A stretch of 64,000 bases of DNA from Photobacterium angustum (GTDB taxonomy: Bacteria > Pseudomonadota > Gammaproteobacteria > Enterobacterales > Vibrionaceae): assembly GCF_002954615.1 (NCBI RefSeq), contig NZ_MSCJ01000003.1:1-64000 (forward strand), read 5' to 3'. Made by a program: the position numbers and the translations under genes. The notes under the pieces are model-generated. The model made no database searches and had not been told where the DNA came from. It was given only the letters and a program-made list of their open reading frames with translations. Shown here piece after piece: positions 1-64,000 of this stretch (its first letter is position 1; every line of letters starts with the position of its first letter).

Positions 1-3000
1 GCATCTTCATCGTTAGTTTCACTATTATCATCACCATCAGCAAATAGAGTTGATAATCCATCAATTTCAACATCAGTATCATTTACACCGAAACGTAAAG
101 TTGTTGATGGTAATTGGCGTGGACCATTACTTGCAGCTAACGTTTTGTAGCTTACTTCACCATTAATACCGTCAGGCGCATCACCAAAGTCATAAGCGGG
201 ATTACAAGCCGAGGAATTATTAATCAGTGAAATATTATCAAAAGCAATTCCATAGTTATTAGCACCATTATTAATTGCCTGACTAGTAAATGCAGACAAA
301 CTCAAGGTGTTCATATTTTGAGCGGGGGTGAATAAGATTTCTTGAGTCGTTAGTGCTGTTCGTGAAGTCACTGTCTCTTGGGCCAGTTGAACATGCCCTG
401 TCGGTGGTTGAAGAGGGTCGCTAGAGACAACGTTTTGCTGAGGGTTACCCCAAACTCTAACGTCTAAATTTGCATTACCGTTAAATTTACCACCGTTATT
501 CTTACCACCTGCAATATCTAACGTCAGTTTGTATGTTTCACCTGCCACCAGTGGTTGGTTCAGATCTATTGACAAACCTTCTTTACTGGTTGCGTTAAAC
601 ACCATGCCGACAAATCGAGAGCCATCGGTTGGTGTATACACATCAAACCACGTCGGTAGTGTGCCATCAAAATGGTCAATCGTTCCGTATTCAGTCCAGC
701 TATACCATGGACCATCTGAATCGAGAACTACAATACTACTTCCTCTTGCTTTCGAAGTTTGCGTCTCAAAGCTTGGAGAAGCTAAATCAAAGACACATTG
801 AGTCCCTGTTGTCGTTGGGAAAGCTAATTCAACCTTATGATCTTCAACTTCACCCTGCCCACCTGAGCCATAAGAGCGGGGATCAAGATCGCTACCACTG
901 GCTGTAGACACATCAAGTAACTGATCGGAAATTCGCACCCTCATATAGAGTGAACCGTCAGCAACAGTATCAGTGAAGCGCCAGTTTAAGTTAATGACGG
1001 CGTCATCAGAAGAATTAGAGGCAACACCATAGCTGCCATCAGTTTCACGACCTGTACTAAATAATTCATCTACTTCAAAAGTACCGCTTCTATCAAGGTC
1101 TAACCACGCATAGAGATACACTTCAGAACCTGAAGTATTGGTGACATCAATTGCATGACTAATGAAGTTGTTATGCGCAACTAAACTATATGGTGCAATA
1201 CCATCTTCATCGTTAGTATCTGCATTATTGTCACCATTTGCATCATTATTAGGTACACCATCAGATTCAACATCTGTTGCTATTGTACCTAAATAAAGAT
1301 CTGTAGAAGAGGTATGAGAAGGACCATCACTGGCTTTGAGTGTTCTGTATGTATCAGGCGCATCACCATAGTCAAGAGAATCTGAATAACATGTCGCTTG
1401 GTCTAATGCATATGCCAAAACGTTGTGCATAAAACGCTCTTGGTTTGTATCAATCGCACCGTCGTATTCCCATATTTGCCCCGGACCTTCGATAAACATT
1501 TCATCAAACATCATAATGGCACGATTGCCAGCCCCCAAGGTAAACAAGGCAGGACGTTCAATTGCATCACTATCAACAAACGTCGCTAGTACTTGGCTAC
1601 CGGCAGGAAGTGTGCCTTTTAATACCGCATTTGGTCTTGTGTTTATGATATTAGGTTGGCCAATCATGTTACCAAACACCCCATTATTCATTGGGACATT
1701 TTTTACATCAATCGTGCGCTGGGTGTTATCACTCAACATTGGAATTTCATCAACTGTCACACCAAATGCTTGAAGTGTTGTCGAACCCTGTTGATGGTAG
1801 TCGTATATTAACACTCCCCCTAAATCAACGTACTCCTTCAATACTGCAGCATTAACACCATTATCATCGGCAGCTGTTATTACTTGATATTGCTCAAGTA
1901 ATTCAGCTGCACTTTGATTAATCTGTGCTGTGTTTGTATGCGTGATATTAATAGCGTCGACATTATTATACGTTCCTGCAGCGCCGTAATTAGTTAGATC
2001 GAGAACTTGTGTTCCCATAAAGTCTGTTCGCAAAGAATACACGCCAAAACTACCAACATTCACAGTACTACATGCGGTCGGTGTCAGTGGATTAGAGTAG
2101 ATTAACTCCATCGTATAATCTTCAACCTCACCATTACTCGCTAAGCCATTAGCACGAGTATCGGGTGCACTGCCTGTCGCTGAGGTCAATAATGAATCAG
2201 TCGTAATACGTACTCGAACGAAACGAGAGCCTACAGACAATCCTGATAAACCACTCCAATTAACATTTTCTGTGATCGTACCAGTCCCTGCAGGTATATT
2301 TACAGTTTGATATTCATCAACATCAAAAGTGCCATTGTTATCAATATCTAACCAAGCATGAAGGGTCGCATCTTTCGTTGGATGTGAGTTGTTGACATTA
2401 ATTGATAGCGTATAAGTATTACTGGTTGCGAGTGCAATATTAAGATCAGGTAAAGATGTAATACCATCCTCATCATCGACGCCACCTGTAGGGTCATTTA
2501 CCGTATCATCATCGGTCGCATCACCATTATCATCGATACCATCTCCCCAATCACTAACATCATAATCAACAGTAGCTCCCAAACGAACAATCTCGCTTCC
2601 TTGTTCATGTGACGCACTACCATAACTGGCTGGCGCGTCCCCATAGTCTTTTACATCAGGCGTTGTTGCACAAAGGGCTTGATCTAATGCATATGCCAAA
2701 ACGTTGTGCATAAAACGTTCTTGGTTTGTATCAATCGCACCGTCGTATTCCCATATTTGCCCAGGACCTTCAATAAACATTTCATCGAACATCATAATGG
2801 CGCGATTACCATCACCAACTGTAAATAATGCTGGGCGCTCGATTGCATCACTATCAATAAAAGTAGCAAAAAGTTGGCTACCTGAAGGGAGCGTACCTTT
2901 TAATACCGCATTCGGTCTTGTATTAATGATATTAGGCTGACCGATCATATTGCCAAACACACGATTATTAATCGGTGAATTTTTAACATCAATCGTTCGT

Positions 3001-6000
3001 TGGGTGTTATCACTCAATATTGGAATTTCATTGACAGTCACACCAAATGCTTGGAGTGTTGGCGAACCATTTTGGTGGTAGTCATATATTATGACCCCCC
3101 CTATATCAACATACGCTTTGAGTAAGTCTGCATTAATGCCATTATCGCTAGCAACTGTCACAACTTGATACTGTTCAAGCAATTCAGCAGCCGTCATGTT
3201 GATCGTTGTACTATTGGAATGTGAAATAGTCAGGTTATCGGTACGACTGTAAGTCCCCGTTGAACCATAATTTGTTGGGTCGAGAACTTGTGTCCCCATA
3301 AAATCAGTACGTAAAGCATAAACGCCGAAACTACCAATATTAATGGTATTACATTGTGTAAGAGGTGGCAGAGTTAATGAAATGGTTATCACGTGATCTT
3401 CAACTTCACCATCAGTTGCAGCCCCAATGGAGCGGCTATCAAGTGCATCACCGGTGTTAGCGTCGGTCAATGTATCTGACGTAATACGCACCCGCATAAA
3501 AGTGTTGCCTGTACTTAACGGACTCCAACCAGACCACGTCAGCGTCACGCTTCCATCACCGCCCCCCGTATCAGAACATGTTGCAGCTTGCGCGGCTTCT
3601 GTCGATTCAAAGACGCCATCATTATTGATATCTATCCATGCATAAACATTGGCGCCATCACCATTACAGGCTATTTGTTGGCTAAACCCTGTTGCATCTG
3701 ATTGAATTGGTATTGGGGCTGTAAAGGCATCTTCATCATTAACCCCAGCACTAACTTCGGTTGTATCATCTAATGTTGCCCCCATATTTTGAAGTGTTCC
3801 ATCATCAACATCTGGTGCAATCGAACCTAAATATACCGTTGCTCCTGAAGTAGGAACGATATGCGATGGGCCACCTGTGGCGGCAAGAGTAATATAATCT
3901 CCTCCTGCATTAGCATCACCGTCATCAGGCGCATCACCATAATCGAGATCGACTGCTAGGCTTGGTTCATCGCCATCTCGAAAATCAAGATCTTTTGCTA
4001 ATGGTTCAAATTGTGCAGCATCGCCATCAGCATCGCCAAATGACGCAACGCGTTGTACAAGTAATGATGCTGTTAATTCATCTTGAGGGTGCCATACGCC
4101 GGCTCCACTACTGTCTACAGCATCAAAAATATCCCAAAGTCCATCACCATCAGTATCGGTATTTGCACCACTTCCAGGGTGAATACTATCAGGACCATTT
4201 TCTGCAATATCTAATACACCATCACCATCTGAGTCGGTATCAAGGAAATCGGCTATCACATCAACACGAGCAGGAATAGAAGAGGTCGCATCAGTATTGA
4301 CTGGGATTAAACCCGGGCCACCATTTTGGGTAGTAATGTAGTTACTATTAACGCCATCATTTGCGTTATATGTTGCTGCATCATCATTGGCAGGGAAAAT
4401 ATAACTTTCTGTTGTTTGCGCTTCAATATTATCAGGAATACCATCATCATCAGCATCAATATCCTGACAGTGTGCCGTTGCATTCGTTGTATCAGCAGCT
4501 TGGAATAACACATTATCTATCGAGAAGTCATTACCTGAACTTTCAGTCGTAGTATTAAAAATACCCCAATCAATAGACGTTTTCGTTCCACTATTCCATG
4601 TATAGTTAAATGTTATATATTCTGCAGTCGTAATAGAGGCAGAACGATCAGGGATATATTGGGCAACGGAGACACCATCAACATAGAAGTGAATTTCAGG
4701 CTCTGCATTTGGAACAGTATTAGATGGATGACCTTGTAAATTATTAGTATTTATTTTTACATCAACACTGAAAACATAATTCGTATTAGGTTTAACTGGA
4801 AGTTGATTAATGGGTTTATATATATAACCGACTTGTTTAGGATCATTTGATTCACACACATCTGTTGATGGTACACTTCCACCTTGATAATCATGCGTAC
4901 CAAAAATCAAGTAAACGTTATTATTACCATCATCCCAAATAGTCGTTGTCTCTGAACAACCTGATCCTGCTAAATACGAACCGACTTGTTGACCTTGAGA
5001 ATTTGTCGGTGTTGTACCCCCTAAATAAGCAGGAACTAAACTTGGTTCTAATAGATATTGCCCTGTTGATTCAAAACCTGTTGCTTCTGCTGTTGTCGCC
5101 TCGATTGCAGCTTGTAAACTTGGTATTTCATTAAACGCATCAGCAAAACGTTCAAAGTTTTCACTATGAACGACAGTACAGCCTTCATCGATATCTAAAA
5201 TACCATCGTTATCATCATCTAGATCTCGGCTATCTGGCACACCATCTTTATCGAAATCAGAGCCTGTACCAGTAGATGGCAATGTTGGTGTTGTGTTCTT
5301 TTGTATCGTAAATTGATGATCTTCAATTTCACCATTCGTTGCATCTGTCGCAAAATTACTGCTGCTATATGAGCTACAGCCGAAATTAGATACATTAGCA
5401 CTTGGCATACCTTGTGATACATCAAGCTCTTTAACGCCACCTTGCATGGTATATCTAATACAGCCATTGCCACCATCGTGTGCAGCATGAAACTGACGAC
5501 CTGGATCATTTAAATTGGTATAAGTGGTTTGTGTTCCTGTTGCCCAGTTATAAGATATTGCATTATCTAGATCAGCAAAATAGGTCACCATTTGACCTAA
5601 ACTATTTAGTGCAGCCACCTCTTGGAAGTACATGCCACGGGTATTAAAATTAATACCGTTTAATAGAGCGTTATTAATTTGTCCCGTCGTAATGTCAACA
5701 CAAATAACCGGATCTATAGAAGCATCACCACCGCAAACAGCAACTGGGTTTGATGCTGAGTCATACGATACAAAAAAATTATCTCTTTCTGCATCATCTT
5801 CTTGTATTAAAAGAAGAACCGGTTGCTGGCTGTTAAAGTCACTACAAACCTCATCATTAGTTGTATCCCAACACAAAACAAAACGCTGACCAGCATTGCG
5901 AGAATATGCAAAATAAACACGATCACCAATAACCTCAGTTCTGGTATCAGCACCAGTAACCCCCAATCCAACAACATTGGTAATATCAATAGGGTAACCA

Positions 6001-7184
6001 GAACAATCTGTCATCATGGTCGTGACACACTCAATTTTTGTTGAGTCATCCATCACATACATTTGATTACCGACAAGCCCTGGCATTGAACGACAAGTAT
6101 GGTCTGTGCTGCCACAATTATTGGCGGTATCTGTTTTACCATTGCCAAATGCGCCCATGAATGAAACAAAACCGCACGAATTATCGGTGTCCATATCCCA
6201 ACATGACATCCCATATTCAGTCGGAATATAAATTTTACTATTTACAACAATATGATTACCTTGATGTGGTGTTCTTGTATTCGGATTAGCTCCGGTATCA
6301 AAATGTTTACCATCTGGATTACCGGTACCATTATCATAACCAGGACACAGCACACCAGTTATGATGTCATAACAAAACACGGCAGGCTCATGTGGATTTC
6401 GATGATGTGCTATTGCATAAACTCGTGTTTCATCACTATTAACGAATACCCCATAACTATCATGTCCTATATGACCAAGTCCTGTTAGAGCAGCTCCACT
6501 GGCTAAATCATCTGTCGTTAAACGAAAGCGAGCAAACGTCAGTCCGTCTTGTATTTCAGATAAATCATTCCAAACTAAGGTAACATTGCTGCCATTTGAT
6601 CCATTTGGAACGGTGATGCTCGCAAATTCATTGGTATCAAATTTTTGATTTTGATTTAAATCGATCCAGCCATATAAGTTTGCAACGACACCCGACAAAT
6701 TAGTTACTTTGACGTCAGTAGAATACGTACTATCACCATCGTTATACGATACAATATGCGAAGTAAAAGCTTCTTCATCATCCCCATTAGCATCATCACC
6801 TGTTGCATCACTGTTGGGTTGACCATCAGTTTCAATATCAGGTGCAACATCACCTATAAATAAATTACTGCTTGCCACATGGTTAGGCCCGCCACTTGAT
6901 ATTATCGTTTTGTAATCATCAGGCGCATCACCATAATCTTTGGTCGCATAAGCCTCAACACTAACTAATGAAAAAACAAGAATAAAAATAATATCTTTAA
7001 CATTCTCACTTCGTATTTTATTTAATTTTCTAATACCATAAGAAATATAAGATATGATATCCGTAAATACTGAAAAAGCTCTCACCTTTGATATATTAAT
7101 AATAAAAACAAGATTAGTGTTCTTATTAAGAAAATAACACTTAAATAATAACACCAAATGTTTTAACCAAAGATAACTCAACAT
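1..7184 (-). CDS. Giant secreted GEVED-repeat protein (third paralogue), C-terminus outside the window
   Basis: The frame is open from an ATG at 7184 (AAGGG eight bases upstream) to base 1, so at least 2,394 residues are present and the C-terminus is missing. A hydrophobic signal segment ([16 protein letters not shown]) is followed by repeated GEVED modules starting DYGDAPDD and ending in GEIEDH/GEVEDY, with acidic type-3-like repeats such as [17 protein letters not shown] that should bind calcium. A propeller-like stretch lies at about 6500-5350. A domain of about 230 residues, looking like a Rossmann or amidotransferase-like fold ([19 protein letters not shown] ... [12 protein letters not shown]), occurs twice. 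The predicted N-terminus is odd: about 65 residues of AT-rich, non-coding-looking sequence precede the signal core, and an out-of-frame ATG at 7003 would encode a perfect signal peptide if one T were added (see findings). Role inferred: a secreted or surface adhesin. No catalytic function is claimed. Confidence 0.88.
1388..2078 (-). repeat. Intragenic duplicated domain, copy A (about 690 bp)
   Basis: This segment of the third giant gene encodes the [14 protein letters not shown] ... [16 protein letters not shown] domain. It is nearly identical over long stretches to the segment 1,280 bases to the right, with the same length, frame and order. The high DNA identity points to a recent tandem duplication or ongoing gene conversion. 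Confidence 0.85.
2668..3356 (-). repeat. Intragenic duplicated domain, copy B (about 690 bp)
   Basis: Second copy of the same domain ([14 protein letters not shown] ... [16 protein letters not shown]). Long blocks of DNA, such as the part encoding the [17 protein letters not shown] region, differ from copy A by only scattered bases. One GEVED module separates the two copies. Confidence 0.85.
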
Positions 7185-7454
7185 AATGAGATCCCTTAAA
7201 CAATGAAATGCGGACAAAAATTAAAAATAGTTGATTAGTTACATAATGAAAAACAAAAAAACAAGAAACACCGAACATTATTATTTATTAGAAAGAATAG
7301 AATGAATAGTAAAAACCATTCCTACATATATAAAACCCTTTAACTATTAAAAATAACAAAGGCAATATATTATTACTTAGGATTATTAGTTTCATTTATT
7401 AGAAAATAGAATATGACTTAAATATCAATTTAATTAATTAAAAACATGCAATAA
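7185..7454. other. AT-rich intergenic region between the second and third giant genes
   Basis: About 270 bases of very AT-rich sequence lie upstream of the third giant gene and downstream of the terminator of the second. It should hold the promoter of the third giant gene. I could not pick a confident promoter and see no gene here. Confidence 0.5.
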
Positions 7455-7483
7455 AAAAAGCGCCAACTTATGTGGCGCTTTTT
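7455..7483 (-). terminator. Rho-independent terminator of the second giant gene
   Basis: A perfect 11-bp stem (AAAAAGCGCCA / TGGCGCTTTTT) with a 7-base loop lies just after the stop codon at 7500. Read on the minus strand it ends in a T-run. Confidence 0.9.
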
Positions 7484-7499
7484 AAATAACGAATTGTAT

Positions 7500-10400
7500 T
7501 TAATTCACTTTAACGCGATAAATGACTTGTCCACTGCTACCTGCACTCATTGTACCTGCCATATCCCATTCAATATTTCCTTCGTAACCAATTTGATTCG
7601 TTCCATCAGTAGTTGAAACGGTACATGTTAGCCCCGTTGGTACTGTCGCATCTGAACATAGTACGGCTTGACTCAACTCGGTGAAATCTGGGGTTGAATC
7701 GAACAGTTTTACATCACTAATATTGGCATTACTGAAGTTTTTAAAGGTAATGACATACTCTAAAATATCACCCGGTTTGGCATTGTTTGTCGTCCCCGGT
7801 GGGGTTCCTTCAGTAATGTTTTGTACGGTCTTCTCTATCGTTAACTCACCACTGCCAGCAAATGTCACTCTGACTGTATCTGTATCGGTTAATTGTCGAG
7901 TGACGCCGCTATTAACGAAGCTCATGTCCGCTTCTATATCGTAATTGTAATTACTGTTCGCTGGCGCATTGCTCGGCGATTGCACTTTAGAGAGTAAGCA
8001 AACAGAAGAGCCTGCTGTTGTGGCGACTGGGTTCACGACTTGATTATCGCCACCATCTAACTCGCCATTACAATTATTATCAATAAAGAGTATCGCTGAC
8101 CAACCGCCAATACCACTTGGGCCTGTCGTGTTATTGATGATATTGAAGTTAACATTACCTTGGGTATTGACTGTGAATTTATGACTAAATAGCGCTAAGC
8201 CTCCTGGCTCTATTTCTGTAAAGTTATCAGGCTCCATATACGGCTCACTAACTTTACCAAAGTTAAGACCTGATAAGTTATCACCCGCTTGCAGTACAAC
8301 GGTCATTTGGTTATCCGTGACACTGGTACTTGTCACTTGTGGGATACCGCTAACATCCGCTTCACTGATATCAATCCAATTGGCTTTTGAACCAACCCGT
8401 ACAATGATTGGCTGCCCTGCTAATATCACTGGCACTGCAAACGTATAACGACCATCACTGCCTGTTAACGCCGTTGCTATGATGTCACCGGTGTTATAAC
8501 CCGTAATATTCGGTCCATTATAAATGGCTTGTACTTTAAAGTTCGCAAGGCCTCGCTCTGTGCCATCTTGAATACCATCATGGGCATCTGTTGCACCACC
8601 GACACCGTTATCTTCAAAGATGATGCCACTGATAGACATTTGCTGAAGCACATTCACGGTGTAATCTTCTACCTCACCATTATCCACTGTGCCTGTTGGC
8701 GCTATACATTGATTCGCTGCACTACAGAGACGGATTCGAACAAAGGTGGTGCCATCATGCCCATTACTGATCCCTGTTGGTAAGAAAGTCGGGATCGTAT
8801 TGAGACCTGCGGTAACAGGGAAGTCTTGTACCACATGCTCACCAGGGTTATTCGTGAAGGTACCGTCGTTATCTAAATCCATGAAGATATTGATATGACC
8901 ACTACCGCCTGTCACCACAACATCAATGTCATTCGATACGCCAACGAGCATATCACTCGGTAGGGTGACCCCATCTTCATCATCGCTACCGGTCACATCA
9001 TCACCCGTTGCATCGGCGCTAAAGAATGGATAAATATCTGGATCCCATACCGTACCCATAATTAAGTCTGGCGTACCTTGTAGGCTCACATCACGATTTC
9101 TATGGCCTACTTCACCATAGCTTTCTGGTGCATCCCCTTTATCTCGGCTAGCAATACAGCCCGATGCATCTTGGAAACCAAGCTGGGTCTTATCACTGGC
9201 AACGATATAGTTACCTTGTTTAGTGATAAGGTTGATACGGTACATCGCCACTCTGTCGGAAGTGATATCATAAGCACCATCTTGATTGGTATCATGATGA
9301 CCAAAGTTGGTCATCGCATATAAGTGGTTCACATCATCGGTAACAACAGCACCACTCCACGCATTCGGTGCTTTACCTTGGAAGTTAATGTCTTCAACCG
9401 TGACCGTATTACTCACCGGATCTAAGATATAAAGCTTAGGCTGAGTCGGCTCTAACAGGGTGAACGTCAGTCCTGCTGCAAACCCTCTACCTGTCAAATC
9501 CACAGAGTAAATATTGCCATCGATTTCTGAAATCGCCCAGTCCGCACTGGTTCTCAATAGCCCTGTTCCGGTATCAATCATGGCTGACGGTGTAGGTTTC
9601 ACTTCAAAGGTCATGGATGGAATATCAATAATTAAGTAACTGCTCCACGTTGAATGCGTCACATAATATTTCGTTCCATCACGGGATAATGTCCCCATAT
9701 TTGACTGAGGTAAGACAGGTGGGAATAGCCCGAATAGCCCTGCAGCGGTATTTAATGGATTACCCGTGGTGACACTTCTCGATGTGCCGCCATCAATACG
9801 GCTTACCGTGTAATTACCCGCAGCGCGAGGAGCCCCCATCGGTACCCATGTCACACCTGTTCTATCTGTCATAATGACCGCTAAATTACCGGCACCATCT
9901 CGATACGTAGAGTACATGCGTCCATTATCACGGTTTATGGCCAGCGAGTTCAGTCCACTGTAAACAACACTGTTATTTAGTGTGGTAAATGAGAAACTCA
10001 ATGGCTGCACTGGTGTTACCGCAGAGAAACTGTAATTAGGATCACTTGGTGCTTGCGTGACATAGAAACGGTCACACACATCATTGACTTGGAAATTACT
10101 GATCATGATACGGTAATCTTCGACCTCACCATCAGTGGCTGCCCCTGTTGGGGTATTACAGTTGGTATCTGTAGAACACACCCTGACGCGTAAGTAGATA
10201 TTGCCTAACGTGACGGTTGTTGGAATGGTGGTTGGGAAAGTCAACATACCTTGTGCTGCGGTTGGTTGATTCACCACTAACTCTGTCACCGGATCCCATA
10301 CACCATCGGCATTCCAATCCATCCAGGCGTAAAGTTGGAGACCATTAAGGGTGGATTGTGCGTCTTTCGTTACTGTAATTTCGATATCAATCGTGTCGCT

Positions 10401-13400
10401 TGGTGCTGCTTCTGTAGGTAACGTAACGCCATCTTCATCGTCAGTACCGTCTAAGTCATCCGCCATCGCAGTCGTATTTTCTAACACGCCCGTATCAGCA
10501 TCCCACGCTGTTCCTAGGGTAATGTCGACTTGATTATCACCATCCGTATCTGCTTTTACATGGCTCGCGCCATCATTAGCAAGCGTCGTTTGATAATCAT
10601 AAGTTAATGCAGCTGAAGTGGTATCTGGCGCATCACCAAAATCAATCATACTCGCGAGTAATTGATAATCTTCTACCTCACCATCAATCACTTCACCAAA
10701 TGAACGCGGATCTTCATCACTGCCTGTCGCGGTATCCGACAAGACCTCAGAAGTAATACGTACCCGTAAATAATAAGGCGTGTTTTGAGCGATGGCTGGT
10801 AATGTACTCCAAACCAGAGATTGGGCTTGTTGAGTTGTCGTATCAGGTATCGTGATAACACCAGCATCCACTAGTTCATCTTTATCAAAACGATTGTTGT
10901 TATCCCAATCAATCCAAGCATAAAGATAACTATCCGTACCCAATGTATTAGTTACACTAACATCGATACTATAGGCTGTTGCACCTACCAATAATGGCAA
11001 TAAGCTCACACCGTCTTCATCATCGATACCTCCTGCTGGATCATCGATAGAATCATCATCAGAGGCATTACCATTAGTATCGGTTCCATCCCCCCAATTT
11101 CCTGCATCAAAGTCAGGTAATACAGCACCTAAGTAGGTTTGCTCTGGCGTAATTGATGAAATATGACTTGCTGACTTATAAGGTACTGGCGCATCACCAA
11201 AATCTGGCGTAAATGACGTACGCCAATCTAACTCAACACCGTTATATGATGGATAGTAACTTTGAAGATCAACGGTTGATGTTAATGTCGTATTTGTCGA
11301 CGAATTAACAATACCTGATTGCCAAATAGCGGTTGGTGATGGTGGTGGTAAAATCGCATCATCCATACCATCAAAGTTGGCATCAACACCGGATAAAGTT
11401 AAACCAGCCTCGGTCGTATCATCCGTTTCTGTGTTATCCGAATCTGTATCACGGACATCTGGCTCATCTGTTCCATCATTATTGTTTGGCGTAACACCAT
11501 CTTGACCATAATTAGCTGTAATATATGCTGTGTTTAAACCATTGTTGGTAGTGTAATCGCCTAATGTATCGTTATTAGGTACAACATAATTAGCCGTTGT
11601 TTGTCCTTCAACATTATCCGGAATACCATCATTATCACTGTCTAAATCGACATGGTCAGGAATACCATCCAAGTCAGTATCAATTGTTGTACAAAGTGGA
11701 TTACCATTACCATCAAGCTGTTGAATATCTCTTGCCGCTATTGTTATACCGGTCCAATTTTCAAACCCTCCCGTCCAATTGATCTGCGATAACACTCCTT
11801 CTCCTAAAATAGAACCGTCACCTTCAAAACCAACTATATTATTCCCTGATTGACTTAAATTACCATTTTGTCTCAATATTTTAACATCTTGTTGGAAGTT
11901 ATAAGTCACTCCCGTACCGCCACTACCTAAAGACCAAACTTGAAATATTGGGTTAATAATCGGCGTACTAAAACTAAATTCGTGTGTTGCTGCATTTAAT
12001 GTTCGAAGAAAGTTAATCCCTGATGCCGCAGGACAATATTCATTTGAATCTGAAAACGCATTAAAGTTTTGAAGACTTAAAACAGAACCAGTGTAATTAA
12101 CGGTTACAACAGTGCCGTTTAATGTAATCGTACCAGTTGCTGTTGTGCTTCCGTTTGTAGATGTCCAATTAATCCAGTTATAGTCCAAGACATCGGAACA
12201 TTCGATATCATCAATCGATGGAGCACCACACATTAACCCTTCATCAACATCTAAAACACCGTCATTATCATCATCAACGTCAATGCTATCCATAACACCG
12301 TCATTATCGGTATCTGTTGTAGATGGAGTAGTAATTGTTGGGTGTTCGTAAATAAAGACAATTGGATAATCTTCTACTTCACCATCCGCTGCGACACCTG
12401 TCGCACGCGTGTCTGCCGCACTACCTGTCGCTGTTGTGGTTAAATTATCTGTTGTAATACGGGCACGAACGTAACGCGTACCGGTACTCATGCCTGTTAG
12501 GCCATTCCACGTTATATTTTCTGTGGTGACACCTGTAGCAGCAGGAATAGTCGCTGTTTGGTATTCATCAACATCAAACGTGCCATTACCGTCATGATCT
12601 AACCAAACATGTAATATCGCTGCGTTGGTTGGATGCGCATTATTCACATTAACCGCAAGAGTATAAGAGGTATCTGCCCCCACATTAATATCAGGCAATG
12701 ACGCGATACCGTCTTCATCATCAATACCGCCAACAGGATCATCAAGGGTATCATCATCAGTGGCATCACCGTTGTCATCAGTACCATCACCCCAATCTGC
12801 GGTTTCATAATCTATTTCAGTACCCAATAGTACTGCGACAGAGTTCGGTGTATGAGAGGCACTTCCATAGCTTGATGGCGCGTCACCATGTTCGAATACA
12901 GGTAATGTGACTTCAGCATCACGGTAATCTAAATCGACTTGTAAAGGCGTAATTGCACCGTCAACAGAATCAGAATCCGCATCACCAAATATTGTTTTCA
13001 AATGTGCAACCGTATCAGCCGTAACCTCATCTGTTGGGCTCCAGTTGCCTGGCGATGTACCAATAACTGTTGAGTCGTTGATCGAGTCAAAGATATCTAA
13101 TAAACCATCACCATCAGTATCGGTTGTACTTGTGATTGAATCTGGATGACTTGGTCCATTTTCAGCAACATCAGCAACCCCATCAGCATCTGAATCTGCA
13201 TCAACATAATCAGGTACCGTATCGCTATTAACTAGCGCAGTTGCATCGGTATTCACGGGTGTTAAACCCAATCCACCACTTGAACTCGTGGTTAAATAAG
13301 CTGTGTTCAGACCATTATTGGAGATATATTGAGCGAAGGTATCTGAATTAGGTAAAATATAGCCATCAGAGGTTTGTGCTTCGATATTATCAGGAATACC

Positions 13401-13943
13401 GTCATCATCAGCATCAATATCTTGATGGTGTCCCTCTTGAGTAACCGCTAAATCTCGTGTTAAGAATTCAACACCACAAATAGCGAAGTCATTACCCTGA
13501 CCACTATTGTTACTACCACTAGCGACAAAGTTATTTCTCACCGCTAAGGTGGTTAATGGCTCGTTGGCTGCAGGTGTGTAATCAAACGTATAATAATGCT
13601 CACCATTAATGATCGTTTCATTTGGATTAATGATTTGATTATTAATCACACCTTGCGTTGGCGTCATCGTTGTTTGTGACATCAGAACGCGTAAACGGTA
13701 TGTTTCGCCTGCTTGTAATGTGACTGACGGTAGGTATTGTGGTAATACACGATAGAATTCGTCATTAAATGATGTTGCATTTAAGCCTTGTCCATTACAG
13801 CGCCCTGCCGTATCAAACTCATTACACAATGTTAAATATGCGTAATAGCGACCACTGCTACAACTACCACCATAACCTTGCCAAGTGTTATTCACTTGGT
13901 TACCAGTGTTACTTCCCATTGCCATTTGTCCAGCACAGACCAA
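7500..13943 (-). CDS. Second giant GEVED protein, C-terminal part (separated by a frameshift)
   Basis: This 2,147-residue frame is the continuation of the upstream frame ending at 13892. Its first residues (VCAGQM ... [18 protein letters not shown]) align with an internal region of the 4,700-residue paralogue, so the ATG at 13943 is not a natural start. In order it carries a type-3-like calcium-binding region, several GEVED modules (four GEVEDY signatures), a propeller-like DUF6923-type region at about 10,100-9,130, a Cna-B-like domain ([10 protein letters not shown] ...) at about 8,650-8,250, and a C-terminal DUF11-like domain ([11 protein letters not shown] ... [13 protein letters not shown]). 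It ends without an LPXTG, PEP-CTERM or autotransporter barrel. Unless the frameshift is an error or is recoded, this part is not made. Confidence 0.85.
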
Positions 13944-16900
13944 TGCATTACTGATGGGTTACTATCACCAACACCACCTACATGTGATGGTGAATAATAG
14001 AAACCATCACCAGTATGTTTAACAAGTGGACATTGATTTGGATCGTTTGGATTCGCAGCATCAAAGTAATCTCTGTAGATATAATTAGGATCATATCCAA
14101 GCTCATCGACATCTAAAATACCGTCGTTATCATCATCGATATCAATAATGTCTGGTACACCATCCCGGTCAAAATCTGACTGTGATGACCCACCTCCCGT
14201 CCCACCACTTGCGACTACTCGAATAGAATAATCTTCGATTTCACCTTGGGTTAATTGCACCCCAAGAGCACGTGGGTCTTCATCTGTATTCGTGGCACCA
14301 GCGAGTGCTAATTTAGTTTCAGACAAGCGGAAACGAATACCATAATGCTGATTCACTAACGGCCAACTAGTAATATTTCCCCAAGTCACGCTGTAATTAG
14401 TCGCTGAGCCACCATTATCAGGAATCACTATTGCGCCATCATCTGCAGGACTGCCGATCGACGTTAATTCACCGACATCCAATTGACCATTGCGATCTGA
14501 ATCTAACCACGCATAGAGATAAGCATCAGCGCCAGTGTTGTTAGACACTGACAAGTCAAAGCTTACTAAATTATCCGTTTCATTGACGGTTACTTGGGTG
14601 GATGGTAAAGAGTCTTCATCATCACGTGTAGCTGTTGGCGTACCAGAAGTATCATCTGTTGTAGGGTGTGACGCCGTATAAGTTGTATTGTACGTTGAAC
14701 GGTTATGAGGATCGGGATCGGTCGGATTAGTACCAATATAAAGATTTGCACTTGGAAGATGCGCAGGACCTTCATCATGTATACGAGTATGGTAATCAAC
14801 ACTGGTATTAGTTGAAGAAGTACCTAATGCCGTATCACGTAAATCACCAAGATCAAAACGTCCAATATAAACACGGTGGTCTTCGATATCACCGATGGCA
14901 TCAACAATGCCTAAAGAACGTGGATCTTCGTCTGTACCTGACTTACCTTGAAGATCTATTTGATCCTGTGATACGCGAATACGCATAAAGTAATAATCGT
15001 TCACGAGATTATTAGGCAATATAAATCCAACATCAAAGCGAGTCGCATTATTGGTATATAAAGCTTCGCCTGTAATACCTCCATTGGTACGATTAATAGC
15101 TTCATCTACTTCAAAAATGCCATTTTTATTCCAGTCAATCCAACCATAAAAATAAGCTGAACTACCTGTCGTATTGGTCATCGGCTCAAAACGTATAATG
15201 TGTGAACCTGTATCGCTACCTACATTAATAATGTTATTTGGATAATAAAGATCTAACACGTCTTCATCATTAGTTTCACTATTATCATCACCATCAGCGT
15301 TGGCTGTTGGTTGACCATTTAACTCTATATCTGTATCTATTTGACCTAAACGCAATGAAGTTGATACCAACTGCGCAGGACCATTATTTTCGATCAATGT
15401 TTTATAACTTGGCACTCCGTTGATTCCATCAGGCGCATCACCAAAATCATAAGGAAGATTACAGCCGACACTAACCCCATCGACTAAGTTACCCGTTCCA
15501 TCATTAACCCACTGTAGAGGCGTTAAAGCAATGCGCGTTATATATTGCCCAGCAGGAACAGTATATACGCCGATATAGTGAATGAAGCCGACATCTGTGC
15601 TCGCTTTAAGTCCTGTTAATTGAATTTGAGCTAATGATGTTGGCCCACCAATACTCAATTCAGCTTGTTGATTACCTCCAGAGAGATTGCGGCGAGGAGA
15701 CCAATAAAACTGCCAATGCAATTCTTGACCAGGAGTCGTCATTATATCTTGGTAGTACATTTGAGGAATAAATGTGTTGAGTTCAGCCATATTGCCACCG
15801 GTTGGTGTCGTGGCATTACCTGGACCGTAACCAGATCGAGACTGAACCAAGTTTCCTAATGATGACCAATCATAAGTTGTGAATGAATTTGACGAATCTG
15901 GCCCTATAGACCAACCGGGCACATTCTCTTCTTTGAAGTATTCATTCGTTAACCCTTCCGACGGTGTGCCTGTAGGTATATCAAAATCACCATTAACAAT
16001 TTGTCCTGCATCACAAGATCCTAAAGATAAAGGCGGAGCGACAATATGGACAAGGTAATCTTCAACCTCACCATCAGAGGCGACACCAACCGATGAAGCA
16101 ATCTCGCTAGCGTCCGTTGCATAACGAATGCGGGCATAAGTTTCGCCATGAACTGCACTGCTTGGAATTAAGAAATTAAAAGTATTCACACCAGCAGTAA
16201 CAGCTTCTGTTGTTATAAGCTCAGATCTGCCATTAACAGTGTCATCCCAATCGCCATCTTGGTTTAGATCGAGCCAAAAACTGATATGTCCGTTTGTTGA
16301 TGCGGTTACCGATATTTGGTTATTTACTAAGGTGTCCGAACCATTTTGAAAATGATTGGTATAAATGACATTAAGACCGCTCGCCGACGCTGTTGCATCA
16401 TTTGCATTAAACACTACACCATCATCAAAAGTATCAGTCGCTGCTAATAAACCGGAAGCACCATCAAGCTCACTTGATATGTGATTTGAACAATCAACAC
16501 TGTTAGCTGTTCCTAAACAAATCGCATTATCAATCACATGACGAGCACCATCATTTGCAAGTAATGTTGCATATTGACTAGCACCATATCCATTTTGTAA
16601 ATCTTCATTATCTGGCGCATCACCATAGTCTAATGGAGAAGAAGGATCCTCATCTTCCTCGATCTCGAGAGCATCAATGATAGTTAAAATGTGATCCTCA
16701 ATCTCACCATCATCTACCGCACCTAACGAACGTTCATCCCATGAGGTTAATACATCATCTGATGGCAAACTGTCTGACGTAATACGTAATCGTAAGAATT
16801 GATCACCATTTGATACATTAGAAAGTCCCGTCCAACTTAAGCTCGCAGAACCATTAGTATTATCGTTATTATCAATACAGCTTGCTTGTGCATATTCATC

Positions 16901-17668
16901 CACTTCAAACTGTTGATCTCCATCAAAATCAACCCAAGCATACACTGTTGCACCTAAATCTTGGCTACCATCGTGATCATTACATGGAATAGTAAGAGAA
17001 AAAGTCGTTAATGGAATGGAGTGCGTTGTATTTTGATAAGCGTCTTCATCATTACTTCCAGTACTATTGGTACCATTATTAGTATCATCGAGATTGGCTT
17101 GAAGTGACTGATAAGTGCCTGCTTCCGTGTCCGGTTTTACTGAACCTAAATAAATTGGACTAGCGACTTGCGTTCTGACATTACCAAACAATATTTCTTC
17201 GACATTATTTAAATTTAAGAAGCGTCCATTAGGCCATGTTACCCGCCACGCAGCGGTGCCTTGAGAGACAATGACGTAATAGCTTTGTTCATGACCAAGT
17301 ACCAGTCTATCGAACCCATTACCACCTGAGTAACTTGCGCCTTGGGCCAATAAAAGATTGTTTATCACTAGCATGTCATTAAGATTAGCGCCATTAGCAT
17401 TACTATTATTCGGCATATTCTGATATGTCCAAGTTATGCCATTAACTGCGGGTACTAAGGTACTATTCGTAATAACGCCAGTTTCTGTACCCGCTTCAAT
17501 ATATAAATGCCTTGCACCATCATTTGCAGCTAATGTCGATGGTGTAGCGTTAGTTCCATCATCATGGATGTCACCAAAATCATATTGGTTTGCGTATATA
17601 TTATGGGAAGTGATTATAATCATTATAAATATATAAAACTTTAGACTTAGTTTTATTATTTCAAACAT
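13892..17668 (-). CDS. Second giant GEVED protein, N-terminal part, truncated by a frameshift
   Basis: The start at 17668 is preceded by AGGAG eight bases upstream; an earlier in-frame ATG at 17695 has no such site. The signal peptide is [19 protein letters not shown] ... HNIYAN, and the mature part opens with [11 protein letters not shown]. Four GEVED modules (GEIEDH, GEVEDY, GDIEDH, GEIEDY) and a carbohydrate-binding-like segment (about 16,000-15,450) are followed by a type-3-like repeat ([17 protein letters not shown]). The reading frame then slips at [11 protein letters not shown] and ends in about 20 unrelated residues. Compared with the 4,700-residue paralogue, one base is missing near 13,950. 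With that base restored, this and the following frame form one protein of about 3,400 residues. Likely a secreted adhesin. Confidence 0.87.
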
Positions 17669-17888
17669 ACAATACACTCCTTTAATTTGAGGCACAGTTA
17701 GATATTAATGATTAATATCTAACTTGATTACCATCAAACCATTTATGCTAATTTAAATATCAAGCCAGACATCTATATTTTTAGAAAGCAATAAACAGAC
17801 CAAATAAAAAACACTTTAAAATAAGCCTATTATTTGACTTACCCTAAAGTGTTTTATTTATATTTGTTATTTGCGACGAAATTTGAGT
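17669..17888. other. Intergenic region with terminator between first and second giant genes
   Basis: It holds the terminator of the 4,700-residue gene (17808-17856) and, to its left, about 140 bases that should contain the promoter and ribosome-binding site (AGGAG) of the second giant gene. The second gene is therefore probably transcribed at least partly on its own. Confidence 0.6.
17808..17856 (-). terminator. Probable terminator of the 4,700-residue gene
   Basis: Inverted repeat AAAACACTTTA / TAAAGTGTTTT with a long AT-rich loop of about 26 bases, just after the stop at 17889. On the minus strand it runs into TTTTTTATTTG. Confidence 0.7.
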
Positions 17889-20800
17889 TTATTTAATCGT
17901 AACGCGATACGTCACATGCCCACGTTCAGCAGGGGCTAATGTACCACCTAACTCCCACTCTATACCGCCTTCATAACCCGACTGATTGGTTCCATCTACC
18001 GTTGTTACATTACAAGAAACAATACTTGCCGGCAGTGATGTCGCAGGAGAAGTACAGCTGATCACTGAGGTTAATTCAGTAAATTCAGGTACAGCATCAA
18101 ATAGTTTAATAGTATCAATTGGACCCGAACCGTTATTAATGAAATAAATGGTATATTCCAAGGTTTCTCCAGGTCTTGCTTGATTACTACGACTTTCAGC
18201 ATCGTTTTGGGTGATATTTTTCACTGTTTTCTCTATTTCTAACTCACCCGCTTGACTGAAGCTCACTTTAATTGTGTCAACGTCACTCACTTGATTAGTA
18301 ACAGCTGTATTAGAGAAAACAATATCTGCATTAAGTTGATAGTTATATATCGCGTTCAACGGAACGTTAGCAGGAACGGTGACTTTGACAATAATACACA
18401 CTTGCGATGTCGTATCAGCATTTACAGCCGTCGGGTTTGTCACAACACCATCAACACCTGGGTCTAACTCACCATTACAGTTAGCATCAAAATACAATAC
18501 TTCTGTCCAAGGGTACCCTGTTGGTGAACTATTTTTATTGGCAACAGTAAAGCTGACACTACCTGAAGTATTCACATTATATTTATGGCTGAAGAAGACA
18601 GGAACACCAGGCTCCGTTTCTGTATAATTGTCAGGTTCTAACGTTGGCATAGTGACTTTACCAAAGTCGATATTTGCCAAGTAATCACCTGCACTTGCAT
18701 TAATTAGCATCTGGCTATCAGTTAATGAAGTATTGGTAATTTTACCGACTAAACCTAATGCAGGATCTGTCACATCCACTTCTGAAATATCAATCCAAGC
18801 AGCTTGCGGCACCACTTCTAATAAAATATCTTTATCTGCAAATTGAACGGCTAACACTAAGGTATAGCTACCATCACCCAATGTTGTCGTTCTAATAATT
18901 TCCTGTCCCATTGTATAGCCAGCAATAGGCGTATCATTAAAAATTGCTCTTACTACATAGTTCGCAATACCGCGTTCTGCGCCTTCTTGGATGCCATTAT
19001 GTGCCGTAACACCACCAGTCCCATTATCTTCAAATACGGTACCTTCAAGTACTATCTGGTTAATCAAATCAAACTTATAGTCTTCGACCTCACCATCAGG
19101 TGCATCTCCTGTTGGAGAGTTACAGGTACCTATAGCACTACATAGACGGAAACGTACAAATGTATCACCATCATAGCCAGACGTTAGACCCGCATCTAAA
19201 TTAAAGTCAAAGTTCGTTAGTGTTGCGTTAATCGCTTCATCTTCAAAAATTAACTCGCCTGTATCGGTAAAGTCACCATCACCATTAAGATCAACGAAGA
19301 CATTAAGGAAACCTGACGCTTGTGGTACAGAAATCGGGATTAATGTTGATGTCTCTACAGTAATGCTTGCAGGCATAGCAACACCTTGTTCATCACTAAT
19401 ACCTTTGTTGTCATCTCCTAGAGCATCGACAGAACTATACTGAATAAACTCACTGTCCCAACGAGATCCTAAACTTAAATCTGGATCACCATCAAAGGCC
19501 GCATCTCCTTCAGAACCATTATCAAGGTATGTATGATATACCTCACCATAAGAATCTGGCGCATCACCATAATCTCGTGAGTAGTAACACCCTGCGGCAT
19601 CATTACCTGATAGTGACACATCAAGAGCTTCTGAGACGAAAACCAATTCCCCAGTGATAACATTGAGTTGATAAACTGCTGTTCTATCTGTGAGATCATG
19701 GCTACCATCACCATCGGTATCATGGTTACCACCATTCGCAAAGGCATAAAGATTCACACCATTATCTGAGACCATTCCGCCAGCACTTGCACCGCCACTG
19801 TTATCCACTGGTAACAAGCCATTAAACGTCACTGCACTGGTCGTAACATTACCATTCGATGGGTCAATTTCGCTGTAATTCCCTCCCGATAAATCAATGC
19901 TGTACAGCAGGTTATTATTCGGATTAAAGGCAATATCACCATCAAGGTTAGGTGTTGAAGATAATGTTATAGCGGTAAATTGTTGGGTGAATAAATCAAT
20001 GCGAATTAAGGCATCGATCGTTCCACTCCAAACGTAAAGATACTGACCATCAGGCGAAACGTCTCCTCGATTAATTCCTGAAATATTAGTGCCAGATCCT
20101 GTTCGTGAAAGCACTTGGCTATCCGTAAAGTTTACTGCACCATTACCACTATGATTAAACGTTTGAACGCCATCAGCATAGACCTTACCTAATGGGATAA
20201 AGTCAGTACCAAAGCGATCAGTAACAAAGAGGATAAAGTCTTCATTTGCACTGCTACCATCTCTAAATAACCCGTAGAAAAGGCCATTTATTCGGTTATA
20301 ACCCAGCGCATTTACGCCAAGAATATTCGAGTAATCAGTCAAGCCCATCGGTGAGACTAATGAGTTAAATTCAACAGGATCAACTGTTGGATCAAAGGCA
20401 ACATAATCGAAGTTACTTCCATTACCTTTTGTTTGAACAATAGTGTCACAAGTATTGACCGTACTTAGAGTAGAAACAAGTATACGATAATCTTCAACTT
20501 CACCATCGGCAGCTTCACCTATTGGGTTATTACATCCAGAGCTCGAACATACACGTACCCGCATATAGGTGTAACCTAGGCTGGCATTCGCTGGCACAGT
20601 GAAGTTATAAGGGGTTTGAGCATTTGCTGTTGCAGTATTATCTGCCACTATCTGCTCACCAGCATCAGACCAATCACCATTTCGGTTCCAGTCAATCCAA
20701 GCATATACTTCTAGCCCAGTAAGATCGGTATCAGGGTCAACTAAGGTGGTGACTTGTATAGTCTCTGGATCGCCAGGTCTCATGGTTGTGTTATAAACCA

Positions 20801-23800
20801 CACCATCTTCATCATTTGGCGTATTTTCAATATCATCCGCAGTCGCTGAAGGATTTTGTAAACTACCATCATCCGTATCTAACTCTGCACCTAAAATGAT
20901 ATCTACTTGACCATCGTCATCATAATCATGCAGTACATGCATCGCACCATTATCAATCTTAGTGGTGTTATAATCGGCATTCGCAGTACCTATTGCGGTA
21001 TCAGGCGCATCACCAAAATCATACTCCGTAAAGCTAATGGTTTGATCTATGATACATACTTTCTGAAGATTCTTAGCGCCACCTGTTGCCCCAGTAAAGC
21101 CGTAGTGAACATTGCTATCACCATTAAAGTCTTGATTAATGAAATCTCGTACTAATGTTTCTTTGAGTACACCATCAAAATAATAATCGAAGGTATTGGT
21201 CGATGGGTCCCAGTCAAATATAACTTCATGATATTGATTATCCTCAATATTGTCCAAGTCATGAGTGGTTGTACCAATACGAGTAAATGGGAATGGGGCA
21301 GGATCATAAATAGCAGTGTGATCGTTTGCTATATCAAGATAACTCGCTCCATTTGCGTAGGTATCAAAATCAATCGTAACCGCAGGATCTAGCCCCTGAG
21401 AGCCTAAACCACCACCAAGTTGACCAATCGCTTGGTTACCAGCAGCAGCATTTTGTAAGGTGAACGTTACACCATCAGCTCCTGCATCGCTATTACCTAA
21501 ATAAATACCAAAACGCACTCTAAATGGAGCAGCTAAATCGAACTTATCAGTCGTCCAGAATGCACCTCTTTGCGAGTTTAAATTTGGTGTAATAATGATT
21601 TCATTGGTATTGTTATCAACAAATGAATTCGCACTTGAAACCATAGTAAATTGCGAGCCCAAAGATAAACAACTGACGTCAGTTAAAGTAACAAAGTGAT
21701 CTTCTACTTCACCATCATTTGAAATACCCGTTACCGTATTACAATCACCTGCAGTTGAACAATAACGTACACGCGTCCAGAATTGGGTACCAGTTGATGA
21801 CGACGGTGTTGGTATTGGCAATATGTTATTACCCGCAGTAACAGCCATATCATTAATAGATTGCTCACCAGCTTGGTTCCAATCACCACTGTTGTTCCAA
21901 TCAACCCATACAGAGACAAACCCACTATGAGTTGCATCCAACTCAATGTATGAACCCGCCATCTTAAGACCAGTATTCGCAATCGTGTTATACAGCACAA
22001 CCGTAGTGCCGGTTTCATCGTCACCGTTACCTGTTGCACCAGCAGGAAGATTATCACCATCAACTACAGTGTAATGCCCAGTATCAACATCGACACCAGC
22101 ACCAATATAATTACTCCCCACATGGTGACTTGCCACACCACCAGCAATATAAGTAGCAGGAGCGTCACCATAATCACGGGTTGATAATTCATAATCTTCG
22201 ACTTCACCATCACCCGCTGAAAGGTCAATATCGGCTTGGGTTAAGACGTCAGTCGTGATACGTAAGCGAAGGTAATGCATGCCTACACCAGAATCATCAA
22301 CAACATTAAAGGTTAACGATGCTGAACCATTTGCCGTTCCACTCGTATCATTACACGCCGCCTGAGCAAACTCACCCGTATCGGTTAAATCACCGTTCAT
22401 GTTGAAATCAACCCAGCCATAAACGGTTGCACTTAAGTCACTGGTACCATCATGATCGTTACACGCAACGTTTAAAGTGAGTGTGCCTGAACCTTTGGTA
22501 TAGGAAGGCAATACAGTGAATGCATCTTCATCATCACCTGTGCCTTTAGTATCGTCATCGGTAGCATCACCATTAGTATCAGTACCATCACCAAAGCCAT
22601 CGGTATCAACATCACCTGGAACAGTACCTAGATAAATATATGGACTGCCTGTCGCATGCCGTGTACCCAAGCTCGATTCTAACGTATTAAAACCAGCACT
22701 TTCAGGGGCATCACCGTAGTCATATACAACATCTAGTGTGATTTTATAATCCTCAACCTCACCATCATCAGCTAATCCATGTGGTGTTGAACAATCCGTC
22801 GTATCGCGACAGATACGAACACGTAAGTAGCTAATACCCGTTAACACATCGCTCGGTACATTAAAGCTAAGCGTTTGATCCGTATCTTCATCGGCAGCGG
22901 TTAAAGCAAGTGGCGTTGCAGCTTCTGTTGCAACATCAAATACTCCATCACGGTTAAAGTCTAACCAGCCATATAACGTTGCGTTAGCATCAGTATGTAC
23001 GCGTGTCGTAAATTGTACAGGCACTGCAGGTTGCGCATTAACTGTTGGTGGGATTATAACGCCATCCTCATCAGCACCAACAACATCATCATCAGTAGCA
23101 TCGCCCGTATTATCGATACCATCAACAAAACCATCGGCTTCTTCATCTGGAGGTGTAACACCTAGATAAACCACAGGCGTTGTTTCCACGATATGCATTG
23201 GACCAACACCTTCAGTGGTAAGTTGAACACGATCAGTACCGTAAGAGTCTGGAGCATCACCTAAATCACCTAAACCGATAGCAAGTAAATAATCTTCCAC
23301 TTCACCATTACCGGCAATTCCCCCCCAATCACTACTGGTTAGTGTATCGGTTGTTAAACGCGTACGTAGGTAAGTCATACCATTGGTTAAACTAATAGCA
23401 CCTAACCCCGTCCATGTTAATGTGAACTGTCCCTGATTCGTACCATCTGGAACCGTAATAGATTGCGCATCTGCTGCGGTAAAATCACCGCTCTGATCAA
23501 AGTCAATCCATACCCATAAAGTAGCGTCAGAACCGGTCGAATTCGTTGCTTCAACAATCGTACTGTAATCTGTTGCATCCAATGGCACTGGAACAAGAAT
23601 GTTAATACCATCTTCGTCATCAGGGTTAGCATTAACATCATCGCTTCGAGCGAGAAGATCAGGCACGCCATCAGCTTCAGTATCAGCTTGCTGATCACCA
23701 AGGTATAACTGGGAAGTAACGATATGAGCAGCACCATTGGTTGCGCTCGACGTATTGTAACTATCTGGTGCATCAGCAAAATCAAACGCACCAATTGCGA

Positions 23801-26800
23801 TACGATAATCTTCTACTTCACCGCCAGCCGCAGTTCCAAATGAGCGAGGATCCTCATTATCACCAGAAACTGTATCTAGTAGCGATTCTGTTGATAAACG
23901 CACTCGTAAGTAGGTTTGGTTTAATGCTGCAATATTCGGTATCGAAGGCCAAGTTAGCGTTTCTTGCCCATTGGTTACACCATCTGCAACCACGATTTCA
24001 TTTGCACTCAATGCTTCTGATTTATCAAAAGCACCATCATTATCCCAATCAATCCATGCATAGAGATAAGCATCGTTACCGCTTGTATTATTAACAATAA
24101 CTGAGGTGGTAAAACTCGTACTAGCTGATGACAATGCAGTAACCGATACACCGTCTTCATCTGCTGTTGCAGAATTATCATCGGCATTTGCTGCTGCATT
24201 TTGCAGCGTTCCGTTATCGTCATCAGGCGCTGTTGTACCAAGATAAACTGTTGCATCAAGAATATGGGCAGCACCACCATCAGAGGCTAAAGTGCGATAA
24301 TTATTACTACCAATACCAAGGCCAGTATCTGGTGCATCACCATAGTCTTTTGGTGAAACCGTTCCTCCCGTGAAATTACAGTACGCATACACTTCAGGTA
24401 GACTCTCTACACCAATACTCCCCGGCAATGTCAAACTGGTTGTATAGGTAGGCGTAGTAGCCCAATTTTCAATCACATCTAAATTCGTTCCACGCCACGC
24501 ATACAAGCGACCATCTGGACCAAATTTTAATGATTGGACAGTTCCAGGCATACCACTTACTGCAGTCACAGTATCCGTCGCTATGTCATAGTAAGTGAGA
24601 GGACCGTTATCACCACCACCAGCATTTTCGAAAAACACACGTTGACCATCAGGAGAAAATCTTGGTGATGAGCCTACGCGGGCAATGGTATTGGTTACCG
24701 AAATCACATTATTTATCTGACCTGTATTAGCATCGAAATCACCAATAAAGATTGCACTAATACCATCTTTCGCGATAGCTAGTTTACCTGTGACTGGTGA
24801 GTAATCCATTGCCCCTTTACTGTTCGAACCATTAGAGCCCGGTACTGAACTAGTAACAGGTGAGAAAGATATACCCGTTGAAGTTAATGCATACGCTTGT
24901 AATTGCCCACTTTGATTAAGTGTTAATAACCATGAGTCCGAACGATTACGGTGTGGCACCACCAATTGAGATTCCAACCCAGAACTACTTTGAATAGTCC
25001 CTAAGTTACTCACACTCGATGTTGAAAAATCTAACTCGCCAGCACTAATTTGGGAGAAGTTATTACCAAAAATATAGAACTTATTAAGATCACCACCAGG
25101 TTTAGGTGTTATTGCAATAGGGAAATCAGCAGAGGCACCTGTTGGGAATGGTACTGATATAACTGCATTTGTTTGACCATGGTAAATATTACTACCATCA
25201 CCATAAGCAATCACTTCACCATTGAGTGGATCGGTAATTGTAACAGTACCTTCCGTTCCCCCAGCGCCAGTAGCCATGTTCGTACCATTAGCTTGTGTAA
25301 TGGTTGGATAACCGCTTCCGTCTGGATTAGTGAAGTCGATAATTGCTCGATTACCACCTTGTACCCACCATTTTTGAGTGAGATCAGCGCTATTTTCACA
25401 ATTTTGAATAACGTAGTTTGTCGTCACTACAAATTGATAATCTTCCACTTCACCATCAGATACCGTTGATGCGAAATCTGCATCTGTTAACGATTCAGTG
25501 GTAATTCTAAAGCGTGCATAGTAATTACCATTATTGAGGCTCGAAGTAGTAAAGGTGAAATTGAAATTAGCGTTGGATGTTCCTGCATTGACGGTTTGAA
25601 CTTCCGCTTCAGTGCTATCAAATTGCCCGTCATGATTGCTGTCAAACCAACCAATAAGTGTTGCATTGCCTGCGCTATTATTTGTCGCAGAAACGGTAAT
25701 TGATACACTGGTATCTCCAGCATACATAGTCGTGAAGGTCACAAGGCCATCTTCATCATCTATACCACCTGCAGGATCGCCCGCAGTATCATCATCCGTT
25801 GCATCGACATTATCATCAGTGCCATCGCCCCATGCGCCAGTATCGGCATCAGGTGTTACTGAACCTAAGAAAGTTTGTTGTCCGCCATTTATCAGATTGT
25901 GCACAGCATCGCCAAAACTTGCCGGTGCATCACCATGGTCTGCACCATTAGAGGTTCGCCATAACACCTCACCCGCACCATTATTCGGGTAGTAATTCAG
26001 CAGATCAGTATTCGATGTAAAGATCGTACCTGTTGATGAATTTACAATACCTGATTGCCAAATAGCTGTAGGTGATGGTGGTGGTAAGATAGCATCATCA
26101 ATACCGTCTAGGTTGCTATCAGTTCCTGATAATACATTGGTAAGATTCGCTTCATCGGTATCACCCGTTTCAGTATTATCATCGTCTGTATCACGCCAAT
26201 CAGGATTATCTGTTCCATCATTATTATTTGGCGTAATACCATCTTGACCATAATTAGCTGTAATATAAGCAGTATTTAAACCGTTATTCGCAGCATAAGT
26301 AGCTAGAGAGTCATTATTAGGTGGGATATAGCCTGCGGTAGTTTGCGCCTCAACATTATCAGGGATACCATCATTGTCACTATCTAGATCAACGTGATCA
26401 TCAATACCATCTTTATCAGTATCTACTGTTTCAATGTAATCTTTTATCGCAAAATCAACACCGCATAATGCATAATCATTACCGCCACCACTGGTTAAAC
26501 CACCCGAAGCAACAAAATTATTTTTAACCGCTAACTGTGATAGTGGCTCATCCGTCGCTGGCGTGTAGTCAAAGGTATAATATTGCTCGCCTCCAACAAT
26601 AGTCTCATTAGGGTTTATTGCAGTACCGTTTATGACCCCTTGAGTTCTTGTCATAGGTCCTTGTGACATCAATACCCTTAATTGATATGTCACTCCACCT
26701 TGTAGTGTCGCGGTTGGTAAATACGTATTTAAAACACGATAAAAGTTACCATTAAAAGCTAATGCTCCGCCGCCATTTTGAGGTGGGCATCGAGGACTTG

Positions 26801-29800
26801 TTGTATCGAACTCATTACATAAGGTTAAAAAGCCATAAAATCTGCCACTAGAGCAACTCCCGCCATAGTTCTGCCAAATGTTGTTTACTTGGGGGTGACC
26901 AGAACTCGCCATACCATTTTGCCCAGCACAAGCTAATGGAGAGCCATTATGATTATTATCTCCCATTCCACCGACATGTGCTGGCGCGCCATAATTACCA
27001 TCACCAGTATGTTTTACTAATGGACACCCATTCGGGTTGTTAGGATCTGCTGATTCAAAATAATCAGTATAAAGATAATTTGCTGCGGTGATCATTTCAT
27101 CAACATCTAAGATACCGTCATTGTCATCATCGACATCAATATCATCCATTACACCGTCATTGTCGGTGTCTGTTGTTGATGCATCTCTATTACTTCTGTG
27201 TGTAAATGTCACTGGAACAGCATAGTCTTCCACTTCACCATCTGTTGCCGTATTCGTTGCTCGAGGATCCGAGTCAGAACCTGTCGCCGTTGTACTTAAA
27301 GTATTCGATGTAATACGAGCACGAAGATAGCGAGTACCAAATTTCGGCACGATTCCATTCCAGTTTATCGTTTCTGTGTATGTCCCAGATCCTGCATTAA
27401 CAACTGCTGTTTCTAACTCATCAACATCAAAAGTGCCGTTACCGTCACTATCAAACCAGACGTAAAGGTTCGCGTTAGTTGTATGATTATTTGTAACCGA
27501 AATATTAACACTGAAATTAGTATCATCCGCTTCTATGGTTTGAATTACTGCAATACTGTCTTCATCATTAATGCCATTTACTGGATCATCGACTGTATCA
27601 TCATCGGTTGCGTCACCATTAGTATCAGTGCCATCACCCCAGTTACCAGAATCAAGGTCAAGGGCTGTACCTAATTTAATATCGCTACTACTACCTAAAT
27701 GCGAAGCGCTACCAAAACTTGAAGGCGCATCACCGTAATCAGCACCACGCACCTCCACCATATAATCTTCAACTTCACCACCCTGCACATAACCAAACCA
27801 GTCATCAGCCGTTAGTGAGGTATTAGCAATACGCACACGTAAAGCAACAGGCCCTACAGTTAATGCCGTGATATTATTCCACGTCAATGTCACTTTATTC
27901 GTAAGGTTATTATTACCTGTTGGATAGTTATCAGCACTGAAAGACGTGTTAGAGAAAGGAGTACTATTCGCAGCAACATGTAATTCATCAACCACTTCAT
28001 TACTACTAAATTGACCATCACCATTAATATCTAACCATGCTACTAATGTCGCGGTTGAACCTGAGCTATTATTGACAGCCACATCAACACTATAAGTACC
28101 AGTATTAGAGAAATAAATTGGCAACGGTGTATTAATACCGGTTTCATCATCTGAGCCAGTTGTATCATCAGTATCAGCGATTGCACTTGGTATTACGGAA
28201 TACTCGGAATCAATAGTACTCGCACCTAAATACAAGCCACTACTGTAGTTATGAGCAGGACCATCACTTGCTATGGTTGTTTTATAACTATCAGGCGCAT
28301 CACCTAAATCAATCTTGTTGCTTGCTGATAAGAAATAATCTTCAACCTCACCATTAGACGCTACTCCCAGTGAACGCTCATCAATATTAACGGTACTACT
28401 GTCATCAGCAAGCATGTCTGTGGTGATACGTAAACGAACACCATAAGTAGTATTGTTTGATGTCGCGACATCATTCAACCAGCTTAAAGAATAGGTTTGC
28501 GTACCACTATTAGCAGGAATAAGTTGCACACCATAAGGTTGAGTTACAGCTTGTTGGATTAACTCATCTGATTCAAAGCTTCCGTCCCTATCCCAATCAA
28601 TCCAAGCATAGAGGTAGGCACTTAAACCTGAGTTATTTGTGACTGAAACATCAGCTTGATAACCGGCACCATTGCCCATTACAGGTAGAATGAGTGTGAC
28701 TAAACCGTCTTCATCGTTAGTCGCATTTAAATTATCACCATCCGCATTTGCTGATTGTAAAGAGCTTGTATCAGCATCAGGAGCTTGGCTACCCAAATAC
28801 AACGTCGTTAATGCATCAATGCTATGGTATGGACCATTGTTTTCAAAATCAGTTTGATAGTTATTAACCGCTGTACTACTCGATGTATCAGGTAAGTCAC
28901 CGAAGTCAACACCACCTAGTAAGATGCTGTAATCTTCCACTTCACCATCACTTGCCATACCGCCATAATCAGTAACTGTTAGAGGATCAGTCGATAAGCG
29001 GAAACGGATATAACTCATGCCTTCTGTTAAATAACGAAGCTGATCTTGATTGAATGAGTAGGTATAACTGCCGTTTTGACCAGAAGCAATAGTTTCCACT
29101 CGCCCTTCAATCGTATCAAATACACCATTACGATTAGCGTCAATCCAACCAATAAGATAGGCATTACTGCCAGATGTATTCCGAACATTTAAATCAACAG
29201 AATAAATAGTAGAACCGGAAGGAATGGGTAATAAGGTTGAAGTCACACCATTTTCATCATCACTACCGGAGAGATCATCACCAGAGGCATCCAGCGATGC
29301 TTGCGCACTCAGATCAGAATCAATATTTGATGAACCAAGGTATAAGTTAGCAGTGTTACTAATAAGGTGATAAGCACCACCTAAAGAAGGATCAACACCG
29401 TAATTATCAGGCGCATCACCTAAATCAATATCACTCATTATTATCAGGTGATCTTCTATTTCACCAATACTATCTCCGCCTATTGATGAGACTTCAGATA
29501 TATCATTTATTGCACGATTAATAAGGCGTAAACGCATAAATAAATGTGTGTGGTTGCTTGGTGAGATACCATTCCACTCTAACTCTGTTCTGGCTTGTAC
29601 CGCTCCTGCAGGCACATAAGCATATTGCCCTTCTGAATCTTCAAATAGACCATTACGATTAAGGTCAATCCAACCGACTAAGGTTGCCATCGTCGTTAAT
29701 TGATTAGTCGTTGGTATATAAAGTTTATAATCGGTAGATGAGCTTTGAATAGGAACAATATTTAATCCGCTCTCATCATTAGTATTATCTGAATTATCAG

Positions 29801-31991
29801 CATTCGCGTTTGCATCTTGAAGAGTACCTTGTTCTGCATCAGGTATCGTTGAACCAATATAAAGATTGTTATCGATAAATTGGTAAGGGCCACCATGCGC
29901 ATCAAGAGTGAGATAATTTTCAGCAGTTGTGGATGAACTTGAATCTGGTGCATCACCAAAATCAATATCACCAATTCGGATCAAGTAGTCTTCGACTTCA
30001 CCATCATAAGTTTTCCCTCCTTGGGTATTACACGTTTCCCCACTACTACATAAGCGCACTCTTAGGAAACGTTCGCCTGGTTGAACGCTATTTGGAATAG
30101 AGACAGGATAGGTATTATCACCAACAACAGCAGTGGTATCTGTGATCACTTTTTCTGTTGAGTTATCTAGAACACCATCACCATTAAAATCAATCCAGCC
30201 ATGCACTTGACGTCCGTTATCACTCTCTTCTTGAATATTTATGACAATGTCTACATTTGAACCAATAGAATTACCAAAAAGTGGGAAAGTTACCCCATCT
30301 TCATCATCTGTACCGTCATTATCATCAGCATCTGCAGCGGCATTTTGAGTACCGCCATCACCATCCCACAATGTGCCCAAGCGTAGATCTGAAGTGCCAT
30401 TTTTATTAGCATCTCTTTCAGCATGGTAAGCCTGATCACCAGTTAATAACGCATCACCAGTATCAGAAAGTACAGCGCTAACATTTAAGGCATAAATATT
30501 ACTTAATCCGGTATCGTCAACGATAAATAAACTAATTTTACGATTACCATCAATACCGCTGTTATCTTGGAAATATATCGAACGCATTAAGGCGCCAGTG
30601 GCGGTCGGTGTCGCATCATCGGTAGTAAAATTAATTTGTAGCGCAACCCCATCACCATCTTTCGCAGGATCTACAACACCAATTAAATCACCTTCATAAA
30701 AGACTTCATTTGTTACATTATCAAAGCGAATTTCTCCAGCGCCATCACCAACCGACTGAATATATACTCGCTCATTTATGGCATCTTGGTAGCTAGGCGT
30801 TATTTTTAACTGCCCAGTGTTATAGTGCGTACTGTCTAAATCCGTAGAAGTTGCATCATTACCATTATCTAAATGAACTAAATCACCAGAGAAGTAACCT
30901 GAAAAGTCACCATGAATATCATGCAATTCTGGCGCTCGTGGATCGGGAACAATATAAGTAACGGTGAAATAACTATCGACATAAGTTCCTGTTGTATCGA
31001 TCACTTGGAACGTCATTGGATAAATACCAGGATCTAACCCTGTACCTACAGGACCGGGTGTAAAGGTAAATGTATTGGGGGTAGGCTCTGTAAGAGCACC
31101 ATTGATATCACCGAGGCTAAGCACTTCAATATTAGTGCCTGTTACCGTAAAACTATAGCTATTTCCTTTTTTTACAACAACTTCATCACTTGGATAACCG
31201 GAATAGTCTGCTATTTCAGCAGCCCCTTTTAATTCCCACATAATATCGTAGTGGGTTTTTGATTTCATATTGCCTTGGTCATCATAGTCTTCGACGACGA
31301 TACCAGCACTATACAAGCCAGCGGCTAAATTACCTGAGTTCGTCCACGTTAATAAGCCCGTATTTTCATCAATCGACATACCACCAGGGTTAGCTCCTCC
31401 CCCTAGTTCTGAAGTATTTGCCATACGGAATTTTGTGCTATCACCATCAGGGTCCAAAGCAGGAATAAGTTTTTGGTAATTTACAAGTACCGTACCATCA
31501 GTATAACGTTGCGGTACTTGATATAGGATTGGCATATCTATTAAAGGTGAACGGTTACCATTTTTTAATAGAATTGTTGACTGAATACTCCAGCTACCAT
31601 TCGAGTTATTTTTTAACCCTGCAATACGACAACAAGAATTATAAGCAGCCGTATAAGTTGTATTTAAATCGAGATTTTTAAATACAATCTCTTTAACTTC
31701 TAGTCTATAAGCGCCATTAACATTTTGATCTACTGTAATTGTTTGACTAGTCGGAGATATTGTAGGAGATAAAGATACTGCCCCCTGACAACTAGCTCCT
31801 ATTCGACATGCTGTTTTTAAAGTAACGATAACGTCATTCTTGTTACCATCGCCATCCAAGTCACTTGAAACCCATGTCATCGCACCACCACGCCAGTGAG
31901 ATGCATAACTTGCGTTTGAAAATGAAGCAATAAGTAAGAATATTATAAATACAAAAATAATTTTAAGTATATTATGATTATCTATTCTCAT
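17889..31991 (-). CDS. Giant secreted multidomain GEVED protein, 4,700 residues, with L-type lectin-like domain
   Basis: The start at 31991 has AGGA nine bases upstream and gives a clear signal peptide (ILKIIFVFIIFLLIASFSNASYA). Domains in order, by approximate residue: cadherin/Ig-like N-terminus with SHWRGGAMTW and paired cysteines (30-500); GEVED modules, the first ending near 667, with 14 GEVED/GEIED signatures in total; a type-3-like calcium-binding region plus a cysteine-containing module (1,607-1,870); a propeller-like region (2,190-2,540); an L-type lectin-like domain (3,437-3,650) with GADGVTFTLQN and DFDTYANG ... NDH, matching the metal- and sugar-binding pattern of that family; a DUF6923-like region (3,840-4,140); a Cna-B-like domain (4,307-4,450); and a DUF11-like domain at the end. 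It lies 48 bases after a small exported protein gene. Inferred role: calcium-stabilised adhesin binding glycans. No anchor is visible. Confidence 0.92.
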   Translation of the reverse strand: MRIDNHNILKIIFVFIIFLLIASFSNASYASHWRGGAMTWVSSDLDGDGNKNDVIVTLKTACRIGASCQGAVSLSPTISPTSQTITVDQNVNGAYRLEVKEIVFKNLDLNTTYTAAYNSCCRIAGLKNNSNGSWSIQSTILLKNGNRSPLIDMPILYQVPQRYTDGTVLVNYQKLIPALDPDGDSTKFRMANTSELGGGANPGGMSIDENTGLLTWTNSGNLAAGLYSAGIVVEDYDDQGNMKSKTHYDIMWELKGAAEIADYSGYPSDEVVVKKGNSYSFTVTGTNIEVLSLGDINGALTEPTPNTFTFTPGPVGTGLDPGIYPMTFQVIDTTGTYVDSYFTVTYIVPDPRAPELHDIHGDFSGYFSGDLVHLDNGNDATSTDLDSTHYNTGQLKITPSYQDAINERVYIQSVGDGAGEIRFDNVTNEVFYEGDLIGVVDPAKDGDGVALQINFTTDDATPTATGALMRSIYFQDNSGIDGNRKISLFIVDDTGLSNIYALNVSAVLSDTGDALLTGDQAYHAERDANKNGTSDLRLGTLWDGDGGTQNAAADADDNDGTDDEDGVTFPLFGNSIGSNVDIVINIQEESDNGRQVHGWIDFNGDGVLDNSTEKVITDTTAVVGDNTYPVSIPNSVQPGERFLRVRLCSSGETCNTQGGKTYDGEVEDYLIRIGDIDFGDAPDSSSSTTAENYLTLDAHGGPYQFIDNNLYIGSTIPDAEQGTLQDANANADNSDNTNDESGLNIVPIQSSSTDYKLYIPTTNQLTTMATLVGWIDLNRNGLFEDSEGQYAYVPAGAVQARTELEWNGISPSNHTHLFMRLRLINRAINDISEVSSIGGDSIGEIEDHLIIMSDIDLGDAPDNYGVDPSLGGAYHLISNTANLYLGSSNIDSDLSAQASLDASGDDLSGSDDENGVTSTLLPIPSGSTIYSVDLNVRNTSGSNAYLIGWIDANRNGVFDTIEGRVETIASGQNGSYTYSFNQDQLRYLTEGMSYIRFRLSTDPLTVTDYGGMASDGEVEDYSILLGGVDFGDLPDTSSSTAVNNYQTDFENNGPYHSIDALTTLYLGSQAPDADTSSLQSANADGDNLNATNDEDGLVTLILPVMGNGAGYQADVSVTNNSGLSAYLYAWIDWDRDGSFESDELIQQAVTQPYGVQLIPANSGTQTYSLSWLNDVATSNNTTYGVRLRITTDMLADDSSTVNIDERSLGVASNGEVEDYFLSASNKIDLGDAPDSYKTTIASDGPAHNYSSGLYLGASTIDSEYSVIPSAIADTDDTTGSDDETGINTPLPIYFSNTGTYSVDVAVNNSSGSTATLVAWLDINGDGQFSSNEVVDELHVAANSTPFSNTSFSADNYPTGNNNLTNKVTLTWNNITALTVGPVALRVRIANTSLTADDWFGYVQGGEVEDYMVEVRGADYGDAPSSFGSASHLGSSSDIKLGTALDLDSGNWGDGTDTNGDATDDDTVDDPVNGINDEDSIAVIQTIEADDTNFSVNISVTNNHTTNANLYVWFDSDGNGTFDVDELETAVVNAGSGTYTETINWNGIVPKFGTRYLRARITSNTLSTTATGSDSDPRATNTATDGEVEDYAVPVTFTHRSNRDASTTDTDNDGVMDDIDVDDDNDGILDVDEMITAANYLYTDYFESADPNNPNGCPLVKHTGDGNYGAPAHVGGMGDNNHNGSPLACAGQNGMASSGHPQVNNIWQNYGGSCSSGRFYGFLTLCNEFDTTSPRCPPQNGGGALAFNGNFYRVLNTYLPTATLQGGVTYQLRVLMSQGPMTRTQGVINGTAINPNETIVGGEQYYTFDYTPATDEPLSQLAVKNNFVASGGLTSGGGNDYALCGVDFAIKDYIETVDTDKDGIDDHVDLDSDNDGIPDNVEAQTTAGYIPPNNDSLATYAANNGLNTAYITANYGQDGITPNNNDGTDNPDWRDTDDDNTETGDTDEANLTNVLSGTDSNLDGIDDAILPPPSPTAIWQSGIVNSSTGTIFTSNTDLLNYYPNNGAGEVLWRTSNGADHGDAPASFGDAVHNLINGGQQTFLGSVTPDADTGAWGDGTDDNVDATDDDTAGDPAGGIDDEDGLVTFTTMYAGDTSVSITVSATNNSAGNATLIGWFDSNHDGQFDSTEAEVQTVNAGTSNANFNFTFTTSSLNNGNYYARFRITTESLTDADFASTVSDGEVEDYQFVVTTNYVIQNCENSADLTQKWWVQGGNRAIIDFTNPDGSGYPTITQANGTNMATGAGGTEGTVTITDPLNGEVIAYGDGSNIYHGQTNAVISVPFPTGASADFPIAITPKPGGDLNKFYIFGNNFSQISAGELDFSTSSVSNLGTIQSSSGLESQLVVPHRNRSDSWLLTLNQSGQLQAYALTSTGISFSPVTSSVPGSNGSNSKGAMDYSPVTGKLAIAKDGISAIFIGDFDANTGQINNVISVTNTIARVGSSPRFSPDGQRVFFENAGGGDNGPLTYYDIATDTVTAVSGMPGTVQSLKFGPDGRLYAWRGTNLDVIENWATTPTYTTSLTLPGSIGVESLPEVYAYCNFTGGTVSPKDYGDAPDTGLGIGSNNYRTLASDGGAAHILDATVYLGTTAPDDDNGTLQNAAANADDNSATADEDGVSVTALSSASTSFTTSVIVNNTSGNDAYLYAWIDWDNDGAFDKSEALSANEIVVADGVTNGQETLTWPSIPNIAALNQTYLRVRLSTESLLDTVSGDNEDPRSFGTAAGGEVEDYRIAIGAFDFADAPDSYNTSSATNGAAHIVTSQLYLGDQQADTEADGVPDLLARSDDVNANPDDEDGINILVPVPLDATDYSTIVEATNSTGSDATLWVWIDFDQSGDFTAADAQSITVPDGTNQGQFTLTWTGLGAISLTNGMTYLRTRLTTDTLTSSDWGGIAGNGEVEDYLLAIGLGDLGDAPDSYGTDRVQLTTEGVGPMHIVETTPVVYLGVTPPDEEADGFVDGIDNTGDATDDDVVGADEDGVIIPPTVNAQPAVPVQFTTRVHTDANATLYGWLDFNRDGVFDVATEAATPLALTAADEDTDQTLSFNVPSDVLTGISYLRVRICRDTTDCSTPHGLADDGEVEDYKITLDVVYDYGDAPESAGFNTLESSLGTRHATGSPYIYLGTVPGDVDTDGFGDGTDTNGDATDDDTKGTGDDEDAFTVLPSYTKGSGTLTLNVACNDHDGTSDLSATVYGWVDFNMNGDLTDTGEFAQAACNDTSGTANGSASLTFNVVDDSGVGMHYLRLRITTDVLTQADIDLSAGDGEVEDYELSTRDYGDAPATYIAGGVASHHVGSNYIGAGVDVDTGHYTVVDGDNLPAGATGNGDDETGTTVVLYNTIANTGLKMAGSYIELDATHSGFVSVWVDWNNSGDWNQAGEQSINDMAVTAGNNILPIPTPSSSTGTQFWTRVRYCSTAGDCNTVTGISNDGEVEDHFVTLTDVSCLSLGSQFTMVSSANSFVDNNTNEIIITPNLNSQRGAFWTTDKFDLAAPFRVRFGIYLGNSDAGADGVTFTLQNAAAGNQAIGQLGGGLGSQGLDPAVTIDFDTYANGASYLDIANDHTAIYDPAPFPFTRIGTTTHDLDNIEDNQYHEVIFDWDPSTNTFDYYFDGVLKETLVRDFINQDFNGDSNVHYGFTGATGGAKNLQKVCIIDQTISFTEYDFGDAPDTAIGTANADYNTTKIDNGAMHVLHDYDDDGQVDIILGAELDTDDGSLQNPSATADDIENTPNDEDGVVYNTTMRPGDPETIQVTTLVDPDTDLTGLEVYAWIDWNRNGDWSDAGEQIVADNTATANAQTPYNFTVPANASLGYTYMRVRVCSSSGCNNPIGEAADGEVEDYRILVSTLSTVNTCDTIVQTKGNGSNFDYVAFDPTVDPVEFNSLVSPMGLTDYSNILGVNALGYNRINGLFYGLFRDGSSANEDFILFVTDRFGTDFIPLGKVYADGVQTFNHSGNGAVNFTDSQVLSRTGSGTNISGINRGDVSPDGQYLYVWSGTIDALIRIDLFTQQFTAITLSSTPNLDGDIAFNPNNNLLYSIDLSGGNYSEIDPSNGNVTTSAVTFNGLLPVDNSGGASAGGMVSDNGVNLYAFANGGNHDTDGDGSHDLTDRTAVYQLNVITGELVFVSEALDVSLSGNDAAGCYYSRDYGDAPDSYGEVYHTYLDNGSEGDAAFDGDPDLSLGSRWDSEFIQYSSVDALGDDNKGISDEQGVAMPASITVETSTLIPISVPQASGFLNVFVDLNGDGDFTDTGELIFEDEAINATLTNFDFNLDAGLTSGYDGDTFVRFRLCSAIGTCNSPTGDAPDGEVEDYKFDLINQIVLEGTVFEDNGTGGVTAHNGIQEGAERGIANYVVRAIFNDTPIAGYTMGQEIIRTTTLGDGSYTLVLAVQFADKDILLEVVPQAAWIDISEVDVTDPALGLVGKITNTSLTDSQMLINASAGDYLANIDFGKVTMPTLEPDNYTETEPGVPVFFSHKYNVNTSGSVSFTVANKNSSPTGYPWTEVLYFDANCNGELDPGVDGVVTNPTAVNADTTSQVCIIVKVTVPANVPLNAIYNYQLNADIVFSNTAVTNQVSDVDTIKVSFSQAGELEIEKTVKNITQNDAESRSNQARPGETLEYTIYFINNGSGPIDTIKLFDAVPEFTELTSVISCTSPATSLPASIVSCNVTTVDGTNQSGYEGGIEWELGGTLAPAERGHVTYRVTIK

Positions 31992-32039
31992 ATTTCTTAT
32001 TCCTATTTGAATAATTCTTTGAAAACAAAATATTAAAAA

Positions 32040-32822
32040 TTAGTCTAATAACTGATATTTAAGAATTCGGCTGGAACCTTTGTTATCAGTCATAGATAAA
32101 TACAAGCCCGTGATATCACCTTCAATAGGAAGGACAGCAATCGATTCAATCTTTTGATTTTTATTTTCTTTTTGAATATCTTTTGCCTCAAAGTACATTC
32201 CAATATCACGTCTAAAATGAATATAATCTAAATGTATAGGCGCAACGTAGTTTATATATTCTTGTTTGTTAGATTTATTTATTGGGATAAACGATGAAAC
32301 GTAAAGAGTATTATTTAAGGGATTAATTGCTAAATCTGAAACTAGGGCTCCTACACCATCATAACTAGGGGTAAGAATGTCGTAAGTTGTTACATTCACA
32401 AATCGGTTTGCATTATCAAAATCAATTAAGTCTGATTTATTAAACTCAAATAGCGTATTCTGAATACCATTATGACCAACTAAGTAAATCATATCGTTAT
32501 TTTCAACACTTCCAACAAACGAAATGTCATCCTGATGAGCTATAAATTTTTCTAACTGTGTGTTTAAATCGGAAGAATTTACTTGAGAAATGTATTCTGA
32601 ACTTATTAATATATCGTTGGTTTTATCTATTAGTTTTAATGTCTTACTTTCATTAAACTGATAAATATTTTTCTTGTTTTTTATTATAATCTTCTTATTG
32701 TTTGTAGATAGATTCACCGGAGATTCAAGAGATATTGCAAACTCATTTTGATATCTCAAAATACACGACTGCACAGAAGAAGAAACCAGTAAACATAACA
32801 ATATAATACTGTATATATACAT
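32040..32822 (-). CDS. Exported protein of unknown function, first gene of the giant-protein cluster
   Basis: 260 residues with a hydrophobic N-terminus ending in SSSVQSC, which is a weak lipobox, so it could be a lipoprotein or a plain secreted protein. The body is beta-rich, with short repeated strand patterns (DDISFVGSVENNDMIYLVG, and later DLAINPLNNTLYVSS), suggesting a small propeller-like fold similar to the propeller inserts of the giant proteins. The start is well supported by GGGAGGGGCT directly before the ATG. The stop is 48 bases from the start of the 4,700-residue gene, with no terminator between, so they are probably co-transcribed. I do not recognise a family. A role as partner, anchor or regulator of the giant protein would be a guess from position alone. 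Confidence 0.85.
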   Translation of the reverse strand: MYIYSIILLCLLVSSSVQSCILRYQNEFAISLESPVNLSTNNKKIIIKNKKNIYQFNESKTLKLIDKTNDILISSEYISQVNSSDLNTQLEKFIAHQDDISFVGSVENNDMIYLVGHNGIQNTLFEFNKSDLIDFDNANRFVNVTTYDILTPSYDGVGALVSDLAINPLNNTLYVSSFIPINKSNKQEYINYVAPIHLDYIHFRRDIGMYFEAKDIQKENKNQKIESIAVLPIEGDITGLYLSMTDNKGSSRILKYQLLD

Positions 32823-32989
32823 AGCCCCTCCCCAAAAACAAATTTACCCCTACAGAGAACAGGCAATTTTTACGCCAAGTAATCACGGAAAATATGACAT
32901 TTTTGAGGATAATTATTTCATAGAATAGTTAATTCCCCCCTCTCGGTTAGCTTTACATAAAAGGGAAGTTTGTCGCTTATAAATAAAAA

Positions 32990-33008
32990 AAGCCTCTATG
33001 AGAGGCTA
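32990..33008 (-). terminator. Terminator of the YheO-like regulator gene
   Basis: Stem AGCCTCT / AGAGGCT with a very short loop, followed on the minus strand by TTTTTTTATTT, 25 bases after the regulator stop. Confidence 0.88.
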
Positions 33009-33032
33009 TTTAGAACAAGTAACAGTTATTAA

Positions 33033-33686
33033 TTACGCTTCGTGGGCGCGAATTTCACGAAGGTAACGATAGATTGTATGAATAGATATATCTAATCCTT
33101 TCGCTGCAATTTGTGCACTATCTTTTAGATCAAAAATGCCTAATTCATGTAAACGAGTTACTATCTCACGGCTTTTTTTCGATGGCGGGATACTGCTATC
33201 ATTCACCACTTGTTCTCGCACATTTTCAATTGAACTGTGCATCATTTCATCATTATTTCTTGCGAACGTTTCTGATGTTACTCCAAACTCAAAATGCGAA
33301 TGGATATTAGGTAACAAACTTTGCATCATCGACTGAAACGGTGCGTCTAAATTAGAATTTACGCATAACATACCAATTGCTTTATTTTGTTTATTTCGAA
33401 TAATGGTTGTTAATGAGCGTAATGTTTTACCATCAGGACTTTTGGTAATATAAGCATCAGAAACATCTTTACCTTCATTCAGCTTTACTAACGCAATATT
33501 CGTGATTGGTGCACCGACTTCACGCCCTGTAATATGACCATTCGCAATTTTAATAATTGATGGGTTATTTGCATCCAAACAATGTAGTAGCACTTCTGTA
33601 TGCTCTCCCCACATTGCCGCAATACCATCAACGATATTCTCCATCGCACGGAGGATGTCGTAATCGCTTTCGGTTAATTCATTCAC
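33033..33686 (-). CDS. YheO/DauR-like transcriptional regulator (PAS-like domain plus HTH)
   Basis: The N-terminal two thirds match the YheO-like PAS domain family (ESDYDILRAMENIVDGIAAMWG, then GREVGAPITNIAL, SPDGKTLRSLTTIIRN and IGMLCVN). The C-terminus is a helix-turn-helix of the DauR/YheO type (SREIVTRLHELGIFDLKDSAQIAAKGLDISIHTIYRYLREI). I chose a GTG start at 33686 because AGAGGGG lies seven bases upstream; an ATG at 33728 has no ribosome-binding site. Relatives sense amino acids or their breakdown products, for example DauR for D-arginine catabolism. Its neighbours are a cysteine desulfidase, a RidA deaminase and an AzlCD exporter, so it is the natural candidate for regulating that set. 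A terminator separates it from cyuA, so it has its own promoter. Confidence 0.85.
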   Translation of the reverse strand: MNELTESDYDILRAMENIVDGIAAMWGEHTEVLLHCLDANNPSIIKIANGHITGREVGAPITNIALVKLNEGKDVSDAYITKSPDGKTLRSLTTIIRNKQNKAIGMLCVNSNLDAPFQSMMQSLLPNIHSHFEFGVTSETFARNNDEMMHSSIENVREQVVNDSSIPPSKKSREIVTRLHELGIFDLKDSAQIAAKGLDISIHTIYRYLREIRAHEA

Positions 33687-33835
33687 GCTTGATCCCCTCT
33701 TTGAACATAACGTTCCCAATGACTTCATTGTTATTATTGTATCAATAATAATACATTCAGAGTATCTACGTTTTTCTCTTTAAATGAAAATAAAGAAGAA
33801 TTCATAAAAACAGTGCGACTTTCTAGAAATAGAAA

Positions 33836-33884
33836 AAGCCATTGCATAATCATATCCCGATGAACATGATTACTTGCAATGGCT
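33836..33884 (-). terminator. Terminator of the cysteine desulfidase gene
   Basis: Outer stem AGCCATTGCA / TGCAATGGCT with an inner AATCAT / ATGATT pairing, just after the stop at 33902. On the minus strand it is followed by TTTTTC. Confidence 0.8.
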
Positions 33885-33901
33885 CTTATAATTCTTGTTA
33901 C

Positions 33902-35191
33902 TTATGCCGACATAATATCAATGATTGTTGCATCAGTATTTACCATACCAAATCGAACCATCTTACCGACATTACGAATAGTTGTTTCAACATCTTCAGC
34001 AACAATGCCTTGAGATTGCGCTTCATGATTTTCAATTGCCATTAAAAAGCTCATTACCGCAGAGTTTGTTGAGCTTTTAACTTTCATAGCACACGTTGAT
34101 TTCGCGCCATCACAATACATACCAGTGGTATCACTTAGGGTATTTTGAATCGCTGAACACATTTGCTCAAAATTACCACCTGCTAGATAAACCATACCCA
34201 TAGCAGCTGCAGAACTTGTTACTGCATTACCACAGAATGGTGATAGTGGCGGATAGAATGATTTCATATAAATAGCGCCAAGGTGGCTCATGATTAACGC
34301 GCGTGCTAGTTGTTCTTCAGAAGAGCCATAATGCTTAGCCATTCCAACTATCGGCATAGTTGCAGCAATACCTTGATTACCACTACCGAAGTTACTCATG
34401 GCAGGTAATGTTGCACCACCCATGCGAGCATCTGATGCCGCAGCAGTACGCATTACTATATTGTTAATTAAACCATCGCCAAATAGCCCTTTCGCAATGC
34501 TTTTTTGAATAGTTCTACCTACCTCTAAACCATAGGCATGTTTTAAACCTTCATCTGATAACGCACTATTTAAATCGCGCGCTTCTAGAATAAATTTAAT
34601 CTCTTCAAAATCAACGCTGGTAGCAAACTCATAAATACCTTTGATTGAGATGTCGACACCTTCACACACAGACGCCGTTGATTTTGGTTTCTCACCGGTA
34701 CCTTCATCAGAAGACGCATCAAACACAACTTTGCCATTCAGCATTTTTTTCACAACTTGTGTATGACCACCGCTAATTTCAACCATCGCGACATCATCAC
34801 CCGCTTTGGCCTCTACACAACAGTAAATAAACTCTTTAACGTCTTTACGACCAGCTTTAATTTTACCGTTATCAATCAGTTGTTGCGCTTTCTCTACATC
34901 TTCTGCCGTAATATTTACCAGCACTTCTAAACCACCGTTAGGGTTACCGCCAATAGCACCAGCAGCGGAGGCAATAGGTAAACCAATACGCCCTGTACCT
35001 GGTACAAAAACTCCCATAGAATTTTTGAATAGGTTATCAGAAACCTTAACGTCTAATTCTTCAGGTGCTCGACCAAGTAGCTCAGCAGCAACGGCTGATG
35101 CATAAGCGGCTGAAATAGGCTCTGTACAACCAAACGCAGGTTTAACAACTGTATTGATAATATTTTTATATTGCTGCCATTGTGTATTCAT
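33902..35191 (-). CDS. cyuA: L-cysteine desulfidase / UPF0597 family protein (CyuA, YhaM type)
   Basis: The 429 residues match the CyuA/YhaM family throughout: [15 protein letters not shown] at the N-terminus, [20 protein letters not shown], and near the C-terminus [16 protein letters not shown], whose cysteines are the expected iron-sulfur ligands. The family degrades L-cysteine to pyruvate, ammonia and sulfide; related proteins act on serine. It lies 46 bases downstream of a ridA-type gene, and the two probably form one operon. RidA proteins hydrolyse the reactive enamine/imine intermediates released by such lyases, which fits. Length is normal and no key cysteine appears lost. Cytoplasmic. 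Substrate preference (L-cysteine, D-cysteine or serine) cannot be decided from sequence. Confidence 0.9.
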
Positions 35192-35237
35192 AAGTAACCC
35201 CTAACGGTTTTATTTTTATTGTTTAATGCAGTTCTAA

Positions 35238-35618
35238 TTATTTACGGTGTGCAATCGCTTCAATTTCAACCAACGCGCCCATAGGTAAATCTTTCACTGC
35301 AAAACAGCTTCGTGCAGGGCATTCTGTTTTAAAGAAATCAGCATAAACTGCATTAAATGCAGCAAAGTCTTCAATGTTTGCTAGGTAACACGTTGTTTTT
35401 AAAACCGTATCCATGTCACCACCGCCTGCTTCAAGAACAGAACGTAAGTTAACTAATGACTGGCGAGATTGTTCTGCAATACCACCATCAACAATGCCAC
35501 CTTTCTCTTTACACACAGGAAGCTGACCTGATGTAAAAATCAAATCGCCAAATGCATTACCGTGTGAATAAGGACCAATTGCATCTGGTGCTGATTTAGA
35601 TGTGATTACTTTTGTCAT
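35238..35618 (-). CDS. RidA family enamine/imine deaminase
   Basis: 126 residues, the full length of the RidA/YjgF/TdcF family. Visible hallmarks are AIGPYSHGN, FTSGQLP, the trimer-core region VLKTTCYLANIEDFAAFN, and PARSCFAVKDLPMGALVEIEAIA with the active-site arginine and glutamate. The enzyme hydrolyses 2-aminoacrylate-type intermediates to keto acids and ammonia. As the first gene before cyuA it would remove the intermediate made during cysteine or serine breakdown. A promoter-proximal palindrome at 35673-35682 is shared with the divergent azlC gene. Confidence 0.93.
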   Translation of the reverse strand: MTKVITSKSAPDAIGPYSHGNAFGDLIFTSGQLPVCKEKGGIVDGGIAEQSRQSLVNLRSVLEAGGGDMDTVLKTTCYLANIEDFAAFNAVYADFFKTECPARSCFAVKDLPMGALVEIEAIAHRK

Positions 35619-35671
35619 AATTTTTATCTCGCTATCGAAAATTCAAATTTAGTTTAACCCTTAAAAATCAA

Positions 35672-35688
35672 TAATTGCAATTTTTTTT
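35672..35688 (+). promoter_or_regulatory. Putative operator copy 1 (TAATTGCAATTTTTTTT)
   Basis: Contains the perfect 10-bp palindrome AATTGCAATT at 35673-35682, about 55 bases upstream of the ridA start. The same 17 bases recur at 35895-35911 near azlC in the same orientation. Confidence 0.5.
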
Positions 35689-35894
35689 GCGTTTATTTTT
35701 GAGATCAATATTTCCATATATAAAAATTATTTTTTAAACCACTGATAAATAGAGATAAATAAGAAAATAATATCAATAAAACGCCACTATGTAAAAATAT
35801 GTTAATAGCATTGTGGTAAAAATGATTGAACAAAAAGTAATATTAAAATATATTTGCATAAAAATAAGACAGCAAAAAAGATAATTACTCAGCT

Positions 35895-35911
35895 TAATTG
35901 CAATTTTTTTT
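35895..35911 (+). promoter_or_regulatory. Putative operator copy 2 (TAATTGCAATTTTTTTT)
   Basis: Second copy of the 17-base sequence with the palindrome AATTGCAATT at 35896-35905, about 38 bases upstream of the azlC start. A common regulator, possibly the nearby YheO-like protein, is inferred. Confidence 0.5.
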
Positions 35912-35943
35912 TCATTTAACGACACAGAACAAATAGGCGCCGC

Positions 35944-36720
35944 ATGAAAAAACAACTTATACAAGCAGGTTTAAAGGCAATCTTCCCGCTCTGCGTAGGG
36001 GCATTCCCATTTTCATTTATTGTGGGAGCAATCAGTATTAACGCTGGTATGGACGTTCTACAAAGTACGTTATGGTCACTGACTGTTTTTGCAGGCTCAG
36101 CACAGATGGTTGCGCTTGGTCTGGTGCAATCTTCAACGGAATTGATTGTGATTGCGTTAACAACCTTTGTTATCAACTTACGCCACATTCTATATAGCGC
36201 GTCACTGTCTGAATATGTAAAAGAATACTCGATGCCGACACGCGCACTAATGGCATACGGCTTAACCGATGAGGTATACGCTGCAACCGTTGGTGAGATG
36301 AAACATGAGAAACCAGGGCGTCATTGGTTTTATTTAGCGGCAATGTTTGGTTTTTGGGTGAACTGGGTTGTTGCTGATTTCTCTGGTGCCATGATTGGTT
36401 CGTATTTTCCTCACATCGCCGATTACGGTTTAGATTTTGCGATGGTTGCCGCCTTCATTGCTATCGTTATCCCACAAGTTAAAAATCGTGAGTGTATTGT
36501 TGCTGCAGTCGTCGCTACAGTAACCGGAATCTTACTTTCAGGCCTTCCTTATTCACTAGGCTTAGTTGTAGCGGCTGTCGTTGGTGTGTACGCAGGCTAC
36601 AAAATGGATTTATCAACTGAGCGTATGGAAGCCGAGTTGAAAGAAGAAGTTCGTCACGAAATTAAAAAAGAAGATAAAGAGCAAAACAATACTCAACCAA
36701 TCAACGCAATCGCTGAATAA
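35944..36720 (+). CDS. azlC: AzlC family amino-acid exporter subunit
   Basis: 258 residues matching the AzlC/YgaZ family: GAFPFSFIVGAISINAGMD, the conserved block FAGSAQMVALGL, INLRHILYSASLS, and GLTDEVYAAT. Several transmembrane helices are followed by a charged cytoplasmic tail rich in E and K (STERMEAELKEEVRHEIKKED) that is longer than usual. AzlC and the small AzlD subunit together export branched-chain or other amino acids across the inner membrane; azlD follows by 14 bases. Divergent from ridA-cyuA and probably co-regulated. The exported substrate is unknown; a cysteine-, serine- or valine-related amino acid is inferred from context only. Confidence 0.9.
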   Translation: MKKQLIQAGLKAIFPLCVGAFPFSFIVGAISINAGMDVLQSTLWSLTVFAGSAQMVALGLVQSSTELIVIALTTFVINLRHILYSASLSEYVKEYSMPTRALMAYGLTDEVYAATVGEMKHEKPGRHWFYLAAMFGFWVNWVVADFSGAMIGSYFPHIADYGLDFAMVAAFIAIVIPQVKNRECIVAAVVATVTGILLSGLPYSLGLVVAAVVGVYAGYKMDLSTERMEAELKEEVRHEIKKEDKEQNNTQPINAIAE

Positions 36721-36734
36721 TAAGGGCTACTTTT

Positions 36735-37115
36735 ATGGATTCTCATGCACATATCGCTTTAAGTAACGAATTTGTAATTTACTTATCTTTAGTGATGGCT
36801 GTAGCCACATTTATTATCCGTTTCGCGGTTATTGGTATGGCAGGACGCTTCAATATGTCTGAGCGTTTTAAAAAGACATTACGCTTTGTACCTGTAACAG
36901 TATTGCCAGCAATCATTGCAGTAGAAATTCTAGGTAAAGGTTCAAACTTTGCCTTTAACCTTGAAAACCCAAAAGTGCTCGCTGCGATTGTTTGTACTAT
37001 CGTTAGTCTTCGTTTTGGACTTATCTGGGTGGTAATTAGTGGCTTAATCTCATTAGTCATCTTCCAAAATTACTTAGAACCAATTACTCAGTTCTTAACG
37101 CATTTCATGGCGTAA
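36735..37115 (+). CDS. azlD: AzlD family small exporter subunit
   Basis: 126 residues with four hydrophobic segments and the family pattern (IRFAVIGMAGRFNMSERFKKTLRFVPVTVLPAIIAVEIL). It follows azlC by 14 bases with AAGGG before the ATG. It pairs with AzlC (as YgaH pairs with YgaZ) to form the exporter. Slightly longer than typical AzlD because of its N-terminus. Confidence 0.9.
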   Translation: MDSHAHIALSNEFVIYLSLVMAVATFIIRFAVIGMAGRFNMSERFKKTLRFVPVTVLPAIIAVEILGKGSNFAFNLENPKVLAAIVCTIVSLRFGLIWVVISGLISLVIFQNYLEPITQFLTHFMA

Positions 37116-37134
37116 CAATTAAGACTGATACACA

Positions 37135-37165
37135 AAAATCCCGAGTTTAGCTCGGGATTTTTTTT
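37135..37165 (+). terminator. Terminator of azlCD
   Basis: Perfect 11-bp stem AAAATCCCGAG / CTCGGGATTTT with a 5-base loop and a T-run on the plus strand, 20 bases after the azlD stop. Confidence 0.92.
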
Positions 37166-37424
37166 AATTACGTTCATCCAATAACAATTTTTTGATTCGG
37201 TTGCCTGTGTTACACCTGTTCGTCATGAAGAACAGTAGATAAAATATGATATTAGAGGGACAATTCTTTATTATCATTTCTAGGCTAAATCACTATCAGT
37301 GAAATTTAGCATCTTTAGATAACTTGTTTATTTAGCGAAGCATAAACTTGTATGTTCTAAATGTATTTATATAAAGAAATCATTAATAGTAATGAACAGT
37401 TAATTTTTAATACCATAAAACAAA
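37166..37424. other. Intergenic, nothing recognised
   Basis: About 260 bases of AT-rich sequence between the azlD terminator and the terminator of the small cold-shock-domain gene. I see no gene, repeat or clear signal. Confidence 0.4.
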
Positions 37425-37464
37425 ACAGCCCAAGATATAATAGTTATATTATTTCTTAGGCTGA
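37425..37464 (-). terminator. Terminator of the short cold-shock-domain gene
   Basis: Imperfect long hairpin (CAGCCcAAGAtATAAT / ATTATtTCTTaGGCTG) followed on the minus strand by TTTTGTTTT. It lies about 50 bases after the gene. Confidence 0.65.
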
Positions 37465-37512
37465 ATGTTATTCTCATAATCTATAAAGAGTATGAGTTAT
37501 AATTTATCGTTT

Positions 37513-37713
37513 TTAGATGAAACGAATTTTTACTGCTTTTAGCTTATTGCTTGAATCGTCAAGAGAAAATTCAACCATGCTACCAGATGAAGGCTGTGAA
37601 TGACTGCATACTTGAGATGCGTCAAAACGAATATCGCCACCAAGATCGCTAGTAATTAAGCCAATCTTTTCTACTGGATTGAAGCTACGAATAATACCTG
37701 TTTGTGAAGTCAT
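37513..37713 (-). CDS. Short cold-shock-domain-like protein with a degenerate nucleic-acid face
   Basis: 66 residues with the size and strand order of a CspA-type OB fold: TGIIRSFNPVEKIGLITSDLGGDIRFDASQV ... VEFSLDD ... LKAVKIRF. The usual RNP1 (KGFGFI) is replaced by KIGLIT and RNP2 (VFVHF) by IRFDAS, so most of the stacking aromatic residues are missing. It therefore probably binds nucleic acid weakly or has another role. The start is supported by AAAGGAAA seven bases before the ATG. The leader upstream contains a small hairpin (37856-37880). Its own terminator follows, so it is monocistronic. Confidence 0.75.
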   Translation of the reverse strand: MTSQTGIIRSFNPVEKIGLITSDLGGDIRFDASQVCSHSQPSSGSMVEFSLDDSSNKLKAVKIRFI

Positions 37714-38346
37714 AGTTATATTTCCTTTCAGCCCAAACAGCGCTTTAAATTAGCGGTTTTGTTTGTGGCTATCAATTTGAGTTCGAATAGTTAAAACCAC
37801 CAATTAATAATAACTGTGGTAATTATCGTTTTACTCATTGACCTACTACTTCTGAGCTAAAAGATCACCCTTCTTTTAGCCGATCATTGCGCCTTTCGTT
37901 TGCAACAATAACGAATAACAATGTTAGAAATGACGTTTTGATTAAAAAAACACATGAGGTCCGAGTAACAGACGAGATAGACATTAAACGCTAAATTTTA
38001 TTCTGTAAATATTTTTATGTCTTTTTTTTGTAAAAAACTGTGGATAACCACTGAAGAAAAACCTTAGCCATTGTTTTTAAAATAAAAAAATATCGTTTTC
38101 TATTTATTATAAAAACCATAACGCGGTCAAAAAACAAACAAAAATAGAGGCAAAACCTACAATAAAACAATCTTCAATTATAAATAACAAACTTTCACCT
38201 AAAATAAGTACGATAATGACATAAATAATCGTCTATTTTTTAATCTGCATAAATGAAAGGAATAATTACGATATAAAATGACTAGGTTTCTTATATAAGC
38301 AAGGGTAAAGTATGCTTAAAGAGACCGAAGGTTATAAGGAACTTCG
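37714..38346. other. Long intergenic region between the cold-shock-like gene and pdxY
   Basis: 630 bases without a supported gene. It should hold both divergent promoters. An inverted repeat GCTAAAAG / CTTTTAGC at 37856-37880 lies in the likely leader of the cold-shock-like gene. The ribosome-binding site of pdxY (ATAAGGA) sits at its right end. The rest is AT-rich and I see nothing else. Confidence 0.45.
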
Positions 38347-39207
38347 ATGAAAGGTATTCTATCTATTCAATCACATGTTGTGTATGGTCACGCAGGAAAT
38401 AGCTCTGCTGTTTTTCCTATGCAACGTATGGGATTTGAAGTATGGCCACTTAATACTGTGCAATTTTCTAATCACACCCAATATAAAGAAGGTTGGACAG
38501 GCAAAGCTTTCTCTGGTGATGATATTAATGAGCTTGTTGCAGGCATTGAAGGCATTGATCAATTAAAGAACTGCGAAGCAGTACTGACTGGTTATCAAGG
38601 TAGTGCAGCACAATGTCTTGCGATTATCGATACCGTGAAAAAGGTTAAGCAGCAAAACCCGAATGCAATTTATATCTGTGATCCTGTTATGGGTGATCCA
38701 GAAAAAGGCTGTATTGTTGCAGATGGTATCGCTGAATACCTGATTAATGATGTAATGCCTATTGCTGATGCCATCGTGCCGAATCAATTCGAACTAAGCC
38801 AATTTGTCGGCATGGAAATCAATAACCTTGCTGATGCTGTTACTGCATGTCAAAAAGCCTTAACAATGGGGCCTAAAATGGTACTTGTTAAGCACTTACA
38901 CAGTATATCTGATGATAAGTTTACGATGATGCTAGCAACGCAAAATGGTTGTTTCCTTGCGCAACGTCCACATCTTAAGTTTGATAAACAACCTGTTGGT
39001 GTAGGTGATTTGATCTCATCATTATTTACGGCAGGGCTATTGAAAGGCTGGGCACCAGAACAGGCTTTTGAACATGCACATAATGCTTGCTACGCGGTGT
39101 TAAAAGAAACACATAAACGTGGCGAATGGGAATTACAAACCATTGCAGCACAAGATGAGATTGTTGCACCTAGTGAAGTATTCCCAATCAGCGCAATCAA
39201 CGAATAA
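38347..39207 (+). CDS. pdxY: Pyridoxal kinase PdxY
   Basis: 286 residues, the normal length, matching PdxY along its whole length: [26 protein letters not shown] at the N-terminus, the lid region [37 protein letters not shown], and the kinase anion-hole motif [10 protein letters not shown] near the C-terminus. It phosphorylates pyridoxal to pyridoxal 5'-phosphate in the vitamin B6 salvage pathway, in the cytoplasm. The start has AAGGA eight bases upstream. Monocistronic between a long upstream region and a strong terminator. Confidence 0.96.
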
Positions 39208-39232
39208 GCCTTGCTCTGATAAAAGAACAAAC

Positions 39233-39261
39233 AAAAAAGCAGCTTAATCGCTGCTTTTTTT
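39233..39261. terminator. Bidirectional terminator between pdxY and fetB
   Basis: Perfect stem AAAAAAGCAGC / GCTGCTTTTTT with a 6-base loop. It serves pdxY on the plus strand and, with its A-run, fetB on the minus strand. Confidence 0.92.
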
Positions 39262-39278
39262 ATTGCCGAAAATAGTAC

Positions 39279-40058
39279 TTATTGCACTTCCCCATACGCA
39301 TTAAACGTCACTCGTCTCACAATACTTAACGTTGTTGCCACTGAAATCACCCCTGAAATAAAAATCGCGACCATAATCACTAGTTGGTATTTCACTGCCA
39401 CCAGCGGGGCCGCTCCACCTAAAATTTGTCCAGTCATCATTCCTGGTAAACTGACAATCCCTAATGTCGTCATCGCGGCTAATTGTGGGGTTAATGCTGC
39501 TTTAACTGCTGTTTGTATAAACGGTAAAGCAGGATCAGGAGCTCCTAATGACAAGTAATACTGATATTCAGGATGATTATCTTTTAATAAACTCCCCCAG
39601 CGTGATAGTGCTAATACATTTGCCATTAAGCTATTACCAAGCAGCATCCCAGCAATTGGGATCATATATTGTGCTTGCCACCAAGGATTGACTTGAATTA
39701 CCCCTATCAGCATGACAGGTAAAGCAACCAATAATGCAGCACACTGCCCTGTTATTACTGCAGGCAAAACACGCTTTATATTCACCTCTGCCCGTTTACA
39801 AATCGTATAGCTTGCCATTAATGCCATGATAGTTAACCACAGCATGTTTATCGCCACACTCTGCAAACCAAATAAGGTATGAAGATAAATACCCACAACA
39901 GATAGCTGTAATGTCATGCGTAATACGCCATTAATTAAGGTGCGATTTAACCCTAACTGCCAACGTTGAAACAAGAATATTGGGATAAGTAGCAGCAGGT
40001 AGAAACCCGCCATCGCCAGCCAATGAATATCCAAAGTACTATTGATTGGTTCAGACAT
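39279..40058 (-). CDS. fetB: FetB-type ABC permease (UPF0014 family)
   Basis: Membrane protein of about 260 residues with seven hydrophobic segments and the family blocks LNGVLRMTLQLSVVGIYL-like near the N-terminus (here INGVLRMTLQLSVVGIYLH), MIPIAGMLLGNSLMAN, and LGIVSLPGMMTGQILGGA. In E. coli FetAB exports iron and protects against peroxide stress. I prefer the ATG at 40058, which has AAGGA eight bases upstream and overlaps the fetA stop by 8 bases; an ATG at 40067 is also possible. Translationally coupled to fetA. Confidence 0.9.
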   Translation of the reverse strand: MSEPINSTLDIHWLAMAGFYLLLLIPIFLFQRWQLGLNRTLINGVLRMTLQLSVVGIYLHTLFGLQSVAINMLWLTIMALMASYTICKRAEVNIKRVLPAVITGQCAALLVALPVMLIGVIQVNPWWQAQYMIPIAGMLLGNSLMANVLALSRWGSLLKDNHPEYQYYLSLGAPDPALPFIQTAVKAALTPQLAAMTTLGIVSLPGMMTGQILGGAAPLVAVKYQLVIMVAIFISGVISVATTLSIVRRVTFNAYGEVQ

Positions 40059-40719
40059 TACACTCATCCTTACTCAACGACATAGTATGTACGTGTGTTG
40101 CACTTGTTAGCCAAACAGGATCATGTGATACCGAGATACATATTAACGAACTGTCTTCAATCAACTGAATAATATGATCTCGCCCAACGGGATCTAATGC
40201 GGACGTTGGCTCATCCATTAACCATATTTCTCGCTGCATAAGTAACCCTCTCGCAATAGCGACACGCTGTTTCTCACCACCAGAAAGAGACGCTATCGTC
40301 TTTTCTAATAGCACATCAATACCGGCTTTTTTTAGCGCTGAAAGGCATGCTTGTTCATCTGGTAAGGGTAAATGGCTTATCGCTTTAAGTCGCCATGGAA
40401 GGTGAAGTACATCACGTACACATTCTCCTCCCATTACAGCTTGCTGAGGAAAATAACAGATCTGCTGACGCCAAAAATGTAAAGCACTCTCACTTATTGG
40501 CTGATCGTTATAAAGTACTTCGCCAGACTGAGGGGCTTTTAAACCAGCAATCACCTGTAACAAGCTACTTTTACCACAACCAGAGACACCTGAAATAGCA
40601 AGATGCTGCCCCACATGAAGTGCAGCCGAAAGAGGAGGAGCTGAAGAAGCTTCAAAACCAGAGCGCAATTTATGAAAGATAAGCTGTCGAGGATGAGAAG
40701 AATAAGAATTAGCTGACAT
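40051..40719 (-). CDS. fetA: FetA-type ABC transporter ATP-binding protein
   Basis: A complete ABC ATPase: Walker A GVSGCGKSS, Q-loop region CYFPQQAVMG, signature LSGGEKQRVAIARG, Walker B IWLMDEPTSALDP, and the switch histidine in ISVSHDP. The ATG at 40719 (MSANSYSS) is preferred; the frame is also open from a TTG at 40767 but that start has no ribosome-binding site. It partners with FetB for ATP-driven export, probably of iron. Gene order and overlap match E. coli fetAB. Confidence 0.91.
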   Translation of the reverse strand: MSANSYSSHPRQLIFHKLRSGFEASSAPPLSAALHVGQHLAISGVSGCGKSSLLQVIAGLKAPQSGEVLYNDQPISESALHFWRQQICYFPQQAVMGGECVRDVLHLPWRLKAISHLPLPDEQACLSALKKAGIDVLLEKTIASLSGGEKQRVAIARGLLMQREIWLMDEPTSALDPVGRDHIIQLIEDSSLICISVSHDPVWLTSATHVHTMSLSKDECNV

Positions 40720-40854
40720 GATATAGCAACCGAAAACACAACGAATAGAGCTAGTGTATGGGAGCAATAACAGTGACTCAAATAATTTTAAAGTAATGAT
40801 ACCGATAAAGGCATAAATAGAGAGGAAGAGATGATTCTAGCAGATGACAGATAC

Positions 40855-40884
40855 AAAAATGCCGACATAACGTCGGCATTTTTC
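40855..40884 (-). terminator. Terminator of the cspA-like gene
   Basis: Stem AAAATGCCGAC / GTCGGCATTTT with a short loop and a T-run on the minus strand, 23 bases after the stop. Confidence 0.92.
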
Positions 40885-40906
40885 AAACATTTAACGCAAA
40901 AAAGAA

Positions 40907-41475
<569 letters not shown>

Positions 41476-41511
41476 GCGCCCTACCGCTTTTATTAATCAC
41501 ATGTAGGACGC
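41476..41511 (-). terminator. Terminator of the 5'-nucleotidase gene
   Basis: Imperfect stem GCGTCCTAC / GTAGGGCGC (minus-strand reading) followed by TTTTTATTTTTT, 30 bases after the stop. Confidence 0.78.
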
Positions 41512-41540
41512 ATACTTTATTTGCCTAAAACCGCAGAGGT

Positions 41541-43526
41541 TTATTTTTGTACGCGATCTAGCGTAACAACTTCATAATTTAGCGGTACAAGGGTAGGACG
41601 ACTTTGCTGGATATAATCAATCACAGCTTGAGCATCTGTATTACAACGCATGTTCGCGGCTTTACAGTTTGGCGCAGCTCCTTGGTAATTCACTTGGTAC
41701 TTGTCGCCTACTTTTTCAATGTTCTTAACCTTAAAGCCTGTTAACTTGCCATCAACATACGCTAAATCGACACGTCCAGAGTGATCCTTTTGCGCTTGAT
41801 AAACAGGTGTCCAACCATCATTACCCGTTGCGTTATAATTATTTACTGCAACATTGTAAGTTTTATTATCTTGAATTGGCGTCCAAACTAGGTTCTTTTC
41901 TGTGCCAGTCATCACCTCAACATTATTAACCTTGCCTGCTTTATTTGCTTCTGTTTCGGTAAAGCTATAACGAATATGACCGCCATATGGGAATTTACCA
42001 GCATGAGAGCCTTCAGGCAGCGTTGCAGAAACCGTTTGTTGTAATAACTGTTTAATCACAGCACCTTTAAGTGGTAACACAGACATAAAGTTTGAGAATG
42101 GTAAAAGCTCTAATGACACATTACCTTCACGGTATTCACCCGCCTCAATATTGGTACGAATACCACCCGCTCCGATCAAGGCAAAATCCACTTTCATGCC
42201 CGTTACTTTTTGAACTTGAGGCTCATTCGCCCAGTAATATTGACCTTCAGCCATAATAGGCGCGACATCTGATCCATGCTTATCTGTACCACGATCGCCA
42301 GGACGTCGCTCATGTTTAATTTCTACTGGCACTTGAGCGATGGTTTTACCGTACGCTTTATCTACTGCTGGTTTGTATTTAGTATCAATACGTTGGCGTA
42401 ATAAAACATCTTCATCTGTGATCGTGATTTTATCATGATTATCGATGAATTTTTCAACGATTGCAGTTTGTACAGGGGTAAACATATCGCTTTGTTTACG
42501 ATCGGCATGATGGTAGAACTCATCGTTACTCAGTAAGGTATTGTGACCTGCGCACTTCACCACATCACCGTTCGCATCAAAGCTTACATTTACTCGGCCA
42601 ATCGCTTGAGCATACTCACCCGCCTGAACGACACATGTTTCAGTCGTACCATTTGGGTTCTTCACCATTTGGGCATACATGCCATTATTGTTTAAACCCA
42701 AGTCAGCAAAATCACCTAATAAAGTATGTGAGTGACCGCCAACAATAAGATCAATACCATTAACTTTTGACGCAACATCAAGATCTACCGCATTACCGAT
42801 ATGCGTGAGCGCAATAATATTATCAATGCCCTTACTCTTTAGCATATCGACGGTGGCTTGTGCCGTTTTTACCATATCGTAAAATTTCACATCACCCGTA
42901 TTAGGTGCAATGTTTGCCATGTTATCTAATGCAATACCAAATACTGCAACAAGATTTTTATCTTTAGGTAAATTATTAATATCTTTAACAATTGTCTTAT
43001 TATTGCCATCAAAAGCAAAAATTTGGTAAGGACGTAAGTTAGTTTGATCTTTCAGATCAGCATCTTGGCTAGCATCTACGTTAGCCGCAAGCACAGGAAA
43101 ATTAACGCTACCGATAAAAGCATTTAATTTTTTATTATTTAAATCAAATTCATGGTTACCTAATGCCATCGCATCTAAGCCCATTTTGCTTAGCATGTCA
43201 GCATTCATTGCCCCATGGTTTAGCTTAAAGTAAGCACTACCTTGCCAAGCATCACCACCGTGTAAGAACAGTAAGCTTTGATTATCTTTTTTTGCTTCAG
43301 CTTTATATTCTTTCGCCATCGTTTGTAAGCGAGGATAGCCACCAAACTCGTTATAAACTTTGGTATCGTCAGCTTTAAAACTAGATTTCACAGGGTCGAA
43401 ATTAGAGTGGGTATCATTAATATGCGCGACCGTTAGCGTAAAAGGTTGGTGTTGAACGATAGGCGTTGTTGCACACCCTGAAATAGCTAAAGTGATAGAA
43501 AGTGCGATAAGAGGCTTGCTAAACAT
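41541..43526 (-). CDS. UshA/NutA-type 5'-nucleotidase lipoprotein
   Basis: 661 residues. A signal peptide with lipobox (ISGC at about residue 18) makes it a lipoprotein, as in Vibrio NutA. The metallophosphatase domain shows all the di-metal motifs: HINDTH, GGDAWQG, GNHEFD, THIG and GGHSH. The C-terminal 5'-nucleotidase domain contains ALIGAGGIRTNIEAG and NNYNATGNDGW. It hydrolyses extracellular nucleotides to nucleosides and phosphate so they can be taken up. It is longer than the usual 550-600 residues because of extra sequence near the middle and the C-terminal CxxxxCxxD segment. The start has TAAGGAT upstream. Monocistronic. Confidence 0.9.
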   Translation of the reverse strand: MFSKPLIALSITLAISGCATTPIVQHQPFTLTVAHINDTHSNFDPVKSSFKADDTKVYNEFGGYPRLQTMAKEYKAEAKKDNQSLLFLHGGDAWQGSAYFKLNHGAMNADMLSKMGLDAMALGNHEFDLNNKKLNAFIGSVNFPVLAANVDASQDADLKDQTNLRPYQIFAFDGNNKTIVKDINNLPKDKNLVAVFGIALDNMANIAPNTGDVKFYDMVKTAQATVDMLKSKGIDNIIALTHIGNAVDLDVASKVNGIDLIVGGHSHTLLGDFADLGLNNNGMYAQMVKNPNGTTETCVVQAGEYAQAIGRVNVSFDANGDVVKCAGHNTLLSNDEFYHHADRKQSDMFTPVQTAIVEKFIDNHDKITITDEDVLLRQRIDTKYKPAVDKAYGKTIAQVPVEIKHERRPGDRGTDKHGSDVAPIMAEGQYYWANEPQVQKVTGMKVDFALIGAGGIRTNIEAGEYREGNVSLELLPFSNFMSVLPLKGAVIKQLLQQTVSATLPEGSHAGKFPYGGHIRYSFTETEANKAGKVNNVEVMTGTEKNLVWTPIQDNKTYNVAVNNYNATGNDGWTPVYQAQKDHSGRVDLAYVDGKLTGFKVKNIEKVGDKYQVNYQGAAPNCKAANMRCNTDAQAVIDYIQQSRPTLVPLNYEVVTLDRVQK

Positions 43527-43647
43527 ACGAGATCCTTACTCCATTGTAATCGTTTGCGCGAGCAGCATACTCCACATTTAAAACCTTTTCAGCAATGGAT
43601 ATCAAAATAATATTCTTTCAAACTGCCTTTTTATTTGGAATATATAA

Positions 43648-43699
43648 AAAATGGCTTCTATGGTTGTCTTTCTAGTTGAAAGTACATAAGAAGCCATTT
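43648..43699 (-). terminator. Terminator of the cytochrome c peroxidase gene
   Basis: Stem AAATGGCTTCT / AGAAGCCATTT around a 29-base loop, followed on the minus strand by TTTTATA, 20 bases after the stop. Confidence 0.8.
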
Positions 43700-43720
43700 G
43701 AAACCATCTAAATAACAAAG

Positions 43721-45127
43721 TTATTGCAACTGTTGACCTTTGTATTCACCAGTCAACGTTTTAAGGTAAGCGGAGATTTTTTCAATATCACTTTGACTTA
43801 GTTTCACGCCAACTTGATACAACGCCATATCATTAACAGCCTGCTCTAATGTTGTAGCACTCGCGTCATGGAAATAAGGTGCAGTTAATGCCACATTACG
43901 TAATGTAGGTACTTTAAAGCGATGCATATCATTGCCATCTTTCGTGACATTAAAACGACCATTGTCGACTTCAGTTACATGGCCACGATCGCCAAAGTAA
44001 TCACCTTTCAGCCCCATCACTTCAAACGATAATCCGCCCATTGCCTGACCGCTATGGCAAGTTTGACATTTATTCGCTTTAAACAACGCATATCCTTCTT
44101 GCTCTTGTTGCGTTAATGCCGTTTTATCGCCTTTTAAAAACTTATCAAAACGGCTATTTGGCGTAACGAGTGTTTTTTCAAATTCAGCAATCGCATTAGT
44201 AATACTATATTCACTGATCCCTTGTTTAGGGTAGAGTGTCGTAAACTGTGCTTTTAATGCCGAATCTTTATCGAGTTTATCGATAATATGCTGCCAAGAG
44301 CCCGCGCCCATCTCTATAGGGTTCATTGGTGGACCACCAGCTTGCTCTTGCAGATCTTTAGCACGACCATCCCAGAACTGATGGATATTAAACACAGAGT
44401 TAAACACCGTTGGCGCATTAATTGGACCTTTTGCACCATTAATACCAGTTGAGGTTTTTAAGTGATCAACACCACCACCAGTTAAGCTATGGCACGTTGA
44501 ACAAGCAACGGTATTATTACCCGATAAACGCTTATCATGGTAAAGCTCTTCACCTAATTTAACTTTTCCCTCATCCACTTCAAAGGTGGTAGAAATTGGC
44601 TGTACCGCATAATATTTATATTCTGCAACAACCTGTGGATCAGAATAGTATTTAGCACGTTCTTCTTTAACCCACTTTAATAACACATCCGTTTCTTGCG
44701 GTGATAAATCTGAGCGCCAGTGCATGAGTAAGTATTGTTTTGGTGGCATTGCACCATCATCTAGTACCGATTCTAATTTTGCTAAGTCAACTTGAGAGAT
44801 CGGTTTATTCTGCTGAACCTGATCCATTAATGCTGTGATATTAAATTGACGGAGTGCCTTTTTAACATCATGTGCCATTAACTGTTTTGCCACGGGTAAG
44901 TTAGCGTAAAACGGCATTTCGCTGTTGGTTGTGTGGCAGTACTGACAACCTTTTTGGTTAAAAATCTTAAAAGCTTGCTGAGAAAGAGGATCAACTTTAA
45001 CCAAATTAGCTTGTGAAAGGTATTGTTGATGGAGCTTTTTATCTCCTTGATCAACGGCGTATACCGTTGCCAAATAACCTAAAACACCCGCTCCTATTGC
45101 CAATGCAATATACGATGATTTTTTCAT
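43721..45127 (-). CDS. Tri-haem cytochrome c / quinol peroxidase (YhjA type)
   Basis: 468 residues with one N-terminal membrane helix (IALAIGAGVLGYLATVYAV) and three haem-binding motifs: CQYCH near residue 60, CSTCH near 210 and CQTCH near 355. The first lies in an extra N-terminal domain as in E. coli YhjA, which uses quinol to reduce hydrogen peroxide in the periplasm. The other two form the classical CcpA/MauG di-haem core (KLGEELYHDKRLSGN, FNSVFNIHQFWDGRA, VPTLRNVALTAPYFHD). An FNR-like site lies about 200 bases upstream, fitting anaerobic or microaerobic control. Monocistronic with its own terminator. Confidence 0.92.
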   Translation of the reverse strand: MKKSSYIALAIGAGVLGYLATVYAVDQGDKKLHQQYLSQANLVKVDPLSQQAFKIFNQKGCQYCHTTNSEMPFYANLPVAKQLMAHDVKKALRQFNITALMDQVQQNKPISQVDLAKLESVLDDGAMPPKQYLLMHWRSDLSPQETDVLLKWVKEERAKYYSDPQVVAEYKYYAVQPISTTFEVDEGKVKLGEELYHDKRLSGNNTVACSTCHSLTGGGVDHLKTSTGINGAKGPINAPTVFNSVFNIHQFWDGRAKDLQEQAGGPPMNPIEMGAGSWQHIIDKLDKDSALKAQFTTLYPKQGISEYSITNAIAEFEKTLVTPNSRFDKFLKGDKTALTQQEQEGYALFKANKCQTCHSGQAMGGLSFEVMGLKGDYFGDRGHVTEVDNGRFNVTKDGNDMHRFKVPTLRNVALTAPYFHDASATTLEQAVNDMALYQVGVKLSQSDIEKISAYLKTLTGEYKGQQLQ

Positions 45128-45332
45128 GAATATACCTAAAAGAACTATTTCACGAGAAAATAATCGCTTCTAATGTAGATATCCATCTGGAAAAAGTGGA
45201 CATCACAATAGATAAATCCGATAAAACACAATTTTAACAATAAGTTTTATGTTTACCTATTTAATATCAGTGCATTAAATTCATATGTTAATAAAGCCGT
45301 ATTATTTACTTAAATATCAACTCTTTGTTTTA
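45128..45332. other. Leader and promoter region of the peroxidase gene
   Basis: AT-rich sequence between the FNR-like box and the peroxidase start, likely a leader of up to about 170 bases. No gene is seen. Confidence 0.4.
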
Positions 45333-45346
45333 TTGTTCTAGATCAA
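45333..45346 (-). promoter_or_regulatory. FNR/CRP-like box upstream of the peroxidase gene
   Basis: TTGTTCTAGATCAA matches the FNR consensus TTGATnnnnATCAA at 9 of 10 fixed bases. A second, overlapping perfect palindrome (ATCAATTTT t AAAATTGAT, 45342-45360) follows. E. coli yhjA is FNR-activated, so the site is plausible; binding is not shown. Confidence 0.5.
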
Positions 45347-45457
45347 TTTTTAAAATTGATAAAATTAACTCTCTTTTTTATTTTTAATCTAAATATTAAA
45401 ATCACACCATCAACTATAGATATCATCATAATAAATAATATGTTAATGATTATAAAA

Positions 45458-45485
45458 AAGGCAATGTAATCACTTTCATTGCCTT
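45458..45485 (-). terminator. Terminator of the MOSC-reductase fusion gene
   Basis: Stem AAGGCAATG / CATTGCCTT with a 10-base loop and a TTTTTTATA tail on the minus strand, 20 bases after the stop. Confidence 0.88.
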
Positions 45486-45504
45486 CTAATTTACCCACAG
45501 CTCA

Positions 45505-47349
45505 CTATTTAATTATTTCTAGATCACTTCTAGGCACACAGCAACATGCTAGCACTTTCCCTTCAGCACGCTCTTGCGATGAAAGTGCTGGAACCTCTGG
45601 TTGTTCTACCTCTCCAGATTTCACTGTGACCTTACAAGCCCCGCAAAAACCGGCGCGACAGCTATAATCCATCTTAATACCAGCCGTTTCTGCTTGTTCT
45701 AATAATGTTGCTTGGTTATTCCCTTGGAAAAGCTGTCCATCAATTGATAATTCGACCGTCTTTTTTTCTTCAAGTGCATGACGTACAGGGCCAAACGCTT
45801 CTTGGTGATAACGAGAAGCTGCCATTCCCATATTGAGCAATAACTTTTTCGCAGACGACATAAACGCATCAGGACCACAAACAAATACCTGACGTTTATC
45901 TAAATCACTCATCATGGCTAAATGACCAATGCTTAGTCGTCCAGATTCACCTTGCCAGTCACGTTTTGGTTGCGTTAATACGATACGTAAATCGAGTGAA
46001 GGATGCTTCTCTTCTATTGCACGTAATTCCTCTAAATAAGGAATATCAGCTTCTGTACGGCATTGATGATAAAAGACCACATCACGCACTAAATCATGAT
46101 CGGATAAATAACGTAGCATCGACATCATTGGTGTTACACCACTACCACCCGAGAGTAATAATAATTTATCAGTATGAACCCCAAGATGAAAATCACCGCT
46201 CGGCGATTCAGACACCAATGTATCACCGACTTGAAAATGCTCATGTAACCAATTAGAGATGCGACCGTCATTAACTCGTTTTACTGATATCGCATAACGC
46301 CCCGGTCGTGATGGGCTAGAAGATAATGTATAGCGACGAGAAATATACTCGCCATTCACTTCTAGTTGAATAGGCAGGTGTTGCCCCGGTAAATAAGTCG
46401 GTAACGCTTGGTTTTCTTGATGAGATTCTAGCCAAAATGTAGTGAAATCTTGTGCTATATCTTCACGCTCTACACACGTAAGCTGTAATTTTTGCTCACT
46501 GTTATCTGCATATATTTCTTTCGGTTTCGTTTCTAATATTTCAATGGTGTCACCAACAGAAATAATACCTTCATTACGCGCCACAAGATTTTGCCCGAAA
46601 TAGACATTTCCCTTTTCATCGGCGCGGAATTTTGCCATCGTAACTAACGGCTCTTTACTTTCGCTAAACGTTGCTGATTTAGGATCGACCGTGGTTAAAA
46701 TGCATCGAGCACAAGGTTTGACCGCTTCAAACTCAACCTCACCAATCCGAATACGTTTCCAACCATCTTCTGCGAACGCTTCAGTATTACTTACCACTAA
46801 GTTAGTTCTAAACTGATCCATTGTGTGGTGCTCACTACTACGCTCGTTAAGCGCTTGAAGCGAGGCTTCACTGATCACTAGTAGCGGATAACCATCAGCA
46901 AAACTCACATTTTGCTGGATTTTAGGACGAAGACGGTTTGATTGTTCACCCGTAAACAACAACTGAACGGGTTGGCCTAACACATCACTAAACCACGCAT
47001 TGGCTTGCTCAGTTGTAGTATAGGCGATGAATGTATCTCCCCAAACGGTTGATGACGCTTCTGCCATATCAAATTGAGCATACTTCAGTACCAAACAGGC
47101 TTTATCTTCATAGCTTATTACGATGCCATCGGCAATTAGCGCCGCTTTCACTTTTACCATCTTGGGAGATTTACGTGCCGTGATCATATCACCTGATAGG
47201 GTCGCAACCATGAAACGACGATCGAAACTGATCCCCTGTTTTTCGACCCAAACTTTAGATTGGCTGATACCTGCTATTGATTTTACGGGAAAGACATTTA
47301 ATTGGGATAATTGTGGTGTTTCTAAAGGTGTGCTCACTGCTCTCTCCAT
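45505..47349 (-). CDS. MOSC domain-ferredoxin reductase fusion (YcbX-like N-half plus NAD/FAD/2Fe-2S reductase)
   Basis: 614 residues from the ATG at 47349; a TTG 21 bases earlier is also in frame and neither has a good ribosome-binding site. Residues 10-280 are a MOSC N-terminal beta-barrel and MOSC domain of the YcbX type (FPVKSIAGI, WGDTF, and the molybdenum-site KPCARC). Residues 300-510 form an FAD/NAD reductase (RRYTLSSSP, LSGGSGVTPMMSML, VFVCGPDAFM). The C-terminus is a plant-type 2Fe-2S ferredoxin (CRAGFCGAC ... CCC). So an electron-supply chain from NAD(P)H is fused to the molybdenum reductase module, which in YcbX reduces N-hydroxylated compounds. Divergent from a cytochrome b561-like gene. 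Confidence 0.9.
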   Translation of the reverse strand: MERAVSTPLETPQLSQLNVFPVKSIAGISQSKVWVEKQGISFDRRFMVATLSGDMITARKSPKMVKVKAALIADGIVISYEDKACLVLKYAQFDMAEASSTVWGDTFIAYTTTEQANAWFSDVLGQPVQLLFTGEQSNRLRPKIQQNVSFADGYPLLVISEASLQALNERSSEHHTMDQFRTNLVVSNTEAFAEDGWKRIRIGEVEFEAVKPCARCILTTVDPKSATFSESKEPLVTMAKFRADEKGNVYFGQNLVARNEGIISVGDTIEILETKPKEIYADNSEQKLQLTCVEREDIAQDFTTFWLESHQENQALPTYLPGQHLPIQLEVNGEYISRRYTLSSSPSRPGRYAISVKRVNDGRISNWLHEHFQVGDTLVSESPSGDFHLGVHTDKLLLLSGGSGVTPMMSMLRYLSDHDLVRDVVFYHQCRTEADIPYLEELRAIEEKHPSLDLRIVLTQPKRDWQGESGRLSIGHLAMMSDLDKRQVFVCGPDAFMSSAKKLLLNMGMAASRYHQEAFGPVRHALEEKKTVELSIDGQLFQGNNQATLLEQAETAGIKMDYSCRAGFCGACKVTVKSGEVEQPEVPALSSQERAEGKVLACCCVPRSDLEIIK

Positions 47350-47556
47350 GACAATATGTATTAGCAGCAATAGTGTAACGCAGTATCAACATAGCTGAAA
47401 AAGAAATCTATCAATCCTTCTTCATCTATTTACGCATTAAAAATGCATATTTACATTACTGGCTTATATCTCTTTTCTATCTGCCTATTTTTTCCCCTTG
47501 TGTTAAATTTCGCTTATCAATCATCTTATTTTTATATCGTCTGATTAAGGTTTACT

Positions 47557-48129
47557 ATGCCGCTACTTCATTCTTTTTGGCGTTACATCAAACATTACTT
47601 TCCCAATACGGGGCTGCGCCATATTCATACTTCATTGGCCGCTTTAGTGATCTTACAGATTTTAAATAGTAATTTAATGAGCATGACCCATGCAGGTGAA
47701 ATTGAAGGTGGTGTTTTATCTACCTTTTTCTTATGGGTGCACATTATTCTTGGCATACTGACCGTTGTCGTCACGCTGGCAATGATTAGCTATATGTTAG
47801 TTAAACAATCATTCCGCCAATTCTTTCCTTATCTTTTTGGTGACAACACCGTTCTATTCGATGACTTAAAACAACTTCGCCACGGTAAATTGCCCGAGCC
47901 AAGAGAAAAAGGCTTAGGGAATATTATTCAAGGACTAGGTATTGGCGCTTTGATCTTAATTGAAACAGCTGCACTGATATGGCTAGCACTTTGGTTAAGT
48001 CACTCACCTTATGCCAACGATGCGAGAGAGATCCATAAATCGCTGACAGGTTTAATTGAAGCATACTTAATTGGCCATGGCGGTATGGCACTGCTTCACT
48101 TCTTTATTGAACGTAAGAAGTTCGCTTGA
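47557..48129 (+). CDS. Cytochrome b561-like / four-helix membrane protein
   Basis: 190 residues with about four membrane helices and histidines placed in them (LRHIHTSLAALVIL, FLWVHIILGILTVV, EIHKSLTGLIEAYLIGHGGMALLHFF). This fits a di-haem cytochrome b561-type protein that passes electrons within the inner membrane. AAGG lies before the ATG. It is divergent from the MOSC-reductase fusion (207 bases between the starts), which could suggest a shared redox role, but this is inference. It could also be a non-haem DUF membrane protein. Confidence 0.75.
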   Translation: MPLLHSFWRYIKHYFPNTGLRHIHTSLAALVILQILNSNLMSMTHAGEIEGGVLSTFFLWVHIILGILTVVVTLAMISYMLVKQSFRQFFPYLFGDNTVLFDDLKQLRHGKLPEPREKGLGNIIQGLGIGALILIETAALIWLALWLSHSPYANDAREIHKSLTGLIEAYLIGHGGMALLHFFIERKKFA

Positions 48130-48156
48130 TTTTAAACACGCTTTATAAACAAAAAG

Positions 48157-48209
48157 CATAGCCTAGTAATGTTTGCATCCCATGATTTAGCAAACATTAC
48201 TAGGCTATG
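48157..48209. terminator. 20-bp perfect inverted repeat, bidirectional terminator
   Basis: Arms CATAGCCTAGTAATGTTTGC and its exact complement around a 13-base loop. It sits after the cytochrome b561-like gene (plus strand). On the minus strand it ends in CTTTTTGTTTATA, so it also stops transcripts from the DJ-1/PfpI gene. Confidence 0.8.
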
Positions 48210-48242
48210 ATATTTATCATCGAAAACGAATGTCATATTAGT

Positions 48243-48268
48243 AAATAGCTCAAACCAATGAGCTATTT
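48243..48268. terminator. Second hairpin after the DJ-1/PfpI gene
   Basis: Perfect stem AAATAGCTCA / TGAGCTATTT with a 6-base loop, about 40 bases after the stop at 48306. The T-run is short, so this may act with the neighbouring hairpin. Confidence 0.6.
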
Positions 48269-48305
48269 CATATCAGGTAGTTTTTAAAATATATCAACAA
48301 GATAA

Positions 48306-48977
48306 TTACGTCATTGATGTCACTAACGCCTTACCAACGCCGTGAGCACTGGTAGGGTTTTGGCCAGTAATCACTCGTTTATCAACGATAACCAGCTCTT
48401 GCCAAGGCTGTACTTTATTAAAGCGCGCTGCCTTTCTTGAAAGCGCCTCTTCCAATAAAAATGGAATATGAGTAATAGTACCGAAATCTATTTCTTCTTC
48501 ACGTGTAAAGCCCGTTACCGATATAGATGCAAGTAAGCTGTCACCACTACTTAATGTAATAGGAAGCAGTGCCGCAGGGCCATGACATACCGCCGCTATA
48601 ACGCCACCGTTTTCATAATGTTTTGCTGCTAATTGAGCAAAGTCAGTATTGCTGGAAAGATCAGATAGCAGACCAAAGCCACCTGGATAAAATACAGCAT
48701 CGTACTCATCAATATTCACTTGTGAGACGGGAATCGTATTATTGATTCGGTTCTGAAAATTATCATCCGCCAACACAATGCGGTTTACCTCATCACCTTC
48801 GATATCCGTACCATAAAGTGGCGCTTTACCCCCTTTAATCGATGCGATTTCATAGTCAAAACCAGCTGCAGTCAGCTCATGAATAACGTGGGTTATCTCT
48901 GGTGAGTAAGTGCCATTCGCTTGGTCAGTATCGCCCAGAGTTGCATGATTCGTTACAGGGATCAGGATCCTTTTCAT
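48306..48977 (-). CDS. DJ-1/PfpI family protein (Hsp31-like, type 1 glutamine amidotransferase fold)
   Basis: 223 residues with the DJ-1/PfpI core: YDAVFYPGGFGLLSDL, the nucleophile elbow AVCHGPAALLP with its cysteine-histidine pair, and a C-terminal VIDKRVITGQNPTSAHGVGKALV. Relatives act as glyoxalase-III-type or chaperone/stress proteins on reactive carbonyls; the exact activity here is unknown. The start has AGGAAAAG upstream. It is divergent from a LysR-type gene with 110 bases between the starts, the classical arrangement in which the LysR protein controls the neighbour. Confidence 0.9.
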   Translation of the reverse strand: MKRILIPVTNHATLGDTDQANGTYSPEITHVIHELTAAGFDYEIASIKGGKAPLYGTDIEGDEVNRIVLADDNFQNRINNTIPVSQVNIDEYDAVFYPGGFGLLSDLSSNTDFAQLAAKHYENGGVIAAVCHGPAALLPITLSSGDSLLASISVTGFTREEEIDFGTITHIPFLLEEALSRKAARFNKVQPWQELVIVDKRVITGQNPTSAHGVGKALVTSMT

Positions 48978-49087
48978 TGTCTTTTCCTTGAATTATTGAG
49001 TGCGTAAACATGTTAATTCAAATCAATATGGCTGATAATACAGAAAATCGGCAAATCATTGTTGTTAAATAGCAAAGATAAAGGTCT

Positions 49088-49978
49088 ATGAATAGTTTCG
49101 ATGGGATCATTGAATTCGTTGCAGTCGCTGAAAGCCATGGCTTTTCGTCTGCGGCTAAACAACTCGGTTGCAGCACAAGCCACGTTAGCCGACAAGTCTC
49201 AAGGTTAGAAGAGAGATTAGGTGTCGCCTTATTAGCTCGCTCAACCCGACAGGTCAATTTAACCGATGCTGGACAACTGTATTATCAACAATGCAGAGGG
49301 CTGGTAAATGGATTACAACAAGCCAGCGAAAGCTTAAACACACAGCAAATTACGCTGAGTGGAACATTACGCGTCAGCGCTGCTGGTGCATTTGCCGAAG
49401 AGCATGTCGCTCCTGCGCTAATGGCATTCGCGAAGTCTTACCCAGATCTTACTATCGAGATGGATTTTAACTCTCGTATGGTGAATTTTATCGAAGATGG
49501 TATCGACTTTGCGATCCGTTACGGGGCACTAAAAGATTCAGGTTTAGTCGCGAGAAAACTCGTTGATCGCCCAATGGCTGCGGTTGCCAGCCAAGATTAT
49601 TTAGCCCGTTATGGAGAGCCAACTCACCCTAGCCAATTGAAACAACATAGCTGCATTATTGCTAATAATGACCACTGGCTCTTTGAAAAAGAAGGCAACA
49701 CCATTAATACCCGTGTTCACGGTCGATGGAAAAGCAATAACTCCAATGCTGTTATCTCGGCATGCGAAGAAGGACTAGGTATCGCGTATATGCCAAAAAG
49801 CAGCCTAGCAAAAGGGTTGGATTCAGGTTCACTTGTTCCGATACTGCAAGATTTTTGGGGTAAAGGTAATAGCAGTTGGATCGTATATCAAAATCAACGT
49901 TTTCTTCCTGTCCGTGCTCGCTTGGCAATAGACTATTTAATTAATTATTTCTCTGATTGGGATTCGCTACATAAATAA
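49088..49978 (+). CDS. LysR-type transcriptional regulator
   Basis: 296 residues. The N-terminal winged HTH is FVAVAESHGFSSAAKQLGCSTSHVSRQVSRLEERLGVALLARSTRQ, followed by the periplasmic-binding-like effector domain (LRVSAAGAFAEEHVAPALMAF ... IDFAIRYGAL ... GLGIAYMPKSSL). It resembles the subgroup controlling small stress or quinone/carbonyl-related neighbours. It probably regulates the divergent DJ-1/PfpI gene. AAGG lies just before the ATG. Confidence 0.92.
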   Translation: MNSFDGIIEFVAVAESHGFSSAAKQLGCSTSHVSRQVSRLEERLGVALLARSTRQVNLTDAGQLYYQQCRGLVNGLQQASESLNTQQITLSGTLRVSAAGAFAEEHVAPALMAFAKSYPDLTIEMDFNSRMVNFIEDGIDFAIRYGALKDSGLVARKLVDRPMAAVASQDYLARYGEPTHPSQLKQHSCIIANNDHWLFEKEGNTINTRVHGRWKSNNSNAVISACEEGLGIAYMPKSSLAKGLDSGSLVPILQDFWGKGNSSWIVYQNQRFLPVRARLAIDYLINYFSDWDSLHK

Positions 49979-50115
49979 ACCCTTAGCCATTGCTTTCATC
50001 TTTTGGGTAGATTGGCTCTATTTTCTTGGGGATTACTTACTCAATAACAATATAAATCAGTAAGTAAACATAACGTTTTTATTTCAAATAAATCTATAGC
50101 ACGTTGAGAGACAAC

Positions 50116-50673
50116 ATGACTGAATTCGAAAAAATGCTTGCAGGTGAAGACTTTGACGGCGGCGCAAACTGTATTAACCAGATTCGTCAAAATGCTTCGA
50201 ACTTATTACAGACCATTAATCAAAGTACAGATGACTCTCAGCGTCATGAACTATTTCAACAGCTAATGGGAAAGATTTCAGCATCGAGTCACATCCGCTC
50301 CCCCTTTTATTGTGAGTTCGGTAAAACGATCTCGATTGGGGAAAAGACCTTCATCAATATGAACGTAACAATGTTGGATGGCGCTAAAATTATTATTGGC
50401 AATAACGTAATGATTGGCCCGAACACCCAGCTTTACTGTGCTAGCCATGATCTAAACTATCTCAATCGCCGTAACTGGGAAACCATTTGTGATCCTATTA
50501 CGATTGAGGACGATGTATGGATTGGTGGCAATGTTGTGATCAATAAAGGTGTGACCATTGGTGCGCGTTCTGTGATTGCCGCTAACTCTGTGGTTAATAC
50601 CGATGTACCACCTGACTCTCTATATGGTGGAACACCTGCAAAGTTAATCAGAATTATTCATGAGAACCAATAG
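50116..50673 (+). CDS. Sugar O-acetyltransferase (Maa/LacA/NodL family)
   Basis: About 185 residues starting MTEFEKMLAGEDF, the typical opening of maltose or galactoside acetyltransferases. The left-handed beta-helix hexapeptide repeats follow (IGEKTFINMNVTMLDGAKIIIGNNVMIGPN), then the catalytic histidine in CASHDL and the end VWIGGNVVINKGVTIGARSVIAANSVV ... YGGTPAKLI. It transfers acetyl from acetyl-CoA to a sugar hydroxyl in the cytoplasm. The ATG at 50116 is preferred over a TTG at 50104. Stands alone; substrate unknown. Confidence 0.92.
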   Translation: MTEFEKMLAGEDFDGGANCINQIRQNASNLLQTINQSTDDSQRHELFQQLMGKISASSHIRSPFYCEFGKTISIGEKTFINMNVTMLDGAKIIIGNNVMIGPNTQLYCASHDLNYLNRRNWETICDPITIEDDVWIGGNVVINKGVTIGARSVIAANSVVNTDVPPDSLYGGTPAKLIRIIHENQ

Positions 50674-51360
50674 GCGATCAGGGTTTAGCAATAATCTTAT
50701 GCATGATGCATAGCCACATAACATAACGAGTTTGTCTAATATGTGAATTAGCCTAGTAGCTAACTCACATATGGACAAAAACTGCTTAGATTATTTGCTT
50801 TATTTAATCTGGTAGACATTAGTAAATATAAGGATAACACTTCCCATCACCCGTAACTGATAAGTGTTAATCAAGGCAATAATTATTCGTATAGTTTGAT
50901 TAGTTGAGTACTGAGCCAATTGCTAAAGGTTTCGTCACGCTCAAGTTTTTATACCAGTTGCTGAAAACCAAGTCAAAATCCTTAAGAACTACGCGACCCA
51001 AATCATGATTTCTGTACTTTTGACACAATTGAAAAAGCTGCTGGCTATAGCGAATTAGTGAGCTATGTACTGTGAATAGCTTGTAACGACTATAAAAGTT
51101 ACCCTTAGTCCCGAATCACTTAGCTGAGTCCTAAGTTTATTTCTGAACTGTTTCTAAGAGTTATTAGCATGAAAGCCTTGAAGCACAATACAATTAGTTG
51201 ATGCACTAATACCACGATATTTAATTTCTATTGGTTTTATTGAGCTCAATACTGATAAAATATATCAGAAAAAAAATTGATATTAATGTCACTCAATTCA
51301 AAGTTAACTGTAGGCTCAATATACCCATTAAATTATTTGCAACAGCCCCGAGCCATAATA
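50674..51360. other. Long gene-free region at the edge of the accessory segment
   Basis: 690 bases without a supported gene. It contains the inverted repeat at 50731-50779. Around 50,940-51,070 there are short frames that read like broken coding sequence (for example PVAENQVKILKNYATQIM followed, in another frame, by IEKAAGYSELVSYVL), so a decayed gene is possible. I cannot assign it. Confidence 0.35.
50731..50779. repeat. Long imperfect inverted repeat (about 21 bp arms)
   Basis: Left arm TTTGTCTAATATGTGAATTAG with C following, right arm GCTAACTCACATATGGACAAA, 6-base loop; about 20 of 22 positions pair. There is no T-run on either side, so it is not an ordinary terminator. Confidence 0.7.
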
Positions 51361-51780
51361 TTAACTTAGAGGCTCACTACCTAGTTCCAATATTTTTGTG
51401 AAAGCCTTTAAATCCGCAGAAGAAGCATTAAGGAGTATCTTCTCCCATTCCTTGTTAATAGAATCGTTGATATTTCTATTAACAATAAGTCCTTGCTTCG
51501 TGATTTCTATTTTAAGCCGCCTCATATCGTTTTCGACTTCAGTGGCGCTAACTAGATGTTGCTCTTGAAGCCGCTTAATTGATCGAGTGAGGTTTTGATG
51601 AATTGTTCCAAGATTTTCTGCTAGTTGTCTCTTTGTCTGAGGGCCTCTAATACTTAACTCATCAAGGATTACTCTATCAACGTAAGTGACCCCAAAGCTA
51701 GAACAAATGGGGGACAATTTGTTCTGCCATATAATAGTATTAGAACGCCAAAGTCGAGTTAAGTAGCCAAAATCAGGCAT
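51361..51780 (-). CDS. MarR-family transcriptional regulator
   Basis: 139 residues with the winged HTH pattern of MarR proteins: DELSIRGPQTKRQLAENLGTIHQNLTRSIKRLQEQHLVSATEVENDMRRLKIEITKQG, which includes recognition helix and wing (the DxRR motif). It lies 12 bases after the MarC-family gene, so it is the second gene of a marC-marR unit. Expected to act as a dimeric repressor released by a small molecule. Its divergence and AT-rich codons fit an accessory segment. Confidence 0.88.
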   Translation of the reverse strand: MPDFGYLTRLWRSNTIIWQNKLSPICSSFGVTYVDRVILDELSIRGPQTKRQLAENLGTIHQNLTRSIKRLQEQHLVSATEVENDMRRLKIEITKQGLIVNRNINDSINKEWEKILLNASSADLKAFTKILELGSEPLS

Positions 51781-51792
51781 GTTATTTAGTTC

Positions 51793-52395
51793 TCAGTGAA
51801 TATAATAAGAGAAGCCTGAGTATATCAAACCCACGCTAATACAAGCAAGAATCAAATGGGACAGCCTGCTGATAATGTTTATTGTTATTTCACCTATTAA
51901 TGACTCTATTGATTTACTAAAGTAGAATAAAGTACCTAATAATAGTGTGAGTGTTATTGATGCGGCACTTATCGAGATCTTATTTAAGAAGTTATGCGAG
52001 CTAAATTTATCATTTGATAAGCTCATTAAAACTGATAACGAAGCCGGACCTGCAATAATAGGAATAGACAGAGGAACTATTGCTATATTGCTATCGGTGA
52101 CGAGGTTTGTATCTGCGTCCTGATTTAATCCTCGAAGACTCGATATGAGCAGTGAAAGGCCTCCTGCTATTTGTAAAGAGGCTAAATTAATCCCCAAAAT
52201 ATTAAATATTTCTATTCCAAACCAAGTTGTAATCAGAAATGTAAGAACTACTGATAAAGTTGTTTTTACAGCTATATCCTGAACCTCTTTTTTATTTATT
52301 GACCTAGTGTATGTAATAAAAATAGCATACATAGTTATTGGATTTAAAATGACAACCAGTTTAATAAATGAATATATGTAACTGTCTAATAACAT
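51793..52395 (-). CDS. MarC family (UPF0056) membrane protein
   Basis: 200 residues with about six membrane helices and the family pattern: an early NPITMYAIF, IAGGLSLLISSLRGL, PLSIPIIAGPASLSVLM, and the final helix SRLSHLILACISVGLIYSGF. MarC-family proteins are inner-membrane proteins of unknown, possibly transport, function. AGG lies before the ATG. Directly followed by a MarR regulator on the same strand. Confidence 0.87.
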   Translation of the reverse strand: MLLDSYIYSFIKLVVILNPITMYAIFITYTRSINKKEVQDIAVKTTLSVVLTFLITTWFGIEIFNILGINLASLQIAGGLSLLISSLRGLNQDADTNLVTDSNIAIVPLSIPIIAGPASLSVLMSLSNDKFSSHNFLNKISISAASITLTLLLGTLFYFSKSIESLIGEITINIISRLSHLILACISVGLIYSGFSYYIH

Positions 52396-52560
52396 TGGAA
52401 GACCTATTTTTTATTGATAGCATCCCTGCATACTTATCTAATAACTTCAAAAATACAGTACTTAGAGTAATTATTTTGGAATTATATGTAGATATATCCA
52501 TCTTACCTTTTAATATTTGACTTTAAGCGATGTCTTAAATATTTATACTTATTTAATCTA

Positions 52561-53784
52561 TTATTGTTTTATGAACTTTCCATCTTGAATTATCATCGAT
52601 ATATTGCTTCCATTCTCATCGAATAGTTCAATATTTTCTAATGGGTTTTCTTTTAGTACCAAAAGATCGGCAAAAGCTCCATTGGATATGATACCTAGCT
52701 TTCCCTCCATATTCATCATTTTGGCGTTCACATAGGTAGCCGAGTGAAGAGTTTCGAATGGAGTATCTACCTTAGATCGAAGCTTGAACTCCGTAGACTG
52801 GTATTGCATAAGTTCACCTAGTAGATCGGTTCCAAATCCAACGCTTACACCATTGTCTTTTGCGCACTTAATTGATTCTAGTGCTTGTTTTTGAACTAGT
52901 TGTAACTTTTCAAGCGTATGCGCTGGAGTTTCAATTATGGAACCATACTGAGTGAATGCGTTGTAGATTGCTAATGTTGGCACCAAGTAAGCTTTATGTT
53001 GACTCATTACTTTGGCAGCTTCCATATTTAGCAAGTTACCATGTTCGATACTCTTTACCCCAAGCTTTATACTTCGAATAATTGCTTCTGGTGTGTAGGC
53101 GTGAGCCATGACGTAAGTGCCAAAGTGATTTGCCTCGTCTACGATTGCAGAAATCTCTTCATCTGAAAACTGAAGGTTTGTTACTTTATCTGTTGGAGAG
53201 GCAATACCACCACTAGCCATTATCTTTATTTGGCTCGCTCCTTGCCTTAATTGTTCACGAGTAGCTTTGCGTACTGCAGAGACACCGTCACAAATCATAG
53301 AAATGGAAGAAGCACTTTTTAGACTGCAAGCACAAGGCTCAAAAGCATCAGTTTTATGTCTAAAATCACCATGACCTGCTGTTTGACTAAGTGCTTTTCC
53401 GCTAATAAATAGTCGAGGTCCGCAAATGATTTTTTTATCAAGAACATCAAGAATGCCAGCATCAGCACCACCGGCATCACGAACTGAAGTAAAACCTCTT
53501 AATAACATTTGATGCATTTCTTTAAAGCTTTTAGCGTAGATAGCAGCTTGGTGCTCATTCTCTTGATATAGGTTAACCAAATTGGCAGTAACATGTACGT
53601 GGGCATCAATTAATCCTGGCATAACATATTGCCCTTCAAGATCGATAACATCTATATCTTCATATATTGGCTCATATTTTTCTGTTACTTTGGATATTTT
53701 ATTGCCATTAATAAAAATGTTTCCTGAAGTTATTTTGTTTTGTTTACCATCAAAAATTTTAGCATTAACTAATAGCTTTTTCAT
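52561..53784 (-). CDS. Metal-dependent amidohydrolase (imidazolonepropionase/prolidase-like)
   Basis: 407 residues from the ATG at 53784, which has AAGGGG upstream; the frame extends 17 codons further without support. It has the full amidohydrolase layout: VMPGLIDAHVHV with the first two metal histidines, a candidate carboxylated lysine in QIKIMASGG, HAYTPEA and SIEHGN with further histidines, and the catalytic aspartate in GFGTDLLG. The ends form the composite beta-sandwich. Relatives hydrolyse Xaa-Pro/Xaa-Arg dipeptides or cyclic amides. Substrate unknown. It lies upstream of marC-marR on the same strand (165 bases), next to IS relics, so it is probably part of the accessory segment. Confidence 0.88.
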   Translation of the reverse strand: MKKLLVNAKIFDGKQNKITSGNIFINGNKISKVTEKYEPIYEDIDVIDLEGQYVMPGLIDAHVHVTANLVNLYQENEHQAAIYAKSFKEMHQMLLRGFTSVRDAGGADAGILDVLDKKIICGPRLFISGKALSQTAGHGDFRHKTDAFEPCACSLKSASSISMICDGVSAVRKATREQLRQGASQIKIMASGGIASPTDKVTNLQFSDEEISAIVDEANHFGTYVMAHAYTPEAIIRSIKLGVKSIEHGNLLNMEAAKVMSQHKAYLVPTLAIYNAFTQYGSIIETPAHTLEKLQLVQKQALESIKCAKDNGVSVGFGTDLLGELMQYQSTEFKLRSKVDTPFETLHSATYVNAKMMNMEGKLGIISNGAFADLLVLKENPLENIELFDENGSNISMIIQDGKFIKQ

Positions 53785-53833
53785 TATAATAAAATCACCC
53801 CTTGGTTTATTTGTCCGTAAAATATAACAAAAC

Positions 53834-53864
53834 AAAAAAAGAAAGCAATGCTTTCTTTTTTTTG
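53834..53864. terminator. Strong hairpin with A- and T-runs upstream of the amidohydrolase
   Basis: AAAAAAAGAAAGC aat GCTTTCTTTTTTTT, a perfect bidirectional terminator shape. It lies 50 bases before the amidohydrolase start and next to the IS5 relic, so the gene it served was probably lost when the region was rearranged. Confidence 0.75.
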
Positions 53865-53916
53865 TGTGAGTGTGAAAAATTAACTTTATCTTATAGTATG
53901 ATTTTGACCAGTAACC

Positions 53917-54890
53917 GGCGTTTTTGCCTAAATCAGTTGAACTTTTTTTCGAGTCTTGCGATCTGAACCTTTATGATGGTTAGAGCGGTGGTGAGATGGT
54001 TAAGGCAAAAAAGAAGATAACTAACTGGAGGGAGTACAATAAGGCTCTGTGCAAACGGGGCTCGGTTAAGTTCTGAATAGATGATTCAGCCGTAGATGCA
54101 TGGCAATGAAAAATCTATCATGGTAAACGTGGTAGAGGCTTCCAGTACTCTGATACAGCGATTGAAACTGAATTTATGATAAGGGGATATTCTCTCTACC
54201 ATTGCGGGCTCTTCAAGGTTTTATCGACTCTATCTTTGAGCTATTGGAGGCTCCATTGATGTCCCCTGACTACACGTGTATTAGCAAACGCTCGAAGACA
54301 GTTCAGGTCAAATATCGTAATAAATACAGAGGAACTATTCGCTATATCGCTATTAACTCGACTGGTATCAAAGTCTTTGGCGAAGGTGAGTGGAATGTAA
54401 AAAGCACGGTGTCGAAAAACGCAAACTTTGCGCAAACTGCACTTAGCTGTTGATGTAGACACTCATAAGGCCATTAGTGCGGAAGTCAGTCTTGTAAGTG
54501 TTAGCGATAGTGAAGTACTGCCAACATTACTCAACTCTTTACGTAGAAAGATAGATACCGTTTATGCCGATGGAACGTATGATACAAAAAGTTGCTATTA
54601 GCCCCTGAAAAATAAGGGCAGTACTCCGTTGATACCGCCTCGAAGAATGCGGTGCTTTGGGAAGAAGGGCATCCCAGAAATGAAGCAGCAAAGGCTTTGA
54701 AAAACGGAAAAATAGCAGAGTGGAAATCTGCGTCGGGTTATCACTATCGCTCAATATCTGAGACCGCAATGTCTCGATATAAAGGACTAACCAGCGGTAA
54801 ATAGAGATTGAGATGTTATAACGATCAAGTGGGAGGAATCATGACGAATGTCAAAGCTATAAACAAAGTCATAGGACTAGGTATGCCTGT
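53917..54890 (+). mobile_element. Decayed IS5-family element (transposase pseudogene)
   Basis: The left end GGCGTTTTTGCCTAAATC at 53917 resembles the terminal repeat of IS5/IS903-type elements. A transposase frame starts at 53996 (VKAKKKITNWREYNKAL) and is recognisable to GLGMPVR near 54885: DDSAVDAW, HGKRGRGFQYSD, RALQGFIDSIFELLEAPL, DYTCISKRSKTVQVKYRN, HLAVDVDTHKAISAEVSLV, VYADGTYDTKSCY. At least eight frameshifts or stops break it. The right terminal repeat is missing, because IS110-like sequence begins at once. Not functional. Confidence 0.85.
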
Positions 54891-55195
54891 TCGAAACAAA
54901 CGGCGAGTCACATATGGCGTAGTTGGTATTTAAAACGATTTGATCAAGAACACCATGTTGTGTTGGAGAGAGCATAACTTGATGCCAAGTTTGGATAATT
55001 CTCTAGCCCAACAATGTGCAAGGAACAATCTTCCATCGAGATGGTGCACTCATTTTGTTGTGCTATATAGTTTAGAAGCTTACTTCGAGGTAATTTTTTA
55101 CGGCTAATATTCCTTTCTTTATGATTGATTTCAAGAAGAAAGAAAATACTTTTTGCTAAGTCGATACCGATGATTTTATTCTGAGTTATGGTCTT
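54890..55195 (-). mobile_element. Decayed IS110-family transposase fragment
   Basis: On the minus strand it encodes the N-terminus of an IS110-type DEDD transposase: TQNKIIGIDLAKSIFFLLEINHKERNISRKKLPRSKLLNYIAQQNECTISMEDC (catalytic D in GIDLAK and acidic residue in SMED), then after a frameshift HQVMLSPTQHGVLDQIV ... NYAICD. The rest of the transposase is gone. It abuts the IS5 relic near 54890. Confidence 0.75.
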
Positions 55196-55398
55196 TACAA
55201 GCCAACCTAACAGATAAATTAGACGGATATAAATAAGTCGCCAATTACCTAGAGCCAGAGCGTTTTATGGAAAATAGCAAGCTACTCGAAATAAGTATTA
55301 AAACTTTAGAACACCGCATCAATACACCTATAAATGGTATTTCAATAAAATCGTTAACTTCCAAAGTAGTTAAAGGAGACTTCCTAAATGCAGGTTGA
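55195..55398 (+). pseudogene. C-terminal remnant of an unidentified gene
   Basis: One frame reads LQANLTDKLDGYK, a TAA at 55234, then VANYLEPERFMENSKLLEIS ... TSKVVKGDFLNAG and a stop at 55398. The composition is coding-like on both sides of the stop codon, so this looks like the 3' end of a decayed gene cut off on the left by the IS110 relic. The ATG at 55267 is internal. It overlaps the next small frame by 11 bases, as in compact operons. Family not recognised. Confidence 0.5.
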
Positions 55399-55483
55399 TA
55401 TTAATGTTATTTTAGAAGATCTTAAAATGGGAAAAAACAGCCGTACACAAGACTCTTTAAATAAGCTTAGTGTTCACTTATAA
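55388..55483 (+). pseudogene. N-terminal fragment of a small gene (31 codons left)
   Basis: It starts with a very good ribosome-binding site (AAAGGAGA, eight bases) and reads MQVDINVILEDLKMGKNSR TQDSLNKLSVHL before a stop. The strong start and the overlap with the preceding remnant suggest the 5' end of a genuine operon gene whose remainder is lost. The pattern is reminiscent of the N-terminus of small GmtX-type proteins of mobile elements, but too short to be sure. Confidence 0.4.
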
Positions 55484-56049
55484 GTTAGCTACTTATATGA
55501 TTTAGTGTGATTACCAAGCGATTTAATCTGTCTGTTAACGTCACTTTTTAGACTTTTATGCGCAAACACCGCCCTGATTGAATATTCTGAAACCAATAAC
55601 AACGTCAAATTTATACTTATTTTATATATTTTTCCTTATATAAATTAATGCTTTACTGTACAATGGTCTTGAGCTTCGATCACGATATGTCTGTCAATCC
55701 CATTTTAAAATGTCCTCTTTATCTCTCAAGTAGAAATGTCCTTTAGAGCGCCTCAAACGCTCTTAAAGAAGATTTTAGAGACTTGTTCATGTGGTATGCT
55801 TCCATAACGCCTTGTAAGTTTTTGACGCTTTAAGGGCGGTTTTTAGCTTAAAAGTCATCGAGTTACTTTGAACTAAGAACTGCACTCTGATACCCATTTT
55901 TTGTTCTTTGTAAGTTTGGGTTTCAGATTAGATCTATTTAGTCAAAACCTACTCGCATCTGGATGTAAACTTTTTGGCGAAACTCATTTCGGGGCAGAAA
56001 TAAGTTAGGACGCTAAAAATTAAGCCTAAAAATTAAGCCTGTGAAAAAT
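55484..56049. other. Gene-free decayed region right of the IS relics
   Basis: About 570 bases with no open gene. It contains two spaced copies of AAATGTCCT (near 55708 and 55735) that on the minus strand read like the repeated ends of an IS21-type element, and a 13-base tandem duplication (TAAAAATTAAGCC, 56014-56039). Otherwise AT-rich debris. Confidence 0.4.
56014..56039. repeat. 13-bp tandem duplication
   Basis: TAAAAATTAAGCC occurs twice head to tail just before the terC terminator. Confidence 0.8.
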
Positions 56050-56051
56050 AA

Positions 56052-56081
56052 AAAAAGCAGAGCACATAGGCTCTGCTTTTA
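56052..56081 (-). terminator. Terminator of the TerC-family gene
   Basis: Stem AAAAGCAGAGC / GCTCTGCTTTT with a 6-base loop; on the minus strand it ends in TTTTTTATTTTTC. Confidence 0.92.
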
Positions 56082-56102
56082 TATTATCTGTCGAATACGC
56101 GG

Positions 56103-56867
56103 TTATTTTACTTTAACTGCCCAGCCACATTGCTGTGGGTAAATACGACGAATAACTGTCTTATTTCGCTTTTTCAATAGGATGTGGCAGGTTTCAATTA
56201 ATAAACCAAATGCCATCGCAAAATACACATATCCTTTATTCAAATGAATCGCAAAACCTTCAGCCATTAACATACCACCTAACATTACTAAGAATAGTAG
56301 TGCTAATGTTTTCAAGCCCGGATAGCGCAATACATAATCGTTGATCTTCTCAGCACACAGTACCATCACAACTGCTGACGCTAAAATCGCAGCAACCATC
56401 AGTGGAACTTCACTTGTCATACCAACCGCTGTGATCACAGAGTCCATAGAGAACACCGCATCCACCGCTACGATTTGCAGCAAGACTAAAGCAATACCTG
56501 CTCGCACTTTGCTGGCTTCTTGGTGATGAGCACCAGAGAAACACATCCACAATTCTTTTAAGCTTTTCGCTAATAAGAATGCACCACCACCAATCATGAT
56601 CAAATCACGACCAGAGAACGGAGAGTCAGCAATAGAGAATAATGGCTGAGTTAATGACATTACCCAACTGATTGAGAACACAAGACCAATACGCGCAGCA
56701 ACAGCTAGTGCAATACCTAGGTTACGGGCTAATTTTCGTTGATGTTCTGGTAATCGCTCACATAGTACTGAAATAAACACAATATTATCGACACCTAATA
56801 CCACTTCTAAGGCAAATAAGGTCGCAAATATCATCATTGCTTCAGGTTGAAGGAAAAGATCTAGCAT
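56103..56867 (-). CDS. TerC-family membrane protein (YgdQ/YoaE-like)
   Basis: 254 residues with seven hydrophobic helices and the two acidic metal-site motifs of the family: EVVLGVDNIVFISVL near the N-terminus and VDAVFSMDSVITAVGM in the middle. TerC proteins are inner-membrane proteins linked to metal (manganese) export or membrane-protein metalation. Short form without CBS or CorC domains. Its Shine-Dalgarno AAGGAG lies eight bases before the ATG inside a perfect hairpin (56875-56892), which may control translation. Borders the accessory segment but looks native. Confidence 0.9.
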   Translation of the reverse strand: MLDLFLQPEAMMIFATLFALEVVLGVDNIVFISVLCERLPEHQRKLARNLGIALAVAARIGLVFSISWVMSLTQPLFSIADSPFSGRDLIMIGGGAFLLAKSLKELWMCFSGAHHQEASKVRAGIALVLLQIVAVDAVFSMDSVITAVGMTSEVPLMVAAILASAVVMVLCAEKINDYVLRYPGLKTLALLFLVMLGGMLMAEGFAIHLNKGYVYFAMAFGLLIETCHILLKKRNKTVIRRIYPQQCGWAVKVK

Positions 56868-56874
56868 TGAATAG

Positions 56875-56892
56875 ACTCCTTAACAAAGGAGT
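56875..56892 (-). promoter_or_regulatory. Hairpin sequestering the terC ribosome-binding site
   Basis: On the minus strand ACTCCTT tgtt AAGGAGT forms a perfect 7-bp stem with a tetraloop. The AAGGAG that would bind the ribosome is one strand of the stem, eight bases before the ATG. Confidence 0.6.
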
Positions 56893-57146
56893 TTAGGAAA
56901 AGAGAACAACTCGTGGGGTCGTCCATATGTATTTTATACCTCTTAAAATTAAAGTAGCGCTATTCAACCACAACCGTTGCGAATAACAATTGAGATTTTG
57001 TAACAACATGTAAGCGACGCTTACCGTATGACTCATCCATGATTGCTATTAATCGTAGTGGAAAAATACACTGTAAAAATAATATTGAAACCTCCCTCTC
57101 AAAATGTAAACTCAACATTTTACTTTTAGTTAACTATAGAAAGATA

Positions 57147-57500
57147 ATGAAACATAAATTCTGTTTATTAATTGCATTTGTAAGCATTTTTTCAACATCT
57201 GTTCAGGCCAAAGATCTAGTCGATACGCTAAATTCAGTGGATAATGGCTTACAAAAGCTGCAAAACAGCATTCAACAGTCGAAACGTCAGATCCGAGAAA
57301 GAAAAGAGAAACGAGAACGCCTCGAAAATGCATGGAACAACATGAAAGATGATGACTATGTAGAAAATCGTTGGAATAACTATGTCGATCAACAAGCACG
57401 TGAACGCAAACAACGTGCAGAACAACGCAAACGTAAATTTGTCGATAATTTAACGTCAGATCTTAATAAAGCTATCCGTGATGCTACCAATACCCATTAA
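57147..57500 (+). CDS. Small periplasmic charged coiled-coil protein, unknown
   Basis: 117 residues from the ATG at 57147, which begins a clean signal peptide (MKHKFCLLIAFVSIFSTSVQA); an upstream in-frame ATG at 57039 would bury it. The mature part is helical and strongly charged (KRQIRERKEKRERLEN, QQARERKQRAEQRKRKF), probably a coiled coil. It ends 27 bases before mltC on the same strand, so the two are likely co-transcribed and it may act at the cell wall. I do not recognise a family. Confidence 0.75.
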   Translation: MKHKFCLLIAFVSIFSTSVQAKDLVDTLNSVDNGLQKLQNSIQQSKRQIRERKEKRERLENAWNNMKDDDYVENRWNNYVDQQARERKQRAEQRKRKFVDNLTSDLNKAIRDATNTH

Positions 57501-57527
57501 TCACGGAAATATGTGGTAAGGATAACC

Positions 57528-58661
57528 ATGAAAAAAGCATTGCTCATTATTACAACCTGTTTACTTGCCGCAGGGTGTTCATCAAACCAAGTTGAATGTC
57601 TCTATAACTGCAAGCCCACTTATCCCAACCATAACGGGAATATCAATGGTGGAAATATAAACACAGGTAATGTGAATAATGAGCAAGCCATGCAAGCATT
57701 ATTGGCTTATCTTGGTGTGCAAGTGAAGAAGCAATGGGGCGATGACGAATTCCTTCAAGCAGGCAAGCACCGTTATGTGAAATACTTTGATGGTTATCGT
57801 ACGCGCGCGCACATTGATTTTGATAACGGTAAAATTTACGTTTCAACTGTTGCTCAATACGCACCTGAAGCCACATTGAAAAAAGCGATTGAAGAAACCT
57901 TGCTAATGCCAGCCGATCCATCTCAAGTGGATTTGTTCAGTGACAAATCGATCCCATTAAACGGTAAGCCTTTCTTACTTGGGCAAGTTAAAGATCAAGA
58001 TAACCAAGATATTCAATGGCCATGGCGTGCTGGGCGTTATGCAGATTATTTAATTGAAAATAAGCTGAAAATGAAACCATTAAAACGTGGAAATGCTTAT
58101 TTTGTTGAAATAGATATGGTTAGCGATCACCTTGAACAACGCGAATATCAATATGCTGACATTATAAAACGCGCATCAAAACAATACGGTATTTCAGAAG
58201 ATCTGATCTACGCGGTGGTAAAAACAGAAAGCAGTTTTAACCCGTTTGCCGTCAGCCACGCTGGGGCTTACGGTTTAATGCAAGTTATTCCGAAAACAGC
58301 AGGTGCTGATGTATTTAAGCTGGTGAAGAATAAACCGGGGATACCAACCAAAGACTACCTGTTTGATCCAGCTAACAATATTGATACGGGTACCGCTTAT
58401 TTGCACATTTTACAAACCCGCTATTTAAGGGATGTGCGAAATCCAACCACTAAACATTACAGTATGATTTCCGCTTATAACAGTGGTACAGGTGGCGTAT
58501 TATCAACCTTTGATTCAGATAGACAGCGAGCTATGGATAAACTGAATCAATTACAACCAAATCAAGCTTATTGGGCATTAACCAATAAACATCCGAAACT
58601 TGAAGCGCGCCGATACTTAGAAAAAGTGCTGAACTTCCAAAAAGAATTTCAGTCACTATGA
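57528..58661 (+). CDS. mltC: Membrane-bound lytic murein transglycosylase C
   Basis: 377 residues starting MKKALLIITTCLLAAGCSS, a lipoprotein signal with lipobox LAAGC; TAAGGA lies seven bases upstream of the ATG at 57528, so the GTG at 57513 is rejected. The N-terminal MltC-specific domain matches E. coli MltC (WGDDEFLQAGKHRYVKYFDGYRTRAHIDFDNG). The catalytic SLT domain follows: YAVVKTESSFNPFAVSHAGAYGLMQVIPKTAG with the catalytic glutamate in the TES motif, then DPANNIDTGTAYL and SAYNSG. It cleaves peptidoglycan glycan strands to 1,6-anhydro-muropeptides at the outer membrane. An N-rich linker (HNGNINGGNINTGNVNN) follows the lipobox. Neighbour of murQ and murR, i.e. cell-wall turnover. Confidence 0.94.
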   Translation: MKKALLIITTCLLAAGCSSNQVECLYNCKPTYPNHNGNINGGNINTGNVNNEQAMQALLAYLGVQVKKQWGDDEFLQAGKHRYVKYFDGYRTRAHIDFDNGKIYVSTVAQYAPEATLKKAIEETLLMPADPSQVDLFSDKSIPLNGKPFLLGQVKDQDNQDIQWPWRAGRYADYLIENKLKMKPLKRGNAYFVEIDMVSDHLEQREYQYADIIKRASKQYGISEDLIYAVVKTESSFNPFAVSHAGAYGLMQVIPKTAGADVFKLVKNKPGIPTKDYLFDPANNIDTGTAYLHILQTRYLRDVRNPTTKHYSMISAYNSGTGGVLSTFDSDRQRAMDKLNQLQPNQAYWALTNKHPKLEARRYLEKVLNFQKEFQSL

Positions 58662-58666
58662 TCTAT

Positions 58667-58731
58667 ATATACCCAAGTCACTTGGGTATAAAACAAAGCC
58701 CTATCATCGACCATCGAGATAGGGCTTTGTG
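58667..58731. terminator. Double hairpin, bidirectional terminator between mltC and murQ
   Basis: First hairpin TATACCCAAGT / ACTTGGGTATA (58668-58690), then ACAAAGCCCTATC / GATAGGGCTTTGT around a 12-base loop (58693-58730). It lies between convergent mltC and murQ. Confidence 0.88.
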
Positions 58732-58741
58732 TTTTGTATCA

Positions 58742-59665
58742 TTAGGCTTGGATCGCTTGACGAGTAAATCCGTTATTTTTCGCTAATAAGTCTGCGGCTG
58801 TTTGAGCATCGACACCAGCTAAAATCATCACAATCGCGGTTTTACAATGACCATCACAGGCAGTTAATGCGTGTTCAGCTTCATCACGGCTACATTCAGT
58901 TGCTTGCATCACAATGTTTTTCTGGCGTTCAACCAATTTGGCGTTGGTCGCTTCAACATCCACCATCAAATTGCCATACACTTTACCAACGCGGATCATC
59001 GCTCCTGTTGTCAGCATATTGAGCACTAACTTTTGCGCTGTCCCTGCTTTCATACGTGATGAACCCGTTACAACTTCTGCCCCAACCACTGGCGTGATAG
59101 CTACATCTGCCAGTGCAGCCATAGGGCTTTGTGGATTACAACTAATGGACGCGACCATCGCATTTTGTGATTTAGCATATTCCATCGCACCTATCACATA
59201 AGGGGTACGTCCGCTGGCAGCAATGCCAACTAAAACGTCTTTTGAATTAAAGTTAAGATCAATCAGATCTTGTGCGCCCATTTCACGATTGTCTTCTGCG
59301 TTTTCTACCGCTTTTAAAATTGCTTGATGACCACCAGCAATTAAGCCGACAACTTGCTCTGGCTTGCTACCATAAGTAGGTGGACACTCACTTGCATCTA
59401 AAATACCTAATCGACCAGAGGTGCCTGCGCCAACGTAAATTAAACGTCCACCTTGTTGAAAAGCCGCTGCAATAGCATCAACGACAACCGCAATTTCAGG
59501 TAATACTTGTTCAACCGCTAACGCGACTTTTTTATCTTCATTGTTGATCACCTTCAGCATATCAACTGTGGATAACATATCGATGTTTTGGCTTGCCGTA
59601 TTGCGACTTTCTGTGACAAGTTGGGTCAGATCAATCTTCAAGGTTTTCATCCTAGTTTTATTCAT
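58742..59665 (-). CDS. murQ: N-acetylmuramic acid 6-phosphate etherase MurQ
   Basis: 307 residues, full length, matching MurQ throughout: [51 protein letters not shown] (sugar-phosphate-binding SIS motif), [14 protein letters not shown], and [24 protein letters not shown]. It cleaves the lactyl ether of MurNAc-6-phosphate to give GlcNAc-6-phosphate and lactate in cell-wall recycling. The start may be 59665 or the ATG five codons later. It is divergent from a MurR-type regulator (127 bases). No murP transporter is adjacent. Confidence 0.96.
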
Positions 59666-59792
59666 TCTTTTTTAATCATAATCAACAAGCGTATCAGGCT
59701 CTAGATTCTTATTCGCGATTAACATAACGCTGTAAATATCACGGTAACTCAGTGTTTTTCAGGCTATTATCAAGACAAATGCTCGAACTGTT

Positions 59793-60602
59793 ATGACTAT
59801 GACTGCACTTGATAAAATCGCCAACCTACAATCACAATTCTCCCCTAATGGTCAAAAGATTGCGACCTTGGTTTTAGCACAACCTGAATTAGTGGTTTCG
59901 CTGTCATCACAAGAACTTGCGAAAGCTGCCAATGTTAGTCAATCGAGTATTGTAAAATTTACTCAGCGTATTGGTTTTAAGGGATTTCCTGCCTTTAAAA
60001 TGGCGATCAGTGAAGAATTAGCAAGGCACAATACCATCGGTGGTAATGTGCTGAGTCAATTATCAACTCAACCAGAGCCTAATAACACGCTTGCGAGTAG
60101 CTTAAGTAAAATGGCGCAACAAAAAGCCAATGCCATTATTGATACAACCAAAGCTATTGATACTCAATTACTGACCGATATTGCAGCACGGTTAAGCCAA
60201 GCCCAACGGATTCAACTCGTCGGGCTGGGAGCAAATGCCATTATCACCCGTGATTTTAATGATAAGTTGCTAGCCTTAGGTTTACCTGTGATTCACAGTA
60301 AAGATCATGCCCTGCAAAGTACCATCGCCAACACACTAACAGAGCAAGACGTGCTTTTTGTGATCAGCAATAACAGTGAACAACCCATTTTACAGCTTAC
60401 AGCCCATGCCGCTAAGCTTCGTGGCGCTGGTATTATTGTCATAAGCACACCCGATGATTTACTGCTTAATTCCCTTGCTGATATGAAGCTCGATGTAATT
60501 TGTGAACCACCACTGCATAGCATTGCGAATCAGCATTTCAATTTACACCTTGCAGCACAACAAACGCTGACCGACATCATTTGTATTGCCTTACAACAAT
60601 AA
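59793..60602 (+). CDS. MurR/RpiR-family transcriptional regulator
   Basis: 269 residues. The N-terminal RpiR-type HTH (SSQELAKAANVSQSSIVKFTQRIGFKGFPAFKMAISEEL) is followed by a sugar-isomerase (SIS) domain (IQLVGLGANAIITRDFNDKLLALGLPVI ... DVLFVISNNSEQPILQLTAHAAKLRGAGIIVIS). Such regulators sense phosphosugars; MurR binds MurNAc-6-phosphate and represses murQ. The divergent position beside murQ makes that the obvious target. Starts at 59793, with an alternative ATG two codons later. Confidence 0.92.
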   Translation: MTMTALDKIANLQSQFSPNGQKIATLVLAQPELVVSLSSQELAKAANVSQSSIVKFTQRIGFKGFPAFKMAISEELARHNTIGGNVLSQLSTQPEPNNTLASSLSKMAQQKANAIIDTTKAIDTQLLTDIAARLSQAQRIQLVGLGANAIITRDFNDKLLALGLPVIHSKDHALQSTIANTLTEQDVLFVISNNSEQPILQLTAHAAKLRGAGIIVISTPDDLLLNSLADMKLDVICEPPLHSIANQHFNLHLAAQQTLTDIICIALQQ

Positions 60603-60792
60603 CTAAAACTGCTTAATTTACTTTTTGTTACCTTTAAAGACGCAATAAAGGGAACCCTGTTTTTGGTATACTGTCTGACTATATTATTTTGGCAGTATAT
60701 CTTCGCCAGCAATCTGCAGTACCGATTAAAAATCGCTTTTTCGCACGATGCCAGCATGCTGCACGCCTTCATTAGAGAAAATCTGACCAATT

Positions 60793-63700
60793 ATGACGCA
60801 ATCACGCATTCCAGCTGAGACAGCTTCATCCTCTGAAAAACAGGATAATCCGATTCAGCCACCGAAAAAAAACAAACTAAAACAAGTGGCGAAGTGGACT
60901 TCTATTGCCATATTAACCCCTATCATTGCCGCAACTGGGGTACTCGCTTATGGGGTTAAGATCGATTTAGCTGACCACCGACATGATATCAACCAATGGT
61001 TAAGTTCTACTTTAGATCGTGAAACAACCATTGGTGGTGACATGTCACTAACCCTATCATTCAGCCCTGAAATTGAGTTGAGCGATGTCACCGTTGCCAA
61101 TACTGAAGCAATGAAATGGGAACCGATGCTGAAATCAGGCTATATCGGTGCAAAAATCTCTGTTTTGCCTCTTCTATCTCATACCCTAAAGATTGACTAT
61201 CTGGATCTAAAAGACATTTCATTACACCTGTCAAAAGATAATCAAGGGAAAGCGAACTGGGTGTTTGCCGAGCAAGCGAGTGAAAAACCGAAAGAGACCA
61301 CTCAATCAACGCCGTTTAAACTGGCATTGAGCAACAATATTCGAGCGGAAAAAGTATCGGTTGATTATTTAGATCAACATACCGGACAGTATGCCAACGT
61401 ATATTTAGATCAATTAGCGTTAACCAAACCTGATAAATGGCTATTACAAGCGAAAGGTAATGCCATGGGGAATGAATATGATGTTTCACTGGCGGGTGAT
61501 TTAGAATCACTCATTAATGAACAGCAAGGCAAATTAGACGCAACAGGCAGCTTTGCTGGGGCGAAACTCAATATTGATGCAGATATTCATCCATTCCACA
61601 GTAATACGCCGTCAAAAGCCAACGTAAAACTTGATTGGGTTGATACCGCGCAGCTTGAATCCCTGCTTGATATTGATTTGCGTCATGCCGCACCAATGTC
61701 ACTAACAACCCAAATTACTGCGTCTAGCAAAGGCATTTCACTGGCTGATATCGCGCTAACGAGCCCTATCACGTCTGCTAAAGGTTTCCTTGATATTTCA
61801 TTGGCTCAAAACGCCAAAGATCTTAATCATATTAACGGTAAGCTAAATATTCCGTTAATCGATCTGCGCCCATGGTTACAACCCCAGCCTCCGGTCATGC
61901 TCGGTGTCGGTTATGCAGCAGCAGCACCTCAACAATCGCCTCTGCAAAAAGCGCTGGATCAATGGCTTGTTAAAACAGAAACCCATCTTGATCTATCCGT
62001 CGATGAGATCAAAGGTTTAGGTACACCTGTTAATAATATCTCGCTTAAAGTGGAAGGCGATAAAGGTAAACTTCACGCTCCAATGACTGCCAATATTGCT
62101 GATGTGCCATTTCGTGGTACGGCTGATATTGATGCCACCCAATGGACATCAACCGTTGATGTAAAACTAGGTGCTCAAGACTCGCAATTAGGTGAAATGG
62201 CAGGTTGGATCTCAGGGATCCCAGATGCAAAAGGTCATCTTGATAAGGCTCAGCTTCAGCTGACGGCCCAAGGTACAAAACTTCAAGAGTGGATTGATAA
62301 TAGCCAGCTCTCACTCGATATCGATAAAGCACATATTGACTGGGGAGCCAAAGCATCTTTTGCTATTGATAAAGCAGCACTAACCTCTGGTATGGAGCAG
62401 CCATTTAGCTCTGACATCCAAGGTCAGATCATGGATATTCCCGTTAAGATCACAGCTAAAGCAGGCACACTATCCGATATTATTAACCACCGTAATTGGA
62501 TGCCATCACTACACTTTTCCAGCCCTGTTGTTGACATAAAAGCACAAGGTGAATTTGTAAAAACCAATTGGCAAAAAGGCAGTTGGTTAAACCTAACCGT
62601 ACACAGTAAAGATGCAGGCAAACTAAGTCCATGGTTGGGTACACGTGCGTCTATGCATGGTAAAATCGATTTCAAAGGAAAGCTAACCAATACCGGTGAT
62701 TGGCTAACATTAAATATCCCCACGATGGCGTTAATGCAAAGCCAAGGTAAGGTCGATTTTAAATGGAAGCAAAATACTAAAACGCCATTTTTAACGCTTA
62801 ATGCGCAATTTGATACCCTAAATTTCAATCAGCTAGGGCAATTTGTTGATCGCGAAAAAGTGCCAACTGTTGAGCAAACAGTACCAACTCAAGGTGTGAA
62901 CCTTGATATGCCGTTACTTAGTAATAAAGTCGTGATTGCCGATGCTGATGTAAAACTTGGTGTCAATAAAATGCTTTGGGCAAATCAGCAAATTGATGAC
63001 ACCCAATTTAGTGGCCAATTACGTGACGGTAAATTAAAACCCGCTCCTTTTAGCGCTCGCTATGCGGGAAGTTTGTACCAAGGTGATATTTCACTGGATA
63101 TCAATAATAACGCTATCCAATCTCAACTACATCTAGGGGTAGATAAGCCGAATATCGGTCAAATTTTAAAACAGTTCAATGTGACCAATGATCTTGGTAT
63201 GACACTCGATAGCGCTAAATTATCTTTGTCGTTATCAGGTCGTACTGTGCTTGAGTTAATGGAGCAGGCTAAAGTCGAAGCACAACTAAACGGCGGTAAA
63301 CTGCGTGTTGCAGATACTTACACAGGCAAAGCCTTTGATGTCGTACTTCGTCAAGGTAAGTTTATTACAGGTCCCGATACCGCAACTCACTTGATTATCT
63401 CTGGCCAAGCTGCAAATAAGCCCGTTAACATTGAGATTGATTCTGTATCACTGAAACAAGCCAATGATGGGCGTAAATCAGTGCCTGTTACCTTAACGGC
63501 TAATGTCGGTGATATTGCACTCAATGCCGAATCTGATGTATCGCTACCCATTAATCCACAAAAGTTGAATTTAACCTTTAAGGCAACAACGCCTAACTTA
63601 GATCGCTTTAATGCGTTTACCGGTCTTGAGCTACCACCGTATGGTCCAGTGACGGTTGCTGCATCCCTTTCAACCGATAACGTCGGCTACCATTTACGTA

Positions 63701-64000
63701 ATATGCTGGTTCAAGTAGGGAGCAGTAAATTACAAGGTAACGGTGATTTTTTACCACCGATGAAAGGCCAAGATCGCCCAACCGTATCATTAGATCTTCG
63801 CGCGCCGTTCATTCAAATTAACGATTTTAAAGTTAAAAATTGGCAAGCATGGCTACCAAAAGACAGCAAAGAAAAAACAACACCAGCAAAAACAGTCGAT
63901 AAACCTGTACCTGTTCTTAGCCCTGAAGGTTTAAATAAGCTGAATGCTAATTTCAAACTCAATGTCGGTGAAGTACGCTCAGGTAAAGACTGGTTAGGTG
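60793..64000 (+). CDS. AsmA-family protein, C-terminus outside the window
   Basis: The frame is open from the ATG at 60793 to the right edge (1,069 codons). After a short basic cytoplasmic tail (PPKKNKLKQVAKW) comes one membrane helix (TSIAILTPIIAATGVLAYGVKI) and then the AsmA N-terminal pattern: ETTIGGDMSLTLSFSPEIELSDVTVANTEAMKWEPMLKSGYIGAKISVLPLLSHTLKIDYLDLKDISLHL. The rest is repeated beta-rich sequence ending with the AsmA C-terminal-type QGNGDFLPPMKG region. AsmA-like proteins are inner-membrane-anchored, with a long periplasmic groove that transports phospholipids towards the outer membrane. Ribosome-binding site weak. Confidence 0.92.
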   Translation, partial: MTQSRIPAETASSSEKQDNPIQPPKKNKLKQVAKWTSIAILTPIIAATGVLAYGVKIDLADHRHDINQWLSSTLDRETTIGGDMSLTLSFSPEIELSDVTVANTEAMKWEPMLKSGYIGAKISVLPLLSHTLKIDYLDLKDISLHLSKDNQGKANWVFAEQASEKPKETTQSTPFKLALSNNIRAEKVSVDYLDQHTGQYANVYLDQLALTKPDKWLLQAKGNAMGNEYDVSLAGDLESLINEQQGKLDATGSFAGAKLNIDADIHPFHSNTPSKANVKLDWVDTAQLESLLDIDLRHAAPMSLTTQITASSKGISLADIALTSPITSAKGFLDISLAQNAKDLNHINGKLNIPLIDLRPWLQPQPPVMLGVGYAAAAPQQSPLQKALDQWLVKTETHLDLSVDEIKGLGTPVNNISLKVEGDKGKLHAPMTANIADVPFRGTADIDATQWTSTVDVKLGAQDSQLGEMAGWISGIPDAKGHLDKAQLQLTAQGTKLQEWIDNSQLSLDIDKAHIDWGAKASFAIDKAALTSGMEQPFSSDIQGQIMDIPVKITAKAGTLSDIINHRNWMPSLHFSSPVVDIKAQGEFVKTNWQKGSWLNLTVHSKDAGKLSPWLGTRASMHGKIDFKGKLTNTGDWLTLNIPTMALMQSQGKVDFKWKQNTKTPFLTLNAQFDTLNFNQLGQFVDREKVPTVEQTVPTQGVNLDMPLLSNKVVIADADVKLGVNKMLWANQQIDDTQFSGQLRDGKLKPAPFSARYAGSLYQGDISLDINNNAIQSQLHLGVDKPNIGQILKQFNVTNDLGMTLDSAKLSLSLSGRTVLELMEQAKVEAQLNGGKLRVADTYTGKAFDVVLRQGKFITGPDTATHLIISGQAANKPVNIEIDSVSLKQANDGRKSVPVTLTANVGDIALNAESDVSLPINPQKLNLTFKATTPNLDRFNAFTGLELPPYGPVTVAASLSTDNVGYHLRNMLVQVGSSKLQGNGDFLPPMKGQDRPTVSLDLRAPFIQINDFKVKNWQAWLPKDSKEKTTPAKTVDKPVPVLSPEGLNKLNANFKLNVGEVRSGKDWLG

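Follow-up and report, generated by a model that had tools for sequence, protein, structure and literature searches.

Gram-negative bacteria are known to have only a few routes for putting very large adhesive proteins on the cell surface. In the type IX secretion system of the Bacteroidota, diverse cargo proteins carry an Ig-like domain at the exact C-terminus, the giant outer-membrane barrel is encoded by a single-copy gene, and the cargo genes may be scattered over the genome. The ushers of chaperone-usher systems are barrels of 24 strands. A study of fibrillar adhesins defines the GEVED domain from CshA-type proteins and states that, among the stalk repeats of proteobacterial CshA_NR2-type proteins, DUF11 is the most frequent (PMC10952558). 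The original prediction on the locus described here had called GEVED a known family with no established role; it does have a described context, that of the CshA-type fibrillar adhesins from which it was named (PMC10952558). Giant Vibrio proteins with ice-binding or RTX parts appear in another paper (PMC10868602). No description of the island reported here, or of the pairing of a C-terminal cassette with a giant barrel, was found in the titles and passages of the open-licence full-text literature searched.

The window is the first 64,000 bp (G000:C3:1-64000) of a 1,623,367-bp contig of Photobacterium angustum. Where genomes must be told apart they are numbered, G000 being that of the window, G019 P. 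kishitanii, G028 P. phosphoreum, G009 P. damselae and G022 P. lucens. Three adjacent paralogues on one strand had been proposed. The open reading frames are indeed present, all on the minus strand (17889-31991; 7500-17695, in two frames; and 3-7217, open at the edge, with a smaller frame at 32040-32822), but they form the front half of an array that spans both contig ends and holds six giant genes, of about 1,440 to 4,755 residues, rather than three. Gene 1, at the edge of the window, resumes in the same phase at C3:1623366 and runs to 1616320 (2,349 codons), for a total of about 4,755 codons. It is followed on the same strand by gene 4 (1,439 aa), gene 5 (an open frame of 2,302 codons) and gene 6 (2,391 aa).

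Over its last 1,000 bp the contig matches window positions 14258-15257 at 99.7% identity. In the four 50-bp blocks that follow the junction the figure falls to 80, 64, 62 and 74%, and the break therefore lies at the end of a repeat that gene 2 also carries. A repeat edge is where an assembler might put a break. Since the break lies at the end of the repeat, continuity of the array across the contig ends is likely rather than proven; the phase fits, and extra copies may lie between the ends. Repeats are extensive within the array: genes 1 and 2 have in common a 3.3-kb block that includes the C-terminal part (98% identity) and a 2.3-kb block (97%), and genes 5 and 6 have 4.7 kb in common at 91% identity.

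The border of the island at the gene 3 end is a regulator gene at 33033..33728 on the minus strand, which we take to be DauR-like and whose counterpart, 82-85% identical, adjoins the array in G019, G028 and G051. Between it and gene 3 lies the frame at 32040..32822, on the minus strand, for a 260-aa protein with a signal-like N-terminus and a DUF6929 match of 23.7 bits, below the cut-off of 27. This reading frame is real, and it had been thought to lead the array. That role was dropped: in 20 stretches from six other genomes, the arrays of G019, G028 and G051 included, nothing matches the protein at E 1e-5, and its similarity to the giants is at chance level only. It is probably outside the system.

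Gene 3 (17889..31991, minus strand) is a single open frame of 4,700 aa, the size expected of it, with a signal-like N-terminus, 14 GEVED matches, an L-type lectin domain and the C-terminal cassette discussed below. Over the first 600 residues it is 77% identical to a counterpart in P. kishitanii. The lectin-like domain that had been suspected is found at residues 3446-3647 (21051..21656, minus strand) as PF18483 (154.1 bits against a cut-off of 78.3, E 6.2e-45). It matches PDB entry 7elv (E 1.1e-25), and in that alignment the acidic and asparagine positions that we take to form the sugar site look kept. Gene 6 also encodes a PF18483 domain (123 bits, cut-off 78.3). A terminator-like hairpin of 20 pairs lies 3' of gene 3 (17808..17855, minus strand); it is weak evidence, for the scan returned 12 sites against 9.1 (sd 3.2) expected. 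The promoter scan gave fewer sites than expected and was not used as evidence. Gene 2, taken earlier for one protein of 3,400 residues, consists of two overlapping frames, one of 1,267 aa with a signal-like N-terminus and four GEVED matches (13892..17695, minus strand), and one of 2,147 aa with four more and the cassette at 7503-8666 (7500..13943, minus strand). Gene 1 stays open through the corresponding, near-identical stretch at the contig end. The 5' part of gene 1 (3..7217, minus strand; 2,405 codons), predicted at 2,400 residues or more and open at the edge as stated above, adds four GEVED matches.

GEVED modules are thus confirmed in all three. The family is PF20009, with an E-value of 8.4e-185 for gene 3, far beyond chance, and all 42 matches in the genome are marked above the curated cut-off; 40 of these fall within the six array genes (by position, 14 in gene 3, 8 in gene 2, 10 in gene 1, 1 in gene 4, 3 in gene 5 and 4 in gene 6). 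The acidic repeats also proved to be there, as DxDxDG..[DN] motifs, a pattern of our own: nine in gene 3, nine in the two pieces of gene 2 and five in the window part of gene 1. The DUF11 modules stood less firmly. A repeat of this type is seen at the C-terminus, but by the model TIGR01451 it scores 18.3 bits in gene 3 and 23.8 in gene 2, below the cut-off of 24; neighbouring gene 4 reaches 27.9 bits, above it.

The giants are acidic (D+E 11-14%, K+R 3-5%), and size, repeats, composition and the lectin domain would all suit ordinary giant adhesins of type I secretion, of the RTX or LapA-like kind. Their N-termini, judged by eye, look like Sec signals, and no RTX-type module is reported by Pfam or NCBIfam in the pieces submitted; for genes 1-4 and 6, as scanned, no C-terminal RTX-type or other type I module is reported. 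A type I adhesin array is in our view very improbable. The proposed role as giant adhesins or matrix proteins fits a tandem set of exported, lectin-bearing proteins, and the giants may be adhesive and dependent on calcium.

All six giants end in one cassette of about 388 C-terminal residues, the last strand of which ends the protein. In gene 3 it comprises 388 aa in three beta-domains (17892..19055, minus strand; predicted model with pLDDT 93.2). The terminal DUF11-like domain, termed CTD below, was delimited by an alignment-based model and takes up about 130 aa to the last residue (17892..18290, minus strand). A database search with the cassette of gene 4 listed 38 relatives among the best 7,992 candidates scored, and in all 38 the CTD stands 0-2 residues from the C-terminus. 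We take the listed relatives to include alpha- and betaproteobacterial proteins. No sequence relative of the CTD was found in the PDB up to E 1. In a tree of 27 cassettes, where support is weak for many inner branches (10 of 23 starred), close pairs from single genomes stand beside classes common to several species.

The CTD also occurs alone. A protein of 166 aa, made up of hardly anything besides a signal-like N-terminus and the CTD, is encoded at C3:257093-257590, far from the array, in a neighbourhood common to the three genomes compared (G000, G028 and G038). As a guess, it might be a cap, an adaptor or a minimal cargo. Open frames of this type (140-178 codons) are present in 14 of the 17 genomes of the genus that carry the cassette; among the other 35, the only sign of one is a trace in G020, considered below.

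Directly downstream of gene 6, on the same strand, lies a core of five genes. The first encodes a protein of 165 aa with DUF11 matches below threshold. The second (about 1,105 aa) and the fifth (920 aa, with weak Pfam matches only) are similar to each other and DUF11-like by look. The fourth encodes a protein of 180 aa of the OmpA family (PF00691, E 2.7e-20) that looks like a lipoprotein. The third encodes a protein of about 2,200 residues (open frame 2,210 codons), which ends in what appears to be a very large outer-membrane barrel. This view is supported by a model of the conserved 1,015 residues of the P. kishitanii protein (pLDDT 79.7, pTM 0.58), in which smaller beta-domains up to about residue 205 are followed by some 40 strands by our count. 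The fold matches name no family: several kinds of large outer-membrane barrel are among them (FimD, SlpA, LptD, SprA, TonB receptors), at low TM values or high rmsd. No sequence relative of the barrel was found in the PDB up to E 1, and no NCBIfam family is reported for the barrel piece. Relatives of the barrel are named in Endozoicomonas, Alcanivorax and Thiotrichaceae. It is the cassette, the core operon with its giant barrel and the co-occurrence of the two that seem to define the set, and these were missed in the earlier reading.

Cassette and barrel were each searched for in 52 genomes of the genus. The cassette of gene 3 matches 17 of them, and the barrel piece matches the same 17, with one copy each. 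In 16 of these the barrel is on the same contig and strand as giants; the exception is P. lucens (G022), an assembly of 490 contigs. Across the Vibrionaceae the barrel is present in 18 of 329 genomes, and the CTD model matches the same 18. The gene order was read through in three relatives (G019, G028 and G051), and it recurs in each: the DauR-like gene, the giants, the 165-aa and approximately 1,105-aa proteins, the barrel, the OmpA-family protein, the 920-aa protein, two further genes and SelB. In G019, where seven giants extend over 302776-384119, one giant is on the opposite strand. Within the genus the giants are not scattered single copies: carriers hold from two to seven full-length cassette genes, many in tandem, with open frames of up to 8,131 codons.

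The 17 carriers and one non-carrier, G020, form a single group by SelB identity (at least 69%), and the pairing in the genus therefore reflects only a small number of independent events. Neither the barrel nor the CTD nor GEVED finds a match in G020, and the island is absent from its SelB locus, read over 20 kb. A frame of 45 codons in this genome does match the solo CTD protein over 28 residues at 86% identity, which we read as a trace of loss. A different arrangement is found in G085, a member of the Vibrionaceae from another genus (probably Vibrio sp. SS-MA-C1-2). Its core has no adjoining giant; five proteins ending in the CTD, and one partial match, are encoded on two contigs away from the core, and one of them holds the single GEVED match of the genome and matches the whole cassette. 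With the tagged proteins encoded at scattered sites and the core on its own, cassette and barrel can, to judge by this arrangement, work as a pair in trans.

The survey was extended to 369 gammaproteobacterial genomes drawn evenly from the class, with barrel and CTD models built from the carriers. The barrel model matches 51 genomes and the CTD model 12; all 12 are among the 51 and none is among the other 318 (p 1.4e-11, or 1.0e-10 without the genome of the window). With stringent cut-offs, chosen after the lists had been seen (barrel E<1e-100; CTD E<1e-15 and reaching model position 131 or 132), both sets consist of the same seven genomes from six families, that of the window included. Four of the 12 CTD genomes are unclean: the match is weak in G538 and partial in G578 and G593, and in G605 a 190-codon frame runs past it. 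In the six strong genomes besides that of the window, the CTD ends the open frame or leaves one residue; nearly the whole cassette is matched in five of them and its last two thirds in G402. A cassette gene stands directly before the core in G682 and G586 and directly behind the barrel in G349, and in a BD1-7 bacterium a frame of 1,401 codons directly behind the core ends in the same way. The CTD model matches none of the remaining 39 barrel genomes; the barrel family thus extends beyond the pairing.

Tight linkage within the genus, in what is mostly one clade, would also be expected if cassette and core had simply been inherited together in one island, with no direct functional link. The pairing holds in other families, however, and in trans in G085; the cassette and barrel matches are on different contigs in the draft genomes G402 and G568; and the single loss in G020 took both. 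We hold mere co-inheritance to be improbable. GEVED served as a control. It is found in 18 of the 369 genomes, eight with a barrel match and ten without, and two GEVED proteins outside the array in the genome of the window do not end in the cassette. For these reasons GEVED was rejected as the defining feature. A phage origin was also considered, with nothing in its favour: there is no tRNA in the window, and among viral contigs one stretch matched a pattern and none encodes a relative of the barrel.

We consider it somewhat probable that the island serves C-terminal-tag surface display of giant, Sec-exported adhesin or matrix proteins, whose cassette is recognised by the five-gene core that carries or holds them. 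The giants would be exported to the periplasm by Sec, if their signal sequences have been judged correctly by eye. The core would then recognise the cassette, and the giants would pass through, or be fixed to, the giant barrel at the outer membrane; the DUF11-like proteins and the OmpA lipoprotein would provide a scaffold and the connection to the cell wall. Outside the cell the lectin, GEVED, DxDxDG, propeller-like and other modules may form an adhesive fibre or matrix.

The present data fit export and anchoring alike. In an anchor the core would form a DUF11-like surface layer, fixed in the outer membrane by the barrel and to peptidoglycan by the OmpA-type lipoprotein, and the giants would leave the cell otherwise, for example by type II secretion, and dock through their DUF11-like C-terminus. 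Several core proteins are DUF11-like, two of them mutually related; an OmpA-family lipoprotein is among them; and it is the S-layer protein SlpA/SDBC of Deinococcus that gives the barrel its highest TM values (TMq 0.24-0.26). Nothing decisive opposes this arrangement, although the predicted barrel is large. We regard an anchor without export as possible but unlikely. A broader form of the display reading is that the core is an undescribed secretion system of Proteobacteria, with a barrel of about 40 strands and DUF11-like and OmpA-lipoprotein companions, which exports or displays cassette proteins of up to about 8,000 residues and arose separately as a counterpart of type IX sorting. This we put forward tentatively, with confidence short of even.

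Display by a C-terminal tag, if true, would explain why these giants, whose annotation says no more than GEVED or DUF11, occur together. A tag defined by its sequence and a single-copy partner gene make a testable pairing and give a handle for finding the surface cargo of marine Proteobacteria. The complete island is present in Photobacterium associated with fish.

Compared with the systems outlined at the beginning, the giants resemble the CshA-type fibrillar adhesins in having the GEVED domain. They differ from them in that no CshA_NR2 domain is reported in the scans of the window proteins, so that none precedes GEVED, although one database relative of the cassette (P0143) has PF18651; the C-terminal tag is also a different one. 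From chaperone-usher systems, represented by FimD, the core differs in having some 40 modelled strands instead of 24 and giants in place of pilin subunits; a scan of the 1,297-residue barrel piece, with E up to 0.05 allowed, lists no usher family. The S-layer deinoxanthin-binding complex of Deinococcus, with SlpA, is similar in its very large outer-membrane barrel, and it gives the highest TM among the listed matches. Those values are low all the same, with rmsd over 20, and in the island there are tagged partner proteins and a separate OmpA lipoprotein; no SLH domain is reported in the 1,297-residue barrel piece that was scanned. SprA, the type IX barrel, is among the Foldseek matches (8gl6_A, E 8.1e-7; 6h3i_A, E 2.0e-6) with low TMq (0.13-0.17); it is absent from the 50 listed VIA matches, which excludes nothing. 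None of the known type IX cargo domain families is reported in the Pfam and NCBIfam scans of the giant pieces and the cassette, and the system is therefore not filed as a type IX member. The low TM to SprA, the DUF11-like and OmpA-lipoprotein core and the other phylum set it apart as well. By analogy, and with no claim of membership, type IX sorting nevertheless appears nearest in logic: in both, as type IX is generally understood, diverse cargo proteins share a C-terminal end domain, a single-copy gene encodes a giant barrel, and the cargo genes may lie scattered.

The SelB-like gene that marks the island border (L013:6899-8728, in a stretch cut from the genome) is 97% identical to its counterpart in a second P. 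angustum genome, G002, whereas the very large outer-membrane barrel protein is only 59% identical to that of the same genome. Because of this disparity, the island seems to have had a history separate from that of its border.

The termini of the contig (window position 1 and C3:1623367) coincide exactly with the edge of the near-identical repeat shared by genes 1 and 2, and the array may therefore conceal additional gene copies at the break. Gene 2 switches frame at window positions 13892-13943; in gene 1 the corresponding segment, nearly the same in sequence and located at the contig terminus, has an uninterrupted frame. The switch may be an assembly error or a genuine break. In another genome, G041, a cassette remnant containing a stop (C104:16790-17467) adjoins intact giant genes, indicating from sequence that decay also affects members of the array.

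The terminal DUF11-like domain (CTD) is also found elsewhere. A solo CTD protein, putatively exported, is encoded remote from the array (L025:10091-10591); its gene is present in 14 of the 17 genus carriers, and a trace of it was found in the non-carrier G020. When its surroundings were compared in G000, G028 and G038, three small, cysteine-bearing, exported-looking proteins similar to one another were found to adjoin it in G000 and G038 (L025:7318-8627 and L030:7202-8540); no such trio was seen beside it in G028. In G085, from another genus of Vibrionaceae, short tandem repeats upstream of two CTD genes (L158:1765-4536 and L159:4545-6956) give AASRKPQ when read in the open frame.

Outside the array there are two GEVED proteins of 714-728 residues without the cassette (L012:6638-10122 and L011:4294-6992). 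The gene for each is followed by a small lipoprotein-like gene, and this combination is a further type of GEVED gene pair in the P. angustum genome.
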